Below, in pieces: positions 1 to 62,181 of a DNA stretch of 62,181 nt. Made by a program: the position numbers and the translations under genes. The notes beneath the pieces are model-generated. The model was not told where the DNA came from and ran no database searches. It saw only the letters and a list, made by a program, of their open reading frames with translations. Source of the stretch: Blastococcus sp. (GTDB lineage Bacteria > Actinomycetota > Actinomycetes > Mycobacteriales > Geodermatophilaceae); NCBI GenBank assembly GCA_025965715.1, contig JAOPWJ010000136.1:1-62181 (forward strand), in the 5' to 3' direction. Position 1 is the stretch's first letter. Every line of letters starts with the position of its first letter.

Positions 1-16
1 CGCTGCGCGCCGCGCA

Positions 17-994
17 TCAGCGGAGCTTCGGCAGGACCTCAGTGCCGAGCAGCTCGATCTGCTCGAACCACTTGTCGAACTTGAACCGGAAGTCGAACAC
101 GAGGTGCTCGACGCCGACCGCCTCGAACTTCCGGATCTCCTCCACGGCCTCGTCCGGGCTACCGACGATCAGCTGGCCCTCGAGGTCCTCGACCGTCTCG
201 AACGTGCCCGACGGCGGCTTGACCGCGAACTTCGCCTTGTTGGCCCACGCCAGAAGACCCGGGATGTTGACGTGCTTGAGGGCCTCCTCGCGGGTCCGCT
301 CGATGCTCGTCGGCGGGATGACGGCGATCGTCGGCATCGGCTTGCCCTGCTCGGCCGCCAGATCCTTCATCGTGTCGATGCGCTTGGCCATCGTTCCCAA
401 CGAGATCCGTCCGGGCATCCAGCCATCGCAGAACTCCACCGCGAGCCGGGCCGAGCGGGGGGTGGCGCCGCAGTACCAGAACGGGATACGGCCCCCGAGC
501 GGCTTGGGCTCCACGGTCACGTCGTGGAAGGAGAAGATGTCGTCGGAGTAGGTGACGTCATTCTCCGTGAACACCCGGCGGAGGATCGCCGCGTTCGACC
601 GGACCATCTCGACTCGGTCGTAGTGGCCCCAGCCGATCGCCTCGAACTCGTGGTCGAAGGTGCCGGCGCCGAAGCCCAGGATCAGCCGGTCGGGCCCGAG
701 GAGCTGCGACATCGTGCCCGCCATCAGCGCGGTCACCAGCGGGTGGCGGAAGGGGATCAGCGAACCGGTTCCCAGCTGGATCCGCTCCGTGACGGCGCCG
801 ATCGCGGTCAGGGTCGTGAGGGCGTCGTAGAACGCGCGGTTGGGCTTCTCCATCTCGCCGTGTGGCTCGAAGACCAGGTGGTCGCGCACCCAGACGGAGT
901 CGAATCCCAGCTCCTCGGCGCGCTTGGAGCCCTCCAGCAGGTTTTTCGCGCTGGCGTGCTCACCGAAATGCGGGAGCAGCAGTCCAAACTTCAT
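17..994 (-). CDS. LLM-class flavin/F420-dependent oxidoreductase (first copy)
   Basis: 325 aa, a full-length luciferase-like monooxygenase (LLM) fold protein. It opens with MKFGLLLPHFGEHA, has the ELGFDSVWVRDHL segment typical of F420-dependent family members, and ends in a C-terminal helix (FEQIELLGTEVLPKLR). Such enzymes use reduced F420 or FMN to reduce substrates or to insert oxygen; nothing here fixes the reaction. The ATG lies one base after the TAA stop of the upstream amidohydrolase and a purine-rich stretch (AAGGAAGG) precedes it, so it is the last gene of an operon LLM - hydrolase - amidohydrolase - LLM. It belongs to the same superfamily as the genes at 3395 and 33011. Family confidence is high; cofactor (F420 rather than FMN) is inferred from subfamily look and from fbiD in the same region. 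Confidence 0.85.
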   Translation of the reverse strand: MKFGLLLPHFGEHASAKNLLEGSKRAEELGFDSVWVRDHLVFEPHGEMEKPNRAFYDALTTLTAIGAVTERIQLGTGSLIPFRHPLVTALMAGTMSQLLGPDRLILGFGAGTFDHEFEAIGWGHYDRVEMVRSNAAILRRVFTENDVTYSDDIFSFHDVTVEPKPLGGRIPFWYCGATPRSARLAVEFCDGWMPGRISLGTMAKRIDTMKDLAAEQGKPMPTIAVIPPTSIERTREEALKHVNIPGLLAWANKAKFAVKPPSGTFETVEDLEGQLIVGSPDEAVEEIRKFEAVGVEHLVFDFRFKFDKWFEQIELLGTEVLPKLR

Positions 995-995
995 A

Positions 996-2384
996 TTAGA
1001 TGCCTTCCTTGTGAGGAGCGGTCGCCAACCGACCGTGTCCGGGAGTGCCGACGACCTTGCCGTCGGCGTAGACCTCGGTGCCGCGCACGTAGGTCCGGTC
1101 GATGGCCGCGCTGATCTCGCGACCGTCGTACGGTGTCCAGCCGATCTTGGAGAGGACGCCGTCGTTCGTGATCGTCCAGGGGGCGTTCAGGTCGGCGACG
1201 ACGATGTCGGCATCCGCCCCGACCTGCAGGGCGCCCTTGACGCCCTCGAGGCCGAAGGCGCGCGCCGGGTTGGTCGCAACCAGGTCGACCACTCGCTCAA
1301 GGGTCAGCTCGCCCTTGTTCACGGAGTCGAGGAGCAGGGGGTAGTAGTACTGGATGCCGGGGGTGCCGGTGTGCGAACTCCACATCTGCGTCCAGCCGAT
1401 CTCCTTCTCTTCCCTGGTGTGGGGAGCGTGGTCGGAGGAGCACATATCGATGGCCCCGTCGCGCATCCCCTGCCAGATCGCCTCGCGCCCCTCGTCGGGC
1501 ACCCAGTAGGACAACGCGTAGGGGCCGAGGGTCTGAACGTGCTCCCACTTGGAGAGGTACGGGCCCCAGTGGTTGACCTCGCAGGTCACGTCCACGCCGC
1601 GAGCCTTCGCCCGGCGGACCGCGTCGATGGAACGGGCGGTCTGCATGTGGGCCAGGTGCACGGGGCAGTTGGCCGCCTCGGCGAGCCGCAGCACGACGTC
1701 GATGGCGGTGTCCCAGATGACACCGTTGCGCGACGCGTAGGCGGAGGCGTAGCCCTCGGGGGTGTTCTCGCCTCGGGCAAGGACCTCCCCTTCGATGTAG
1801 TCCATCAGCGCCTGGTCGTGCGGGTGGACGATGAACCGCTTACCGGTCTTGGCGATCTCATCCATCATCTTGAGCAGTTCGCCGTGGTCGTGCATGCCGG
1901 TGCCGGCGGGGTGGGGGTAGGTCCGCCCGGTGTCGACCACCATGTAGATCTTGTAGGCGTTGATACCCATGCCGGCCATCTTCTGGATGTCGTCGAACTG
2001 GGTGGGCGCCGGATTGTGGTTCCAATCCACGATCGACGTCTTCGAGTAACGCTCGAAGACATCGGTCAGCGTCTCGACGTTCGTCGTGGCCGGGTTGAGG
2101 TTCGGCATCCCGAAGATCGTGGTGACGCCGCCCGCAGCCGCCTGAAGCGACGTGCTGTGGATGTCCTCCTTGTGCTCGAACCCCGGCTCCCGGGTGTGCA
2201 CGTGGACGTCGACGAAACCGGGCAGCACCACCTTGCCGGTGACGTCGACGGTCGTGGCCGCCTCGACGGACAGCGCCGGGTCGACGATGCCGCTGATCTT
2301 CCCCCCGGTGACGAGTAGATCGGCGCGCACGGGGCCGGACGGGGTGTAGACCGTGCCGCCGCTCAGCCGCAGGTCGGTGCTCAT
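996..2384 (-). CDS. Dihydroorotase/hydantoinase-type cyclic amidohydrolase
   Basis: 462 aa, the usual length for dihydroorotases, allantoinases and hydantoinases, which open cyclic amide or imide rings with a binuclear metal centre. Visible ligands: DVHVHTREPG (H61, H63), a likely carbamylated lysine in NAYKIYMVV (K145), HPH (H187/H189), VHLAHMQT (H243/H246) and the catalytic aspartate in SSDHAPHTREEKE (D318). The ATG at 2384 was chosen because it overlaps the stop of the upstream hydrolase (ATGA) and begins the beta-sandwich region; an open frame extending further upstream is a shadow of that neighbour. DHAPHT and the HxHxREPG motif favour the dihydroorotase/allantoinase branch, but a pyrimidine-synthesis role is unlikely in this catabolic operon. 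Probably it opens a ring formed by the flanking LLM enzymes (inference). Confidence 0.85.
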   Translation of the reverse strand: MSTDLRLSGGTVYTPSGPVRADLLVTGGKISGIVDPALSVEAATTVDVTGKVVLPGFVDVHVHTREPGFEHKEDIHSTSLQAAAGGVTTIFGMPNLNPATTNVETLTDVFERYSKTSIVDWNHNPAPTQFDDIQKMAGMGINAYKIYMVVDTGRTYPHPAGTGMHDHGELLKMMDEIAKTGKRFIVHPHDQALMDYIEGEVLARGENTPEGYASAYASRNGVIWDTAIDVVLRLAEAANCPVHLAHMQTARSIDAVRRAKARGVDVTCEVNHWGPYLSKWEHVQTLGPYALSYWVPDEGREAIWQGMRDGAIDMCSSDHAPHTREEKEIGWTQMWSSHTGTPGIQYYYPLLLDSVNKGELTLERVVDLVATNPARAFGLEGVKGALQVGADADIVVADLNAPWTITNDGVLSKIGWTPYDGREISAAIDRTYVRGTEVYADGKVVGTPGHGRLATAPHKEGI

Positions 2385-3334
2385 GAACGGATCTCCAGGT
2401 TCTCGATGAGGTCGCCGGCGGCGCCGGCACGGGCTGAGGTGACGACCACGTCGGCGGGTCGCACGTAGGTGTCCAGCCACTCGACGATCCGCGGGGTGGT
2501 CTGCTCCCAGTACCGGTCGTAAGCCGCGTAGTGCGTCGTGTGGCGTTGCATGATCAGGGACTTGGGACCACGCGCCGCCGCGTACAGCGCCTCGGCGTGG
2601 TCGGTCGGAGTCGTGGCGTCGCCCTCGACCCCGATGACCATCAGCGGCGTGGTCAGAACCCGGGCGGCCTCGATCGGCTTGTAGGCGAGAATTTCCTCCG
2701 CCGCCGAGAGCGAGATGGCCGTCGGGATCTTGTCGTCGACGTCGGCCTTGATCGTGGTGGCCCGGCGCTCGGGCGTCGGCACCATGATCTCTTCGCGCGG
2801 GTGGACCTGACGGCCCTTGCCGGTGGTGACGCGCTGCTTGCGGTCCTCGTCCAGGTCCTTGAGGAACGCCAGCCACTCGTGCTCCTGGCGCATGCGGTGC
2901 AGCCAGTCGGTGCCGTCGGCCACGGGCACCTGGCTCACGGCCGCCTTCACGCGGGGGTCGACCGCGGCGAGGAGGACCGCGTTGCCGCCACCGGTTCCAC
3001 CCGTCCCGAACACGCCGATGGAGTCGGCGTCGACGTCCTCACGCGTGGTCAGGTACGTGACCGCGTTGACCAGGTCCTGCAGCTGGCGATTCGGTGAGAG
3101 CACGCCCCGGTCCCCGCCCGAGTCACCGAACCCGCGGTAATCGAAGATCAGGACCGCGAAACCGGCATCGGTGAGCGCCTGGTGGTAACGGACGTAGAGC
3201 TTGGCGTCCTTCAGGCCCAGCCATCCCGGCCCTTGGACGATGGCCCGGAAGGGGCCCTCCCCCGTGTCCGGCGTCCGCCATATCGCGGCGATCTCGTCGC
3301 CCTCGCTGAAAAATGTGACTTCCGTGCTGCGCAT
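2381..3334 (-). CDS. Alpha/beta hydrolase-fold protein lacking the serine nucleophile
   Basis: 317 aa with an alpha/beta hydrolase core: oxyanion-hole strand region near residues 30-40, FDYRGFGDSGG, and a late acid/His region (EGDATTP, then RHTTHYAAYD). The nucleophile elbow reads IGVFGTGGTGGGN at about 106-118, where relatives have GTSYSGG or GxSxG, so the expected Ser112 is Gly. The codon is GGT, in a clean frame with no sign of damage. The protein may be a pseudo-hydrolase, may act by another mechanism (for example on an acyl-CoA or a decarboxylation-type substrate), or Thr114 may substitute. It sits between an LLM enzyme (61 bp upstream) and the amidohydrolase (4-bp overlap downstream), so it is surely translated with them. 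Confidence 0.75.
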   Translation of the reverse strand: MRSTEVTFFSEGDEIAAIWRTPDTGEGPFRAIVQGPGWLGLKDAKLYVRYHQALTDAGFAVLIFDYRGFGDSGGDRGVLSPNRQLQDLVNAVTYLTTREDVDADSIGVFGTGGTGGGNAVLLAAVDPRVKAAVSQVPVADGTDWLHRMRQEHEWLAFLKDLDEDRKQRVTTGKGRQVHPREEIMVPTPERRATTIKADVDDKIPTAISLSAAEEILAYKPIEAARVLTTPLMVIGVEGDATTPTDHAEALYAAARGPKSLIMQRHTTHYAAYDRYWEQTTPRIVEWLDTYVRPADVVVTSARAGAAGDLIENLEIRS

Positions 3335-3394
3335 GCAATCAATCTCCTGTCCTGCGGTTCCGCACCCGCGCGGCGGCGGGGGCGGTTGGGTTGG

Positions 3395-4378
3395 TCAGCG
3401 CGTGAGCTTGGGGAGCACCTCCCGCGCGAACACGTCGATCCACTCGCGCTGGTTGCGCCCGACATTGTGCAGATACACGCGGTCGACACCAGCGTCGAGG
3501 AAGGTCTGGATGTGGGCACGGTGGACGTCCGGGTCCGAGGAGATGACCATCCGTCCCTCGAAGTCCTCCATGCGGACGAGCCTGGCCATCTGCTCGAAGT
3601 CGTGGGGAGAGCGGATGTCGCTCTTCGGGAATCGCATCCCACCGTTGGGCCACTCGGTCAGTGCGTTGGCCCGGGCCTCGGTGTCCGTGGCCGCCCATGA
3701 CAGGTGCAGCTGCAGGATCTTGGGCATGCGCTCGGAATCCTTGCCGGCCTCGCGCGCACCCTCGGCGAAACGGCCGAGCAGGGTCTCGATCTTGGGCACC
3801 GGCGCCCCGGGGGTGATCATCCCGTCCACCTCGCGGCCCGCCCGCCGGGCAGTGACCGGGCCGGCGGTCGCGACGTAGATGGGCGGGCGCTCGTCCAGCG
3901 TCCACAACCGCGTCTTCTCGAGCGTGAAGGCCTCGCCGCGGTGCTTGACCTCCTTGCCGCTGAACAGCTTCTTGATGACCTCGATCGCCTCCCACATGCG
4001 ACCGAGCCGCTCGGGGGCCTCCGGCCAGTACGCCCCGACGATGTGCTCGTTGAGCGCCTCGCCGGAGCCCAGGCCGAGCCAGTGCCGTCCCGGGTACATG
4101 GCGGCGAGGGTCGCCGATGCCTGCGCGACCAGCGCCGGGTGCACCTTGAACGACGGACAGACGACACCGGGCCCGATGTCCCCCCGAGTGCGCTCGCCGA
4201 GCGCGGTCAGGACGTTCCACACGTACGCCGCCTGTCCCTGCGCGGGCACCCATGGCTGGAAGTGGTCGGCGGCCATCACGCCGGTGAACCCCCGGCTCTC
4301 GGCGTACGCGGCCAGCTGCACGAGCTCCGTGGGGTGGAACTGCTCGCACATGGCGGCGTAACCGGCGTGCACGCTCAT
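3395..4378 (-). CDS. LLM-class F420-dependent oxidoreductase (second copy)
   Basis: 327 aa starting MSVHAGYAAMCEQFHP, with YAESRGFTGVMAADHFQPW and GLGSGEALNEHIVG. The latter is strongly reminiscent of F420-dependent glucose-6-phosphate dehydrogenase/Mer-like LLM proteins (TIGR03557-type), so F420 is the likely cofactor. The in-frame ATG at 4441 was rejected because it would put the operator inside the gene and adds a non-conserved leader; the ATG at 4378 begins the conserved first strand and has GAGGAGG upstream. First gene of the four-gene operon running to position 17, with a perfect copy of the regional palindrome 56 bp upstream. Substrate unknown. Confidence 0.85.
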   Translation of the reverse strand: MSVHAGYAAMCEQFHPTELVQLAAYAESRGFTGVMAADHFQPWVPAQGQAAYVWNVLTALGERTRGDIGPGVVCPSFKVHPALVAQASATLAAMYPGRHWLGLGSGEALNEHIVGAYWPEAPERLGRMWEAIEVIKKLFSGKEVKHRGEAFTLEKTRLWTLDERPPIYVATAGPVTARRAGREVDGMITPGAPVPKIETLLGRFAEGAREAGKDSERMPKILQLHLSWAATDTEARANALTEWPNGGMRFPKSDIRSPHDFEQMARLVRMEDFEGRMVISSDPDVHRAHIQTFLDAGVDRVYLHNVGRNQREWIDVFAREVLPKLTR

Positions 4379-4433
4379 GCTGGCCTCCTCCCCGAGTCGC
4401 TGGGCGCCTCCGCCCTCAGCAGTATGACGACTG

Positions 4434-4448
4434 TGTATCAATTATCCA
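4434..4448. promoter_or_regulatory. GntR-type operator copy a (8/8 match)
   Basis: TGTATCAATTATCCA fits TGNAT-N5-ATNCA perfectly. It lies 56 bp upstream of the LLM gene that begins the 4378-17 operon. A TATAAT-like hexamer (GATAAT on the minus strand) lies inside the site, so binding would cover the promoter. Assignment to the GntR protein at 40824 is inference from the same palindrome in front of that gene. Confidence 0.7.
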
Positions 4449-4472
4449 AGGCAACGAGGCGTAGCCCTCCGT

Positions 4473-4940
4473 TCAGGCCACACCGAGCCTCTCGCGCAGC
4501 GCGGCTACGTGGCCCGTCGGCTTGACGTCGTAGTCGACGTGCGACACGCGGCCCTCGCCGTCCACGACGACGGTGGATCGGATGACCCCCATGACGGTCT
4601 TCCCATCCTTGACCTTCTCGCCGTAGGCGCCCCAGGCCGACAGCACGGCGCGGTCCTGATCGGAGGCCAGGGGAAAGTTCAGCCCCTCCTGGGCGGCGAA
4701 GTCGGCCAGCCGGTCCACCGGATCCGGGGAGATGCCGACGACGCGGTAACCGGCTCCCTGCAATGCGGAGAGCGAGTCCCGGAAGTCGCAGGCCTCTGTG
4801 GTGCATCCGGGAGTCATCGCGGCAGGGTAGAAGTACACGACGACCGACTCCCCGCGAAGGGCGGACAGCGAGACGCTCCCGCCGTCCCCAGTCGGGAGTT
4901 CGAAGTCCGGTGCGAGCTCGCCAACGGTCAGGCGGGGCAT
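4473..4940 (-). CDS. bcp: Peroxiredoxin, BCP/PrxQ family
   Basis: 155 aa thiol peroxidase. The peroxidatic cysteine is in MTPGCTTEACDF (C46) with the resolving cysteine five residues on (C51), the atypical 2-Cys PrxQ arrangement. Start ATG at 4940 follows GGAGAG; a longer open frame overlaps tctB and is not used. It is the last gene after cupin-tctC-tctA-tctB, 31 bp after tctB, and may be read through from them. A peroxide-detoxifying role would fit a pathway with flavin and molybdenum oxidases that release H2O2, but this is inference; bcp is also an ordinary housekeeping gene. Confidence 0.85.
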   Translation of the reverse strand: MPRLTVGELAPDFELPTGDGGSVSLSALRGESVVVYFYPAAMTPGCTTEACDFRDSLSALQGAGYRVVGISPDPVDRLADFAAQEGLNFPLASDQDRAVLSAWGAYGEKVKDGKTVMGVIRSTVVVDGEGRVSHVDYDVKPTGHVAALRERLGVA

Positions 4941-4971
4941 ATCTCTCCTCGAGAGCAGGGGGCGTGGATGT

Positions 4972-5529
4972 TCAAAAGAGGTAGCCGTCGAGCGCCGGCA
5001 TCTCGATGACGATGACGACCAGGAGGTAGACCGCCCCGGCGGCGAGCAGGCCGGCGGCCAGGGCGACGAGCAGCCGCTCACGAGCTACCAGCAGGAACGC
5101 GGAGATCAGGATGCCGGTCGTCAGAACGAAACCGACCATCAGGGCACCGACGTAGAACAGGATGCTGAACAGTGCGATCTCGATGAATCGACGCCTGCGG
5201 ACCGAATCGAGGGCAAGCAGGACCCCGAAGCCTGACGTGGCCTCCTCCACTTGCTGAACACGCTCCTCCGCGTAGGCCAGCGGGTCGTCGCTGCTCGCCA
5301 GACCCTCGGCCGCCGTGGGCACCCCGCCCGGGCCCGAGGGGGCCGCAGACGCTCGGAACGAACGCACCTGCCCGACCATCTGGAGCAGCAGCGCCCCGCC
5401 CATGACCAGTGCGACGATCGTGGGGACCCGTCCGGCGTGGGAGGGATAGGACACCATCTGGAGGATGTACCAGGCAGTCCCGACGAGAAGCACCGCGGAC
5501 AGCCCTAACTGGAAGCGGCCCTCAGTCAT
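4972..5529 (-). CDS. tctB: Tripartite tricarboxylate transporter small membrane subunit TctB
   Basis: 185 aa, four hydrophobic segments (about residues 8-28, 37-55, 115-135, 145-175), the layout of the TctB small subunit of TTT-family secondary transporters. A hydrophilic loop of about 55 residues separates the two halves. The start overlaps the tctA stop by 4 bp (ATGA), giving translational coupling as usual for this pair. Works with TctA in the membrane and the lipoprotein TctC outside it to import citrate-like, C4-dicarboxylate or aromatic carboxylate substrates. Confidence 0.85.
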   Translation of the reverse strand: MTEGRFQLGLSAVLLVGTAWYILQMVSYPSHAGRVPTIVALVMGGALLLQMVGQVRSFRASAAPSGPGGVPTAAEGLASSDDPLAYAEERVQQVEEATSGFGVLLALDSVRRRRFIEIALFSILFYVGALMVGFVLTTGILISAFLLVARERLLVALAAGLLAAGAVYLLVVIVIEMPALDGYLF

Positions 5530-7073
5530 CGTGTCTCCACAGCTGCCGTCGGGACGGCGGTGGGCTCAGCGCCACCGCCAGGGGGCTTGCGCCGGTTCGG
5601 TAGGAGCCGTTTGACCAACGGCCACGCCAGGACGAGCACGACGAGCGCGCCCACCCCGATGGGAATGGGGCGTAGGAGGAAGCCGGCACCGAACACCTGC
5701 AGCGACAAGCCCAGGTTCTGATCGATGATGGGCCCGAGGATGAACCCCAGGATGAGGCCGGCGCTGGAGTATCCGGTCGCCTTGAAGACATAGCCGACGA
5801 ATCCGAAGACGAGCGCGATGATGATGCTCAGCGGCAGGCGCGAGTCGATGAAGCTGCCGATCAGCGAGACCGCGATCAATGCCGGCGCGAGCAGCTGTGG
5901 TCGCAGAAACGCCAGCTTCGACAACACCGGAGCCAGCGCAATGCCCATCACACTGCACAGGATGTTGCTCAGAGCCATCACCCAGGCGATGAGGAAGACG
6001 ATGTCCAGGTGGTTGTTGATCATGTCGGGGCCAGGCGTGAATCCCATGATCAACAAGATCACGATGACCAGTGCCATACCGGAGGACCCAGGCACACCGA
6101 ACGCCAAGGTCGGGACGAACGAGCCGCCCTCCTTGGCATTGTTCGCCGACTCCGGCGCCAGCACCCCCACCGGGTTGCCCTTCCCGAAGGAATCGGGATC
6201 CTTGGAGGTCTTCTTCGCCAGGGCGTAGGCGCCGAACATGCCCAGCGTCCCACCCACACCGGGCACCACTCCGGCGATCGCGCCGATTGTGCCGCCCTGG
6301 AGGATCATCCTCCAGTTCCGGATTCCGTCCATGACGCCGTCGAGAACCCGCGAGCCCTTGGCGGTGGAACGGGAGGCGGGCATGTTGCCTGCGATGGCAA
6401 CGCCCCGCGTGTAGATCGCAAACATCTCGGCGAGAGCGAAGAGGCCCATCGTCATCGCCGTGACACCGAGACCGCTGGTCAGCTCGAGGTTGCCGAAGGT
6501 CAGGCGACTGATCCCCGTTACCGGGTCCAGCCCGATGAAGGAGAGCATGAGGCCGAGTCCACCCGAGATGACGCCCTTGAGGCGGGTGTCCGCGTCGGAG
6601 ACGGACATGACCAGGATCCCCAGGACGCCGAGCACGAAGACCTCGGGGGATCGGATGTAGGTCATGATCTGCAGAGCGATCGGGATCGTGAGGACCAGGA
6701 CGATGACGCCGAACAGCCCACCAAAAGCACTGGCCGCCGCGGAGACCCCCAGCGCCCGGCCGGCCTGGCCCTTGCGAGCCATCGGGTAGCCGTCGAACGT
6801 GGTGACGACCTGCTCGCCCGTCCCCGGAACCCCGAAGAGGATGGCAGTGATGGAACCACCGAACGAAACGGCACCGTAGGCCCCGAGGATGAAGGACAAG
6901 CCCGGCGCCGGCTCCATGCCGATGATCAAGGGGGTCAGCAGCGCCAGTGTGGCGAGGCCCCCGAGCCCGGGCAGGAAGCCGATCACGAGGCCAATGGCCA
7001 TACCGATGGTCAGGTAGAGCAATGACTCCGGCTGCAGAACCAGCAGCAGCCCGTCGAGTACCGAGTGGCCCAT
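5526..7073 (-). CDS. tctA: Tripartite tricarboxylate transporter large membrane subunit TctA
   Basis: 515 aa, about 11-12 membrane segments. It carries the duplicated signature loops of TctA: GFLPGLGGLATLALLTPL near residue 31 and VVPGVGGTLGMFGAYALA near 270, plus GVLAPESANNAKEGGSFVPT and FGVPGSSGMALV. Channel subunit of a sodium- or proton-driven binding-protein-dependent importer. The gene follows tctC after a 102-bp gap that contains a strong hairpin, and overlaps tctB. C-terminal tail is Pro/Ala-rich and cytoplasmic. Confidence 0.93.
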   Translation of the reverse strand: MGHSVLDGLLLVLQPESLLYLTIGMAIGLVIGFLPGLGGLATLALLTPLIIGMEPAPGLSFILGAYGAVSFGGSITAILFGVPGTGEQVVTTFDGYPMARKGQAGRALGVSAAASAFGGLFGVIVLVLTIPIALQIMTYIRSPEVFVLGVLGILVMSVSDADTRLKGVISGGLGLMLSFIGLDPVTGISRLTFGNLELTSGLGVTAMTMGLFALAEMFAIYTRGVAIAGNMPASRSTAKGSRVLDGVMDGIRNWRMILQGGTIGAIAGVVPGVGGTLGMFGAYALAKKTSKDPDSFGKGNPVGVLAPESANNAKEGGSFVPTLAFGVPGSSGMALVIVILLIMGFTPGPDMINNHLDIVFLIAWVMALSNILCSVMGIALAPVLSKLAFLRPQLLAPALIAVSLIGSFIDSRLPLSIIIALVFGFVGYVFKATGYSSAGLILGFILGPIIDQNLGLSLQVFGAGFLLRPIPIGVGALVVLVLAWPLVKRLLPNRRKPPGGGAEPTAVPTAAVETR

Positions 7074-7137
7074 CCAGGAACTCCCTCACGATTTACGGCT
7101 CAGCCCCGAACGGCGGCGCGCCGGCCACTTGGTCAAG

Positions 7138-7169
7138 GTGTGGGGCCCCGGTTGCCCGGGGCCCCACAC
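7138..7169. terminator. Strong intercistronic hairpin between tctC and tctA
   Basis: Perfect 14-bp inverted repeat, GTGTGGGGCCCCGG and its complement, around a 4-nt loop (7152-7155), seven bases after the tctC stop. There is no U-run. In binding-protein operons such hairpins commonly protect the 3' end of the binding-protein mRNA or attenuate read-through, so that the binding protein is made in excess over the membrane parts. Confidence 0.7.
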
Positions 7170-7175
7170 CGTCGA

Positions 7176-8240
7176 TCAGCCTTCCTTCAGGACACCCCGC
7201 AGCGCGTCCGCGGAGCCGCTGACCTCCTTGACGAGACTGACCGTCTCCTCCCGCGGCAGCGGGTTCACCGGATAGCCGGCCTCTTCCATGTCCGAGGCGT
7301 AACCGCTGTCGTTGGCCGCGGTATTAATCGCGTCCGCCAAACAGTTGGTGACACCCTCATCCATTCCCGGCGGCCCGACCACCACGCGCTCCAGGTCGTA
7401 CACCGACGCCAGAGCCGTCAACACCGCGGCCTGGTCGCCCTCGCCGAAGTCCGTGATCACCGGTGTGTCGGGCAGATCCGGCAGCGGTTCGTTGCTGATG
7501 GCCACGATCGGATTGGCGTTGGAACCCTTCACGATCTCCACACCGGAACCGCCGGAGTTGATCGACGCGTCGACCTCCCCGACCAGGAGTGCGGCGTCCG
7601 CCTCACCACTTCCGGGGTAGCCACCGATGATCTTGTTGGGGAACTCGAAGACGTTGGCCAGTGCAACCGCCACGTAGTAAGCGTCCGAGCCGACGCCGCC
7701 GATGCCGAACTTCACCGGCTCCTCGGCGTTGACGATCGAGTCGAAGTCCTTGTACTGCGAATCCGGACCGGTGTACACCAGCGGCGGCAGTGCGCCGAGC
7801 CTGCCGAGGAAGGTCCACTTCGTGTTGTCGAACGTGGCGCCCTCTTGCCCGGTGAGCTCCGCGAACGTCGTCCCGGGGAAGTTGATCAGGCCGATGGTGT
7901 AGTCGGAGGGATCACTCTGGTAGACCTCGTTGGCGCCGATGAGACCGCCACCGCCGGGCTTGTTCTCCACGGTGACCTCGACGCCGTCGAGCTCCTTCTC
8001 GAGGTGCGGCTGGAGCAGCCGGATGAACTGGTCGAAGCCGCCGCCGGGGTTGTAGGGCACAACCACCGTGAGCGTCTCACCGTCGAGTGACGCGCACGGG
8101 TCGCCGCCCGCCGCACTGCTGCCACCGGCGGCGGGCTCGTCACCCAGGCCACCCGAGCCGCCGCAGGCGGCGAGCAGAACGCTCGCCGCCGCGGCGGCAA
8201 CCGCGGTCGTGGCTTGCCGCTTGACGTGCTGGGCACGCAT
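7176..8240 (-). CDS. tctC: TctC substrate-binding lipoprotein (first copy)
   Basis: 354 aa. Lipoprotein signal: basic start MRAQHVKRQ, hydrophobic run, lipobox SVLLAACGGSG (Cys near 23), then a low-complexity Gly/Ser/Ala linker. Family motifs are VVPYNPGGGFDQFIR, PGGGGLIGANEVYQ and KFGIGGVGSDAYY, as in Bug/TctC receptors that clamp carboxylate ligands. Start chosen at 8240 after GAAGCGAGGACC, the same leader that precedes the paralogue at 11922. Sits between the cupin (47 bp upstream) and tctAB. Clearly related to the orphan binding protein at 10861 over its whole length. Confidence 0.92.
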   Translation of the reverse strand: MRAQHVKRQATTAVAAAAASVLLAACGGSGGLGDEPAAGGSSAAGGDPCASLDGETLTVVVPYNPGGGFDQFIRLLQPHLEKELDGVEVTVENKPGGGGLIGANEVYQSDPSDYTIGLINFPGTTFAELTGQEGATFDNTKWTFLGRLGALPPLVYTGPDSQYKDFDSIVNAEEPVKFGIGGVGSDAYYVAVALANVFEFPNKIIGGYPGSGEADAALLVGEVDASINSGGSGVEIVKGSNANPIVAISNEPLPDLPDTPVITDFGEGDQAAVLTALASVYDLERVVVGPPGMDEGVTNCLADAINTAANDSGYASDMEEAGYPVNPLPREETVSLVKEVSGSADALRGVLKEG

Positions 8241-8286
8241 AGGTCCTCGCTTCATAGTCATGAGTGGGGTCGTGCCCGGCAACGTC

Positions 8287-8817
8287 TCAGGCCTGCTTGT
8301 TCTCGGGGAATCGCTCGATTGCGTGCAGCCCGAGCGCCTTGATCGCGAAGGTGTCCTGGATGGCCAGGTAACGGCAGGACTCGGTGTCGCTGTCGTTGAA
8401 GTGCTGGTGCCACATCCAGACCGGGAACGAGAACATGTCGCCCTCTTCCCAGTCGATGCGCTCCTCGTTGATCCCGTCCCAGCTGATGACCGAGTGCCCG
8501 ACACCGGAGACGATGTAGATCACGGCCTCGGTGGTGTGCCGGTGGTTGACCGACGCACCCTGGGGCGGCAGCTCGCTGACGTGCGGCTGCAGGCGGATGT
8601 CGTGGCCCAGACGGTAGAACCGCGCCTTGGTGTTCCGGAACTCGCGGGGCGTCAGCTCCGTGGTCTTCAGGTTCTTGACCAGGACCGCCTCGTGCGGCGG
8701 GTTCTTCTTGTTCCAGACCTCACGCGGGCCCATCTCGCTGTTGTAGGCCGTACTGAGCGGCTGCTCGCGCTTCTCGATGTTCGCGAGCTCGGGCGTCCTC
8801 TTTGCGACTTCGGTCAT
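8287..8817 (-). CDS. Single-domain cupin protein (gentisate-dioxygenase-like fold)
   Basis: 176 aa. Cupin motif 1 is GASVNHRHTTEAVIYIVSG with the metal-ligand set His-x-His and Glu. Motif 2 is GDMFSFPVWMWHQHFN with the fourth ligand His. The N-terminal 80 residues include the ARFYRLGHDIRLQPHVSEL stretch seen in small relatives of gentisate 1,2-dioxygenases. A metal-dependent dioxygenase, isomerase or aminohydrolase role is possible; the sequence does not decide. First gene of the operon cupin-tctC-tctA-tctB(-bcp), behind an operator-overlapped promoter. Confidence 0.8.
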   Translation of the reverse strand: MTEVAKRTPELANIEKREQPLSTAYNSEMGPREVWNKKNPPHEAVLVKNLKTTELTPREFRNTKARFYRLGHDIRLQPHVSELPPQGASVNHRHTTEAVIYIVSGVGHSVISWDGINEERIDWEEGDMFSFPVWMWHQHFNDSDTESCRYLAIQDTFAIKALGLHAIERFPENKQA

Positions 8818-8913
8818 GGGGCTTCCTTCTTCCTCTGCGCGGGATCTGGCGACCGTGCACCACAGGAGAGACTGGACGGCCCCAGCCGTCCGGCGACTCT
8901 TCGCGGCGGAAGC

Positions 8914-8941
8914 AGGATACTTGATACAAAGGCCGGGTCAA
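8914..8941 (-). promoter_or_regulatory. Promoter with GntR-type operator copy b
   Basis: On the minus strand: -35 TTGACC (8936-8941), 16-bp spacer, -10 TATCCT (8914-8919). The palindrome TGTATCAAGTATCCT (8914-8928, 7/8 match) covers the spacer and -10. It would start transcription about 90 bp upstream of the cupin ATG at 8817. The spacing from -35 to operator (7 nt) is the same as at 11997-12024. Confidence 0.65.
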
Positions 8942-9011
8942 TGCCCTCGACGCGCAATATCCTTAGCTTTGCTCATCAAGTTCCGGGCGCCGGAGAGAGG
9001 CGGAGTCGGCG

Positions 9012-10775
9012 CTACCGGTCGGCCTGACAGACGACGTCGACGAGCGCCGGTTGCCCCGTGTCGGCGATGACCTTGATCGCTTCGGCGACAGCGGGGCCGA
9101 TGTCCTCTGGCCGGTGGACCGGCCCGACCCCGTGCCATCCCATGGACCGTGCCAGGCCGCCGAAGTCCGGCGCCGGGTCCTCGATCGTGATGCCGATCGC
9201 GGCGTTCTCCACCGGGTTGCCCCGCTCGCGCGCCATCGTCTTCTGGTGGCTCCAGTCGTTGTTGTAGGCGCGGTTGTTCACCATGACGGCCAGCATCGGG
9301 ATCCGGTGGTGGGCCGCGACCCACAGCGCGCCGGCGTCGAACATCAGGTCGCCGTCCGGCTGCAGGTCCACGACCAGCCGACCGCTGCCACGGTGCGCCA
9401 GTGCCACCCCGAGCGAGATGCCGATCTGGGTCGCGGTGCCGAGGCTGCGCCCGACATGGCGGTACGGCCGGTCGAAGTCCCACAGCTTGGGAGCCCAGCC
9501 GTTGCCCGTGCCGGCCGTCAGCACCCAGTCGTGCCCCTCGAGCGCGTGGCCGACCTCGAGCACGAGCCGTGCGGTCGACATCGGTTCTCCCTCGACGTGA
9601 CGCTCGGCGGTGGCTCGCCACCCGTCTCGCCGGCTGCGGAGACCGTCCGCCAGCCGGCTCCGCCGCTCGGCCCGCGAGTCGTCGCGCCCGTCCCCGGCCA
9701 CGAGCCGGGTGCACTCCTCGAGGAGTAGCGGCAGCGCGAGCGTGGCGTCGGCCGGCACCCGGATGTCCGCCCGGAAGGCGCTCCCGTAATGGGCCGACCA
9801 TGCCGGGATGCCAAGGTCGCCGAAGCCGATCTCGAGGACCATCGCCCCGGGGGCAACGTGCGGTTGGTCGCCGCGAACCTCCTTCGTCATCAGGTGCGTG
9901 TGTTGGCCGACGTCCTTGATGTCCAACAGGAGGAGCGCGTCAGCGGCCGTCACCTCCTCCGGCGCGCCGGTGATGTTCAGCGGGTGGCTGCTCGGGAAGT
10001 TGTGCCGCATGTTCGTGTCGACCACCCCGGCGCCGAGCAGCTCGGCGAGCTGCACGAGTAGGGGCCAGGTGGCCGGATCACGCCCGAGGTAACCGGCGAC
10101 GAGCACCGGTCGCTCGGCCCGGCAGAGGGCTTCGGCCACCGCCCGCAGGGCGGTCGGGTCCGGTCCGAGGCGGATCGGCGGCGCGTCGCCCGTGACGGGC
10201 GACGGGCGTGGCCCCTCGATCACCTGTTCCTGCAGGTCGGCATCGAGCGCGATGTAGACGGGCCCCTGGGGGTGGGACGTGGCGATGCGGTACCCGCGGT
10301 GCAGGGAGTCCGGCATGGCCGCGACCGAGAAGGGATGGTCGTCCCACTTGGTGTATTCGCGGACGGCAGTGTTCTGCACGTTCGCGGTGTGCACCCAGTC
10401 GATCCACGGACGGCGACGCGCCTGGTCCATCGGACCGGCTCCCCCGAGGATCACCATCGGCGCCCGGTCGACGTGGGCGTAGTAGACGCCCATCGTGCCG
10501 TGCAACAGCCCGACCAGGTCGTGGAGGACGACGCCCATGGCGCGTCCGGTCGCCTTGGCGTAACCGTGCGCAATGCCGACCGCGACCTTCTCGTGCGGGA
10601 CCAGGATGATCTCGGGCTTGTTGCCGCCGTAGTTGACGATCGAGTCGTGCAGGCCGCGGAAGGACGCGCCTGGGTTGATCGCGAGAAACGGGATCGCCTG
10701 CGCCTGCAGGATGTCGACGACCAGGTCGGAGCCGTGGTACGCCCCGGAGGAGTCGGACGAGGACGTTTCTTCCAT
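9012..10775 (-). CDS. Thiamine-diphosphate-dependent enzyme (decarboxylase/acetolactate-synthase-like)
   Basis: 587 aa with the three-domain plan of the POX/decarboxylase group. N-terminal Pyr domain: catalytic Glu in VPHEKVAVGIAHGYAKATG near residue 65. Central domain: about 195-330. C-terminal PP domain: the DGD...N motif QPDGDLMF, then VMVNNRAYNN, which binds Mg-ThDP. It resembles benzoylformate-decarboxylase-like annotated acetolactate synthases; anabolic ALS is unlikely as no small subunit follows. Probably decarboxylates or condenses a 2-oxo acid of the pathway. Second gene of a two-gene unit behind an orphan TctC (85-bp gap). Confidence 0.85.
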   Translation of the reverse strand: MEETSSSDSSGAYHGSDLVVDILQAQAIPFLAINPGASFRGLHDSIVNYGGNKPEIILVPHEKVAVGIAHGYAKATGRAMGVVLHDLVGLLHGTMGVYYAHVDRAPMVILGGAGPMDQARRRPWIDWVHTANVQNTAVREYTKWDDHPFSVAAMPDSLHRGYRIATSHPQGPVYIALDADLQEQVIEGPRPSPVTGDAPPIRLGPDPTALRAVAEALCRAERPVLVAGYLGRDPATWPLLVQLAELLGAGVVDTNMRHNFPSSHPLNITGAPEEVTAADALLLLDIKDVGQHTHLMTKEVRGDQPHVAPGAMVLEIGFGDLGIPAWSAHYGSAFRADIRVPADATLALPLLLEECTRLVAGDGRDDSRAERRSRLADGLRSRRDGWRATAERHVEGEPMSTARLVLEVGHALEGHDWVLTAGTGNGWAPKLWDFDRPYRHVGRSLGTATQIGISLGVALAHRGSGRLVVDLQPDGDLMFDAGALWVAAHHRIPMLAVMVNNRAYNNDWSHQKTMARERGNPVENAAIGITIEDPAPDFGGLARSMGWHGVGPVHRPEDIGPAVAEAIKVIADTGQPALVDVVCQADR

Positions 10776-10860
10776 GGCATCTCCCTGGGACGAGGTGGGG
10801 CGACGGCGGAGCGGCCGGCCCGGGCGGCGACGGGGGACCCCCGCCGGCGAGCGGGCTACC

Positions 10861-11922
10861 TCACCCGGCCCCCTGCAGGTAGGGCGTCAGCTTGTCGACC
10901 GACGCGTTCACCTGCTCGACCCGCGCCAGGACCTCGCTGCGCTCGAGCGGGCTTGCGGTGAGTTCGGCCGCCGTCATGTCGTCCTGGTAGCCGCCGCTGG
11001 TCGCCGCGGCGTAGATGGCGTCGGCGAGGAACTCGGCCCGATCCTCGTCCATCCCCGGCGGGGCGACGAGGGTGCGCTCGAGGTCGTAGATGGAGGCGAG
11101 GCCGGTGAGTACCTCCTGCTGGTCCGCGTCGCCGAAGTCGGTGATCAGGGGGACGTCGGGGATGCGGTCGTCGGGCTCGGTACCGATGAGCGCGTTGACG
11201 TGCGCGCCCGTCCCGCCGATTCGCGACAGGGTCGCGTCGGCCGAGCCGACGCTGGCGTCGACCTCGCCCACGAGCAACGCGGCGTCGGCCTCGCCGCCCC
11301 CCGGGTAGCCGGCGATGATCTCGGCCGGGAAGTCCAGCACCTTCGACAGCACCAGCGTGGCGTAGTAGGCGTCGGAGCCCACCCCGCCGATGCCGAACCG
11401 GACCGGCTCGTCCGCGTCGATCATGCTCTGGAAGTCGGGGTAACCCGAGCCCTTGCCGGTGTAGACGATCGGGTTGATCGCCCCGAGCCGGTCGAGGAAG
11501 GTCCACTCGCTGTTCTCGAACTCCACCCCTTCGGCCCCCGTCTGCTCGGCGAACACGGCGCCGGGGTAGTTGATCAGCCCGATGGTCAAGCCGTCCGGAT
11601 CGGCCTGGAAGACCTCGTTGGCGCCGATGAGTCCGCCACCACCCGGCCTGTTCTCGACGTTGACCGTGGTGGTGCCCAGTTCCTCCTCGAGGTATGGCTG
11701 GAGCAGCCGGACGAAGCTGTCGAAACCGCCGCCCGGGTTGTACGGGACCACGATCGTGATCGTCTTGCCCTCGAAGAAGGCCCCCGGATCCGCACCCCCG
11801 CCGACCGCCGCCGGGTCCGACGACTCGTCGCCCAGCCCACCACCGCAGGCGGCCAGCACGCCGACCGCCGCTGCCGCCGACAACCCGCTAAGAACTCGTC
11901 GCGTGGTGCGCTGTCGCCGCAT
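10861..11922 (-). CDS. tctC: Orphan TctC substrate-binding lipoprotein (second copy)
   Basis: 353 aa. Start MRRQRTTRRVLSG at 11922 after GAAGCGAGGACC; lipobox VGVLAACGGG. TctC motifs: VVPYNPGGGFDSFVR, PGGGGLIGANEVFQ, RFGIGGVGSDAYY. The body aligns without large gaps to the TctC at 7176, more closely than to the one at 31733, so the two are recent paralogues. No tctA or tctB accompanies it; the ThDP enzyme gene follows directly. It may feed the TctAB at 4972-7073 with a second ligand, as multiple TctC receptors often share one membrane pair. A longer frame starting at 12024 would run through the promoter and is rejected. Confidence 0.92.
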   Translation of the reverse strand: MRRQRTTRRVLSGLSAAAAVGVLAACGGGLGDESSDPAAVGGGADPGAFFEGKTITIVVPYNPGGGFDSFVRLLQPYLEEELGTTTVNVENRPGGGGLIGANEVFQADPDGLTIGLINYPGAVFAEQTGAEGVEFENSEWTFLDRLGAINPIVYTGKGSGYPDFQSMIDADEPVRFGIGGVGSDAYYATLVLSKVLDFPAEIIAGYPGGGEADAALLVGEVDASVGSADATLSRIGGTGAHVNALIGTEPDDRIPDVPLITDFGDADQQEVLTGLASIYDLERTLVAPPGMDEDRAEFLADAIYAAATSGGYQDDMTAAELTASPLERSEVLARVEQVNASVDKLTPYLQGAG

Positions 11923-11996
11923 GGTCCTCGCTTCGTCGAGAGAGTCTGGCCGACATCTGGATGCCAGCCGGCCCCTGCGGTACCTCCTGGAGATGA

Positions 11997-12024
11997 AACA
12001 TACTGAATACAACGACGCCGTCAA
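11997..12024 (-). promoter_or_regulatory. Promoter with GntR-type operator copy c
   Basis: Minus strand: -35 TTGACG (12019-12024), 16-bp spacer, -10 TATGTT (11997-12002). The degenerate palindrome TGTATTCAGTATGTT (11997-12011, 6/8) starts 7 nt after the -35, in the same phase as copy b. It drives the tctC-ThDP pair, whose start is 75 bp downstream. Confidence 0.6.
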
Positions 12025-12064
12025 TGCTTGGCGGCGGGACCCAGCCGGAGCGCCGAGGGGCAGG

Positions 12065-12889
12065 TCAGCGGGCGGCCAGCCAGTCGAGCATGACCTGCGC
12101 GGAGACTTCCGGCGCCTCCCAGAAGTACCCGTGCGTGACCCCCGGGAGCACCACGAGCTCGGCGTGGGGCAGCTCCTCGGCTAGGTACTGCGACTGATCG
12201 AGGTGCGACCCGGTTCCCCGGCGGTGGGTGTCACGGTCACCGACCAGGACCAGGGTCGGCTGGCGGATCTCCGCGAGCCGCTCGACGGTGTTGTGCTGCT
12301 GCCGGGCGGCGACGTGCTGGAGGTAGTCCGGCACCGAGGGACGGTCCGCCCAGAACGCGCAGGCCAGCCACTCCACCACCTCGGGGCGGGTCGCGGCGAA
12401 GCGCTCCGTGAAGAAGGTCTGCCGCTGCACCCGTCGTACGTAACCCTGGTAGCCGTGTTCGACCATGCCGGCCGCGGTGGCCACCGGCACGCCGAGCGTA
12501 TGACCCCGGGTGCCAGGACGGGCCCCGGGCCCGCTCGCCGCGAGCACGAGGCTGCAGACTCGGTCCGGCTCGTCCAGGGCCATCCACTGGGCGACCCTCC
12601 CGCCCATCGAGTGGCCGACGACGTGCGCCTCCGGCACCCCCAGAGCCGCCAGCAGGCCGAGCGCGTCGCGCGCCAGCGTGCGGGTGGAGAACTCCCCCAC
12701 CGGCCCCCTCGTCGTCCCGGTGCCGCGGTGGTCGTAGGTGATCACCATGTGCCGTTCGGCCAATCGGTCCACGAGCTCGGGGTACCACGTGCCGCCGGGA
12801 TAGCCGGTACCGGCGACCAGCAGCACCGCCGACCCCCGCCCCTGCACCCGGTAGGCCATATCCAGTTCTCCGACGCGCACAAGGCTCAC
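12065..12889 (-). CDS. Alpha/beta hydrolase with intact catalytic serine
   Basis: 274 aa, of the 3-oxoadipate enol-lactonase/haloperoxidase-like group. Oxyanion region is LLVAGTGYPGGTWYPEL, nucleophile elbow VVGHSMGGRVAQ, acid region LVLVGDRDTH, and His in LPGVTHGYFWEAPE. Starts with GTG at 12889 overlapping the MFS stop (GTGA). Likely hydrolyses an ester, lactone or C-C bond of a pathway intermediate. Last gene of the long minus-strand unit that begins at the solute-binding protein at 18317. Confidence 0.8.
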   Translation of the reverse strand: MSLVRVGELDMAYRVQGRGSAVLLVAGTGYPGGTWYPELVDRLAERHMVITYDHRGTGTTRGPVGEFSTRTLARDALGLLAALGVPEAHVVGHSMGGRVAQWMALDEPDRVCSLVLAASGPGARPGTRGHTLGVPVATAAGMVEHGYQGYVRRVQRQTFFTERFAATRPEVVEWLACAFWADRPSVPDYLQHVAARQQHNTVERLAEIRQPTLVLVGDRDTHRRGTGSHLDQSQYLAEELPHAELVVLPGVTHGYFWEAPEVSAQVMLDWLAAR

Positions 12890-14199
12890 GTCCGCTCTCC
12901 CTTCTCGTCGTCGGCGCGGGCAACTCCGCGCACCTCCTCCTCCGAGCTGCCCACCAGGCCCTCGTCCGGACTGCCGGTCGCGACCGATCGGCGATGCAGG
13001 ACCGGCCACACCGCCACGGTGCCGAGCAGGCACACCCCCGCCGCCAGCGCCATCGCCGTGCGCGCCCCCCATAGCTCGCAGAGCACCCCGGCCAGCGGCC
13101 CCCCGATCGGCGTCCCGCCGAGGAACACCATCCCGTGGATGGCCATGACCCGGCCCTGCATGCCCGGGTCGGACCGCAACTGCAGGATCGTCCGGGTAAG
13201 CGTGTTGACCTGGATGTTGACCACGCCGAGCAGGGCGACGGCGGCCAGGGCCAGCGGGAGGTTGGGGGTCACCGCGACCGCCGCGTTGCTCACCGCGAAC
13301 CCGCCGGCCGTCCAGAGCATCCGCGAAGGCGTCACGACCGTCGAGGCGGCGCTGGCCAGCGCGCCCGCCACCGCCCCCACGCCCAGCGCGGCGGTGAGCC
13401 ACCCGTAGGTGTTGGCGTCCCCGTGGAAGACGTCCGTGGCCAGAATGGGGAAGACCACGCGGAAGTTCTGCCCGAATACGGAGATGACGGCGACGAGCAG
13501 AACGGTCGCCCGCAGCACGGGGTCCCGCCAGACATAGCGCAGGCCCTCCCGACCCTGTCCCGGACCGCGCACGGTGAGGACCCTCGGCCGGAGGGCGGCG
13601 ACGTCCATGCCGACGAGGCTGATCAGCACCGCCACGAACGACACGGCGTTGATCACGAACGTGACGCCGACGCCGGTCAGCACGATCAGCAGCCCGGCGA
13701 GCGCCGGACCCGCCAGCCGGCCGAGGTTGTTGATCGTGCTGTTGAGCGATTGAGCATTCACGATGTCGTCGGTATCGACGAGTTCGGCCACGAATGACTG
13801 CCGGGCCGGGCTGTCGAACACGGTCACGACCCCCAGGCCGAGGGCGAGCGCGTACACCACCGGCAGGGTCACCGCGTCGGTCAGCGTGACGACGGCGAGC
13901 ACCGCGGCCAGGACGGCCTGTGCCGTCTGCGTCGCGATGAGCAGGCGCCGGGTGTCGACCCGGTCCACGATGACGCCGCCCCACACCCCGAGCAGCAGGA
14001 CGGGCAGGAATTGGCAGAGCAGCGAGATTCCGAGCGCCACCGCGCTGTCGGACAGCTCGAGCACCAGCCAGTCCTGGCCGATGCGCTGCATCCAGGTGCC
14101 GACGACCGAGGACGTGTGACCGATGAAGTAGCGCCGGTAGTTGCGCTGCGTCAGTGACCGGAACATCCGGTGCACCAGCCGCTGCATGACTGCCGGCAC
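12886..14199 (-). CDS. MFS transporter, DHA3/enterobactin-exporter-like group
   Basis: 437 aa with 12 predicted membrane segments. The N-terminus FRSLTQRNYRRYFIGHTSSVVGTWMQ, given here only as a landmark for residues 13-38, is characteristic of the MFS_3/DHA3 group (SLTxRNYRxYF, VGTWMQ). The conserved loop between segments 2 and 3 (GGVIVDRVDTRR) and DSPARQSFVAELV follow. The group includes drug and siderophore exporters. Its place between the ABC ATPase gene (72 bp) and a hydrolase (4-bp overlap) suggests export of a pathway product or a toxic intermediate. Confidence 0.82.
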   Translation of the reverse strand: MPAVMQRLVHRMFRSLTQRNYRRYFIGHTSSVVGTWMQRIGQDWLVLELSDSAVALGISLLCQFLPVLLLGVWGGVIVDRVDTRRLLIATQTAQAVLAAVLAVVTLTDAVTLPVVYALALGLGVVTVFDSPARQSFVAELVDTDDIVNAQSLNSTINNLGRLAGPALAGLLIVLTGVGVTFVINAVSFVAVLISLVGMDVAALRPRVLTVRGPGQGREGLRYVWRDPVLRATVLLVAVISVFGQNFRVVFPILATDVFHGDANTYGWLTAALGVGAVAGALASAASTVVTPSRMLWTAGGFAVSNAAVAVTPNLPLALAAVALLGVVNIQVNTLTRTILQLRSDPGMQGRVMAIHGMVFLGGTPIGGPLAGVLCELWGARTAMALAAGVCLLGTVAVWPVLHRRSVATGSPDEGLVGSSEEEVRGVARADDEKGERT

Positions 14200-14270
14200 G
14201 CCTCACCGCCTCGCTAGCCCGGTCGCCGACCGGCTCGTCTCCTCCGCTGCCATCCCTCCTACGGGGCGGC

Positions 14271-15416
14271 TCACCCCACTGCGGCCTCTTCCGGCGCCCG
14301 GACCGGCGCGTCCTTGGGCGACAGGGCGATGGCGTGCTTCACCGGCAGGTGGACCGTCACGGGCTTGCCCGAGGCGAAGCGCAACTCCGCCGAGGTCCGA
14401 CAGTTGAGCTCGCCGTGGGGCAGCGTGATCCGATAGACCATGGACTCGCCGGTGAACAACCGCGCCGCAACCTCACCCGAGAAGCAGTTGGTGCCGCTGT
14501 CGCTGCCGTCCCCCAACACCTCGATGTGCTCCGGGCGGATGCTGACCATGCACCGGTCGTTCTCCTGGACGCCCATGACCGCGGAGACCACGATCGGGCC
14601 GTTCGGCGTCCGCACCACCCATCCGTCGTCCTGCCGGCCGACGACCACGCCTTCGATGAAGTTGGTGGAGCCGACGAAGTCGGCGACGAACGGGTTCTCG
14701 GGGTTCAGGTAGATGGAGAACGGGTCGCCGATCTGGCTGATCCGGCCCTCCTGCATGACCGCGACGCTGTTCGACATGGACAGCGCCTCGGACTGGTCGT
14801 GCGTGACGTAGACGGTCGTGATGCCCTGCTCCCGCTGCAGGCGCTTGAGCTCGAAGCGCAGCGACTCCCGGAGCTTGGCGTCGAGGTTGGACAGCGGCTC
14901 GTCCAGCAAGAGCAGCGACGGCTCGATGACCAACGCGCGCGCCAGTGCCAACCGCTGCTGCTGACCGCCGGAGAGCTTGGTGGCGAACCTGCCCGCCAGG
15001 TGACCGAGCTCGACCACGTTCAGCGCGCGCTCCACCCGTTCGCGCACCTGCGCCTTCGGCGTCCGGCGGCGCTTGCCCACACGGAGCGGGAAGGCGACGT
15101 TGTCGAAGACGTTCATGTGCGGCCAGATCGCGTAACTCTGGAACACCATGCCGAGGTTGCGGTCGTTCGGGCTGACCACGACCTTCTGCTTGCCGGAGTA
15201 CAGCACGCGGTCGGCGACGACGATGTCACCGCCGTCGGGGTGTTCGAGGCCGGCGATGCAGCGCAACGTCGTCGTCTTGCCGCAGCCACTCGGCCCCAGC
15301 AGGGTGAAGAACTTTCCCTCCTCGACCGTGAAGCTCACGTGGTCGACGGCGTAGACGCGCCCCGCCTTCGACTCGTGGTCCTGGAAGGTTTTGCACAGAT
15401 CACGGACCTGCAACAT
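14271..15416 (-). CDS. ABC transporter ATPase, ferric/spermidine (PotA/FbpC) type
   Basis: 381 aa. Walker A GPSGCGKTTT, Q-loop VFQSYAIWPHM, signature LSGGQQQRLALARAL, Walker B LLLLDEPLSNLD, switch His in VYVTHDQSEA, then a TOBE region from about residue 260. The length and TOBE domain place it in the CUT1/Fbp/Pot group. ATG at 15416 starts the conserved MLQVRDLCKTF; the upstream open frame is a shadow of the permease. Energises the permease encoded 28 bp upstream. Confidence 0.9.
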   Translation of the reverse strand: MLQVRDLCKTFQDHESKAGRVYAVDHVSFTVEEGKFFTLLGPSGCGKTTTLRCIAGLEHPDGGDIVVADRVLYSGKQKVVVSPNDRNLGMVFQSYAIWPHMNVFDNVAFPLRVGKRRRTPKAQVRERVERALNVVELGHLAGRFATKLSGGQQQRLALARALVIEPSLLLLDEPLSNLDAKLRESLRFELKRLQREQGITTVYVTHDQSEALSMSNSVAVMQEGRISQIGDPFSIYLNPENPFVADFVGSTNFIEGVVVGRQDDGWVVRTPNGPIVVSAVMGVQENDRCMVSIRPEHIEVLGDGSDSGTNCFSGEVAARLFTGESMVYRITLPHGELNCRTSAELRFASGKPVTVHLPVKHAIALSPKDAPVRAPEEAAVG

Positions 15417-15444
15417 GAGTGGACTCCTTTTTCGCCGGCATCGG

Positions 15445-17181
15445 TCAGGCGTCCCGGACGCCGACGCGGCCGCCGAGCTTGTAGACGACGGCGACGAGCA
15501 GCATGAGCGCGACCACCATCCCGACTCCGAGCGCGGCGAGTACGCCTGTCTCGCCATTCGCCCAGAGCTCCCAAATCACCACGGAGAGCACGCGGGTATT
15601 GCTCGAATAGAGCAGGATCGAGCTGGACAGCTCGCGGATGGACACGATCATGACGTAGACCCAGCCGGCGAGGATGCCGGGCATCATCAACGGCATCACT
15701 ACTCGGCGGAACGAGTCGAACCACCCCGCCCCGGACATCCGGGCGGAATCCTCGAGCTCCGTGCTGACCTGGGCCAGGGAGGAGCTCGCATAGCGCATGC
15801 CGTAGGGCATGTAGCGCGTGATGTAGGCGATGAACAGGATTGCCAGGGTGCCGTAGATGGGCAGCGGCGAGCGCAGGTAGATGAAGATCAGCGCGACGCC
15901 CAGCACCAGCCCCGGCAACGCCAGCGGAACGCTGGCGATCGTGTCGAAGAATCTCCGTCCGGGGATCTTCGACTTGAGGGTGAGCCAGGCGACAACGCTC
16001 ATGAACAACATCACCGCAGTGGCGCTGCCGAGAGCGAGGATCGTCGAGTTCTGGATCGCCGACTTGACGCCCGGCTTGCTGAAGATGCGGGTGTAGTTCT
16101 CCAACGACACGCTGCCCAGCGCCTTGACGCTCGGCACCTGGTAGAAGGGCAGCAAGGACATCCACACGAGCATCAGCAGCGGCAACAGCACGACGACCAG
16201 GAAGTACACGCCGAACAGGATGGAGACCGGCCAGCGCCAGGCGCCCAGGTCCATCGGCCGCGGCCGGAAGCCCTTGCCGGAAATCGTCTGGTAGCGCTCC
16301 GCGCGCCGGTTGATCCGCTGCACGAACAGCAGGCCGGCCACGGTGAGCAGTAGCAGGGTGATCGAGTAGATCGACGCGATGTCGTACTTCACCGGGTAGG
16401 AGCCCAGAGCCTGGAATATCCGGGAGGTGAACACCCAGGTGTTCGCGGGGATGCCGAGCACGGCCGGCGTCTCGAACGATTCCAGTCCGCGGACCACGCT
16501 GATCAGGACCGCGCCGGCCAGGGCCGGGCGCACCAGCGGAAGGGTGACCCGGCGCAGGGTCTGCGGCAGGGTCGCCCCGCTCATGAGCGAGGACTCCTCC
16601 AGCGCCGGGTCGGTGGCTCGGAAGGCGGCGAACATCAGCAGGAACACCAGGGGCGCCTGATGCATCCCGTCGATGAGGATCATGCCCGGGAGCGAGAACG
16701 CGTCGACCACCAGGAAGTCCAGGCCGACCGCGCGGAGGAAGTGGTTGATCAGGCCGATGTCGTCGCTGAGCAGGAACACCCAGGAGATCGTGAAGAGAAT
16801 GCCCGGCACGATCAACGGAATGAGCGACGCGGCGTAGAGCAGTGGCTTCAGCGGCGCGTTCGTGCGGGTGCAGAAGAATGCCAGTGCCGTGCCGGTGATC
16901 GTGCTCACCGCCGCCGAGCCGAAGGCGAAGGCGAAGGAGTTCCCCACCATCTCGGCCGAGCCGCTCACGCGGTACGCGGCCCCGATGTTGGCGAGACTGA
17001 GGCCCTCGCCCGTGGTGAGCCCGCGCCACACGAGGTAGACGAGCGGCGAGAGCACCAGGTAGCCGAGGACGAGCAGGCAGACCGCGGCGACGACGAAGGT
17101 CACCGAGGGCCGCCGGCGGCGGCGCTCCCCCCGGGGGAGGTCGGGAGTGACCTCCCCCGGGGCCGCGAGTAGCGCGGTCAT
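15445..17181 (-). CDS. ABC transporter permease with two fused membrane domains (FbpB type)
   Basis: 578 aa, about 12 membrane segments arranged as two homologous halves, each with an EAA loop (first half near 195-225: ALEESSLMSGATLPQTLRR; second half near 470-500: ELEDSARMSGAGWFDSFRR). Such fused permeases are typical of ferric-iron, 2-aminoethylphosphonate and thiamine importers. The ATG overlaps the binding-protein stop (ATGA at 17181). The N-terminal tail is Arg-rich and cytoplasmic. Confidence 0.88.
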   Translation of the reverse strand: MTALLAAPGEVTPDLPRGERRRRRPSVTFVVAAVCLLVLGYLVLSPLVYLVWRGLTTGEGLSLANIGAAYRVSGSAEMVGNSFAFAFGSAAVSTITGTALAFFCTRTNAPLKPLLYAASLIPLIVPGILFTISWVFLLSDDIGLINHFLRAVGLDFLVVDAFSLPGMILIDGMHQAPLVFLLMFAAFRATDPALEESSLMSGATLPQTLRRVTLPLVRPALAGAVLISVVRGLESFETPAVLGIPANTWVFTSRIFQALGSYPVKYDIASIYSITLLLLTVAGLLFVQRINRRAERYQTISGKGFRPRPMDLGAWRWPVSILFGVYFLVVVLLPLLMLVWMSLLPFYQVPSVKALGSVSLENYTRIFSKPGVKSAIQNSTILALGSATAVMLFMSVVAWLTLKSKIPGRRFFDTIASVPLALPGLVLGVALIFIYLRSPLPIYGTLAILFIAYITRYMPYGMRYASSSLAQVSTELEDSARMSGAGWFDSFRRVVMPLMMPGILAGWVYVMIVSIRELSSSILLYSSNTRVLSVVIWELWANGETGVLAALGVGMVVALMLLVAVVYKLGGRVGVRDA

Positions 17182-18317
17182 CAGTTGCTGCCGCTCCGGA
17201 TGACCTCGTCCCACAGGTCCGTCCACTCGGAGTAGTGCTTGGCGACGTCGATGACGTCGACCGGGATCGGCTCGATCTGCTCACCGCCGAACGACTCCTG
17301 GGCGAGCGCGGTCACGGCCGGCGTGCGGTTCTGGTCGACGAGGATCTGCTGACCCTCCCCCTCCTCCGGCGACAGCAGGAAGTCCTGCAGGAGCAGTGCT
17401 CCGGCCGGGTTGTCCGAGAGACAGTGCAGCGCGGTGCCGGTGACCTCCGCGATGACCGGGATGTTGACCGGCCGCCACTCGATCGGCGCGTCCTCCGCCT
17501 GCTGCTCGAGCATGCGGTGGACGTAGTTGTTCACCGCGATCGAGTACTGACCGGCGACGACGAGCTCGGCCGTGGTGGTGTGTCCGTCGGTGATGGCGGC
17601 GTTGGCGGCGATGTCCTTGAAAACCTGGACGGCTTCCTCGCGCGACTTGCCTTCCGTCTCCATGTGCATCACCTGACCGGCGAACCAGAAGACGTCGCTG
17701 CCCTCCATGGCCAGGCCGTCGACGTTGGCGAAGTCCTCCAGCGACTTCGGCACGTCCGCCGCGTCCAGCTTGCTGGTGTTCCAGCCCGGGACGATGTAGC
17801 TGAGCCGGTCGCCGATGAAGTCGTCGAAGACAGCGGCCTCAGTGATCTGGTCGACCCAGGGCGAGGACACCGGGGCGAGCAGTCCTTCCTGGTCGAGAAC
17901 GGCCATCTCGAGGGAGTCCATCTCGATCAGGTCGGCACCGGAGAAGTTGGCGTCGGTCTCCTCGAGGACGCGCTGGCGGATCGACTCGCTGCCGGCGCGG
18001 TAGACGTTGACCTCGAGGTCCCCGTACTTCTCCATGAACGGATCGACGATGGTCTCGGGGTCGTTGATCTCGGTGTAGAGGTCCAGCGTTCCGCCGGCCT
18101 CGATCGCCGCGTCGAGCAGCTTCTTCTCGCGGTCCTCCGGTGAGAGGCTGGCGAGGCTGTCCACCAGCTTCACAGCGTCGCTGCCCTTGCAGATGTCACC
18201 TCCGCCGGCCGCCGAGTTGTCGCTGTCGCCCGTGCCCGCCGGCGAGCTACAGGCCGCGAGGACGAGCGTCGCCGCCCCGAAGGACACCAGCAGGGGCCGG
18301 GACAACCGGCGGGTCAT
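17181..18317 (-). CDS. Extracellular solute-binding lipoprotein (AfuA/family 1 type)
   Basis: 378 aa. Signal peptide MTRRLSRPLLVSFGAATLVLA ends in the lipobox VLAACSSP (Cys near 23). The mature part reads as a class II ferric-type binding protein: TLDLYTEINDPETIVDPF, VYRAGSESIRQRV, DLIEMDSLEMAVLDQ. Start ATG at 18317 has GAAGGA 5 bp upstream. Ligand unknown; the neighbourhood argues for an organic acid or chelate rather than iron. First gene of the unit binding protein - permease - ATPase - MFS - hydrolase, divergent from the coxS-type operon. Confidence 0.85.
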   Translation of the reverse strand: MTRRLSRPLLVSFGAATLVLAACSSPAGTGDSDNSAAGGGDICKGSDAVKLVDSLASLSPEDREKKLLDAAIEAGGTLDLYTEINDPETIVDPFMEKYGDLEVNVYRAGSESIRQRVLEETDANFSGADLIEMDSLEMAVLDQEGLLAPVSSPWVDQITEAAVFDDFIGDRLSYIVPGWNTSKLDAADVPKSLEDFANVDGLAMEGSDVFWFAGQVMHMETEGKSREEAVQVFKDIAANAAITDGHTTTAELVVAGQYSIAVNNYVHRMLEQQAEDAPIEWRPVNIPVIAEVTGTALHCLSDNPAGALLLQDFLLSPEEGEGQQILVDQNRTPAVTALAQESFGGEQIEPIPVDVIDVAKHYSEWTDLWDEVIRSGSN

Positions 18318-18460
18318 GTTCCTTCGGATCACGATGTGCGCTCCTCGACGTGCTGTCTGAGACGGTCTGGCCGGAGCAGGAGGCGCCAAGCGGGGGCCCG
18401 GACAGTGCCTCTGTGAATTCCGGGGCCGGACCTGGCGCCACCTACGTGCGCCGCGGGGAT

Positions 18461-18475
18461 TGGATGATGTATCCG
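18461..18475. promoter_or_regulatory. GntR-type operator copy d (7/8 match)
   Basis: TGGATGATGTATCCG. It lies 144 bp upstream of the binding-protein gene (minus) and 187 bp upstream of coxS (plus), so it could serve the importer operon. Confidence 0.5.
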
Positions 18476-18588
18476 GGACCTAAGTACGGAGCATCTCGTC
18501 CGTCAATAGCGGAACGTGTTTTACCCCACATACTGTGACCCGCCCGTGATGTGGGGAGCCGGAGCCTGCGAAGCCGAGGGGTGGCTCC

Positions 18589-18603
18589 TTGATGATGTAT
18601 CCG
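18589..18603. promoter_or_regulatory. GntR-type operator copy e (6/8 match)
   Basis: TTGATGATGTATCCG, a near copy of d 128 bp away, ending 59 bp before the coxS-type start codon. A possible -10 (TAGCCT) follows at 18605-18610, just after the site. Confidence 0.45.
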
Positions 18604-18661
18604 GCTAGCCTGCGCCCATCGACGTCTCGACATCGAGGGCGTCGGGAGCGGAGCGGACATC

Positions 18662-19183
18662 ATGGCTTCAGCCACGCCCAGGCCAGTCCGGGATGCGATC
18701 CAGGTCACGGTCAACGGTCAGGCCCGCTCCCTGCGGACACCGCCGGCACGCCCACTTCTCGACGTGTTGCGCGACGACCTCGAGCTGACAGGCACGAAGG
18801 AGGGCTGCAGCGTCGGCGTCTGCGGCGCCTGCAGCATCCTCGTCGACGGGCGGCTGATGTCGGCCTGCCTCGTCCCTGTCGGCATGGTGGCCGGGCGGGA
18901 GGTAACGACCGTCGAGGGCCTCGCCGGACCGGACGGCGAGCTCTCCCGCGTCCAGCGCGCCTTCCTCGAGTGCAGCGGCTTCCAGTGCGGCATCTGCACG
19001 CCGGGACAGGTGGTGGCCGCCACCGCGCTGCTCGCCGAGAATCCCTCGCCCACAGCGGACGAGGTGCGCGAGTACATGACGGGCAACCTCTGCCGCTGCA
19101 CCGGCTACTACTCCATCGTCCGGGCCGTCCTCAGCGCCGCCGGCACGTCGGCCACAGGCGACGCGGCAAAGGAACCGGCCTGA
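18662..19183 (+). CDS. Molybdenum hydroxylase small [2Fe-2S] subunit (CoxS/XdhC type), first system
   Basis: 173 aa. Two iron-sulfur clusters: plant-type CSVGVCGACSILVDG near residue 45-60 and C-terminal-domain CGIC (105-108) with CRC (143-145, in GNLCRCTGYY). Transfers electrons from the Mo site to the FAD subunit. ATG at 18662 follows GGAGCGGA. Stop overlaps the next start (TGATG). First gene of the plus-strand set small-medium-large. Confidence 0.93.
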   Translation: MASATPRPVRDAIQVTVNGQARSLRTPPARPLLDVLRDDLELTGTKEGCSVGVCGACSILVDGRLMSACLVPVGMVAGREVTTVEGLAGPDGELSRVQRAFLECSGFQCGICTPGQVVAATALLAENPSPTADEVREYMTGNLCRCTGYYSIVRAVLSAAGTSATGDAAKEPA

Positions 19184-20052
19184 TGCTGCTCTTCGACTAC
19201 CACCGGCCGACCACGGTCGCCGAGACGGCGGCCTTGATGGCCGAGCTCGGGGAGGACGCCGAGCTGCTCGCCGGCGGCACGTCGCTGATGAACCTGGCCA
19301 GACTCGGGCTGGCCGAGCCGGCGCACGTCATCGCCCTTGCCGACGTGGGCGAGCTCGGCGGACTGGATGCGACACCGGACGGCGGACTGCAGTTGGGCGC
19401 GACGACGACGATCCGGCACGTGGAGACCTCGCCGCTGGTCCGCGGGCGTGCTCCTGGGCTGGCCGAGGCGTGCGGTCACGTGGCCACGGTGCGCATCCGC
19501 AACCAAGCGACGGTGGGCGGCAGCCTGGTGCACGCCGATCCGAACCAGGACCTGCCGCCGATGCTGATGGTGCACGACGCGCTGGCGCGCATCACGGGTC
19601 CGAACGGGGATCGCTCCGTTCCGGTGGCCGAGTTGTTCCTGGGCTTCTTCGAGACCGTGGTGCAGCCGGAGGAGATCCTGCACTCGATCGTCGTCCCCCC
19701 GCCTGCCCGGGGGTTTCGCGCCGGCTACCTCAAGTTTCTGCCGCGGACGAAGGACGACTACTCGACCGTCGCCGTCGCAGTGGGGCTCACCGCCGAGGAG
19801 GGCCGGGTGACCGCCGCCCGCATCGCCGTGGCGGGAGGGGGCTCGACGCCCCTCCGCTGCACGGCCGCCGAGCGGGCCCTCGTCGGCACGATTCCGGGCG
19901 AGGCGACGGCGCTGGCGGAGGCCGCCGCGCTCGTCCGTGAGGCGCTCGATCCGATCAGCGACGCTCGCGGGTCCAGCGGCTACAAGCGCGAGATGGCTCG
20001 GGTGTGCACCACGCGGCTGCTGCGGCGGCTGGGCACGGAGGACGCGGGATGA
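19183..20052 (+). CDS. Molybdenum hydroxylase medium FAD subunit (CoxM type), first system
   Basis: 289 aa, FAD-binding PCMH fold: LLAGGTSLMNLARLGL (pyrophosphate loop), then VRIRNQATVGGSLVHADPNQD, where CoxM has TVGGNLAHADP. C-terminal CO-dehydrogenase flavoprotein domain from about 175. Starts at the ATG inside TGATG shared with the small-subunit stop and ends in ATGA overlap with the large-subunit gene. Confidence 0.92.
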   Translation: MLLFDYHRPTTVAETAALMAELGEDAELLAGGTSLMNLARLGLAEPAHVIALADVGELGGLDATPDGGLQLGATTTIRHVETSPLVRGRAPGLAEACGHVATVRIRNQATVGGSLVHADPNQDLPPMLMVHDALARITGPNGDRSVPVAELFLGFFETVVQPEEILHSIVVPPPARGFRAGYLKFLPRTKDDYSTVAVAVGLTAEEGRVTAARIAVAGGGSTPLRCTAAERALVGTIPGEATALAEAAALVREALDPISDARGSSGYKREMARVCTTRLLRRLGTEDAG

Positions 20053-22184
20053 CCCTTGACCAGACGCCCATGCCGGCTCACGCCGCCGAAGACGTCGCGA
20101 TGTTCGCTCGTCCGGAGGTGCGGCACGAGGGCGCGCTCAAGGTGACCGGTGCCGCCCGCTACACCGGCGACCACCACCCGGCCGGAATGCTCTATGCAGC
20201 CTGCCTCGGTAGTCCGGTAGCCCACGCACGCATCACCTCCATCGACACCTCGGCCGCCGAGGAGTTGCCCGGTGTGGTCGCGGTCCTGACCGGCCACGAC
20301 GTGGGCCACGTGCTCTTCGGCAGACACCTGCGCGACATGCCGGTGCTCGCCCGGGACCGCGTCCTGTTCATCGGCCAGCGGGTCGCCGCGGTCGCGGCGG
20401 AGACGCGGGAGGCCGCGGAGGAGGCGGTGCGGCTGATCGAGGTCGACTACGACGATCTGCCTGCGGTGTTCGACCCGCGGGAGGCGCTGACCGACGGCGC
20501 CGCCGTGCTGCACCCCGACGCGGCCAGCTACGGCACCATCAAGGGCGCCCGCACGCCGGTGGGGCACCCCAACGTTCAGGGCGAGCTGGTGCACGGGTGC
20601 TCCGAAGCGGAACTGGAGGAAGCCTTCGCGGCGGCCGACCTCGTCGTCGAACACACCTTCCGGACGCCGCGGCAGCATCAGGGCTTCATCGAGCCGCACG
20701 GCGCGATCGTCTGGTTCGAGGGCGAGATCTGCCACGTCGTCTCGACGAACAAGGCACCGTTCGGGCTGCGCCAGCAGCTGGCCGCCGCGACCGGGCACCC
20801 CGAGGACCGGATCGTCGTCCACAACCGGTTCATCGGTGGCGACTTCGGCGGCAAGGGGTTCTCCGTCGACGAGTTCGTCTGCTTCTACCTCGCACGCAAG
20901 ACCGGTAGGCCGGTGCGGTCGGTGATGTCTTACGTCGAGGAGCTGAGTGCGACCGCACCGCGGCACGCCGCCGAGCTCGTGCTGCGCACCGGCGTGCGGC
21001 GGGACGGCACGTTCGTCGCCCACTCGGCCGACGTCGTCTTCGACGGCGGCGCCTTCGCCGGGGCCAAGGCGAACGCGGACCTGATTCTGCATGGCGGCTT
21101 CGACACGATGTCGGCCTACGACGTGCCGGCGATGCGGCATCGCGTGCGCACGATCTACACGAACGCGTTGCCCGGCGGCCATATGCGGGCGCCGGGGGAA
21201 GTGCAGGCGGTGTTCGCCGGCGAGTCGCACGTCGACCTCATCGCCGGCGAGCTGGGCCTGGACCCGGTGGACCTGCGCCGTCGCAACCTGCCGCCACGGT
21301 GCCCTCTGGCGGCCGAGGTCCTGGACCGGGCGGCTGCCGTGCTGCCCCGGCCGGCGGGCCGCGGGAGGGGAACCGGCTTGGCCCTGTACCGGCGCCAGGG
21401 CGGCACGGGCAAGGGTGGTGTCGTCGTCCGTGCCCTCGGCCCGGACCGCTTCGAGGTGGTCACCGGCTCCGCCGACCAGGGCTCCGGCACGGTGACGATG
21501 ATCGCGCGCGTTGCCGCGGCCGCCCTGGGAGTCGCCGAGGACCGGATCGAGGTTGTGCAGCGGTCCACCGCCGACGCGCTGTACGACGCCGGCGCCGGCG
21601 CCAGCCGGGTGACCCGCGTGCTGGGCGACGCCACGAACGTCGCCGCGACCGAGCTGCGCGGGCGGCTCGCGACCGCGACCGAATTCCCGGTCGAGGTGGC
21701 GTGCGTGGTGGAGGCGCCGCGCGGCGAGGACAACCCCGCCTTCGGCGCCTGCGCGGTGGAGGTGACGGTCGACGAGCTCACCGGCGAGATCCGCGTCGAG
21801 CGGGCGGTGCTCGTGGCCGACTCCGGGACGGTCATCAACCCGATTGCGCACCGCGGCCAACTGGAGGGCGGCTTCGCCTTCGGCCTGGGTGCGGCGCTGA
21901 TGGAGGAGCTCTTGGTCGAGGAGGGCCAGGTGCTGGCCGGCAGCCTCGGCGACTACAAGCTGCCCACTGCGCCGGACATGCCTCCGCTGGAGATAGTCAC
22001 CATCGCGTCCGGCCAGGGGCTCGGCCCGTTCGGTGCGAAGCCAGTGGGCGAGTTCGGGAATCTCGGTGTCCCACCAGCGATCGCCAACGCGGTGGAGCGG
22101 GCGATCGGCGTGCGGCTCATGGTCCTGCCGCTGACCGCCGAGGCCGTCTGGACGGCGCTGCACGGGAGCCCATCGGAACACTGA
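20049..22184 (+). CDS. Molybdenum hydroxylase large Mo-binding subunit, first system (short form)
   Basis: 711 aa, shorter than the usual 760-800 for CoxL/XdhB proteins. Landmarks: GALKVTGAARYTGD, the molybdopterin loop GGDFGGKGF, GHMRAPGEVQAVFAGESH and the catalytic-glutamate loop GAKPVGEFGNLG near residue 670. CoxL's AYRCSFR active-site loop is absent, so it is not a form I CO dehydrogenase. The shortfall lies mainly between RRNLPPRCPLAAEVL and GRGTGLALYRRQG, where relatives have some 40 more residues; the frame is continuous. Hydroxylates an aromatic or N-heterocyclic carbon next to N in most relatives; substrate unknown. Confidence 0.88.
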   Translation: MTLDQTPMPAHAAEDVAMFARPEVRHEGALKVTGAARYTGDHHPAGMLYAACLGSPVAHARITSIDTSAAEELPGVVAVLTGHDVGHVLFGRHLRDMPVLARDRVLFIGQRVAAVAAETREAAEEAVRLIEVDYDDLPAVFDPREALTDGAAVLHPDAASYGTIKGARTPVGHPNVQGELVHGCSEAELEEAFAAADLVVEHTFRTPRQHQGFIEPHGAIVWFEGEICHVVSTNKAPFGLRQQLAAATGHPEDRIVVHNRFIGGDFGGKGFSVDEFVCFYLARKTGRPVRSVMSYVEELSATAPRHAAELVLRTGVRRDGTFVAHSADVVFDGGAFAGAKANADLILHGGFDTMSAYDVPAMRHRVRTIYTNALPGGHMRAPGEVQAVFAGESHVDLIAGELGLDPVDLRRRNLPPRCPLAAEVLDRAAAVLPRPAGRGRGTGLALYRRQGGTGKGGVVVRALGPDRFEVVTGSADQGSGTVTMIARVAAAALGVAEDRIEVVQRSTADALYDAGAGASRVTRVLGDATNVAATELRGRLATATEFPVEVACVVEAPRGEDNPAFGACAVEVTVDELTGEIRVERAVLVADSGTVINPIAHRGQLEGGFAFGLGAALMEELLVEEGQVLAGSLGDYKLPTAPDMPPLEIVTIASGQGLGPFGAKPVGEFGNLGVPPAIANAVERAIGVRLMVLPLTAEAVWTALHGSPSEH

Positions 22185-22249
22185 CAGACCGGCGGCACGT
22201 CGTCGGTCAGCCCGCTCCTCTCGGGTGGACGGGGACGGGGACAGGGATG

Positions 22250-22528
22250 TCAGAGCAGCGAAAGCACGCTGCCCTCCGGCGTTCCTTCAACCGTCGGGAA
22301 CCGACGCCGCACTTCTCCGTCGTGCCCAGGAATAATGTCCGTCCGTTCGTCATCCATCTCGCCGATCGTCTCGAACGCGACGCAGCTCGAGGGCACATCG
22401 TGCAGGACCGGGAAGGGCACACCGTTCGTAAGGTTGGCGTACAGGTGCGCGGCGTCGGCCGTGAGCACCACGCGACGTCGATCCCCACTCACCGACACGA
22501 GTTGGCTACCTGGGGTGTGCCCGCCCAC
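22250..22528 (-). pseudogene. C-terminal fragment of an MBL-fold (AHL-lactonase-like) hydrolase
   Basis: About 92 codons ending in a normal TGA. They read GGHTPGSQLVSVSGDRRRVV, LTADAAHLYANL, PFPVLHDV and IIPGHDGEVRRRFP. These match the second half of AttM/AiiA-type metallo-beta-lactamase-fold lactonases: metal His of HTPGS, metal Asp of the TADAAH loop, and metal His of PGHD. The first half (HxHxDH motif) is missing. The fragment stops exactly where a transposase remnant of opposite orientation begins (about 22528), so an IS insertion or deletion removed the 5' part. Not expected to be functional. Confidence 0.75.
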
Positions 22529-23060
22529 GCGAGCTGGTCGGACAGGTCCTGGCCGGCCGCACCGCGGCGCACGTGGCCGCCAAGATGGGGATCAGCCGCG
22601 CAACGGCCGCCAAGTGACTGGCCCGCTACCGCACCAAAGGAATCGCCGGACTGGCCGACCGCTCCAGCCGACCGCGCACCAGCCCGCGCCGAACTGATCC
22701 GTTGACCGAGGCGGCGGTCGTGGCGCTGCGCCGGTACCGGCGGCTGGGCCCGGCCCGCATCGCCGGCATCCTGGATGTGAACCCCCCAACCGTGCACCGG
22801 GCGCTCAGGCTGGACCGCCCGACCGGTCAGCCGGTGCGCCGCTACGAACGCGCCCGACCCGGCGAGCTGGTGCACGTCGACGTCAAGAAGCTCGGCGCCT
22901 CCGCGACGGCGGCGGCTGGCGGATCCACGGGCGGGACTCCTGGCAGCAGCGGCGCACCAAGACCGAGCAGAACGCCGGCCGGCGGGTCGGCTACGAGTAC
23001 GTGCACTGCGCCATCGACGACCACACCCGACTGACCTACGCCGAGATCCACCCCGACGAA
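22528..23060 (+). pseudogene. IS481-family transposase remnant (stop, frameshift, truncated)
   Basis: Reading from RELVGQVLAGRTAAHVAAKM, the N-terminal helix-turn-helix continues to an in-frame TGA at 22615-22617. It then resumes in the same frame (LARYRTKGIAGLADRSSRP, then RRYRRLGPARIAGILDV) through GELVHVDVKKLG. At about 22897-22907 one base is missing; the +2 frame then carries the DDE region GYEYVHCAIDDHTRLTYAEI up to HPDE at 23060, where homology ends. N-terminus lacks roughly 10-20 residues and the C-terminal third, with the last catalytic Glu, is gone. No terminal inverted repeats were found. Typical decayed IS481 (ISL3-unrelated) element. Confidence 0.85.
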
Positions 23061-23316
23061 GGCGTGCACGAGCGTCGTCTTGCCCGTGCTGGGGAGATCG
23101 ATAGGAGCGCGACACCGTGTACCAGAAGTCCCACCATCGACATCCCGCCGCGCTGCATCAGGCAGAACACCCGAACGCGAGCAGCCGGCTCTTCATGGCC
23201 TCGTCGACAACGATGCGTCCCGTCGAACCGACCAGGAAGGGGCTGACAGCCCCCCCGTGATCGTTACCCCGGAGCGTTGAAGGCCGAGGAGGACGTCGGC
23301 CGGCGCGGTGGGGTGG
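23061..23316. other. Unassigned degenerate stretch next to the IS remnant
   Basis: 256 bp without a convincing gene. A minus-strand frame (about 23164-23250) reads AVSPFLVGSTGRIVVDEAMK and ends in TGA; it looks protein-like but I cannot assign it. Probably the remains of the gene once beyond the IS element, or the far end of the isochorismatase transcript. Confidence 0.4.
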
Positions 23317-24054
23317 TCAGCCTTCCGCTGCGAGGGCCGCCCGCGAGGAGGTCTCCAGCCATGCGGTCACCTCCGCGAGCGACAACACATCCGCGTACTT
23401 CTGGTCCATGTCGAACAGGTTCATCGCGCGCGAGGCCTCGTGCCGGTCGTAGACGCACTCCTCCACCACGATGATGTGCAACCGAAGGCTGCACCCGTCG
23501 ACCACGGTGGCCCGCACGCAGCCGCTCACGCTCTCCCCACAGACGATGAGAGTGTCGATGCCGGCGCCGATGAGGTGAGCAGCGAGCGGGGTGCCGAAGA
23601 ATGCGCTCGGCGCCGTCTTGCGCAGCACGACCTCGCCAGGCAGCGGCGCGGCCTGCTCCACGATGTCCAGCCGCCGGCGATGGCGATCCTGCTCCTCGAG
23701 GGTGCGGGTGGGCGGGGCGTGCCGGCCCCCCAGCCGGGCGCCCCAGCCGGGCATCCCGGACTCCTCCTGGCCGAGGGCCGTCACGTGCACGATCGGGATC
23801 GAGGCGTCGCGAGCTGCCTTGAACAACGTCTCGATGTGCCCCAGCGCCTTCCACCCCGCCAGCCCGGTACTGCCGGGCCATGTGCGCACTGCTTCGAGCA
23901 ACGGCTCGGGCTCGTCCCCCACCGCTTTGCGGTAGTTGTCGACGGAGAGCACAGCGGCGCGACGCCCGAAGCCATACCGACCCTTGGGGGGCGAGAGCGC
24001 CAGGTGCGCCTTGTCCTGCTCGGTCAGGAAGCGGTCCCACACACGGTCGGCCAC
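23317..24054 (-). CDS. Isochorismatase-fold amidase, N-carbamoylsarcosine/maleamate amidase type
   Basis: 245 aa with the full cysteine-hydrolase triad: D39 (AVLSVDNY), K146 (VVLRKTAPSAFFGT) and C179 (GESVSGCVRATVVDG). SAFFGTPLAAHL and the closing NLFDMDQKYADVLSL are hallmarks of the N-carbamoylsarcosine amidase/maleamate amidase branch rather than true isochorismatases. GTG at 24054 was chosen: GGAGGG lies about 12 bp upstream and it lies just after the operator; an upstream ATG at 24156 would place promoter and operator inside the gene. Reaction probably R-CO-NH2 or N-carbamoyl hydrolysis releasing ammonia. Monocistronic. Confidence 0.85.
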   Translation of the reverse strand: MADRVWDRFLTEQDKAHLALSPPKGRYGFGRRAAVLSVDNYRKAVGDEPEPLLEAVRTWPGSTGLAGWKALGHIETLFKAARDASIPIVHVTALGQEESGMPGWGARLGGRHAPPTRTLEEQDRHRRRLDIVEQAAPLPGEVVLRKTAPSAFFGTPLAAHLIGAGIDTLIVCGESVSGCVRATVVDGCSLRLHIIVVEECVYDRHEASRAMNLFDMDQKYADVLSLAEVTAWLETSSRAALAAEG

Positions 24055-24078
24055 AACGTCGCCCACCCCTCCGATTGT

Positions 24079-24122
24079 TGGATTTCTGATACAAGCTATG
24101 GAGCTGCGCCGTCCCTGGTCAA
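24079..24122 (-). promoter_or_regulatory. Promoter with GntR-type operator copy f (8/8 match)
   Basis: TGGATTTCTGATACA at 24079-24093 is a perfect TGNAT-N5-ATNCA. Upstream on the minus strand: TTGACC (24117-24122), 18-bp spacer and TAGCTT (24093-24098), so the operator sits over the start point. The amidase start codon is 25 bp downstream of the operator. Confidence 0.65.
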
Positions 24123-24152
24123 TGGGCGCTCGCCTGTGATTCGCCGGCGCGG

Positions 24153-25385
24153 TCACTCATAGCCCACGCGCCGGTAGCGGACGAACCCGCCCGCCAGCAC
24201 GGCGACGAGCGCGAAGACCGCCAGGGCCCAGTGGACGCCGAAGCCGCTGGCGAGCGCGCCGGCGCCGAGCGCGAACAACGGCCGCAGCCCCAGGTGAGCC
24301 ATGGAGAAGGTCGACATCACCCGAGTGCGGAACTCGTCCGGCGCCAACTCCTGCAGGGACGCGCTGAGCAGCGGCACGCTCAGCGAGAAGCCGATGCCGA
24401 TGGGCGCGGCGGCGACCACCGTGATCGCCAGGGACGGCGCCAGCGCCACGCAGGCAACGCCCACGGCCTGCAGCCCGAAGGCTGTCACGAGCATCAGGCG
24501 GCGGGGCAACAGATCCTCTATGCGGCCGTACGACACGAGCCCCAGCATCGCGCCCACGCTGTAGCCCATGATCACGATGCCGGCAGCCTCGGGCCGCTCG
24601 AACTGGTCGGCCAGCGTGGGCGAGAGCGTGCGCAACGCCTCGACGGCCGCGTTGCACAGCACGACGGAGAGCAGGATCGCCGGCATCGCACCGCTACGCC
24701 GGATGAACCGCAGGCCCTCGCGGACGGAACCGCCGCCCGCTTTGCGGCCATGACCCTCGTCTTCCCGCGGACGGATGAACGGCATCGCGGCGATCGGCCC
24801 GAGGAACGTCGCGGCGTTGATCGCGAACGCCCACGTCGGGCTCCCCACGATGAGGATCAGCGACGCCAGCGCGGGACCGGCGATCTGACCGAACTGGAAC
24901 TGGGTGACGTTGACCGCCGTAGCCCGCGCGACGGCCGACCGGGGCACGAGGGCGGGGAGCAGCGCCGTCATGGACGGCTTGGCGACGGCGGCCGCGGTGC
25001 CGAGCAGGAAGCAAGCGCCGATCAGCGGCCAGGGGGTGATCATTCCGAGGCCGCTGAGCAGTGCGAGTCCCGTCGCGACGAGGAGTGCGGCCGCCTGGGA
25101 CCAGGCCACCACCCGCCGCTTGTCGAACCGGTCCCCCAGCGAGCCCGCCGGCAGGCTGAACAGCAGGATCGGGATGAACGTGGCGAAGTTGACCAGGCCG
25201 ACCATGAACGGGGAACCGGTCATCTGCAGCATGAGCACTGACGCGGTGACGTTGTGCAGCCAGGTTCCGGGGCCGGAAACCATGCCGGCCCACCAGTACA
25301 GGGCGAAATCCCGCTGCCTCAGCAGCGACCAGGCCCCTGGCGCGATCTCCTCGGTTCTGGTGCCGAGCACCTCTCCCCGCGCCAC
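24153..25385 (-). CDS. MFS transporter, MFS_3/DHA3-like group
   Basis: 410 aa, 12 predicted membrane segments. Opens with LLRQRDFALYWWAGMVSGPG, and has GSLGDRFDKRRVV between segments 2 and 3 and AVNVTQFQFGQIAGPALA. Same broad family as the protein at 12886 but diverged. The annotated start is GTG at 25385, 9 bp from the operator; an alternative GTG at 25368 follows GGGGAG and would cost six residues. Efflux or uptake role cannot be told apart from sequence. Divergent from the cupin gene at 25535. Confidence 0.8.
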   Translation of the reverse strand: MARGEVLGTRTEEIAPGAWSLLRQRDFALYWWAGMVSGPGTWLHNVTASVLMLQMTGSPFMVGLVNFATFIPILLFSLPAGSLGDRFDKRRVVAWSQAAALLVATGLALLSGLGMITPWPLIGACFLLGTAAAVAKPSMTALLPALVPRSAVARATAVNVTQFQFGQIAGPALASLILIVGSPTWAFAINAATFLGPIAAMPFIRPREDEGHGRKAGGGSVREGLRFIRRSGAMPAILLSVVLCNAAVEALRTLSPTLADQFERPEAAGIVIMGYSVGAMLGLVSYGRIEDLLPRRLMLVTAFGLQAVGVACVALAPSLAITVVAAAPIGIGFSLSVPLLSASLQELAPDEFRTRVMSTFSMAHLGLRPLFALGAGALASGFGVHWALAVFALVAVLAGGFVRYRRVGYE

Positions 25386-25393
25386 GCGCGAAG

Positions 25394-25408
25394 TGTATCC
25401 ATTATCTT
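25394..25408. promoter_or_regulatory. GntR-type operator copy g (6/8 match)
   Basis: TGTATCCATTATCTT in the 149-bp divergent gap between the MFS gene (minus) and the cupin gene (plus). GATAAT on the minus strand lies inside it, as at copy a, and could be the -10 of the MFS gene. Confidence 0.5.
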
Positions 25409-25534
25409 GACACCGCTGAAAGGCTCCTTCAGGGTTTCCTTGACTGGCCCGGACGGGCGCACCGACGTGCGTGCTCCCCGCCGGTCAGGTTGCCCGACGC
25501 AGCCTGCGCGCACACGAAATCGAGGGAGCGGTCC

Positions 25535-26164
25535 ATGACGAGCGACGACCACGGGCACGACCACGGGCACGACCACGGCGACCCGCACCAGCCGGGCGGC
25601 GACCCGAACGGCCCCCGGCGCAAGGGCAAGCTCCACTACCACGAGGAGGAGGTGCGGCCACTCGAGGCGACGAAGCTCATTCACCGCCAGCCGCACCTGG
25701 ACCTGTACTCCGACTCGGACCGGCGACACCCCGCCCGCGACATCGACCTGCCACTGCGCTCGATCCAGCTGCACATCTCCGAGCTGAAGCCGGGGCAGCA
25801 GACGCGCCTGCACAAGCACCACAACGAGGCCGCTATCTACATCATGAAGGGCACCGGCCACAGCGAGGTGCACGGCGAGAAGATCCCCTGGGAACAGGGC
25901 GACTTCCTCTTCATCCCGACCATGCAGTGGCACACCCACGTGAACTCGGGCGACGACAACGTCCTCTACATGGGCATCACGAACAAGCGCATGCTCGACT
26001 GGCTCGGACTGGACCGCAAGGTCGAGGCCGGCGTCCACATGCCGATGGAGGAAGTCGAGAAGGAGATCGCGGCCAAGAGCTTCTCGCCGTACTCCTACTA
26101 CTCCGTCAACCCGGAGGAGGGCGTGCGGTTCGGACCGGAGGGCTTCATCACGCATGACCACTGA
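25535..26164 (+). CDS. Cupin-domain protein with His-rich metal-binding N-terminus
   Basis: 209 aa. Residues 5-14 are DHGHDHGHDHG, a probable metal-storage or delivery tail. Cupin motif 1 is GQQTRLHKHHNEAAIYIMKG (His-x-His, Glu), motif 2 GDFLFIPTMQWHTHVN. ATG at 25535 was chosen for the GAGGGAG 8 bp upstream; an upstream ATG at 25490 lacks one. General plan resembles the cupin at 8287, so the two may be related enzymes on similar substrates. Overlaps the next gene by 11 bp. Confidence 0.8.
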   Translation: MTSDDHGHDHGHDHGDPHQPGGDPNGPRRKGKLHYHEEEVRPLEATKLIHRQPHLDLYSDSDRRHPARDIDLPLRSIQLHISELKPGQQTRLHKHHNEAAIYIMKGTGHSEVHGEKIPWEQGDFLFIPTMQWHTHVNSGDDNVLYMGITNKRMLDWLGLDRKVEAGVHMPMEEVEKEIAAKSFSPYSYYSVNPEEGVRFGPEGFITHDH

Positions 26165-26663
26165 GCATGACCGGGAGCCCGCAGGCAGCCTTCGATCGCT
26201 GGTCTACGCGGCGCTTCCCCCGGACGCCAACCCGACCGACACGGCCTGCCAGCCGCTGCACCGGCACGTCCTGGACAACGCCCAGGGGGATGTCGTCGAG
26301 CTGACCCGCGAGAAGATGAGCACGACGTTCGGCGACACGCCGCACGTCGTGGTCACCATCCGGGACGGCGACCTCGACCCAGCCACCGACGGCGAACTCG
26401 TGGGGATGCTCGAACGCACGGAGGGCGGCGTACTCGTCTTCGGCGTGTCCTACGTCTTGGACGCGCCGCCGGGGCGGGGAGGGGGCCCGACGCGGTTCAC
26501 CGGCGCAACCGAGGAGCCGGTTCGCGGTGAGGAGTGCCAGGAGTGCGGCTCGACCGACGCATTCGAGGTACAGCGCGCCGAGACGCCGGATGCTCACGGC
26601 CGCACGACCCGGCTGGTGGAGTGCCGTGACTGCGGCGCCGTCTGGGACAGCTACGTGTCCTGA
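26154..26663 (+). CDS. Unknown protein with C-terminal zinc ribbon
   Basis: 169 aa, not recognised. The N-terminal 110 residues are acidic with a strand-rich look (VVELTREKMSTTFGDTPHVV). The C-terminal 45 residues hold two Cys pairs, ECQECGSTDAFEV and VECRDCGAVWDSYV, a TFIIS-like zinc ribbon. The start lies inside the cupin gene (11-bp overlap), so the two are coupled. Zinc ribbons of this sort also occur in DUF35-like acyl-CoA-binding partners and in metal chaperones; a role in loading or assisting the His-rich cupin is only a guess. Confidence 0.65.
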   Translation: MTTEHDREPAGSLRSLVYAALPPDANPTDTACQPLHRHVLDNAQGDVVELTREKMSTTFGDTPHVVVTIRDGDLDPATDGELVGMLERTEGGVLVFGVSYVLDAPPGRGGGPTRFTGATEEPVRGEECQECGSTDAFEVQRAETPDAHGRTTRLVECRDCGAVWDSYVS

Positions 26664-26695
26664 GGGCCGAGAACCTCCCTACTCCGCGCCTCAGC

Positions 26696-26733
26696 ATGAA
26701 GGCCCGGACCGCTACCGCGGTCCGGGCCTTCAT
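26696..26733. terminator. Bidirectional terminator between convergent genes
   Basis: Perfect 17-bp stem (ATGAAGGCCCGGACCGC and complement) with a 4-nt loop at 26713-26716. It lies 32 bp after the zinc-ribbon gene and 15 bp before the stop of the convergent MFS gene. No clear U-run, as is common in actinobacteria. Confidence 0.85.
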
Positions 26734-26748
26734 GCGTCGCGGGCCGGG

Positions 26749-27948
26749 TCAGCCGGCGCGGCCGCTCTCGGTGTCGGCCGCGCTCTCGGGTACGGCAGTG
26801 CCGCGCCCGACCGCGAGAGCCGCCACGAGGAACCCGACGCCGATCAGGGCCGCGACCGGGAACCCCGCCATTGCCCCGGCAACGGCCATCAGTGGGCCGA
26901 TCACCACGGGCGCGATCGTCGATGACGCCTGATTGACGCCCGCCCGGAGGCTCAACGCGAGGCTGCGCTGATCCTTCGGCGCCGCCTCACTCATCAGCGT
27001 GATGAGCATGGGCAGACTCACGCCCTGCCCGAAGCCCACCAGGGCAGCCGCCAGCAGGGGCCACAGACCTTCGTCGGTCACCGGCGAGATGGCCACCCCC
27101 ACCAGGGACACGGCCAGTGACACGGCCGTGACGACGATCGGCGTGCCGAAACTGGCGATGCGCCCGGTGAACGGTGACGTGATGGCGGCGGCGACCGCCA
27201 TCGCCGAGACGACGATTCCTGCGACCGTTTCCGACGTGCCGGAGGTCACCAGGTAGAGCGGATAGAACGACGCCCACACCGCGGGGATCCAGAGCCGGCT
27301 GAAGGTCAAGAACATGACGGCCTGTACCCGGGGCAGCTTCATCATCGCCCAGGCCGCGCCGAAGCCCGCGCCGGAGCCCCGTCCGCCCGAGTTCCGGGCC
27401 AGGTCGGGCAGCATCAGGCTGACCACGAAGAAGACGACGCCCCAGACCACGATGACGAGGAAGCCCATCCGCGCGCCGTACACGTCGGCGATGATGCCGG
27501 CCGCCAACGGGGCGACGATCTGCCCGAGGTTGGCAGCAAAGCTGAACTTTCCGGTGTCGTACTTGCTGTCCTTACCGCCGCGCATGCCGGCGGCGTAGGA
27601 CTGGCCGCCGACCCAGCCGAGCGGACGGGCCAGACCGAGGATCACCTGCATCAGGAAGAGCACGCCGATGGAAGTGGTGACCATGAAACCCAGTGCCACC
27701 ACCGCCGTGGCGGCCGTGCCCAGCAGTAGGGAGCGGCGCGGACCGGTGCGGTCCATGAACGAGCCGAGCGGTACCGACGTCACCGTCTCGACGAGCGCCT
27801 TGGTTCCCACCAGCAGCCCGATCACGCCGATCCCGGCGCCGAGCTCGTCCGCGCGCAGCGGCACGAGGAAGAACGTGATGGCGTTGATGCTGAGGCCGTA
27901 GGCCCCCGTCGAATAGGCCAGCAGCCGCTGGCGTCTGGTCATTTCCAT
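26749..27948 (-). CDS. MFS transporter
   Basis: 399 aa, 12 membrane segments. The N-half loop GSFMDRTGPRRSLLLG is the MFS A-motif; AGMRGGKDSKYDTGKFSFA is a conserved cytoplasmic stretch between segments 4 and 5. Resembles generic drug/sugar MFS carriers. No regional palindrome precedes it. Ends next to the strong terminator at 26696. Confidence 0.78.
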   Translation of the reverse strand: MEMTRRQRLLAYSTGAYGLSINAITFFLVPLRADELGAGIGVIGLLVGTKALVETVTSVPLGSFMDRTGPRRSLLLGTAATAVVALGFMVTTSIGVLFLMQVILGLARPLGWVGGQSYAAGMRGGKDSKYDTGKFSFAANLGQIVAPLAAGIIADVYGARMGFLVIVVWGVVFFVVSLMLPDLARNSGGRGSGAGFGAAWAMMKLPRVQAVMFLTFSRLWIPAVWASFYPLYLVTSGTSETVAGIVVSAMAVAAAITSPFTGRIASFGTPIVVTAVSLAVSLVGVAISPVTDEGLWPLLAAALVGFGQGVSLPMLITLMSEAAPKDQRSLALSLRAGVNQASSTIAPVVIGPLMAVAGAMAGFPVAALIGVGFLVAALAVGRGTAVPESAADTESGRAG

Positions 27949-28159
27949 TGGCTTCTCCGCACGCTCGTCGTCATTGGCAGTCGCGCAGGCGGGCCCTCGG
28001 ATCCGCGGTCACTCGCGGCGAGGGCCGGCCAGATCAGGTCAGCACCATGGCCGCCACTCCCCCAGGCCAATGGGGCACGCGCGGTCGTGCGGCGGGCGAC
28101 TCTGTCCGCCTTGCCCACGATCTGCACGTTCACCGGGATGAGGACGACCGGCGGGGACC

Positions 28160-29473
28160 TCACCCATCTCGCCTGCGCGCGCCTGGCGGCTCCGTCGTGA
28201 TCGTCGTCCCGGATCCGGCGATCGTGTCCGCCTCGTTCTGCGCCTCCGCCGCCTCCGCCGCCTCCGCCGCCTTCGCTGCCTTCAAAGCCTCGCGCTCCGC
28301 CCGGATCACCGGGCGGGTGGCAGCCATCGAGGTCAGCCCGATCGCCGCCAGCACCAAGAAGCTGTGCGCAACCGTGAGAACGAGGGTCGCCGCACCGAAC
28401 AGCAGTGGTGCGGTGAACTTACCGATGTTGCGGACCGTGCCGGTCACCCCTACGTACGTCGCACGGGCGCCGGGTGGCGCCAGCTCGGTGACGAGAACGT
28501 TGTGCGCCACCCCGTACACGCCGTCCTGAATCCCGTAGACCAGCAGGCCGATAACGGCGACGACCGGAGCAGTCGCGAACGCCATAGCGAAACAGCTCGC
28601 TACGAGGGCGAGCAGGCAACCGCCGATCAGCTGGGCGGAGGACCAGCGGTGTGCCAGCCGCTCGCTGACATAAGCGGTCACGACGCTGATCACCGATGCG
28701 ACGCCGAGCACCACACCCAGCACCGTGGTCGAGAGGCCCAAGTGGTCGACGGCGAGGAGCGGGAAGTAGGTGAAGATGGCGAACTTGAAGACGAATCGGA
28801 GAGCCCCCAACAGCTGCACCCCGGCGAAGGCCGGGGTGCCCAGCACCGTGCGCATCGCGCCGCCGCCCTTCGTGCGCGGCGGCCGGACCGAGGGCAGGAC
28901 GGCCCAGCAGAACGCCGCCATGGGGAGGGCAAGCACCTGCAGGGCGAACGGCGCGAACCAGGAAACCGCGAGCAGCGCGCCCGCCGCGACGGGGAACACC
29001 CCCTCAGCGGCGGACATCGCGATGATTCGCCGGCTCTGCGCGCGCGCCGCCGCCGGGCCCGAGGCGGCGACGTTCCCGATGATTCCCACCGACATCGACA
29101 GCACCGCACCGAAGGCGGCGCCCTGGACGAACCGCACGCCCAGGAGGACCGCCAGGCTGGGATCGAAGAGCAGGACGACGGCCCCGAGGCCGTACAGCGC
29201 CAAGGCGCCGGCAAACACCGGCCGGATGCCGATCCTGTCGGCGAGCGCCCCACCCGCGAGGGCGGAGAACATCGACGGGAACAAGTAGACGCTGGTGATC
29301 AGCGCCACCTGGGCGGGCGCGAGGTCGAACTCCTGCTGAATCGCCGGGATCGCGGGCGCGACGCCCTGGATGCCTGCGGTCACTACGGCCGCCGAGAGGC
29401 AGGCGACGGCCACGATCCGCCCCGGTGAGGAGGGTGACCGACCGCCTGACTCCGATCCCCGGTGCTCGGTCAT
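28160..29473 (-). CDS. MFS transporter with Ala/Glu repeat tail
   Basis: 437 aa. Start ATG at 29473 has GGAAGG 8 bp upstream; an earlier ATG at 29509 has none. Twelve membrane segments; A-motif GGALADRIGIRPVF. After segment 12 comes a charged tail with AAKAAEAAEAAEAQ, encoded by a short imperfect GCC-rich 9-bp tandem repeat (about 28238-28275), then a polar end. It lies upstream of another MFS gene with a 211-bp gap that holds nothing recognisable. 63 bp separate it from the TctA-TctB fusion stop upstream. Confidence 0.78.
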   Translation of the reverse strand: MTEHRGSESGGRSPSSPGRIVAVACLSAAVVTAGIQGVAPAIPAIQQEFDLAPAQVALITSVYLFPSMFSALAGGALADRIGIRPVFAGALALYGLGAVVLLFDPSLAVLLGVRFVQGAAFGAVLSMSVGIIGNVAASGPAAARAQSRRIIAMSAAEGVFPVAAGALLAVSWFAPFALQVLALPMAAFCWAVLPSVRPPRTKGGGAMRTVLGTPAFAGVQLLGALRFVFKFAIFTYFPLLAVDHLGLSTTVLGVVLGVASVISVVTAYVSERLAHRWSSAQLIGGCLLALVASCFAMAFATAPVVAVIGLLVYGIQDGVYGVAHNVLVTELAPPGARATYVGVTGTVRNIGKFTAPLLFGAATLVLTVAHSFLVLAAIGLTSMAATRPVIRAEREALKAAKAAEAAEAAEAQNEADTIAGSGTTITTEPPGARRRDG

Positions 29474-29536
29474 CCCCGTCCTTCCGTTAACGAGTCCAGG
29501 CGCGGGCACGGCCGGCTGTGGCCGAGCCGGGCACGG

Positions 29537-31687
29537 TCAGAACTGGAGCAGCGAGCCACCCTCTACCGGAACCCCGAGGACCTGCACGAAGACCAGGTAG
29601 AACGCTGCCGACGTGAGAACGGCCGTCAGCACCGTCGTGCGCCACGACTCGCGGGTCACCAGCCGCAGGAACAGGACCAGCAGGACCGGCACGGTCAGCG
29701 CCACCCCCACCAGGACCGATCCCAGCAACATCGCGAGGACGAGGCCGAGGCTGACGAGGAGCCGGCGGCGGTCCTCCGGATCCGCAGGGGCATCTTCTTC
29801 CACCTGCGCGAGGACGGTCGCGGCGTGCGCGGGACCTGTGGCGGCGGGTGACGCCTCTGTATCGGCGGAGCCGGGGATAACGGGCGGGCTGCCCGGCTGG
29901 TTCTCGACGAGGTCGACCGCCTCGTGCTGCATCTGGGTCGTCAGCTCCTCCATGGAGCCGCCGTCCGAGATCACGCCACCGAACCGGCGGCGCAGCGACG
30001 GCACCAAGGCGATCGCCAGGTAGACGACGACGAGGAGCAGCAGGAGACCCGCGGTCATCAGGGGGAACTGAGCCCCCTCGAAGGTGAAGTCGGTCGCGAG
30101 GACGATCGCGACGGTCGCGAGCAGACCGAAGCCGCTCATGACCACCAGCGACGTCGGACGCGTGGCGGAGTGCACCCCCCGCTCGAGAGCCTCGGGCTCA
30201 CGGGTCCTGGAACGCCGGGAGGAGCGGAACTCGAACACGAGCACCAGCACGATCAGGATCAGCAGGACGAGCGCGATAGGCCGGGTGACGAACCCGCTCG
30301 GGCCACCGTAGGACGAGATCGTCTGCAGGAACGACCGCTCTACGAGCGGGCCGAGGATGAACCCCAGGATCACCGGGATCAAGGGCATGTTGATCGATCG
30401 CATCGCGTACGCCACGAGGCCGAAGACGATCGAGACGATGACGTCGGTGATGCTGAAGTTCAGCGCGAAGGCGCCGACGACGGCCAGCACGAGCACGATC
30501 GGCGCGAGGATCCCGGGACGGACCCGCGTGATGTGGAGCAGCTGCGGACCGAAGATCAGGCCCATCGAGGAGGTGAAGAAGCTCGCCGCGATGAGGATGA
30601 TGATCGCGATCCAGATGATGTCCGGGCTCTCGCGGATCAAGTTGGGCCCGGGCGTGATGCCGTGGATGACCATCGCGCCCATGACGACGGCCCAGTCGGA
30701 GCTGCCAGGGATACCGAACGCCAGGCTGGGCAGGGCCGAGCCCGAGTCCTTCGCATCGTTCGACGCTTCCGGAGCCAGGACACCGCGGGGGTCACCCCGA
30801 CCGAAGTACGGGTTCTTCACCGTCTTGGCGGCCTGGAAGTAGGCCAGGAAGGCCGCGACCGTGCCGCCGACCGCCGGCACCAGCCCCACGCCGGCGCCGA
30901 GCAGAGAGCTCCGGATGAGGAGCCAGGGCTGCTTGACCGTGTAGACCACGCCCTCCCAGACCTGCCGGCGTCCGAACCGGGCTTGGGAGATGTCCTGCGC
31001 GACGCTCTGGTTGGTGCGCAACAACTGCAGCGCTTCGGTCACCGAGAACATGCCGACCAGGACGATCACCACGTCCAGCCCGGCGAACAGCGACGGCTCG
31101 TTGAAGGCGTACCGGACGTCGCCGCCGATCGGAGCGAAGCCGATGAAGGACAACAGGACTCCGACGAGCCCCGCGACGATGCCCTTGAGCAGCGACCCTC
31201 GCGACGCCATCGCGATGATCGTCAGGCCGAGAAGGCCGAGCATGGTGAACTCCGGAAAGGAGAACGCCAAGACGATCGGACGGACCAGCGGGATCAGCGC
31301 GATCAGGCAGATGGTGCCGATCAGCGATCCCAGGGACGAGGCGGCCGCCGAGATGCCGAGCGCGAAACCCCCCCGTCCCTGCCGCGCCAGTGGATACCCG
31401 TCAAGGGTGGTGGCCGCACTCGGCGACGCGCCGGGAACGTTGAGCAGGATGGCCGTGACCGAGCCGCAGAACGACTGGCCAGCCAGCGCGGCGACGAACA
31501 ACGCCATCGCCGAGTGAGTGTCCATCCCATAGGTGAACGGGATCATCAGGGCGATGCCCACAGATCCCCCCAGGCCAGGGAGCAGGCCCGTAAGCATCCC
31601 GTTAAGGCAACCCAGCACGAACGCGAGTACAAACGTCCAGCTCTGCATCGCATCGATTGCCGGGCCAAGGCCGGTAAAGAAGTCCAC
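29537..31687 (-). CDS. TctA-TctB fusion protein of a tripartite tricarboxylate transporter
   Basis: 716 aa in one frame. Residues 1-500 are TctA: GLLPGLGGSVGIALMIPF, VLAPEASNDAKDSGSALPS, FGIPGSSDWAVV, and about 11 membrane segments. After a basic linker near 505-525, residues 535-716 have four more segments separated by a polar, Pro/Ala/Glu-rich loop, the layout of TctB. No separate tctB is nearby, so the C-terminal part most likely replaces it. Follows its tctC by 45 bp. Compare the separate tctA and tctB at 4972-7073, which have the same order. Confidence 0.85.
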   Translation of the reverse strand: MDFFTGLGPAIDAMQSWTFVLAFVLGCLNGMLTGLLPGLGGSVGIALMIPFTYGMDTHSAMALFVAALAGQSFCGSVTAILLNVPGASPSAATTLDGYPLARQGRGGFALGISAAASSLGSLIGTICLIALIPLVRPIVLAFSFPEFTMLGLLGLTIIAMASRGSLLKGIVAGLVGVLLSFIGFAPIGGDVRYAFNEPSLFAGLDVVIVLVGMFSVTEALQLLRTNQSVAQDISQARFGRRQVWEGVVYTVKQPWLLIRSSLLGAGVGLVPAVGGTVAAFLAYFQAAKTVKNPYFGRGDPRGVLAPEASNDAKDSGSALPSLAFGIPGSSDWAVVMGAMVIHGITPGPNLIRESPDIIWIAIIILIAASFFTSSMGLIFGPQLLHITRVRPGILAPIVLVLAVVGAFALNFSITDVIVSIVFGLVAYAMRSINMPLIPVILGFILGPLVERSFLQTISSYGGPSGFVTRPIALVLLILIVLVLVFEFRSSRRSRTREPEALERGVHSATRPTSLVVMSGFGLLATVAIVLATDFTFEGAQFPLMTAGLLLLLVVVYLAIALVPSLRRRFGGVISDGGSMEELTTQMQHEAVDLVENQPGSPPVIPGSADTEASPAATGPAHAATVLAQVEEDAPADPEDRRRLLVSLGLVLAMLLGSVLVGVALTVPVLLVLFLRLVTRESWRTTVLTAVLTSAAFYLVFVQVLGVPVEGGSLLQF

Positions 31688-31732
31688 GGGAAACTGCTCC
31701 CTGGTCTGTGTGTCAGGCGGTCCGGAGAGGGA

Positions 31733-32773
31733 TCAGTTGGACAGCGAGGGGACCAGGATCTTCATCGCCGCAATCTGTTCCTGTGCCGACGTGGTGGCGT
31801 CCTCCCAGTCACGCGGGACGATCGGCCGCTCGGCCTTCGTTGCCCATGCCTGGAACTCGTCGCTGGTCATCGTGGAGTAGATGGCTTCGCGCAGCCACGT
31901 GGCAACGTCCTCGGGCATGTCCGGCGGGCCCACGATCAGGCGCAGCTCGGTCACAGCACCGGCGAGGTCGGGGTAGCCGGCCTCCTCGGCGCCCGGCGTG
32001 TCCGCCAGCCAGGTCAGCTCCTCGGGACGCTGGTCCTCGGTACCGAGGAAGAGCAACGGCCGGATGTCCCCGGACTCGACGAAGCCGACGAGGTCACTCG
32101 AGCCGTAGATGATGAAGTCGGCGTCGCCGCGCAGCATCGCGGTGACCACCTCCGCCGAGCCCTCCAGTCCGTACGTCACCTTCGCGTCGAGCTCCAAGGC
32201 GGCGATCGTGGCCTGCCCGGCGAGCGCCGAGGAGGAGCCCTCTTCGACCGTGACGGTCTTCAGACCCTGGGCCGCGATGAGGTCCTCGATCGTCTCAAAG
32301 GGCGAGTCGCTCGGCACATAGACGACATAGGCGTTCTCGTCGACGCTGCCGAGGACGGTGAACTTGTCCGTCTCCCAGCGGGCGAGCTCCGGGTCCTGGA
32401 TCTCCAGCGCGGAGGCAGCAGGCATCGGGAGGATGCCGATCGAGTATCCGTCGGGCTTCGCCGTGTACATGGTCGTGATCCCCTGCGGCAGCGGGGGCGT
32501 GTTGCGCACGACGACGTTCACGCCGTCCGGCATGGCCACCTGCTGCATCGTCTCGGCGATGCCGCGGGAGTACGTGTCGAAGCCGCCACCGGGGGTGTAG
32601 GGGACGACCCACTCGATGTCCTTCTCGGGGGTCCAGCTCTTCGCCGCCGTCTCGGTACCCGTGTCGTCCTTACCACAGGCGGACAGGATCACGGGCAGGG
32701 CGAGGCCGAGCGCGATCGCGGCGGCCTTTCCCCTCCGGCTGGCGGGCCTACGGACTGGTGCTGTCACGAACAT
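31733..32773 (-). CDS. tctC: TctC substrate-binding lipoprotein (third copy)
   Basis: 346 aa. Signal MFVTAPVRRPASRRGK plus hydrophobic run, lipobox PVILSACGKD (Cys near 33). TctC motifs are degenerate: WVVPYTPGGGFDTYSRG, but RNTPPLPQGITTMY in place of the PGGGGLIGANEV loop found in the two other copies, so it belongs to another TctC branch and probably binds a different ligand. Works with the fusion permease encoded downstream. Its upstream region holds a 13-bp tandem repeat array instead of the regional palindrome. Confidence 0.88.
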   Translation of the reverse strand: MFVTAPVRRPASRRGKAAAIALGLALPVILSACGKDDTGTETAAKSWTPEKDIEWVVPYTPGGGFDTYSRGIAETMQQVAMPDGVNVVVRNTPPLPQGITTMYTAKPDGYSIGILPMPAASALEIQDPELARWETDKFTVLGSVDENAYVVYVPSDSPFETIEDLIAAQGLKTVTVEEGSSSALAGQATIAALELDAKVTYGLEGSAEVVTAMLRGDADFIIYGSSDLVGFVESGDIRPLLFLGTEDQRPEELTWLADTPGAEEAGYPDLAGAVTELRLIVGPPDMPEDVATWLREAIYSTMTSDEFQAWATKAERPIVPRDWEDATTSAQEQIAAMKILVPSLSN

Positions 32774-32808
32774 GTCGCGTCCTTAATCATGCAGGGGTGA
32801 GATGCGGG

Positions 32809-32921
32809 GAGGTACGTGTGCGAGGTACGTGTGCGAGGTACGTGTGCGAGGTACGTGTGCGAGGTACCCGTGCGAGCTACGCGTACGAGATACCGGTGCG
32901 AGGTGCGCGTACGAGGTGCGG
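32809..32921. repeat. 13-bp tandem repeat array upstream of tctC
   Basis: About 8.7 units of GAGGTACGTGTGC. The first four (32809-32860) are identical; the next four (32861-32912) drift, keeping GAG-TAC or GTGC/GTAC ends, followed by a 9-base partial unit. Starts 36 bp upstream of the tctC ATG, so it lies in its leader or promoter. Frames across it give only repetitive peptide. Each unit carries GTAC and an ACACGTAC core on the minus strand. Confidence 0.9.
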
Positions 32922-33010
32922 TCGGTGCCGATGCGACACCACGGCGTGGCATACGCCGCGCCTGCCTGGGTCCGGGCCGGTTGACCCGGCGGATGGGGTG
33001 GGAACTCCCT

Positions 33011-34033
33011 TCACCGGTACAGCGGGAGTATCTCCTCCGCCCACAACTCCATCTGCCTGGAGAGCTCGTCCATCGTGGGGTAGATCAACTTCAGCTCGAA
33101 GTGCGACACTCCGGCGTCGACGAACTCCCCCACTCGCCGCTTCACGTCCTCCACCGAGCCGAAGATGTGCCGGTCCAGCGCGAACGCGATCTCGTCCACG
33201 TCCCGCTCGTAGGTCTTGCTGCTCGCCTGGACCGTCGGGATGGCACGGGCCATTGCCTCGTCGCGATCACGGGCGATGACGGTCAGCTTCTCCACCGCGA
33301 TGGTGATCGCTTCCGGGTCGCGCCCGTGCTCGGTCGCGCTCTGCCGTACGACCTCGGCGCCGCGCGCCATCTCGGTCGGTGAGAGCCAGCCGGGCACCCA
33401 GGCGTCGCCGAGCCGGCCGGTGCGGCGAGCGGCGTGATCGGTCCATCCGCCCACCCACAGCGGCGGGCCTGGCTGCTGGATGGGCTTCGGGAAGATCTCC
33501 GCGTCCTTGAAGGAGACGAACTCCCCGGTGTAGGAGGCGAGCGGCTGCTCCCAGATCGCCCTCATGGCCTCGAGATACTCGTCCGTGATGCGGCCCCGCT
33601 TGTTGAACGGGACGCCGAACACATCGAACTCGTCGGACTCCAAGGTCGCCTTGGAGCCCAGCCCTACACCCGCGAGGACCCGTCCACCGGACAGGTGGTC
33701 CAGAGTGGCCAGCTGCTTGGCGGCGTAGATCGGGTTGCGGGTCGGCATGACGAGGCAGGCCACGCCGATGAGTACGCGCTGGGTGACCGCGGCCAGGTAA
33801 CCCATGGTCGTGAGGGACTCGTAGAAGTCCGCGGTCTGGTCGTCCATCAAGGCTTCATGGGCACCCGAGGAGATGTGGTGCCGGTGCATGGCCGAGCTCC
33901 ACACGACATGGTCGTGCACGAAGATCGAATCGAAACCGAGCGCCTCCGCCTCAGTGGCGGCGCGGACGATGTTGTCGACCGAGGCGAGTGGGCCGGAGTT
34001 CGGCACTCGCACTCCGAAGGACACCTGGGTCAT
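33011..34033 (-). CDS. LLM-class F420-dependent oxidoreductase (third copy)
   Basis: 340 aa, TIGR03619-like LLM protein. Opens MTQVSFGVRVPNSGPL, with EALGFDSIFVHDHVVW, then LSGGRVLAGVGLGSK, KPIQQPGPPLWVGGW near 210 and a C-terminal MELWAEEILPLYR similar to the ends of the other two. ATG at 34033 follows AGGAGTCCGCTTAC. Monocistronic, behind a perfect operator. Upstream neighbours are the second molybdenum hydroxylase genes. F420 dependence inferred. Confidence 0.85.
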   Translation of the reverse strand: MTQVSFGVRVPNSGPLASVDNIVRAATEAEALGFDSIFVHDHVVWSSAMHRHHISSGAHEALMDDQTADFYESLTTMGYLAAVTQRVLIGVACLVMPTRNPIYAAKQLATLDHLSGGRVLAGVGLGSKATLESDEFDVFGVPFNKRGRITDEYLEAMRAIWEQPLASYTGEFVSFKDAEIFPKPIQQPGPPLWVGGWTDHAARRTGRLGDAWVPGWLSPTEMARGAEVVRQSATEHGRDPEAITIAVEKLTVIARDRDEAMARAIPTVQASSKTYERDVDEIAFALDRHIFGSVEDVKRRVGEFVDAGVSHFELKLIYPTMDELSRQMELWAEEILPLYR

Positions 34034-34081
34034 GTAAGCGGACTCCTGATCTAGCGGTCGACGTGCATCGTCCGGGCGGGC

Positions 34082-34096
34082 TGTATCACTTATCCA
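34082..34096. promoter_or_regulatory. GntR-type operator copy h (8/8 match)
   Basis: TGTATCACTTATCCA, 49 bp upstream of the LLM gene at 33011-34033. A TTGACC (minus strand, 34115-34120) lies 18 bp further upstream. The rest of the 328-bp gap up to the hairpin at 34323 holds nothing I recognise. Confidence 0.7.
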
Positions 34097-34322
34097 ATAC
34101 ACATCCAGGTAACAGGTCAAGGCCCATTTTCCGCATGTGTTCGCACGATGTGCGCGTTCCGAGCCCGAGCGGCGCCGCCGAGGGCAGCACCGTGCCACCT
34201 CCGGCGCGCGGCTTGCGCATCCGTCGCAACGGACACCGGGGCGCGCCGCACCACGGCTGCCGTGCAGCCTGCTTGGAGGCGTGCCGCCAGCTGGCGCGGC
34301 AACGACCTTGTTCCGGACACCT

Positions 34323-34354
34323 CCGCTCGCCGGACCAGCCGGCCCGGCGAGCGG
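34323..34354. terminator. Hairpin terminator after the second molybdenum hydroxylase operon
   Basis: Perfect 11-bp stem CCGCTCGCCGG / CCGGCGAGCGG with a 10-nt loop, 7 bp after the stop of the large-subunit gene. No U-run. Confidence 0.7.
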
Positions 34355-34361
34355 CCGGCGA

Positions 34362-36674
34362 TCACGCTGGCGGGTCGGAGTCCTCCAGGTCGTTCAGCAG
34401 CCGCCACACCCGCTCGGGTGTGAGCGGCAGCCGGTTCGGCCACCGACCGACGGCTCGCGCAACGGCGGCAGCCACCGCCCCGCCGATGGGGTTGAGCTGC
34501 CCCTCCCCCGCACCCTTGGCGCCGTACGGGCCGATGCCGTCGCGGCGTTCGGCCAGCACCAGGTCGATCTTGCGCGGCATGTCGGTCACCCGAGGCACGC
34601 GGTAGTCGACCATGTTCGCGTTGGCCAGCTGCGGCCCGTCGTAGACGAGTTCCTCGTACAGCGCGCCGCCGAGACCCTGCGTCGCCGCGCCGAGATCCTG
34701 GCCCTCGACCGCCTGCGGGTTGATGGCGAACCCGATGTCGGCGACGGTCACGAGCTGATCCACCGTCACCACCCCCGTCTCGGGGTCCACCTCCACCGCA
34801 ACGCCGACCATGCCGGTCTCCCAGAACGGTGGCATCTCCTGGGTCACGCCCTCCCGGCGCAGGAGGCCGATCCCCGTGACCTCCCCGGCGGTGCCGCCGA
34901 ACCACTTACGGACAACCTCTCCGTAGGCCAGCTTGGCGCCCTCGGGTCCCTGGACTGCGCCCGGCAGGTCGATGACCTCGTCAGGAGTGCAGCTCCAGAT
35001 CTCGGCGGCCATGTCGCGGATCCTCGTTCGCGCGTCGGCGCACGCCCGCTGCAGCGCCAAACCGACCAGCGTGGACGTGCGACTGGCCCCGGTCGTGCGC
35101 TCGTAGGGCGTGACGGACGTGTCGGACTGGACGACGGAGACGACACCGAGGTCGACGCCCAGCTCCTCGGCCGCAACCTGCGACAGCAGCGATTGGCTGC
35201 CCTGCCCCATCTCGGTCGATCCGCTGAAGACGATGACGGAACCGTCGAACTGGATGCGTACCTGCGCGGTCGAGATGGGATACGCCCCGGCATCGGAGGC
35301 TGAGCAGCTGACCCCCATCCCGTAGTAGGGAGTGTCCTTGCGGTCGCGCTCGAGGGACGACGCTGCGATCTCCAGGTCTGCCAGCAGGTCCGCGTCGATC
35401 CCGCGCTTGCCCGGCAGGATGGCCTCGCCGTGCCGTACCAGGTTTCGCCGACGGATCTCCGCGCCGTCCAGCCCCAACTGCTCCGCGGCCTGGTCCAGAT
35501 TCGTCTCGGCGGCGAAGTTTCCCTGCGGGGCGCCGAAACCGCGGTAGGACGAGGCCGGCGCCGTGTTGGTGTAGAGCGACCGTCCACGAACACGAAGGTT
35601 CGGGACCCGGTACGGGCCGAAGGACCGGTTCACGCACTTGGCCAGCACCAGAGGGCTGTTGTCGGCGTAGGCCCCCGAGTCCATGACGATGTCGATCTCG
35701 CGCGCCAGGATGTGCCCCTCCGCGTCGAAGCTGCTCCGCACGTGGATGTCGGCGGTGTCCACCCGTGTCGTGTAGATGGCTTCTTCCACCGACAGCACGA
35801 GCTTGACCGGCCGGCCCACCATCCATGACGCGACCGACGCGAGGGGCTCGACCTTGGTGTAGGACTTCGAGCCATAGCCGCCGCCGATGTAGGGCGTGGA
35901 GACACGCACCCTGGACAGCGGCAGGTCGAAGATGCGCGCCAGGTCGTCGCGGACCATGTACGGGTGCTGGGCGCTGCTCACCACCGAGAGCGCGCCGTCG
36001 ACGTAGGACGCGACAGCGTTGTACGGCTCCATCCCGTAGGCGTAGAGCATCGGGTAGTGCACGGTGCTCTCCACGACCAGGTGCGCACCCGCCCTGGCGG
36101 CGTCCACGTCGCCCCACTCCAGGTCGACCTCGTGCGCGACGTTGGTGCGGGCGCCCTCCGCCTCCGGGAACTCCATGGTGTGCTTCTTGCCGGTGAGGCT
36201 CTTGAAGCTGTCGTCCCCGGTGGCGTCGTAGGCCTGCTCGTGCACCAGGGGAGCCCCCTCGGCGAGAGCGGCGGCTGCCGTCATGACCGAGGGCAGATCC
36301 TCGTACTCCACCCGCACCAGGCGCATCGCGTCAGACGCGGCGCCCAGCGTCTCCGCAAGGACGATCGCCACCGGCTCGCCGAAGTACCGGACCTTGTCCG
36401 GCGCCAGGATGAAGTGGTCGGCGATGATGTGGCCGAACCGCGGGAACAACGGCTCCAGGTCGGCGGCGGTGACCACCGCCACGACGTCGGGCGCGGCCAG
36501 CGCCTCCGTGGCATCGATCGACAGGATCCGCGCGTGCGCGCGGTCGGACCGGACCACCTTGGCATGCAGCATGCCGGGCATCGTCACGTCGACCGTGTAC
36601 TCCGCGGATCCGGTCACCTTCTCGACGAGATCCCGCCGGCGGACCGAGGTGCCGACGGTGCTGAACTCAGTCAC
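34362..36674 (-). CDS. Molybdenum hydroxylase large subunit, second system
   Basis: 770 aa, normal length. Landmarks: KVTGSAEYTVDVTMPGML, GEPVAIVLAET, the molybdopterin loop YIGGGYGSKSY, SSYRGFGAPQGNFAAE (RxFGxPQ as in xanthine dehydrogenase and nicotinate-type enzymes), GSTEMGQGSQSLLSQ and the catalytic-glutamate loop YGAKGAGEGQLNPIGGA near 735. GTG start at 36674 overlaps the small-subunit stop (GTGA). No AYRCSFR loop, so not CO dehydrogenase. Closer to the XdhA/HcrA-like branch than the short large subunit at 20049. Confidence 0.92.
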   Translation of the reverse strand: MTEFSTVGTSVRRRDLVEKVTGSAEYTVDVTMPGMLHAKVVRSDRAHARILSIDATEALAAPDVVAVVTAADLEPLFPRFGHIIADHFILAPDKVRYFGEPVAIVLAETLGAASDAMRLVRVEYEDLPSVMTAAAALAEGAPLVHEQAYDATGDDSFKSLTGKKHTMEFPEAEGARTNVAHEVDLEWGDVDAARAGAHLVVESTVHYPMLYAYGMEPYNAVASYVDGALSVVSSAQHPYMVRDDLARIFDLPLSRVRVSTPYIGGGYGSKSYTKVEPLASVASWMVGRPVKLVLSVEEAIYTTRVDTADIHVRSSFDAEGHILAREIDIVMDSGAYADNSPLVLAKCVNRSFGPYRVPNLRVRGRSLYTNTAPASSYRGFGAPQGNFAAETNLDQAAEQLGLDGAEIRRRNLVRHGEAILPGKRGIDADLLADLEIAASSLERDRKDTPYYGMGVSCSASDAGAYPISTAQVRIQFDGSVIVFSGSTEMGQGSQSLLSQVAAEELGVDLGVVSVVQSDTSVTPYERTTGASRTSTLVGLALQRACADARTRIRDMAAEIWSCTPDEVIDLPGAVQGPEGAKLAYGEVVRKWFGGTAGEVTGIGLLRREGVTQEMPPFWETGMVGVAVEVDPETGVVTVDQLVTVADIGFAINPQAVEGQDLGAATQGLGGALYEELVYDGPQLANANMVDYRVPRVTDMPRKIDLVLAERRDGIGPYGAKGAGEGQLNPIGGAVAAAVARAVGRWPNRLPLTPERVWRLLNDLEDSDPPA

Positions 36675-37165
36675 TTCGCCTCCGCACGTTGCTGCCTCGC
36701 GACGGACTCCACAGCCTCCACGATCGGCCGGTAGCCGGTGCAGCGGCAGATGTTGCCCTCGAGATGTTCGACGATCTCTTCGCGCTCGGCACCGGGGTTG
36801 GCGTCGAGCAGGCCCTTGGCCATCATGAGGAAGCCGGGCGTACAGAACCCGCACTGCAGCGCGTGGCAGTCGACGAATGCCTCCTGCAGCGGGTGCAACT
36901 TCCCACCGGAGGAGAGGCTCTCCACCGTGGTCACCGAACGACCGTCCGCGTCGACCGTGAGGTAGGTGCAGGAGCTCACCGGCCGCCCGTCGACCAGCAC
37001 GGTGCACACCCCGCACACCTGGAGCTCGCAGCTCACCTTCGTGCCGGTCAGTGCGAGGTCACTCCGGAGGAAGTCGATCAACAGCGAGCGCGACTCCACG
37101 GTGCGCTCGACCGTGGTCCCGTTCACCTCGACACTGATCGCGAACTCGGTCCTCGGCTCTGCCAT
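36671..37165 (-). CDS. Molybdenum hydroxylase small [2Fe-2S] subunit, second system
   Basis: 164 aa. Cluster 1 ligands in CELQVCGVCTVLVDG, cluster 2 in CGFC (110-113) and CRC (in GNICRCTGYRP). The first cluster loop reads C-ELQV-C instead of the common C-xxGx-C, a modest variation. Lies between the medium-subunit gene (4 bp upstream) and the large-subunit gene (4-bp overlap). Confidence 0.93.
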   Translation of the reverse strand: MAEPRTEFAISVEVNGTTVERTVESRSLLIDFLRSDLALTGTKVSCELQVCGVCTVLVDGRPVSSCTYLTVDADGRSVTTVESLSSGGKLHPLQEAFVDCHALQCGFCTPGFLMMAKGLLDANPGAEREEIVEHLEGNICRCTGYRPIVEAVESVARQQRAEAK

Positions 37166-37169
37166 GGGT

Positions 37170-37973
37170 TCAGCTCCCCCTGCTCATGAGTGCGTCGACC
37201 GCGCGACGGACGTACACGCCGGTCACGTGCCGCTTGTACCTCTCGGACCCGGTGAGGTCCGGAGTCGGGTCAACTTCGCTCGCGATCGTGTCAGCGTCGA
37301 TCTCGTCAGGCGCGGCGAAGGTCCAGACCGCGGGAACCTCTCCCACCGCACCGACGACGACACGGCATGCGCCGGTCTCCGGCTCGTGCGCGATGGCGAC
37401 GCCGAGCGTCGGCCGCTCCATGATCTGGTACTTCACGTACTCCGCTCGGACCTCGGGGCCCCCGAGCGGGATGCGGACATCGACGAGCAACTCGTCGGGC
37501 TCCTTGGCGGAGTAGTACGGGCCGGCGATGAACTCCTCCACCGACAGCGCACGCCGTCCACCCGGCGAGACCAGGGTGGCGACCGCCTGGAACGCGATCA
37601 GAGCGGTGCCGACGTCCGACTTGGGTTCGGCGAAGCAGAGGTTGCCGCCGATGGAGCCCTGGTTACGAACCCGGGCGTTGCCCACCGCCCGCTCCACCGC
37701 GGCCAGCATCGGCACGTGCTCGCGGACCAGCGGGTGCTCGGCGACGCGATCATGGCGCTCGGTGGCGCCGATGACGAGATCGTTGCCGTCGAGCCGGATG
37801 CCGGCCAGCTCAGGCAACCGCTTGACGTCGACCAGCACGTCCGGGCGATGCAGGCCGGCACCCATCGCGAGCAGCAATTCGGTGCCACCGCAGTACGGGA
37901 CCTGGTCCTCACCGATGGCATCCAGCGCCTCGTCGAGGGTTTTCGGACGGGCCAGGCGGAAGGGAGGCAGCAT
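37170..37973 (-). CDS. Molybdenum hydroxylase medium FAD subunit, second system
   Basis: 267 aa. CGGTELLLAMGAGLHRPD is the FAD pyrophosphate loop; NARVRNQGSIGGNLCFAEPK (here 20 residues at about 98-117) is the second FAD motif. Shares one base with the coxG-like stop/start junction at 37973. Gene order is coxG-medium-small-large, unlike small-medium-large at 18662. Confidence 0.92.
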   Translation of the reverse strand: MLPPFRLARPKTLDEALDAIGEDQVPYCGGTELLLAMGAGLHRPDVLVDVKRLPELAGIRLDGNDLVIGATERHDRVAEHPLVREHVPMLAAVERAVGNARVRNQGSIGGNLCFAEPKSDVGTALIAFQAVATLVSPGGRRALSVEEFIAGPYYSAKEPDELLVDVRIPLGGPEVRAEYVKYQIMERPTLGVAIAHEPETGACRVVVGAVGEVPAVWTFAAPDEIDADTIASEVDPTPDLTGSERYKRHVTGVYVRRAVDALMSRGS

Positions 37974-38455
37974 CAGACTGCCTTCCCGAGGGCCGACTCG
38001 GCGGCGGCGAAGAACTCGGCCATGATCTTGTCGGCCTTCTTGTTGATCGTGCCACTTCCCATGCTGGCGGCCCGGCCCGTCACCTCGTAGGCGCCGGAGA
38101 ACCGGGCAAGCGAACCGTCGGGATCCCGCGGCTCGATCTCCATCGTGGCCTCGATGACCAGGCGGGACCCGACCTGTCGGTCCTCGCCCGAGGCCTTGAA
38201 GGTGATGGAGCTGCCCGGGACCAGATCCGTGACGACGATGTCGAGGTCTGCCCGAAGCTTGAACGGACCGAGCCGGTCCATCAGCACGGCGGAGTAACGA
38301 CCGAGGGGCTCGATCTCCGACGCGTCCTCGACGACGCTCACCCAGCTAACGAGGAGCGGCACATCAGTGAGGCTCGTCCACGCCTGTTCGGGCGAGGACG
38401 GCAAGATCAGTTCCCGGCGGAACTCGCTGCGAGGCACGGGATCTCCCATCTCCAA
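37973..38455 (-). CDS. CoxG-like SRPBCC protein
   Basis: 160 aa of the CoxG/START-like fold: FRRELILPSSPEQAWTSLTD at the N-terminus, SAVLMDRLGPFKLRADLDI mid-way and GSGTINKKADKIMAEFF at the C-terminus, all typical of CoxG beside CO-dehydrogenase-type Mo enzymes. CoxG is thought to recruit the enzyme to the membrane or help maturation. First gene of the four-gene Mo hydroxylase operon. The start ATG at 38455 could equally be the ATG two codons later. Confidence 0.85.
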   Translation of the reverse strand: MEMGDPVPRSEFRRELILPSSPEQAWTSLTDVPLLVSWVSVVEDASEIEPLGRYSAVLMDRLGPFKLRADLDIVVTDLVPGSSITFKASGEDRQVGSRLVIEATMEIEPRDPDGSLARFSGAYEVTGRAASMGSGTINKKADKIMAEFFAAAESALGKAV

Positions 38456-38485
38456 GGCGACCCAGGGCCGCTCGTCGCGTTACCT

Positions 38486-38500
38486 GGATACTTGATACGG
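38486..38500. promoter_or_regulatory. GntR-type operator copy i (7/8 match)
   Basis: TGGATACTTGATACG, 31 bp upstream of the coxG-like start. Its core GGATACTTGATAC is identical to copy b (8915-8927), 29.6 kb away. Confidence 0.65.
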
Positions 38501-38595
38501 ACACCCTATTCGGCTGACGACTGGACGGGCAAGTACGCCGTCCGGCCGTCGGCCGTTGAGCGCGCCACATCTGGCCGGATGGCCGAGCTGGTTGG

Positions 38596-39312
38596 TCATC
38601 CAGCCATGTCTCTCGAGGAGGGCCCGACCGTGGCGAGAACCTCTCCGAGGAGCCGGGACGTATGCGGGCCCACACCGTCGGCCGACGCCCTGGCGAGATC
38701 GCCGAGCGTATCGACGTCCCGACGAAGCGACGTGCCTCGGCGCAGTTGCAGGGGGGTCGACCCGCCGAGGCGGTGCGCCTCCGAGGAGGCCGGTCCATAC
38801 GCCGGCACGTAGGGCGCACCCGGGAGCGCCGCGAGCAGGGTCGTTCCTCCACCGGAGGCGTCCGCGACGAAGGACCGGGGGTGCCGCCCAGCGCGGGCCA
38901 GCGCCTCGGAGAGGTCGGCCGACCGCAACGCAGGTACGTCCGCCATGAGACTGGCGAAGCCCGACCCCGGCGACACCGCACGGACGTGTGAGCACTCTGC
39001 AGCGAGGACCTCGTTGAGGCCGCCGTCCTCCGGGTCGCGCACCACCTGACAACCGAGCCGGTCGAACGCCTGAGCAGCGATGTCGTCGGCGCAGACGACA
39101 CGCACGGCGGAGACGGCCGGGCATCCCAGCACGGCTTCCGCCGTGTCCAGGGCCATGGCCAAGGCCAGCGACCCGCGCAGATCGGGAGGCAGGAGGACCC
39201 GGGACTTCGCCCGCTGCAACCTCTTGAGCGGCAGCGTCAGGACCCAGGTCCCCGACCAGGCTGCCGTCGATACCTGTCCAGCGGTCACCCCGTCGACGTC
39301 CTCAGAGCTCAC
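38596..39312 (-). CDS. fbiD: CofC/FbiD-like guanylyltransferase of coenzyme F420 synthesis
   Basis: 238 aa. Motifs in order: LTLPLKRLQRAKSR (CofC VKPLxxAKSRL), GGLNEVLAAECSHV, SLMADVPALRSADLSEAL (metal Asp), DASGGGTTLLAALPG, YGPASSEAHRLGGS and SLRRDVDTLGDL. This order is that of CofC/FbiD, which couples GTP to phosphoenolpyruvate or 2-phospholactate at the first committed step of F420 synthesis. MobA-like Mo-cofactor nucleotidyltransferases lack the LxPLKxLxxAKSR opening. GTG start at 39312 overlaps the aspartase gene by 11 bp. Other fbi genes are not in the window, so this may be a second, pathway-linked copy. Confidence 0.85.
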   Translation of the reverse strand: MSSEDVDGVTAGQVSTAAWSGTWVLTLPLKRLQRAKSRVLLPPDLRGSLALAMALDTAEAVLGCPAVSAVRVVCADDIAAQAFDRLGCQVVRDPEDGGLNEVLAAECSHVRAVSPGSGFASLMADVPALRSADLSEALARAGRHPRSFVADASGGGTTLLAALPGAPYVPAYGPASSEAHRLGGSTPLQLRRGTSLRRDVDTLGDLARASADGVGPHTSRLLGEVLATVGPSSRDMAG

Positions 39313-40750
39313 GTCGGGACGGCATGGTTCCGGGCGTGGAACTGATCGCAGCGACCGGCGGCGCCACCATCCCCTCGGGCCGAAGCAAGCGGTCGAGCAC
39401 GGCCGCTTCCACCAGTCCCCACTCGGTCACGACGTCGTACACGCTTCGGCCGGTGGCGAGCGCCTCGTCCGCGACACGAGCGGCGGCGGCATAGCCGATG
39501 AGGGGGTTCAGCGCGGTCACCAGGCCGATGGACCGTTCGACCGAGGATCGGAGCACCTCGGTGTTCGCGGTGATCCCGCGGACGCAGCGGCGCGCGAGCA
39601 CCTCGCAGGCGGCACGGAGGTGGGTGAGCCCTTCGAAAAGGCTGTGCACGATCAGCGGCTCGAACGCGTTGAGCTGCAGCTGCCCGCCCTCGGCCGCGAG
39701 AGTGATGGCGACGTCGTTGCCGATGACCTCGAAGGCCACCTGGTTGACCACCTCCGGGATCACCGGATTGACCTTGCCCGGCATGATGCTGGAGCCGGCC
39801 TGCACGGGCGGGAGATTGATCTCGTTGAAACCCGCGCGGGGGCCGGAGGAGAGCAGCCGCAGATCGTTGCACACCTTCGACAACTTCACCGCGATCCGCT
39901 TGAGCACCCCCGAGAGCTGGACGAATGCGCCGACGTCCTGGGTCGCCTCGACGAGGTTCACGGCTGGGACCACAGGGATCCCGGTGATCTCGGCCAGACG
40001 GCGGCACACCAGCGCCGAGTAGCCGGCCGGTGCGTTCAAGCCCGTGCCGATCGCGGTGCCCCCCAGATTGACCTCGAGGATCAGCGCCTCGGCCTCTGCG
40101 AGCCGCTCCCGGTCCTCCTCCAGCATGACGCTGTACGTGCCGAACTCCTGTCCCAGCGTCATCGGAACGGCGTCCTGGAGCTGCGTCCGGCCCATCTTCA
40201 CGATGTCGGCGAATTCGAGGCTCTTCGCGGCGAAGGCCTGCCCGAGCACCTCCATCGCCTCGAGCAGCCGCTCGATGGCGAACCGGAGCGCAAGCTTGGC
40301 GGCGGTCGGGTAGACGTCGTTGGTGCTCTGCCCCTTGTTGACATGGTCCAGCGGATGCACCACGGCGTAGTCGCCCCGCGGACGGCCCAGGTGTTCCAGT
40401 GCCCGGTTGGCGATGACCTCGTTCGCGTTCATGTTGGTGGAGGTGCCGGCCCCACCCTGGAACACGTCCACGATGAACTCGCGGTGGAACTTGCCCGACC
40501 GAATCTCTTCACAGGCCAAGGTGATGGCGCCAGCCGTGGCTTCGTCGAGAAGACCCAGCTCGAGGTTCGCCTGAGCCGCCGCCTGCTTGACGCAGGCGAG
40601 GGCGACGATCAGATCGGGATACGTCGAGATGGGGGTGCCACTGATGGGAAAGTTCTCGGCGGCGCGAAGGGTGTGCACCCCGTAGTAGGCGGACACCGGA
40701 ACATGCCGGTCGCCGAGGAGATCGTGCTCGAGTCGTTGCCCAGGGACCAT
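39302..40750 (-). CDS. aspA: Aspartate ammonia-lyase
   Basis: 482 aa, aspartase/fumarase superfamily. Opens HDLLGDRHVPVSAYYGVHTL (as AspA), with QGGAGTSTNMNANEVIANR, VNKGQSTNDVYPTA, and the superfamily signature GSSIMPGKVNPVIPE at about 325. Converts aspartate to fumarate and ammonia. ATG at 40750 is used: an upstream ATG at 40777 would put promoter and operator inside the gene. It may finish the pathway (aspartate or an aspartate-like product to fumarate) or act on a related amino acid. Lies 73 bp after gntR and overlaps fbiD. Confidence 0.88.
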   Translation of the reverse strand: MVPGQRLEHDLLGDRHVPVSAYYGVHTLRAAENFPISGTPISTYPDLIVALACVKQAAAQANLELGLLDEATAGAITLACEEIRSGKFHREFIVDVFQGGAGTSTNMNANEVIANRALEHLGRPRGDYAVVHPLDHVNKGQSTNDVYPTAAKLALRFAIERLLEAMEVLGQAFAAKSLEFADIVKMGRTQLQDAVPMTLGQEFGTYSVMLEEDRERLAEAEALILEVNLGGTAIGTGLNAPAGYSALVCRRLAEITGIPVVPAVNLVEATQDVGAFVQLSGVLKRIAVKLSKVCNDLRLLSSGPRAGFNEINLPPVQAGSSIMPGKVNPVIPEVVNQVAFEVIGNDVAITLAAEGGQLQLNAFEPLIVHSLFEGLTHLRAACEVLARRCVRGITANTEVLRSSVERSIGLVTALNPLIGYAAAARVADEALATGRSVYDVVTEWGLVEAAVLDRLLRPEGMVAPPVAAISSTPGTMPSRREL

Positions 40751-40754
40751 GGCC

Positions 40755-40785
40755 CGGATAATATATCCATTAACCATGTCGTCAA
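40755..40785 (-). promoter_or_regulatory. aspA promoter with GntR-type operator copy j; probable leaderless start
   Basis: Minus strand: -35 TTGACG (40780-40785), 16-bp spacer, -10 TATTAT (40758-40763). The palindrome TGGATATATTATCCG (40755-40769, 7/8) covers the -10. The expected start point falls at 40750-40751, the A of the aspA ATG, so the mRNA would have no leader. Confidence 0.65.
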
Positions 40786-40823
40786 CGACTTCCGCTCCGG
40801 CGTCCGCCCCGCGTGCCGTGCCG

Positions 40824-41519
40824 TCAGGCAGGCAGCTCGTCCGCGTCCGGAACCAGGTGCTGGAGCTTGTCGCTGACCCGGCGCAGATGGTTTTCGAGCC
40901 ATGCCCGACCACCGGGAGCGTCCCTCTTCCGGACGAAACCGAGGAGCCCGAAGTGCCCGGTGGCGCCCTCGTCCACGCGCTGGAGGAGCAGGTAGCGACC
41001 CACGGAGTCCCGAAGCTGTTCGACGAGCGCTTCCGCGCGCGGCCTGCCCGCCACCGCATAGAGCTCGTGATAGAACGTCCGGCGCGCAGTGAAACGCTCG
41101 GCCAGTTCCTCGGTGCCCTCCAGCCGGGCAGCCAGAACGTCGAGCCGTTCCAGGTCAGCGTCCGTGAGGCGCGCGATCGCCCGCTCGAGCAGGTAGGCCT
41201 CCAGCAGGATCCGCATCTCGTAGAGCTCGGCGATCTCCTCCCGGCGGAGCGCAGCGACGATCGCGCCGCGATGGGGACGGATGTCGAGGAGCCCTTCGGC
41301 CTCCAGCGGTCGGAGGCTGGCGCGGACCGGCATCCGGCTCACGCCCAGCGCGGCGGCGATCTCGTCCTGGGGCAACCGCTCCCCCGGACGGAAGACCCCG
41401 CGCAGGATGGCTTGGCGAATGAACGACTCGGTCATTCCCTCCACGGTGTGGAACGACCCGCGGATGTCCCTGGCGACCTCTTGGAGCTCGTCCAGCCGCT
41501 CCTGTTTGGCCTTCGGCAT
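40824..41519 (-). CDS. GntR-family transcriptional regulator, FadR/FCD subfamily
   Basis: 231 aa. Winged helix at about 20-85: IRQAILRGVFRPGERLPQDE, LGVSRMPVRASLRPLEAEGL, PHRGAIVAALR. FCD ligand domain follows (LYEMRILLEAYLLERAIARL, then RRTFYHELYAVAGRPRAEAL and HLRRVSDKL), whose Asp/His residues bind a metal and a carboxylate effector. Start ATG at 41519. A perfect palindrome lies 28 bp upstream, pointing to autoregulation. First gene of gntR-aspA-fbiD. Proposed local regulator of the whole accessory region, since it is the only transcription factor found there. Confidence 0.9.
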   Translation of the reverse strand: MPKAKQERLDELQEVARDIRGSFHTVEGMTESFIRQAILRGVFRPGERLPQDEIAAALGVSRMPVRASLRPLEAEGLLDIRPHRGAIVAALRREEIAELYEMRILLEAYLLERAIARLTDADLERLDVLAARLEGTEELAERFTARRTFYHELYAVAGRPRAEALVEQLRDSVGRYLLLQRVDEGATGHFGLLGFVRKRDAPGGRAWLENHLRRVSDKLQHLVPDADELPA

Positions 41520-41546
41520 TCTTTGTCCTCGTCGTTCGTCGGCGTC

Positions 41547-41561
41547 TGTATCCAGTATGCA
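41547..41561. promoter_or_regulatory. GntR-type operator copy k (8/8 match), before gntR
   Basis: TGTATCCAGTATGCA, the most symmetric copy (only positions 3, 6, 10, 13 and the centre break symmetry). 28 bp upstream of the gntR start. It is the last copy seen; none occurs in the housekeeping half. Confidence 0.75.
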
Positions 41562-41801
41562 GGTTGTGGGGGGTCCAACAGGGGCCGTGAACGCCGGCTC
41601 CTCGAAATGGGTAAGCCGCCCAGTTCCCCGTCGCCGGATAACGACGTCGTCCCAGCAGACCCGACGGCACCGGACGGGGGGCGACGACTGTCACGCGGGG
41701 CCGCGAGCCGTTGCCACGGCGACCCGGGGTGCTGCGGGCCGCACCGCGCAGAAATCCCCGGACACTTCTCGACCGGCGATCAGCTCTTTCCGCCCACGGT
41801 T

Positions 41802-42734
41802 TCAGATCAGGCTGTCGACGATGATCGCGACCGACAACAGCGCCAGGTACGAGATCGAGACGTGGAACAGCTGCATGGGCTTCATGTCGGCGTCCCGCCG
41901 GATGCGGTGCAGCAGCCGGTGCGCCTCGACCACGAACCACAGGCCCAAGCCCGCCGCGGCCGCCGTGTAGATCCAGCCGATCCCGTAGTCGGCGCCCACC
42001 GGCCAGAGGCTCAGGGACACCGCGACGGTCAGCCACGTCCAGGCGACGGTCTGCCGTCCCACCGACCGGGGGCTCGCGACGACCGGGAGCATCGGGACGT
42101 CGGCCCGCGCGTAGTCGTCGCGGAAGCGCATGGCCAGCGCCCAGAAGTGCGGGAGCTGCCAGCAGAACACGACGCCGAAGAAGACGATCGCCGGCCAGTC
42201 CAGCGAACCGGTGACGGCGGCCCAGCCGATGAGCACCGGCGCCGCGCCGGGCACGCCACCGAACAGGGTGCTGTGCCGGGTGTGCCGCTTGAGCACCACG
42301 GTGTAGAGGACCGCGTAGTAGAAGATCGCGCCGGCGGCGAGCGCCGCGGCGAGGGCGGTCGTGGTGACGGCGAGCACGACGATCGAGACGACGGTCAGGA
42401 CGCTCCCGAAGACCAGCGCGCCCCGGGGGCTCACCTGCCCCGTGACCAGCGGCCGCCGCTGGGTGCGGTGCATCAGCTTGTCGATGTCGCGGTCGTAGTA
42501 ACAGTTGAAGACGTTGGCCGCGCCCGCGGCGAGCGTGCCGCCGACCAGCGTCGACAGCAGCAGGCTCCAAGTGGGCCATCCGCGCGCGGCCAGCATCATC
42601 GCCGGCACAGTCGTCACCAGCAGCAGTTCGATGATCCGCGGCTTGGTCAGAGCGAGGTACGCGCCGACTCGGGCGCGCACCGCCGAGGGCAGCCGGCGGG
42701 CAGGGGCGGCGGCGCGCTCGGACAACGCGGTCAC
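41802..42734 (-). CDS. ctaB: Protoheme IX farnesyltransferase (heme O synthase)
   Basis: 310 aa UbiA-type prenyltransferase with about nine membrane segments. Diphosphate-binding motifs NVFNCYYDRDIDKLMHRT (NxxxDxxxD) and the second loop FRDDYARADVPML. Transfers farnesyl diphosphate to heme B for cytochrome oxidase. GTG at 42734 was chosen (GAAGG about 9 bp upstream); the frame open further upstream covers the intergenic region and part of tkt. Divergent from tkt across 262 bp, the classic actinobacterial ctaB-tkt arrangement. The 240 bp between its stop and the gntR operator hold nothing recognisable. Confidence 0.93.
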   Translation of the reverse strand: MTALSERAAAPARRLPSAVRARVGAYLALTKPRIIELLLVTTVPAMMLAARGWPTWSLLLSTLVGGTLAAGAANVFNCYYDRDIDKLMHRTQRRPLVTGQVSPRGALVFGSVLTVVSIVVLAVTTTALAAALAAGAIFYYAVLYTVVLKRHTRHSTLFGGVPGAAPVLIGWAAVTGSLDWPAIVFFGVVFCWQLPHFWALAMRFRDDYARADVPMLPVVASPRSVGRQTVAWTWLTVAVSLSLWPVGADYGIGWIYTAAAAGLGLWFVVEAHRLLHRIRRDADMKPMQLFHVSISYLALLSVAIIVDSLI

Positions 42735-42996
42735 GAGGTGGCCTTCGCCGGCGATTCGGACAGCACAAGGCCCCTTCGAGCCGGGAACGGGAACGGGCGC
42801 CACTGTAGCCCGCGCCCCCTCCCCCACGGCGGGCGCAGCGCGAGGCCGGATGACTAGGCTTGATCCCGTTGATGCCGCGCATGCAGCGGGTAGAGGCGCC
42901 GGCGACGACTTCAGTGCGCACCCGGCCCGAGGGTGGAACGACCCGGGTGCAGCGCCCGGCCGAACAGCATGGCCTAGACGAGGGAGCACCGACCAC

Positions 42997-45207
42997 ATGG
43001 GAACGCAGAGCACCGGGGCCGAAGCCCCGGCCGAAGCCGCCAGCGACGCCCCCACGGGCAATCCCGCCCAGCCGCGGCCCACCCTGCCGGACGGCTTCGG
43101 CGACCTCGACCGCCGGGCAATCGACACCGCCCGCGTCCTGGCCATGGACTCCGTCCAGAAGGTCGGCAACGGCCACCCGGGCACGGCGATGAGCATGGCG
43201 CCGACCGCGTACCTGCTCTTCCAGAAGTGGCTCACGCACGATCCCAGCGACCCGCACTGGGTGGGTCGCGACCGCTTCGTGCTGTCGATGGGCCACTCGA
43301 GCCTCACCCTCTACGTACAGCTCTACCTCTCGGGGTACGGCCTGGAGCTGGCGGACCTGCAGGCGCTGCGCACCTGGGGCTCCCTGACCCCGGGCCACCC
43401 CGAGGTCCACCACACCAAGGGCGTCGAGACGACGACCGGGCCGCTGGGCCAGGGCGTCGGCAACGCGGTCGGCATGGCGATGGCTGCCCGCCGTGAGCGA
43501 GGCATGTTCGACCCCGACGCCGCCGAGGGCGAGAGCCTCTTCGACCACACCATCTGGTGCTTCGCATCCGACGGCGACCTGGAAGAGGGCGTCAGCGGCG
43601 AGGCCTCCTCGATCGCCGGCACGCAGCAGCTGGGCAACCTGGTGCTGGTCTACGACGACAACCACATCTCGATCGAGGACGACACGAACGTCGCCTTCAC
43701 CGAGGACGTCGGCAAGCGTTACGAGGCCTACGGCTGGCACGTGCTGCATGTCGAGGACGGCGAGGACCTCGCCGCCCTCGACGCCGCGTTCGCCGCCGCC
43801 AAGGCCGAGACCGGCCGCCCCTCGATCATCGTGCTGCGCACGATCATCGGCTGGCCGGCGCCGAACAAGCAGAACACCGGCGCCGCGCATGGCTCCGCCC
43901 TGGGCGACGACGAGGTGCGGGCCACGAAGAAGGTCCTCGGCTTCGACCCGGAGCAGACCTTCGAGGTCACCGACGAGGTCATCGGGCACACCCGCAAGGT
44001 GGTCGACCGCGGCCAGGAGGCGCACGCCGCGTGGCAGCAGCGCTTCGACGCCTGGGCCTCGACGAACCCCGAGCGCGCCGCCCTCCTGGAGCGGATGTCG
44101 ACGCGCACGCTGCCTGAGGGCTGGGCGGACGGCCTGCCGTCCTGGCCGGCCGACGCCACGGGCGTGGCCACCCGGAAGGCCTCCGGCGAGGTGCTCGCCG
44201 CGCTCTACCCGGTGCTCCCCGAGCTGTGGGGCGGCTCGGCCGACCTGGCCGAGAGCAACAACACCGCCGTCAAGGGCGAACCGTCGTTCCTCCCGGCCAA
44301 CCGGCAGACGAAGATGTGGTCCGGCGGCCCGTACGGCCGCACCCTTCACTTCGGCGTCCGTGAGCACGCGATGGGCGCGATCATGAACGGGATCACCCTG
44401 CACGGCGGCACCCGCGTCTACGGCGGCACGTTCCTCACCTTCTCCGACTACATGCGCGGTGCCGTGCGCCTGGCCGCGATCATGAAACTGCCGGTGACCT
44501 ACGTCTGGACCCACGACTCGATCGGCCTGGGCGAGGACGGCCCGACCCACCAGCCGATCGAGCACTTCGCCGCACTGCGCGCGATCCCGGGCCTGGACTT
44601 CGTCCGGCCGGCCGACGCGAACGAGACGGCGATCGCCTGGCGGACCATCCTCGAGCACACCGACCGCCCCGCCGGCCTCGCGCTCTCGCGGCAGAACCTG
44701 CCCACGTTCGACCGCGAGCAGTTCGGGTCGGCCGAGGGCGTGTCCCGCGGCGGGTACGTGCTCGCCGAGGCCTCCGGTGGCACGCCGGAGGTGATCCTCA
44801 TGGGCACCGGCTCCGAGGTGCAGATCGCGGTGGCCGCCCGTGAGGCGCTGGAGGCCGACGGCGTGCCGACGCGCGTCGTCTCCTTCCCGTGCCTCGAATG
44901 GTTCTCCGAGCAGGACCAGGCCTACCGCGACGAGGTGCTGCCGCCGTCGGTGCGGGCCCGGGTGAGCGTCGAGGCGGGCGTGCCGATGGGATGGCGCGAG
45001 TACGTCGGCGACGCCGGCCGGATCGTCGGGCTCGACCACTTCGGTGCCAGCGCGGCCTACACCGTCCTCTACGAGGAGTTCGGGCTCACCCAGGAGGCCG
45101 TGGTCGCAGCCGCGCGCGCGAGCCTCCAGGCGGCCTCCTCCGATGCCGGCCCCACCGCGGGCACCGACACCGTGGGCGCGCAGCAGAACCCGACGGGCGA
45201 CAAATGA
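42997..45207 (+). CDS. tkt: Transketolase
   Basis: 736 aa. ThDP enzyme of the non-oxidative pentose phosphate pathway. N-terminal GNGHPGTAMSMAP and DRFVLSMGHSS, the GDG loop FASDGDLEEGVSGEASSIAG, then FGVREHAMGAIMNG with the catalytic Glu, and HDSIGLGEDGPTHQP. A 30-residue Ala/Pro/Glu-rich N-terminal extension precedes the core. ATG at 42997 follows AGGGAG at 10 bp. First gene of tkt-tal-zwf-opcA-pgl. Confidence 0.96.
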   Translation: MGTQSTGAEAPAEAASDAPTGNPAQPRPTLPDGFGDLDRRAIDTARVLAMDSVQKVGNGHPGTAMSMAPTAYLLFQKWLTHDPSDPHWVGRDRFVLSMGHSSLTLYVQLYLSGYGLELADLQALRTWGSLTPGHPEVHHTKGVETTTGPLGQGVGNAVGMAMAARRERGMFDPDAAEGESLFDHTIWCFASDGDLEEGVSGEASSIAGTQQLGNLVLVYDDNHISIEDDTNVAFTEDVGKRYEAYGWHVLHVEDGEDLAALDAAFAAAKAETGRPSIIVLRTIIGWPAPNKQNTGAAHGSALGDDEVRATKKVLGFDPEQTFEVTDEVIGHTRKVVDRGQEAHAAWQQRFDAWASTNPERAALLERMSTRTLPEGWADGLPSWPADATGVATRKASGEVLAALYPVLPELWGGSADLAESNNTAVKGEPSFLPANRQTKMWSGGPYGRTLHFGVREHAMGAIMNGITLHGGTRVYGGTFLTFSDYMRGAVRLAAIMKLPVTYVWTHDSIGLGEDGPTHQPIEHFAALRAIPGLDFVRPADANETAIAWRTILEHTDRPAGLALSRQNLPTFDREQFGSAEGVSRGGYVLAEASGGTPEVILMGTGSEVQIAVAAREALEADGVPTRVVSFPCLEWFSEQDQAYRDEVLPPSVRARVSVEAGVPMGWREYVGDAGRIVGLDHFGASAAYTVLYEEFGLTQEAVVAAARASLQAASSDAGPTAGTDTVGAQQNPTGDK

Positions 45208-45288
45208 ACGACCCCGCTGCCCCCGCCGCTCGCATGCTCGCGACGGGCCCCTGCAGCGGAGCCACTACTCCATCGAGAAGGGCCTGAC

Positions 45289-46389
45289 ATGGCACAGAAC
45301 GAGAAGCTGGCCGAGCTGTCGGAAGCCGGGGTCGCCGTCTGGCTCGACGACCTGTCCCGCGACCGCATTCGCAGCGGCAACCTGCAGTCGCTCGTCGACG
45401 AGCACTCGGTCGTCGGCGTGACCACCAACCCCACCATCTTCGCCGCGGCCATCAGCGGATCGAAGTCCTACGACGACCAGTTGCACGCGCTTGCCGTCCG
45501 GTCGGTGAGCGTGGAGGAGGCCCTGCGCACCATCACCGCCGCGGATGTCCGGGACGCCTGCGACCTCCTGGCGCCCGTGGCGGAGATGTCCCCCGGTGAC
45601 GGCCGGGTTTCCCTGGAGGTCGCCCCGGGGCTGGCGCACGACACCGATGCCACCGCCGCGGAGGCCGGGCACCTGTGGTGGCTGGTCGACCGGCCGAACC
45701 TCTTCATCAAGATTCCCGCGACGGAGGCCGGCCTGCCGGCGATCTCCGAGACGATCGCCAACGGGATCAGCGTCAACGTCACGCTGATCTTCAGCCTCGA
45801 GCGGTACCGGGCGGTGATGGACGCCTACCTCGCGGGCCTGGAGAAGCGGGTGGCGGAAGGCGGCTCGCTGGAGGGCATCGCCTCGGTCGCCTCGTTCTTC
45901 GTCTCGCGCGTCGACACCGAGATCGACAAGCGGCTGGACAAGGCCGGCGCTGACCCCTCACTCCAGGGGAAGGCCGGCGTCGCCAACGCTCAGCTGGCCT
46001 ACCAGGCGTACGAGGAGGTCTTCTCCTCCGACCGGTGGCGGGCCCTGGAGGCGCAGGGTGCGGTGCCGCAACGGCCGCTGTGGGCTTCGACGGGTGTCAA
46101 GAACCCGGAGTACTCCGACACCATGTACATCAGCGAGCTGATCGCGCCCGGCACGGTCAACACGATGCCGGAGAAGACGATGATGGCCTACGCCGACCAC
46201 GGGGCGCCGGGCACGCCGATCCAGAAGTCCTACGACGAGGCCGCCGCCGCCATGCAGGCGATCAGCGACGCCGGCGTCGACCTCGACGACGTCTTCCGTC
46301 TGCTCGAGGAGGAGGCCGTACAGAAGTTCGTCGACTCCTGGGACGAGCTGACCGAATCGGTGCGTACGGAGCTCGAGGACAAGAAGTAG
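45289..46389 (+). CDS. tal: Transaldolase
   Basis: 366 aa, the long actinobacterial class. [16 protein letters not shown] near 44, Schiff-base lysine in [24 protein letters not shown], and [14 protein letters not shown]. Follows tkt by 81 bp. Links sedoheptulose-7-P and glyceraldehyde-3-P to erythrose-4-P and fructose-6-P. Confidence 0.96.
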
Positions 46390-46428
46390 TCCAAGGACCC
46401 CCTGCCCTCACGGCTTCCAGGACGGATC

Positions 46429-47946
46429 ATGATCACCAACCCGCTGCGGGACCCGCGGGACCGTCGCCTTCCCCGGGTCCCCGAGCCCTGCGCCCTCGTG
46501 GTCTTCGGCATCACCGGCGACCTCGCCCGCAAGAAGCTGCTCCCGGCGGTCTATGACCTGGCCAACCGGGGGCTGCTGCCGACGAACTTCGCGCTGCTCG
46601 GGTTCGCCCGTCGCGACTGGGGCGACAGCGAGTTCGCGGAGATCTCACGGGAGGCCGCACGGGAGCACGCCCGGACTCCGTGGCGCGAGGAGGTGTGGGA
46701 GCAGCTGGCGGCCGACATCACCTTCGTCCAGGGGTCGTTCGACGACGACAACGCCTTCGACCAGCTCGCCGCCACCCTCGGCCAGCTGGAGGGGAGTCAC
46801 GGCATCGGTGGCAACGCCGCGTTCTACCTCTCCATCCCGCCGGCGATGTTCCCGACGGTGCTCAAGCAGATGCAGCGCACCGGCATGGCCGAGAGCACGC
46901 CGGAACGTTGGCGGCGGGTCGTCGTCGAGAAGCCGTTCGGTGAGGACCTGCCCTCCAGCCGCGAGCTGAACGAGCTCGTCGACTCGGTGTTCAGCGCCGA
47001 CGACGTCTTCCGGATCGACCACTATCTGGGTAAGGAGACCGTCCAGAACCTGTTGGCGCTCCGGTTCGCCAACACCCTTTTCGAGCCGATCTGGAACGGG
47101 CACCACGTCGACTCGGTGCAGATCACGATGGCCGAGGACGTCGGCATCGGCGGCCGGGCCGGGTTCTACGAGAAGACGGGCGCGGCCCGCGACGTGCTGC
47201 AGAACCACCTGCTGCAACTGCTCGCCCTGACGGCGATGGAGGAGCCGGTCGAGTTCTCCGCCGAGGAGATCCGGACGGAGAAGCTCAAGGTGCTCCGCGC
47301 GATCTCGCTGCCCGAGGATCTGCGCACCTTCGCCGTCCGGGGGCAGTACGAGCAGGGCTGGCTGGCCGGGCAGCGGGTCAAGGGCTACCGGCAGGAGGAA
47401 GGCGTGGCGGAGGACTCCACGACCGAGACCTTCGCCGCCGTCCGACTCGGCGTCGAGACCCGTCGCTGGGCCGGTGTCCCGTTCTACCTGCGCACCGGAA
47501 AGCGCCTGCCCCGCCGGGTCACCGAGATCGCGCTGGTGTTCAAGCGCGCCCCGCACCTGCCGTTCGCCGACACGGACACCGAGGAGCTGGGCAACAACCA
47601 GCTCGTCGTCCGGGTCCAGCCCGACGAGGGGGTCACCCTCAAGTTTGGGTCGAAGGTTCCCGGCAGCGTGATGGAGGTCCGCGACGTGTCGATGGACTTC
47701 CTCTACGGCGAACAGTTCACCGAGTCGAGCCCGGAGGCCTACGAGCGGCTGCTGCTCGACGTCCTGCTGGGCGACGCGACGCTGTTCCCGCGCAACGCCG
47801 AGGTGGAGGCGTCCTGGGCGGTGATCGACCCGCTCGAGGAGTTCTGGTCGGGTACCAGCCCGCACCCGTACCGGGCCGGCGAATGGGGTCCGCGCGCGGC
47901 GGAGGAGATGCTGTTCTCCGAAGACCGGCGGTGGCGACGTCCGTGA
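46429..47946 (+). CDS. zwf: Glucose-6-phosphate 1-dehydrogenase
   Basis: 505 aa. Nucleotide loop VVFGITGDLARKKLLPA, active-site RIDHYLGKETVQNLLALRFA (residues 198-217) and EKPFGEDLPSS. Oxidises glucose-6-P to 6-phosphogluconolactone with NADP. Follows tal by 39 bp with no pgi between them, as in mycobacteria and corynebacteria and unlike many streptomycetes. Confidence 0.97.
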   Translation: MITNPLRDPRDRRLPRVPEPCALVVFGITGDLARKKLLPAVYDLANRGLLPTNFALLGFARRDWGDSEFAEISREAAREHARTPWREEVWEQLAADITFVQGSFDDDNAFDQLAATLGQLEGSHGIGGNAAFYLSIPPAMFPTVLKQMQRTGMAESTPERWRRVVVEKPFGEDLPSSRELNELVDSVFSADDVFRIDHYLGKETVQNLLALRFANTLFEPIWNGHHVDSVQITMAEDVGIGGRAGFYEKTGAARDVLQNHLLQLLALTAMEEPVEFSAEEIRTEKLKVLRAISLPEDLRTFAVRGQYEQGWLAGQRVKGYRQEEGVAEDSTTETFAAVRLGVETRRWAGVPFYLRTGKRLPRRVTEIALVFKRAPHLPFADTDTEELGNNQLVVRVQPDEGVTLKFGSKVPGSVMEVRDVSMDFLYGEQFTESSPEAYERLLLDVLLGDATLFPRNAEVEASWAVIDPLEEFWSGTSPHPYRAGEWGPRAAEEMLFSEDRRWRRP

Positions 47947-47983
47947 CCCCCGCCGCTGCACGTCCCACGATCGAGGAGAACCC

Positions 47984-48064
47984 GTGACCGAGCTTGCGAG
48001 GGCAGGCAAGAACAGAGCCCCACTGGGTATCGCGTCGACGAGCGTCAGCGAGGAGTTGAGATGA
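47984..48064 (+). CDS. 26-codon leader ORF overlapping opcA start
   Basis: GTG start with GAGGAG 6 bp upstream, 26 codons (VTELARAGKNRAPLGIASTS, then VSEELR), and a TGA that overlaps the opcA ATG as ATGA. It fills most of the 114-bp zwf-opcA gap. Could couple opcA translation, or be chance. Its 13-mer CCGAGCTTGCGAG recurs inverted at 55990-56002. Confidence 0.4.
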   Translation: MTELARAGKNRAPLGIASTSVSEELR

Positions 48065-49122
48065 CCACCCTGTGGGATACCACGGGCTCCGCCGTCGTCA
48101 AGGAGCTGGCCGCGCAACGGCGCACCGGCGGCGCGGTGCTGTCGGGCGTCGCGCTCACCCTCGTCGTCGTCGCGGACGAGAGCCGGGTCGCCGACGCCGA
48201 GGAAGCCGCCACCCACGCGGCCGAGGCGCACCCCTGCCGCGTGTTGGTCGTGGTCCGCCGGCAGATCGATGCCCCGACCCCTCGGCTCGATGCCGAGGTC
48301 CTCATCGGCGGCCGACTGGGCCCCGGCGAGGCGGTCGTCATGCGGATGTATGGCCGGCTCGGCCTGCACGCCGAGTCGGTGGTTCTCCCCTTGCTCGCGG
48401 CGGACGCGCCCGTCGTCGCCTGGTGGCACGCCGCTCCCCCGGACCGGCTGGCGACCGATGCACTCGCCGTCTTCGCCGACCGCCGGATCACCGACAGCTC
48501 GATCGCCGAGGACTCCCTGGCGGCCCTGCGCACCCGCGCCGAGGACTACGCCCCCGGTGACACCGACCTGGCCTGGACCCGGTGCACGACGTGGCGATCG
48601 ACCCTCGCGTCCTCCCTGGACTCGGTGTCGGGCCGCCGCGGCGAACCGGTCCGCGTACACGGCGGCCGGATCGAGGGCGACCCGAAGAACGCCAGCGCGC
48701 AGCTGCTGGCCGGCTGGCTCTCCTCCCGCGGCGGCTGCTCGATCACCGTGGCGGAGGGCGCACGCACACCCGGCCCGAGCGGCGTGCAGTCCGTCGTCCT
48801 CCAGCTGGATCAGGACGAAGAGGTCCGAGTCGAGGCCGACCGCCGTGGTGGCGCGGTCATCTCCCAGCCGTTCCGGCCGGACGCCAGCGTGGCGCTTCCC
48901 GAGCGTCCGCTGGGCGACCTGCTCAGCGAGGAGCTCCGGCGGCTCGACGACGACGAGCCCTACAGCGACGCGCTGGAGGCGGCGACCCGAGTGACGGGGC
49001 TCGCCGACCACTCGCCCGTGCGCGAGCACGTCTGGTTCGACCCGGCGGAGGCCGACGGGGACGACCCCCCTGTCCCGGGCCCTCGTCGCCGCGCCGCGGC
49101 CGTCAAGGCGGCAAGCTCGTGA
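48061..49122 (+). CDS. opcA: Glucose-6-phosphate dehydrogenase assembly protein OpcA
   Basis: 353 aa, actinobacterial and cyanobacterial OpcA family, needed for full G6PDH activity. Recognised by MTTLWDTTGSAVVKEL, VVAWWHAAPPDRLA and WTRCTTWRSTLASSLD, and by its fixed place after zwf. GAGGAG precedes the ATG. Overlaps pgl by 4 bp (GTGA). Ends in a Pro/Arg/Ala-rich tail. Confidence 0.93.
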   Translation: MTTLWDTTGSAVVKELAAQRRTGGAVLSGVALTLVVVADESRVADAEEAATHAAEAHPCRVLVVVRRQIDAPTPRLDAEVLIGGRLGPGEAVVMRMYGRLGLHAESVVLPLLAADAPVVAWWHAAPPDRLATDALAVFADRRITDSSIAEDSLAALRTRAEDYAPGDTDLAWTRCTTWRSTLASSLDSVSGRRGEPVRVHGGRIEGDPKNASAQLLAGWLSSRGGCSITVAEGARTPGPSGVQSVVLQLDQDEEVRVEADRRGGAVISQPFRPDASVALPERPLGDLLSEELRRLDDDEPYSDALEAATRVTGLADHSPVREHVWFDPAEADGDDPPVPGPRRRAAAVKAASS

Positions 49123-49934
49123 GCCTCCCGCCCGGCGACCAGGTCGCCGCTGCACTCGCCCGCGAGGGCGTTCCCACGCCCGAGGTGGTGATCGAGCCGG
49201 ACGCCGAGACGCTGGCCCGTGCCGTCGCCGCAGCGCTGGTCGCGCGATTGTCGGCCGCCCAGGCGGTGCACGGCACCGCCTCGGTCGTGGTCACCGGCGG
49301 GGGGGTCGGGACGGCGGTGCTGGAGCACGTGGCGCGCCTCGCCGCCGAACCGGCCCGGGAAACCGTCGACTGGACGGCCGTGGACGTGTGGTGGGGCGAC
49401 GAGCGGTTCGTGCCCGCGGCCGACGAGGAGCGGAACGAGAAGGGCGCGCGGACGGCACTGCTCGACCGGGTCGGCGTACCGGACGGGCGCATCCACGCGA
49501 TGCCGCCGTCGGACGGCGAGTTCGCCGAGCCGGAGGACGCCGCCGCCTGGTATGCCGATCAGCTGGCCGCTGCCGCTCCGGAGGGCGCCCAGTTCCCGCG
49601 GATCGACGTCCTGCTGCTCGGCATGGGCCCCGAAGGGCACGTGGCGTCCATCTTCCCGGAGTCTCCGGCCGTCTCCGACCGGCGGCCGGTCGTCGCCGTC
49701 CGCGACTGTCCCAAGCCTCCGCCGACCCGGGTGAGCCTCGGTTTCGCCGCCATCAACTCGGCCGAGGAGGTCTGGCTGCTGGTCTCGGGGGAGGGCAAGG
49801 CCCCCGCCGTGGCGCAGGCGCTGTCCGGTGCCTCGCCGGAGGAGCTCCCGGCCGCCGGCGTGCACGGTCGCCGGGCCACCCGGTGGCTCCTGGACGTGGC
49901 CGCGGCGAGTTGCCTGCCGGAGGCGCCGGACTGA
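49119..49934 (+). CDS. pgl: 6-phosphogluconolactonase
   Basis: 271 aa of the NagB/DevB type: VVTGGGVGTAVLEHV, VDVWWGDERFVPAADEERN, LLLGMGPEGHVASIFPESP and VSLGFAAINSAEEVWLL. Hydrolyses 6-phosphogluconolactone. GTG start within the opcA stop. Last gene of the operon; a strong hairpin follows 43 bp later. Confidence 0.95.
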   Translation: MSLPPGDQVAAALAREGVPTPEVVIEPDAETLARAVAAALVARLSAAQAVHGTASVVVTGGGVGTAVLEHVARLAAEPARETVDWTAVDVWWGDERFVPAADEERNEKGARTALLDRVGVPDGRIHAMPPSDGEFAEPEDAAAWYADQLAAAAPEGAQFPRIDVLLLGMGPEGHVASIFPESPAVSDRRPVVAVRDCPKPPPTRVSLGFAAINSAEEVWLLVSGEGKAPAVAQALSGASPEELPAAGVHGRRATRWLLDVAAASCLPEAPD

Positions 49935-49977
49935 GCCCTGCGACTCTGGTATCCGGACGGGGACGAGCGAACTCTTT

Positions 49978-50010
49978 CCGGTGGCGCGGGTTTGTCGCCC
50001 GCGCCACCGG
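49978..50010 (+). terminator. Terminator hairpin after pgl
   Basis: Perfect 13-bp stem CCGGTGGCGCGGG / CCCGCGCCACCGG with a 7-nt loop, ending 28 bp before the next start codon. No U-run. Confidence 0.75.
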
Positions 50011-50038
50011 AGGATCTCATCAGGCAGGAGCCCGTCCC

Positions 50039-50266
50039 GTGACCACCAGCGATCTCCGTGACACGACCGGTACCGATGCACTCCCACGACCCCGCGCGGC
50101 GGCGGATGACGCGGCGGCGAGTGATGGTGCCGCCCCTGAGGCCGTCGCCGTGGCGCCGCACTTCCCGTGGCCGGAGCCGTGGCACTTCTCCCGGGCCGCC
50201 CGTCCCCGTACGGAGTTCTGGGACGTCAGGACCGCCAGCTGGCGCTCGCGCGGCCCGGTGGCGTAG
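50039..50266 (+). CDS. Small protein of unknown function
   Basis: 75 aa, GTG start with GCAGGAG 8 bp upstream. The N-terminal 38 residues are Ala/Asp-rich and disordered. The C-terminal half is compact and aromatic: HFPWPEPWHFSRAARPRTEF, then WDVRTASWRSRGPV. Not recognised; the unusual Trp/Phe/His content argues for a real gene. Convergent with rbpA, 25 bp apart. Confidence 0.55.
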   Translation: MTTSDLRDTTGTDALPRPRAAADDAAASDGAAPEAVAVAPHFPWPEPWHFSRAARPRTEFWDVRTASWRSRGPVA

Positions 50267-50291
50267 GCGCGCCGGCGGTTTGAGCCGGGGC

Positions 50292-50633
50292 TCAGGCCCC
50301 GCGGCGGCCGCGCAGGCGGGTGAGCGCCTCCTCGAGAAGGGCGTCGCCGTCGGCGTCGGAGCGACGTTCGCGGACGTAGGCCAGGTGTGTCTTGTACGGC
50401 TCCGTACGCGGCGCAGCCGGCGGATTGGCCTGGTCCTGCCCGGCCGGGAGCCCGCAGCGGGGGCAGTCCCACAGATCCGGGATGTCGGCCTCCGAGGCGA
50501 AGGCGACACGGGTGTCGTGGCCGTTGGCGCACCAGAACGGGATCCGGCGCCGCGGCGCGGACTCGCCGCGCTCGGCTTCGCCCATCGGACCTGCTCCGAC
50601 CCGCGTGCCGCGTATCGCGTTTCCACCAGCCAC
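50292..50633 (-). CDS. rbpA: RNA polymerase-binding protein RbpA
   Basis: 113 aa from the GTG at 50633 (GAGGG upstream); a further-upstream ATG at 50672 would add 13 residues. AIRGTRVGAGPMGEAERGE is the sigma/core linker, then IPFWCANGHDTRVAFASEAD with CPRCG (core domain, here with a CxxGH...CPRC zinc-type pair) and the C-terminal YKTHLAYVRERRSDADGDAL sigma-interaction region. Activates RNA polymerase with the principal sigma factor in actinobacteria. Monocistronic. Confidence 0.9.
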   Translation of the reverse strand: MAGGNAIRGTRVGAGPMGEAERGESAPRRRIPFWCANGHDTRVAFASEADIPDLWDCPRCGLPAGQDQANPPAAPRTEPYKTHLAYVRERRSDADGDALLEEALTRLRGRRGA

Positions 50634-50755
50634 GAGCGCCCTCTTCTCGGTCCCGGGTGCGTGCTTGATCACCGCGGGGGCAGTCTATGGCCTGCCGCGG
50701 CAAACTCCGGTCACGTTTTTCGATCGGATTCCGGTCGCGCCGCGTCGGGGCGGGC

Positions 50756-50771
50756 AGCCCCGGAAGGGGCT
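50756..50771. terminator. Small hairpin at the secG stop
   Basis: AGCCCC-GGAA-GGGGCT (6-bp stem, GNRA-like loop) overlaps the secG stop, with outer GGGC/GCCC pairing (50752-50777). It ends the minus-strand gap-pgk-tpiA-secG unit. No U-run. Confidence 0.45.
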
Positions 50772-51010
50772 CAGCCCCCGACCTTCACCAGTATCCCGAG
50801 AGTGATGATGCAGACCGTCCAGATGAGGGCGGTGAAGACGGTGAGCCGGTTGAGGTTCTTCTCCACGACCGAGGACCCGGACAGCGACGACGACACCCCG
50901 CCACCGAACATCGACGACAGACCGCCGCCCTTGCCCCGGTGCAGCAGGATCAGCACGATGAGGAGCGAGCTGGAGAGCACCAGCAGCACGTTGAGGACCA
51001 GCTCGATCAT
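50771..51010 (-). CDS. secG: Preprotein translocase subunit SecG
   Basis: 79 aa, two membrane segments (3-22, 55-75) joined by the conserved loop LHRGKGGGLSSMFGGG. Normal size. 20 bp after the lipoprotein gene, in its usual place downstream of tpiA. Part of the SecYEG channel. Confidence 0.95.
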   Translation of the reverse strand: MIELVLNVLLVLSSSLLIVLILLHRGKGGGLSSMFGGGVSSSLSGSSVVEKNLNRLTVFTALIWTVCIITLGILVKVGG

Positions 51011-51030
51011 GGGACGAGCCTAACCGATGC

Positions 51031-52842
51031 TCATCGCACGCCGGCCGTGGCGAGGTCGTAGCCGCTGTAGGGCTGCATCACCAGTCCGTTGCGCAACCGC
51101 TGTCCAGCGACCAACTGCACCCGCGTCTCCGCGAGGGGCAGGTACGCCGACGTCCTTTTCGCCGCGGTGGCCACCTCCCGCCATGCGGCCTGGGCGGCCC
51201 CCGCGTCGCCGGCAGCCCGAGCCGCGTCGATGGCCTTGTTGATCGCCGGCGCGTCCAGGCCCGCGTAATTGGTGTTCCCGACCGACCGGATGCTGCGGCC
51301 GTCGACGAGCGGCACCAGGAACGACGACGGGGTCGGGAAGTCCGGCGTCCAGGTGGCCAGCACGAGGCCGTAACCGTTCTTGGTCACGTTCCCCGGATCG
51401 CCGACGTCGGTCGCGTAGAACGTCGCCGCGTCCAGGGGGCGGACGTCGGCCCGGATCCCCACCTCGGCGAGCTGGTCGGCGATTCCCTGGGCGAGCCCCA
51501 CCGAGGCCGGCGCGTCGGCGACGGCGAGCACGGTGCTGAAGCCATCCGGCTTCCCGCACGCCTGCAGCGACGCGCGCGCCGCGGCCGGATCGGCGCGGGG
51601 GTCGGATTCCTTCGGGCCACCGGGGAGCGCCCGCGGCCACAGCTGCGACGTGCGCACGGCCACCCCGGCGCCGCCCAGCAGCTGCTGCAGCGCCTTCCGG
51701 TCGATGGCGGCGCCGACCGCGGCGCGGCAGTCGGCGTTGTCCATCGGGGCGACGTCGGTCGGCAGCGCGAGCAGGCGGACCGCGCCGGAAGTCATCTCGT
51801 CGACCCGGTCGCGCAGCGCTTCGCCGTCGTCCCCGGTCAGGCGGGCCGTGGTCGCCGGCTGGACGCCGGTTCCGGAGAGGTCGATGTCGGCCGAGCCGGC
51901 CAGGATCGCCTGGTCGCGCTCGACCCCGGTCAGCCCGGTGCGCACGACCACCCGGTCGGCCAGCGCGGTGCGGACCGCGTCGGTCTTTTCGTCCCACTCG
52001 GGATTGCGCTCCAGCACGATCCCGGTGGCCCGGTCGATGGAGGTGATCGCATAGGGCCCCGACGAGATCGGGTCCCTGCCGTACGCGGCGCCGGTGTCTG
52101 CCTCGGCGGGCACGGGGCTGCTGGACGGCAGTGCCATCACGAAGCGGAAGTCCGGCTGGGCCGCACGGAGCGTGAAGACGATCGTCCGGTCGTCCGGTGT
52201 CGCGATGGCAGCGAGGCCCAGCTTGTCGGTCGCCTCGTCCCGGTACGGGCCGGCGTAGGGGTTGCCGGGGTCGTCCAGCAGGTCGACCACGTACGTGGGC
52301 CCACCGACGACGACGTCGGAGGCGAAGGACCGCTCGATCCCGTACTTCACGTCGCGCGAGGTGATCGGCCGGCCGTTCTCGAACCGCACGCCCTCGCGCA
52401 GCGTGAACGTCCAGCTCAGCCCGTCCTCCGACACCGTGCCGAGGTCCGTCGCGAGGTCCGGGACGAGCTCGCCGGTCGAACCGGGCTCGGAGGAGTAGGT
52501 GACCAGCGTGCGGGTGTAGAGCCGCATCAGGTTCCACACGCCGGGCAGGTAGGACCGCTGCGGGTCCAGGCTGTCGATCTCCGGTGAGACCACGCGAAGC
52601 GTGCCGCCGGTCTGCGTCGACGGGGACCGGACGCCTTCCACACCGGCGTCCGCGGCGTCCTCGAGCACCGGCACGTCGACCCGCCCACTGCTGCCACTGC
52701 AACTGACCGAGATGGCCACCACGAGGACGACGACGGCGGCGACGGCCAGGACGCGGCGGCGAGGCCAGCCACGGGCCCAGGTGGGCAGCCGGGAACCGAG
52801 CCGTTCCAGGGTCTTCTCCACTGCCTGGTGTTCCGCCCCCAC
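51031..52842 (-). CDS. Family 5 (peptide/nickel-type) solute-binding lipoprotein
   Basis: 603 aa. Basic N-terminus, membrane segment at about 28-46 ending VAISVSCSGSS (probable lipid Cys near 48), then the SBP_bac_5 body: GGTLRVVSPEIDSLDPQRSY, LVTYSSEPGSTGELVPDLAT, LSWTFTLREGVRFENG, RPITSRDVKYGIERSFA. Other Opp/Dpp transporter genes are absent, so it is an orphan receptor or has a periplasmic role. Inserted between tpiA (27 bp upstream) and secG, a position that in many actinobacteria is empty. Confidence 0.88.
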   Translation of the reverse strand: MGAEHQAVEKTLERLGSRLPTWARGWPRRRVLAVAAVVVLVVAISVSCSGSSGRVDVPVLEDAADAGVEGVRSPSTQTGGTLRVVSPEIDSLDPQRSYLPGVWNLMRLYTRTLVTYSSEPGSTGELVPDLATDLGTVSEDGLSWTFTLREGVRFENGRPITSRDVKYGIERSFASDVVVGGPTYVVDLLDDPGNPYAGPYRDEATDKLGLAAIATPDDRTIVFTLRAAQPDFRFVMALPSSSPVPAEADTGAAYGRDPISSGPYAITSIDRATGIVLERNPEWDEKTDAVRTALADRVVVRTGLTGVERDQAILAGSADIDLSGTGVQPATTARLTGDDGEALRDRVDEMTSGAVRLLALPTDVAPMDNADCRAAVGAAIDRKALQQLLGGAGVAVRTSQLWPRALPGGPKESDPRADPAAARASLQACGKPDGFSTVLAVADAPASVGLAQGIADQLAEVGIRADVRPLDAATFYATDVGDPGNVTKNGYGLVLATWTPDFPTPSSFLVPLVDGRSIRSVGNTNYAGLDAPAINKAIDAARAAGDAGAAQAAWREVATAAKRTSAYLPLAETRVQLVAGQRLRNGLVMQPYSGYDLATAGVR

Positions 52843-52869
52843 CTTGTGTCCGGCCGGCGGGCAGCGGGT

Positions 52870-53682
52870 TCAGCTGCCGCCGGCTGCTACCCGACAGATC
52901 TGCGCGAATTCGTCGGCGTCCAGGCTGGCTCCACCGACGAGCGCCCCGTCGACGTCCGCCCCGGCCATGATCCCGGCCGTGTTCGCGGCCTTCACCGACC
53001 CACCGTAAAGAATACGGACGATTCCGGCCGTCTCCGGTCCGAACCGCTCGGCGAGCCGCGACCGGATCGCGCCGCAGACCTCCTGCGCGTCCTCGGGCGT
53101 GGCGACCTCGCCGGTGCCGATGGCCCAGACCGGCTCGTAGGCGACCACGACGGTGGCCACCTGCTCCGTGCTGAGGTCATTGAGGGCGGCGTCGAGCTGG
53201 TCGATGCAGTGCGCGACGTGCTTACCCGCCCTGCGCACCTCGAGCCCCTCCCCCACGCAGACGATCGGCGTCAGCCCGTGGCGCAGCGCCGCCCGCGTCT
53301 TCGCCGACACCACCGCGTCCTCCTCGGCGTGCAGCGCTCGTCGCTCCGAGTGGCCGACGACGACGAACCGGCACGCCAGCGCGGCCAGCATGCCGCCGCT
53401 GATCTCACCGGTGTAGGCGCCTGAGTCCTGGGCGGAGAGGTCCTGGGCGCCGAAGCCGATGTCGAGCTTGTCGCCGGTGACCAGCGTCTGCACGCTGCGC
53501 AGCGCCGTGAACGGCGGGAGGACGACGACCTCGACCGCCTCGAGCTCGGGCTCCTTGAGCGAGAACACGATCTTCTGGACCAGCCCGATCGCGTCCAGGT
53601 GCGTCATGTGCATCTTCCAGTTGCCGGCGATCAGCGGTCGCCGGCCTTCCCGGGGCGCGGACGTGCGGCTCTTGCGTGCCAT
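52870..53682 (-). CDS. tpiA: Triosephosphate isomerase
   Basis: 270 aa. GNWKMHMT (catalytic Lys 23), [14 protein letters not shown] (His), [13 protein letters not shown] (Glu) and [13 protein letters not shown] (phosphate loop). A 14-residue N-terminal extension precedes the core. Six bp after pgk. Confidence 0.97.
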
Positions 53683-53688
53683 GGCCGT

Positions 53689-54893
53689 TCAGCTCCCCGA
53701 TCGATCGTCGAGCACCGTCAGGCCGGGGAGCTCCCGGCCCTCGAGGTACTCCAGGGACGCGCCGCCACCTGTGCTGATGTGGCCGTAGGCGTCCTCGTCC
53801 AGCCCGAGCTGCCGGACCGCGGCGGCCGAGTCGCCGCCGCCGACCACGGAGAGCCCCTCGACGGCGGACACCGCCTCGGCGACGCCGCGCGTGCCGGCGG
53901 CGAAGGGCGCCAGCTCGAAGACGCCCATCGGGCCGTTCCAGAAGACCGTCCGCGCGTCGACGAGCTCGGCGGTGAACAGGTCCACGGTCAGGGGGCCGAT
54001 GTCCAGCCCCATGAGGTCGTCGGGGATGGCGTCGGCGGGCGTCAGACTGGTCTCGGCGTCGGCGGCGAACCGGTCGGCGCAGAGGATGTCGACCGGGAGC
54101 ACGATCCGGCCACCGGCTTCGGCCAGCAACCGGCGGCAGGTGTCGACCTGGTCGGCCTCCAGCAGCGAACTGCCGACGCCGTGGTCCTGGGCGGCGAGGA
54201 AGGTGAAGCACATGCCGCCGCCGACCAGCAGCCGGTCGACCTTGGGCAGCAGTGCCTCGATGACGGCCAGCTTGTCGCTCACCTTCGAGCCACCCAGGAC
54301 GACCACGTACGGACGGTCCGGGTCGGTCGACAGCCGGGTGAGGACGTCGAGCTCCCGGGCGACCAGCCGGCCGGCGTAGTGCGGCAGCCGCAGGGCGACG
54401 TCGAACACCGACGCGTGCTTGCGGTGCACGGCGCCGAACGCGTCGTCGACGTACACGTCGGCCAGCCCGGCCAGCCGGTCGGCCAGCGCACCCCGCTCGG
54501 CGTCGTCCTTGGACGTCTCGGCCGCCTCGAAACGGACGTTCTGCAGCAGTAGTACGTCGCCGTTCCCCAGCGCCGCGGCCTTCGCCGCCGCGTCCTGCCC
54601 CGCGACGTCGGCCGCCAGCGGAACGGTCGTGCCGAGCAGTTCCCCCAGCCGCGCCGCGACCGGGGCGAGGGAGAACTGCGGGTCGGGCGTGCCCTTGGGG
54701 CGGCCGAGGTGCGCAGCGACGATCACCCGGGCGCCGGCGTCCCGGAGGGCCTGCACGGTGGGCAGGCTCGCCCGGATCCGGCCGTCGTCGGTGATCTCGC
54801 CGGTGCCCTTGTGCAGCGGGACGTTCAGGTCGGAGCGTACGAGCACACGCCGGCCCGAGACGCCCTCGGTGAGGAGGTCGTCGAGGGAGCGCA

Positions 54894-54894
<1 letters not shown>
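53689..54894 (-). CDS. pgk: Phosphoglycerate kinase
   Basis: 401 aa. [59 protein letters not shown] and [15 protein letters not shown] with [19 protein letters not shown] at 54894 overlaps the gap stop (ATGA). Confidence 0.97.
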
Positions 54895-56042
<1,148 letters not shown>

Positions 56043-57023
56043 CTACTGGGCGAGCATGTCGTCGGTGACGACGGACTCGGTGTCCGGGATGCCGAGGTCC
56101 TTGGCCCGCTTGTCGGCCATGGCCAGGAGTCGCCGTATGCGGCCGGCCACCGCGTCCTTGGTCATCGGCGGGTCGGCCCGCTGGCCGAGCTCCTCGAGCG
56201 AGGCCTGGCCGAACTCGAGCCGCAGCCGGCCGGCGACCAGCAGGTGCTCCGGCGCGTCGTTGGCCAGGATCTCCAGCGCCCGCTCGACACGGGCGCTGGC
56301 CGCGACGGCCGCCCGGGCGGACCGGCGCAGGTTCGCGTCGTCGAAGTTGGCCAGCCGGTTGGCCGTCGCCCGGACCTCGCGGCGCATCCGGCGTTCCTCC
56401 CACGCCAGGACGGCGTCGTGCGCGCCCATGCGGGTCAGTAGCGCGCTGATCGCGTCGCCGTCCCGAATGACGACCCGATCGGCCCCCCGCACCTCGCGCG
56501 CCTTCGCCGGGATGCCGAGCCGGCGGGCCGCGCCCACCAGCGCCATGGCCGCCTCCGGGCCGGGACAGGTCACCTCCAGCGAGGAGGACCGCCCGGGCTC
56601 GGTCAGCGATCCGTGGGCGAGGAAGGCGCCCCGCCAGGCTGCCTCCGCGTCGCTGATGCCCCCGGAGACCACCGACGGCGGCAGCCCGCGGACCGGACGC
56701 CCCCGCTGGTCGACCAGCCCCGTCTGACGGGCCAGCCCCTCACCGTGCTTGGCGATCCGCACGAGGTAGCGCACGCCGCGGCGGATGTTGCCGCCGGCCA
56801 GCACGCTCACCCCGCTCGTGTAGCCGTAGACCTCGCTGATGTCCCGTCGCAGCCGCCGGGCCACCGAGCCGGTGTCGAGCTCGGCCTCGATGACCACCCG
56901 CCCACCGACGATGTGCAGGCCACCGGAGAAGCGCAACAGCGCCGTGACCTCCGCCTTCCGCTCGGAGGTCTTCGTGCACTCCACCCGGGAGAGCTCGTCC
57001 TTGACCATTGCGGTCATCGCCAT
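56043..57023 (-). CDS. whiA: WhiA sporulation/cell-division regulator
   Basis: 326 aa. LAGLIDADG-like N-terminal part ([20 protein letters not shown], then [20 protein letters not shown]), [38 protein letters not shown]-terminal helix-turn-helix [20 protein letters not shown] with [10 protein letters not shown]. Near-universal in Gram-positives next to yvcK and rapZ. ATG at 57023; the in-frame region upstream is intergenic. Confidence 0.95.
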
Positions 57024-57111
57024 GTGCGGCGTCCCCTTCCCCCTCGTGCCGACCGCGTCCGCCTGACCACTGTCGCCGCCAGTTCCGGTACCCGGTCGAA
57101 CTTCCCTACGT

Positions 57112-58080
57112 TCACCGCACCCCGACCACGGAGGCCAGGGCGGCGGCGAGCCGCAACGGATCGTGCCGTGGCGAGCCATCGAGTTCGGCAACCGGAGCCA
57201 GAACCAGCTCTGCACCGCACTCGCGCACCGCAGACAGGAGACCATGCCGGTCAACAACCGAATCAGCATCAGCGATCACGGTGTGCAACGCCACTCCGCC
57301 GAGGTGTGCCTGCAGAACACTCAGGTGTTCTTCCGGCGAGAACCCGTCGGTCTCCCCCGGCTGCGGCTCCAGATTGAGCACCACGACCACCCTGGCCTGC
57401 GCGGCAGCGAGCGCCGCCCGCAGTTGCGGCACGAGCAAGTGTGGCAGGACCGAGGTGTACCAGGAGCCCGGGCCCAGCGAGATCACGTCGGCCGCGGCGA
57501 TGGCCTCCAGGACGGCGGAGCAGACCGGCGGGTCGACCGGTGAGAGGCGAATCTCTCTCACGCGCCCCGGGGTGCTGGCGATCGCCACCTGTCCCCGGAT
57601 CGTGCGGACGCGTGCCGGGTCGTCCGGGTCCGTGCTCTCCACCCGGGCGACGAGGTCCAGCGGGACGTCGGCCATCGGCAGAACGCGGCCGCAGGCACCC
57701 AGCAGCTCGCCGAGGGTGTCCAGGGCCCGCACGGTGTCCCCGCCGTGGATCTCCACCAGGCCGGTGAGCACCAGGTTGCCCACCGGGTGCCCGGCCAGGA
57801 CGCCGGAGCCGCCCAGGCGGTGCTGAAGCAGCTCCGCGACCCTGCGGGTGCGCTCGTCCTCACCGGCCAGTGCGGTCAGCGCCATGCGGAGGTCGCCGGG
57901 CGGCAGCACCGGCATCTCGCGCCGGATTCGGCCCGAGGACCCGCCGTCGTCCGCGACGGTGACCACGGCGGTCAGGTCGGCCGTGATCCGCCGCCAGGCG
58001 CCGAGCGCCGCCGCGAGCCCGTGGCCGCCACCGAACGCGACCACCCGGGGCGGTCGCGCCCCGACGGTTCCCGGCGCCAC
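57112..58080 (-). CDS. yvcK: YvcK/CofD-like gluconeogenesis factor
   Basis: 322 aa. [69 protein letters not shown] and [18 protein letters not shown]. Binds UDP-sugars and affects carbon metabolism and cell envelope. Starts with GTG in TAGTG shared with the rapZ stop. Despite its CofD kinship it is not the F420 enzyme: it sits in the whiA-rapZ cassette. Confidence 0.93.
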
Positions 58081-58997
58081 TACTCGCGGCCCAGGTCGCG
58101 GTGGCGGGCGACAGCGTCGATGCCCTCCCCCACCAGACGGCGGGCGAACTCCTCGGCGATCGCGACGCTGCGGTGCTTTCCGCCCGTGCAGCCCACCGCC
58201 AGGGTCAGGTAGCGCTTGCCCTCCCGCCGGTAACCAGGGATGAGCAGCCGCAACACGTCGGTGTACCGGTCGAGGAACTCGGTGGCGTCGTCCTGGCCGA
58301 GGACGTAGTCGCGCACGTCGGGGTCCTGCCCGGTGTGCGACCGCAGTTCGGGAATCCAGTGCGGGTTCGGGAGGAAGCGGGCGTCGACGACCAGGTCGGC
58401 GTCCAGGGGCAGGCCGTACTTGAACCCGAAGCTGAGCACGGTGGCGGTGAGCGGCGGGGCCTTGCCGTCGCGGAAGGCGTTCTCGAGCGTGGCGCGCAGC
58501 TGGTGCACGTTCAGGTCGCTGGTGTCCACCCACAGGTCGGCCTCGCCGGCGATGCCGGTCAGCAGCACGCGCTCGGCCTCGATGCCGTCGATGAGCCGGC
58601 CGGAGCCCTGCAGAGGGTGCTCCCGTCGGTTGGACTCGTAGCGCCGGATCAGGACGTCGTCGCGGGCGTGCACGTACACCAGACGAGGCCGGTGGCCGGC
58701 GTCGGCGAGCGTCTTCAGCGCCTCCTCCAGATCGCTGGAGAAGGCCCGGCTGCGGACGTCGACGACGGCGGCGAACCGTCGCAGGTCGCCGCGCGCGCCG
58801 AGTTCGACCATCGGCAGCAGCAGCCCCGGCGGCAGGTTGTCGACCACGAAGAAGCCGAGGTCCTCGAGGACCCGGCCGGCGCTGAGCTTTCCGGCACCCG
58901 AGAGTCCCGTGACGATCACGACCTCGAGTGGCGGCGTCTCCGTCGTCGTGGGATCCAGGGCAGGTGAGGTCGACGCGGAGAGGTCCGGCTCCGTCAC
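58080..58997 (-). CDS. rapZ: RapZ (YvcJ) nucleotide-binding protein with variant P-loop
   Basis: 305 aa. P-loop [20 protein letters not shown], followed by [12 protein letters not shown]. The residue after the P-loop lysine (K37) is Leu38 rather than Ser/Thr (codon CTC, clean frame), with Ser39 next. C-terminal [20 protein letters not shown] carries the family's nucleotide-sensing pocket. An 18-residue Ser/Thr/Pro-rich N-terminus precedes. Overlaps uvrC by 4 bp. Confidence 0.93.
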
Positions 58998-61066
58998 GAG
59001 GCCACCCGCCCGACCTCGGCGGTCACACCGGCGTCCGGGCGTGGCGTACCCCGTTCGGCCTTGCCCTCCGGACCCGTCGCGGACTCCTCGGCCGGATGCA
59101 CGTCGGTGGCGGCTTCTGGCGGGTCGGCCGCCTGTCGCTCCCCCGCCTCACCCGTCTCCGGCTGCGCGATCGCCGCCTGCACCGCCTCCGCCGTCCGGCG
59201 ACCGATGCCGGGCACCTCCATCAATTCCTCGACCGTCGCGGCGCGCAGCCGCTTGAGCGATCCGAACTGCTTCATCAGTGCCTTCCGCCGCGTCGAACCC
59301 AGGCCGGGAACGTCGTCCAACAAGGAGACCAGCATGCTGGTCGACCGCTTCTGCCGGTGGTAGGCGATCGCGAACCGGTGAGCCTCGTCCCGCACCCGTT
59401 GCAGGAGGTACAGGGCCTCGGAGGTACGCGGCAGGATCACCGGGTCACTCTCGCCCGGGAGCCAGACCTCCTCCATCCGCTTGGCCAGACCGCAGACCGC
59501 GACGTCGACGACGCCGAGCTCGTCCAGAGACCGGCTGGCCGCCGCGACCTGGGGAGCGCCGCCGTCGACGACGAGAAGGTTCGGCGGGTAGGCGAACCGG
59601 CGGGGGCGCCCTTCCTCCGCGGCGATGCCCTGCCCGTCGCGGCGGTCGGCCTCGTCCCTGACGTGCCGGGCGAAGCGGCGGCGAACCACTTCGGCCATCG
59701 CGGCGGTGTCGTCGGTTCCGTGGGTGACGGAGAAGCGGCGGTAGTCGGACTTCTTCGCCAGCCCGTCCTCGAACACCACCATGCTGGCCACGACGTTGGT
59801 GCCCTGGACGTGTGAGACGTCGATGCACTCGATGCGCAGGGGGGCGTCGGGAAGCTCCAGGGCCTCTTGCAGCTCGGACAGCGCCAGCGACCGCGCCGTC
59901 AGGTCACTGGAGCGCTTCACCCGGTGGCGAGCGAACGCCTCCTTGGCGTTGCGCTCGACGGTCTCCATCAGGCTGCGCTTGTCGCCGCGCTGCGGCACTC
60001 TCAACGACACCCTGCCGCCGCGGAGCTCTTCGAGCAGCTCGGTGTAGGCGTCGGCGTCCTCGGGCAGCTCGGGCACGAGCACCTCGCGCGGCACCTGCTC
60101 CCCGGCCTCACCGACGCCGGTCTGCTCATCGACTCCCCCGTAGACCTGGAGCAGGAACTGCTCGACCAGCTCACCGGTCGAGACGTCCTCGACCTTGTCG
60201 ACGATCCAGCCGCGTTGGCCGCGCACCCGCCCGCCACGGACGTGGAAGACCTGGACCGCGGCCTCCAGCTCGTCCTGGGCGAAGGCCACCACGTCCGCGT
60301 CCGTGCCGTCGCCCAGGACGACGGCCTGCTTCTCCATGGCGCGCTTGAGGGCGCCCAGGTCGTCACGCAGCCGGGCGGCCTTCTCGAACTCCAGTGCCTC
60401 GGAGGCCTCGGCCATCTCCCGCTCGAGGCGCCTGATCATCTGGTCGGTGCGGCCGGCCATGAAGTCACAGAAGCCGTCGACGATCTGCCGGTGCTCCTCG
60501 GCACTGACCCGGTCGACGCAGGGCGCGGCACACTTGCCGATGTAGCCGAGCAGGCAGGGCCGTCCGATCTGGCCGGCCCGCTTGAAGACGCCGTTGGAGC
60601 ACGTGCGCGCCGGAAAGACCCGGGTCAGGGTGTCGAGGGTCTCGCGGATGGCCCAGGCGTGCGCGTACGGGCCGAAGTAACGCACCCCCTTGCGCTTGGG
60701 ACCGCGCATCACCTGCAGCCGCGGGTACTCCTCGTTGAGGGTGACGGCGAGGCTCGGGTAGCTCTTGTCGTCGCGGTAGCGGACGTTGAACCGGGGGTCG
60801 AACTCCTTGATCCAGTTGTACTCGAGCTGGAGGGCCTCGACCTCGGTGCCCACAACGGTCCACTCGACGCTGTTGGCCGTCGTGACCATCTGCCGGGTAC
60901 GTGGATGCAGCCCGGCGACGTCGGCGAAGTAGCTGTTCAGTCGCTGCCGGAGGCTCTTGGCCTTGCCGACGTAGATGACGCGGCCGTTGGGGTCACGGAA
61001 CCTGTAGACCCCCGGGGACTCCGGGATGGAGCCGACCGCCGGGCGGTACGTGGACGGGTCGGCCAT
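58994..61066 (-). CDS. uvrC: Excinuclease ABC subunit C
   Basis: 690 aa. GIY-YIG nuclease [20 protein letters not shown], Cys-rich [21 protein letters not shown] motif near 205-240, RNase H-like endonuclease ([38 protein letters not shown]) and HhH pair ([16 protein letters not shown]). A 65-residue acidic, Ala/Glu/Pro-rich tail follows the HhH. First gene of uvrC-rapZ-yvcK-whiA. Confidence 0.97.
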
Positions 61067-61215
61067 GGCTCCAGGTTATGTCGACCCGCCGACAACCCGG
61101 GTCCGGCCTCGCTCGTGCCGCTCGGGCCCGTGGGTGCAGCGCCCCTGTGGATGACGGGCACGCCCGGAGATCCACCGATGGCATTCTTCCCGACCTGGAC
61201 GAACGGAGGGGCGCG

Positions 61216-61788
61216 GTGCACAAGACACTCGTTCGGGACGCGGATGGCCTCCGATGGTCGGTACGCGCACGGCGGCTGCGCCTCGACGAGCGCTGCCGAC
61301 CGTGGCCCGGCCCGGAGCAGGAGTCGCTGCATCGCCGGCTCGCCGGCGTCCTGGCACCGCGACCGCTGGTGCTCCCCGATCCCCTGCGCGGTCGACCCGG
61401 CGGCCGGCTGACGCCCGGGGACACGGCCGACGTCGCCATGCAGGACGTGCGGGCGGAGTTCGGCGGGGACGGGCACACCGGCCTCGACCTGAGTGCTCTC
61501 GCCGACCTGGCGCGGCTCGTCCACGAGGCAGTAAGCCACCTGCGGGCCCCCTGGTCCGACACCTGGCAGCTGGAGGCGGCGGCTCGCGGGCGGATCCGCC
61601 GGTGGGCGCGATGGGAGGTCGAGGGAAGGGAAGCGACCGAACGGGCGATCGCGGCGGTGTCGGCCGCCCTGGCGACCGGGCGTGTCCCCGAACCGCTCGG
61701 CGCGGTCCTGGTGGACGTGGTCGACCAGCGCCCGGCCGTCAGCCACCGCCGGTCGGCCGGCCTGGGCCGAGCGAGCCAGGCCGGCTGA
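61216..61788 (+). CDS. Unknown protein between uvrC and uvrA
   Basis: 190 aa from GTG at 61216 (GGAGGG 5 bp upstream). Arg-rich, soluble, no motif recognised: VHKTLVRDADGLRWSVRARR at the start, PRPLVLPDPLRGRPGGRLTP at about 57-76, and an amphipathic helical C-terminal half (DLARLVHEAVSHLR, GRIRRWARWEVEGREATERA). Convergent with uvrA, 11 bp apart. An upstream ATG at 61078 is possible but has no ribosome-binding site. Confidence 0.6.
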   Translation: MHKTLVRDADGLRWSVRARRLRLDERCRPWPGPEQESLHRRLAGVLAPRPLVLPDPLRGRPGGRLTPGDTADVAMQDVRAEFGGDGHTGLDLSALADLARLVHEAVSHLRAPWSDTWQLEAAARGRIRRWARWEVEGREATERAIAAVSAALATGRVPEPLGAVLVDVVDQRPAVSHRRSAGLGRASQAG

Positions 61789-61799
61789 CCGCGGGTGGA

Positions 61800-62181
<382 letters not shown>

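Follow-up and report, generated by a model that had tools for sequence, protein, structure and literature searches.

Regulators of the FadR, or FCD, subfamily of the GntR family (FadR, PdhR, LldR, GlcC) combine a winged helix-turn-helix domain with an FCD domain. Their operators, found at target promoters, are palindromic and A/T-rich; they also have a site ahead of their own gene and, as described in PMC4494728, extra half-sites about 7 bp away. The same paper gives TKGT-N2/3-ACMA as the operator consensus of the subfamily, with exceptions that include NanR and BioR (PMC4494728). PhnR-type GntR proteins (TIGR03338) are found with a 2-aminoethylphosphonate-type ABC transporter. In the IclR family, operators of the KdgR type such as RWWGAAACGNCGTTTCAKKA likewise have two arms around a short spacer (PMC8222616).

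The window (the whole 62,181-nt stretch of Blastococcus sp. DNA analyzed here) shares with the FadR/FCD subfamily all of the features listed above except the operator core: its motif, TGNAT-N5-ATNCA, lacks TKGT-N2/3-ACMA. Unlike FadR, nearly all GntR proteins of this and related clusters also have Ala or Ser at the position of FadR Glu-50, and mostly “FY” where FCD domains have “FH”. The best NCBIfam match of the window GntR is TIGR03338 (phnR_burk, 7.9e-17), and a PotA/PhnT-like ATPase is present, scoring below its cut-offs; but no phosphonate-cleaving enzyme was recognized among the genes tested, and since 61.6 bits is well under the cut-off of 271.5, the protein is not a member of the PhnR equivalog. 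The arms differ in sequence from those of the KdgR type, and no IclR gene is found among the island frames tested. Nine genomes that belong to a single genus (G602, G619, G634, G669, G688, G706, G724, G740, G778) carry a cluster of hydrolase, amidohydrolase, LLM1, CoxG-M-S-L and GntR genes, with orthologous genes, a GntR 50–57% identical and the same operator. The gene order of this cluster is different, with GntR after CoxL at the end of the first gene run, whereas the window gntR has its own promoter region and site. The 41-kb block of degradation and transport genes in the window is very probably one unit under one GntR-family regulator, because the motif stands before nearly every transcription unit in it and before matching genes in distant bacteria that carry the regulator.

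Transcription units and candidate operators

The genes of the island fall into the following units; those of several genes are inferred.

17..4378, minus: LLM2, alpha/beta hydrolase, cyclic amidohydrolase (dihydroorotase/hydantoinase type), LLM1
4473..8817, minus: cupin1, TctC, TctA, TctB-like, AhpC/TSA
9012..12024, minus: TctC2 (start codon uncertain), TPP enzyme
12065..18389, minus: SBP, fused permease, ABC ATPase, MFS, alpha/beta hydrolase
18662..22184, plus: molybdenum hydroxylase 1, coxS-coxM-coxL
23317..24054, minus: isochorismatase-family amidohydrolase (best solved match, N-carbamoylsarcosine amidohydrolase)
24153-25385, minus: MFS, divergent from the cupin gene
25490-26164, plus: cupin
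26154-26663, plus: unknown protein after the cupin
26749..34033, minus: LLM3, TctC3, TctAB fusion, two MFS
34362..38455, minus: molybdenum hydroxylase 2, coxG, coxM, coxS (36671-37165), coxL
38596..40750, minus: aspartate ammonia-lyase-like lyase (AspA), CofC-type F420 guanylyltransferase
40824..41519, minus: gntR, 231-aa FCD-type GntR regulator that would bind the sites; recognition helix LGVSRMPVRASL

Several mechanically called open frames start upstream of the probable start codon. Corrected starts, all in frame, are ATG 4378 for LLM2, ATG 34033 for LLM3, ATG 40750 for AspA and GTG 24054 for the isochorismatase. The TctB-like gene of the cupin1 unit is named by position only and has no Pfam match.

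Eleven copies of the motif, none assigned a strand, lie at the heads of eleven inferred transcription units over 0–41.6 kb, that of gntR among them. Matches are given out of eight palindrome positions, and ranks are those of the matrix described below.

4434..4448: candidate operator TGTATCAATTATCCA before LLM2-hydrolase-amidohydrolase-LLM1; perfect, 55 bp to start, rank 1
8914..8928: candidate operator covering the probable -10 region of the cupin1-TctC-TctA operon; 7/8, 96 bp to start, rank 4
11997..12011: candidate operator before TctC2-TPP enzyme; 6/8, rank 10
18461..18475: candidate operator before the ABC uptake operon (SBP-permease-ATPase-MFS-hydrolase); 7/8, rank 12 (1.1 such expected)
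18589..18603: weak candidate operator before coxS-coxM-coxL (plus); 6/8, 58 bp upstream, rank 19 (11.4 such expected)
24079..24093: candidate operator before the isochorismatase-family amidohydrolase; perfect, 24 bp to start, rank 2
25394..25408: candidate operator between the divergent MFS (minus) and cupin dioxygenase-like (plus) genes; 6/8, rank 5
34082..34096: candidate operator before LLM3-TctC-TctAB-MFS-MFS; perfect, 48 bp to start, rank 3
38485..38499: candidate operator before coxG-coxM-coxS-coxL; 7/8, 29 bp to start, rank 6
40755..40769: candidate operator before aspA-cofC; 7/8, 4 bp to the probable aspA start
41547..41561: candidate operator before gntR, TGTATCCAGTATGCA; perfect, 27 bp to ATG, rank 7, putative autoregulation site

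A third half-site at 40762 overlaps the site at 40755, and the pair take ranks 9 and 8. The original prediction had remarked that the two MFS genes and the Tct-fusion operon lack a site; this is so because they lie downstream of LLM3 on the same strand, behind its site, and G271 keeps the order LLM3-TctC3-TctAB-MFSb behind one site.

Several sites recur at matching positions elsewhere. The 15-mer TGTATCAATTATCCA recurs unchanged before the hydrolase gene of nine other genomes, orthologs of the isochorismatase-family gene have sites in G740, G619, G602 and G271, and in G271 the LLM3 ortholog has a site as well, as does coxG, in the same position as 38485. The cupin1 operator at 8914 is invariant in five genomes together with a TTGAC box, the invariant runs of this promoter being TTGAC, TGTATC, TATCCT and a ribosome-binding GAAGAAG; its last operator position is T rather than the consensus A, presumably as the -10 hexamer needs. 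At 11997, a TTGAC box precedes the -10-like half by 16 bp.

Motif counts in the window and the genome

The perfect palindrome occurs four times in the window (4434, 24079, 34082, 41547), exactly where first reported. About 0.1 copy had been expected by chance; dinucleotide shuffles put the level at 0.15 per window, and none of 100 contained four copies. The four 7/8 copies originally listed all exist, one of them at 38485 rather than 38486, but two more, at 4802 and 20184, had been left out. Both of these are within coding sequence, so that the statement that all copies are intergenic and close upstream of a unit applies to the eleven listed, after correction of start codons, and to eight of the ten window copies matching at 7/8 or better. 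At least ten copies with no more than one mismatch were found in three of 100 shuffles, which makes the 7/8 class by itself moderately unusual at most. The three 6/8 copies are among 43 such matches in the window; those at 25394 and 11997 are supported by their ranks, while that at 18589 is not.

These ranks come from a matrix built on 14 distinct sequences from 20 sites, all in other genomes, by which ten of the eleven listed sites take ranks 1–7, 9, 10 and 12 in the window. Judged from sequence alone, the site at 18589 is weak and without support; the other ten stand. EM given no motif also recovers the motif, in another register. The site threshold, matrix training sites, EM regions and the variant pattern TGTATCANNTATCCW considered below were all selected post hoc, with the motif already known.

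Genome-wide, the perfect palindrome occurs at seven places, four of them in the window, which makes up 1.75% of the sequence scanned; a reversed-pattern control gave none. The refined form TGTATC-N3-TATCCA, at no more than one mismatch, occurs at six places in the 3.55-Mb genome, all six inside the window. The best matches are thus not scattered over the genome, nor are sites equally common in coding sequence: they track the starts of transcription units more.

The GntR protein and related clusters

The gntR product matches both Pfam models above their curated cut-offs (GntR, 8.7e-17; FCD, 3.4e-14), the first as an N-terminal winged helix and the second at the C terminus, as expected of the FCD (FadR) subfamily. 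Its best solved matches are GntR-family regulators, and it had been called the only regulator of the region; among the island frames tested, it is indeed the sole one above a Pfam cut-off. In a tree, 15 of 16 cluster GntRs form one clade (support 100/96). The residue after VR in the recognition helix, at the FadR Glu-50 position, is Ala or Ser in 15 of the 16 GntRs aligned from the clusters (Ala, residue 67, in the window protein), whereas all 58 control GntR matches have Glu or Asp; an acidic residue here is usual in the subfamily and not a formal defining feature. FCD domains carry metal-binding histidines. The aligned sites of three groups, chosen by that very pattern, read TG[TG]AT-N5-AT[CA]CA.

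The catabolic genes (LLM1 81–87% identical) and the GntR (50–57% identical in the syntenic clusters) recur in shuffled order in other families of the class. An orthologous promoter was counted as having a site if the palindrome matched at 7/8 or better and the asymmetric form at 9/12 or better within 300 bp. Genes of less than 40% identity and matches overlapping a better one by at least 30% were dropped, which removed the hydrolases of the window and of G826, and sites inside over-long open frames (window isochorismatase, LLM3) were left out. On this basis sites precede all orthologs of cupin1 (7/7) and the hydrolase (11/11, nine with the identical 15-mer), and many of those of the isochorismatase (4/6), LLM2 (3/4), SBP (2/3) and LLM3 (1/2). 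Just two of 12 CoxG orthologs have one, exactly those heading their unit, and there is none before orthologs of LLM1 (0/16), the amidohydrolase (0/16) or CoxL2 (0/11), 43 genes that are mostly inside operons. Note however that the same count finds 13 sites inside aligned genes. The link between GntR and the sites, at first based on proximity, is now strengthened by co-conservation, since genomes with a closely related GntR have the motif at orthologous promoters.

An automatic split, applied outside the window to genes with an upstream neighbor, found sites before 33 of 74 first genes vs. five of 87 internal ones (17 of 39 vs. five of 36 when collapsed by gene and lineage, p 0.006). Counting against this, 41 of the 74 first genes have no site, and 11 of these are gntR. 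Elsewhere, gntR has a site by the criteria used for orthologous promoters in just one of 12 cases, mostly lying in an operon behind the hydrolase site, and EM at gntR of other genomes gave only a weaker match (16.1) in G688. In G732, which has a member of the GntR clade, neither gntR nor the LLM genes have a site matching at 7/8 or better nearby.

The 58 loci around weaker GntR matches, 202,689 bases in all, contain a single perfect palindrome. The variant TGTATCANNTATCCW, defined once the sites had been seen, occurs in 10 of the 16 genomes that have the LLM1 marker, nine of the carriers belonging to one genus, and in three of the 378 that lack it. Among the 296 genomes searched are 111 others of the same family, none with more than two matches to the refined motif at no more than one mismatch; counting against specificity, five genomes of the order (G056, G059, G196, G250, G271) have six or seven such matches, G271 being the one looked at further. 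A scan for close GntR relatives in named genomes gave two loci only (31 and 33% identity); among the 20 matches listed in plasmid records, relatives reach at most 29.5% for LLM1 and 39.3% for GntR. Among the matches listed in open-licence papers for the cluster or for the motif with GntR, nothing on this regulon was found.

Two genomes were set aside. In G286, a 7/8 site lies a short distance upstream of a GntR gene and two perfect palindromes are in the vicinity, but the protein falls outside the clade and has Glu in the helix, and the genome was picked for its sites; it is still included in alignment A1, the orthologous-promoter counts and the first-gene/internal split. G280 has the identical 15-mer, which was taken as chance, with no GntR match in 18 kb and just a distant LLM match.

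Proposed regulation and alternatives

From motif, placement, conservation and co-occurrence with the GntR clade, all computational results, we infer binding, repression, a ligand, operon limits and a pathway as follows. TG[T/G]AT[C/A]-N3-[T/G]AT[C/A]CA is highly likely to be the operator of the FCD-GntR at 40824-41519, which would be an autoregulated repressor over the catabolic island at ~0–41.6 kb. A dimer would bind this 15-bp pseudopalindrome, with its A/T-rich flanks, before the island transcription units and before gntR itself. At sites with a readable TTGAC-type promoter, the putative operator covers the -10 element or is close to the transcription start, and so GntR most likely acts as a repressor that obstructs RNA polymerase. 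It would be released by a small ligand, probably a carboxylic acid serving as substrate or intermediate of the pathway. Uptake would be by the Tct, ABC and MFS transporters, and ring attack by the LLM oxidoreductases, molybdenum hydroxylases and cupin dioxygenase-like proteins; the cyclic amidohydrolase would open cyclic amides, the N-carbamoylsarcosine-amidohydrolase-like amidase would remove carbamoyl or amide groups, and the aspartase-like lyase may also take part. This set of enzymes suggests breakdown of a nitrogen-containing ring acid. With operators of their own, the units would be free to shuffle in order between genomes while keeping their co-regulation, and the island is best read as horizontally mobile.

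The sites could instead serve activation by GntR, or GntR could act both ways. FCD regulators that activate are known, and some sites are far from the start codon (at cupin1, 96 bp in the window and 110–117 bp before the aligned start in the f34 genomes), but overlap with the -10 or start region where a TTGAC box is readable is the usual position for repression, and this reading is unlikely. Less probable still is that the sites are operators of a factor encoded elsewhere, for example of IclR type, with gntR just one of its targets. The motif lacks the FadR-subfamily core GT-N2/3-AC (consensus in PMC4494728), its geometry resembles that of IclR motifs (PMC8222616), and with the genome 80% complete a distant regulator is conceivable. 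Against it, no IclR domain was detected by Pfam among the island frames scanned; the GntR clade members sit in site-bearing clusters of three families with the closest GntRs, and in G271 (second copy), G673 and G826 GntRs less closely related to the clade also adjoin sites of this pattern.

It is very improbable that the motif is instead a promoter element recognized by an alternative sigma factor. The element is at promoter distance and overlaps TATCCT-like -10 hexamers, but its offset from the TTGAC box differs between sites by eye, a palindrome would not be expected, and the direction of the TGTATC arm relative to the gene is mixed (4434, 34082 and 41547 vs. 8914, 11997, 24079 and 38485), which fits an operator and not a promoter element. 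Finally, a collection of chance matches made by eye can practically be dismissed for ten of the 11 sites, 18589 being the exception: the many 6/8 matches and the two coding 7/8 copies are in favor of chance, and shuffles, genome-wide clustering, external matrix ranks and cross-genome conservation oppose it.

Under the preferred reading of repression by GntR, a loose collection of LLM, molybdenum-hydroxylase, amidase and transporter genes without a known purpose becomes a single defined regulon, its regulator named and its operator pattern tested by computation, and the substrate can be sought via the compound that releases the regulator. The operator and the GntR clade together would be a marker for further members of the pathway in other genomes. 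The locus may also be a case of how a GntR recognition helix changes its operator. In a broader proposal, for which the balance is even, this is a distinct FCD-GntR clade in which replacement of the helix-orienting Glu (FadR Glu-50 position) by Ala or Ser goes with an altered, wide operator, TTTGKAT-N5-ATMCAAA; it would run a self-contained, horizontally mobile island whose units, with operators of their own, are reshuffled between families with co-regulation kept, and the regulon would end where the island ends.

A few places outside the window also match. Two-mismatch matches to the refined motif occur in C23, C66, C89, C152, C157, C163, C171 and C217. Those in C23, C66, C157 and C217 were rejected as targets, all being within open frames of coding-like composition. 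Those in C89, C152 and C171 are between genes or at frame edges, before a gene of no known family, adjoining a MerR gene, and between amidohydrolase and LysR genes, respectively; they may be further targets or chance matches. Of the three perfect copies outside the window, one is within a hydantoinase-B gene (C157) and one within listed open frames (C105). The third, in C163, is 55 bp upstream of another LLM gene and is a plausible further target.

Copies of the motif in the window and genome

The operator originally predicted, TGNAT-N5-ATNCA, has four perfect copies, exactly where they had been placed (4434, 24079, 34082, and 41547); 0.15 are expected in the window, and none of 100 shuffles reaches four. 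The four copies listed with seven of eight positions matched also exist (8914, 18461, 38485, and 40755, the third moved by one base), but that list was incomplete: there are six, the additional ones (4802 and 20184) both within coding sequence. The class matching at six positions, from which 11997, 18589, and 25394 had been drawn, totals 43 members in the window and is uninformative taken alone.

Seven perfect palindromes are present in the genome as a whole (263 contigs totalling 3,548,584 bases; 80% complete), four of them in the window. In common orientation the sites read TGTATC-N3-TATCCA, which is not strictly palindromic; allowing up to one mismatch, this form is found at six places genome-wide, all in the window (4434, 8914, 24079, 34082, 38485, and 41547). 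A K/M-restricted palindrome, likewise with at most one mismatch, is found at 26 places, eight of them within the window. Intergenic copies with two mismatches lie on two other contigs, C89 (L047:1501-1515), behind a TTGACA-like box and ahead of a gene of unknown family, and C171 (L049:1501-1515), between an amidohydrolase and a LysR gene. These may be additional targets or chance occurrences.

A matrix was trained on 14 distinct sites, all from other genomes. Among all window positions, the predicted sites take ranks 1–7, 9, 10, and 12, with ranks 8 and 11 overlapping sites 40755 and 18461; site 18589 falls to rank 19, with 11.4 scores of that level expected. Since the training sites were found by motif likeness, their independence lies in their location and not in their look. 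EM given 27 upstream regions but no motif returned GAT-N5-ATMCAAA, the same element in a shifted register with A/T flanks, scoring at least 14 in 23 regions and below 0 in four within-operon control regions; because the regions were chosen with knowledge of the sites, this shows the identity of the element, not its frequency.

Island units and their counterparts in other genomes

With start codons corrected, the eleven sites head eleven units that between them cover the island, from the left end of the contig through gntR (operon limits are drawn from strand and spacing):

LLM2-hydrolase-amidohydrolase-LLM1
cupin1-TctC-TctA-TctB-like-AhpC
TctC-TPP enzyme
SBP-permease-ATPase-MFS-hydrolase
coxSML
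isochorismatase
MFS with divergent cupin
LLM3-TctC-TctAB-MFS-MFS
coxGMSL
aspA-cofC
gntR (40824..41519, minus strand; 231-aa FCD-type GntR regulator)

To the right of gntR are tkt-tal-zwf-opcA and then other core genes, and a scan with the other-genome matrix found no position there above chance expectation. Because the island stops right at tkt-tal-zwf-opcA (41561-49122), these core sugar-phosphate genes may flank an insertion point at its right border; on the left it is bounded by the contig end. The interval of about 1.1 kb that separates coxL1 from the isochorismatase gene (22185-23316) has no recognised gene, its sole frame (110 aa, 22702-23034) giving a weak HTH_23 match under the cut-off; this stretch may be a mobile-element remnant. 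The protein encoded at 26154-26663 is of unknown family, with no Pfam match or solved relative. Four genomes of one genus (G602, G619, G634, and G740) keep it between their MFS and gntR genes, and it is also found beside cupin1 in G271, at 31%.

Across 296 genomes (this one and relatives), matches to the asymmetric motif with at most one mismatch are mostly 0 to 2 per genome, and among the 112 of the same family only this genome has more than two. Higher counts at order level are seven in G056, G196, and G271 and six in G059 and G250; of these five, G271 was examined further. It belongs to another family of the order and has most of the island in a different gene order, the shared genes 40–87% identical (mostly 59–87%) and GntR 53%; copies of the motif precede CoxG, LLM3, an ABC operon, cupin1, and isochorismatase. 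In 60 sampled relatives a close GntR ortholog was not found (best match 87 bits, 33% identity). LLM1, used as a marker of cluster carriers, is present in 16 of 394 sampled class genomes, this one included, from five families, the others 81–87% identical. Nine genomes of one genus share the order hydrolase-amidohydrolase-LLM1-CoxG-CoxM-CoxS-CoxL-GntR, and in each the sequence upstream of the hydrolase is TGTATCAATTATCCA, exactly that at 4434.

Genes with an upstream site (at least 7/8 palindrome and at least 9/12 asymmetric positions matched, within 300 bp)
cupin1: 7/7
hydrolase: 11/11
isochorismatase: 4/6
abh_x, LLM2: 3/4 each
SBP: 2/3
MFSa, cupin2: 2/4 each
MFS3: 2/6
CoxG: 2/12
LLM3: 1/2
ABC: 1/7
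GntR: 1/12
LLM1, amidohydrolase: 0/16 each
CoxL2, CoxM2, CoxS: 0/11 each
TPP: 0/6
TctA1, TctC1, perm, AhpC: 0/4 each

Sites number 72 in 412,029 bases outside aligned genes versus 13 in 218,625 inside. By a rule-made split with the window excluded, 33 of 74 first genes have a site versus 5 of 87 internal genes; with related genomes collapsed, the figures are 17 of 39 and 5 of 36 (p 0.006). The sequence TGTATCANNTATCCW, a pattern devised after the fact, is in 13 of the 394 class genomes, comprising 10 of the 16 with LLM1 and 3 of the 378 without it.

The proposed regulator and operator placement

GntR is the proposed binder because, among the island frames tested, gntR is the sole regulator above the Pfam cut-off. 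The cupins were rejected as regulators: their matches are gentisate and aminosalicylate/nitrosalicylate dioxygenases and, weakly, the sugar-binding half of an AraC-type protein. In a tree of 74 GntRs, one clade (100/96) takes in 15 of the 16 from clusters; that of G286 is placed elsewhere. The control loci, surrounding 58 weaker GntR matches (202,689 bases), contain one perfect palindrome and 16 with at least seven of eight positions. The residue after VR in the recognition helix is Glu in 56 controls and Asp in two, versus Ala in 11 and Ser in four of the clade. The FadR counterpart, Glu-50, is described in PMC4494728 (Table 1) as bonding electrostatically with Arg-35, Arg-45, and Arg-49. Loss of this residue appears to accompany a changed operator, a correlation within one clade. 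For one clade member, in G732, a site was not found, which counts against the link between GntR and site.

Comparison of the cupin1 promoters (window, G740, G634, G619, and G271) gives TTGAC, TGTATC, TATCCT, and GAAGAAG as the longest runs without variation; GAAGAAG is likely the ribosome-binding region. TATCCT is 16 bases past TTGACN, which makes the operator's right arm the likely -10 hexamer. In the nine hydrolase promoters that carry the same 15-mer, about 14 bases separate the end of the operator from the aligned start. Across the sites, the TGTATC arm is found in both orientations relative to the gene. The position is that of a repressor operator, and from this placement GntR is predicted to act as a repressor. 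A third half-site is found 7 bases further at 40755/40762 and 18461/18468 in the window, 34074/34081 in G826, and 9765/9772 in G271, in agreement with the extra boxes reported for GntR-family sites in PMC4494728 (section 17).

Distant clade members (34–38%) adjoin variant sites (L126:9045-9772 on contig C25 of G271; L165-L168 in G673 and G826), often of three half-sites in 7-bp steps; those of G673 and G826 have a TGGATCCA core, e.g., TGGATCCAGAATCCA. Judged from these sequences, the operator may drift along with the regulator. Elsewhere in G271 (contig C27, L090:11073-11940) a GntR relative next to an isochorismatase-ABC gene copy is broken by a stop, and operator-like sites remain around it (6031, 12420, and 12890). 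The FCD "FH" histidine has a metal role; at this position (residue 150) 15 of 16 aligned rows have Tyr, and 38 of the 44 controls showing a residue there have His. The ligand site of these GntRs may differ from that of ordinary FCD proteins.

It is well established that FCD-GntR regulators control catabolic operons. No description of the operator pattern, helix substitution, or island-wide layout was seen among the open-licence literature matches listed.

Pathway and cofactor genes

Best solved-structure matches of CoxL2 are 4-hydroxybenzoyl-CoA reductase, 6-hydroxypseudooxynicotine dehydrogenase, CO dehydrogenase, and quinoline oxidoreductase. The amidohydrolase is of dihydroorotase/allantoinase/hydantoinase type, under cut-offs; for the isochorismatase-family protein the best match is N-carbamoylsarcosine amidohydrolase; and the lyase is above the PRK12273 aspartate ammonia-lyase cut-off and narrowly below that of TIGR00839. 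A predicted route that would employ most of these enzymes, from nitrogen-ring acid to cyclic amide, carbamoyl compound, and amino acid, is offered tentatively, as one possibility.

LLM2, LLM3, and CofC pass F420-related cut-offs and LLM1 fails them. The island encodes a CofC-type F420 guanylyltransferase of its own (38596-39312) and may bring along genes for the cofactor of its LLM enzymes. Elsewhere in the genome, contig C163 encodes an F420 gamma-glutamyl ligase (CofE; L009:7718-8581) and an LLM gene with a perfect palindrome 55 bp upstream.
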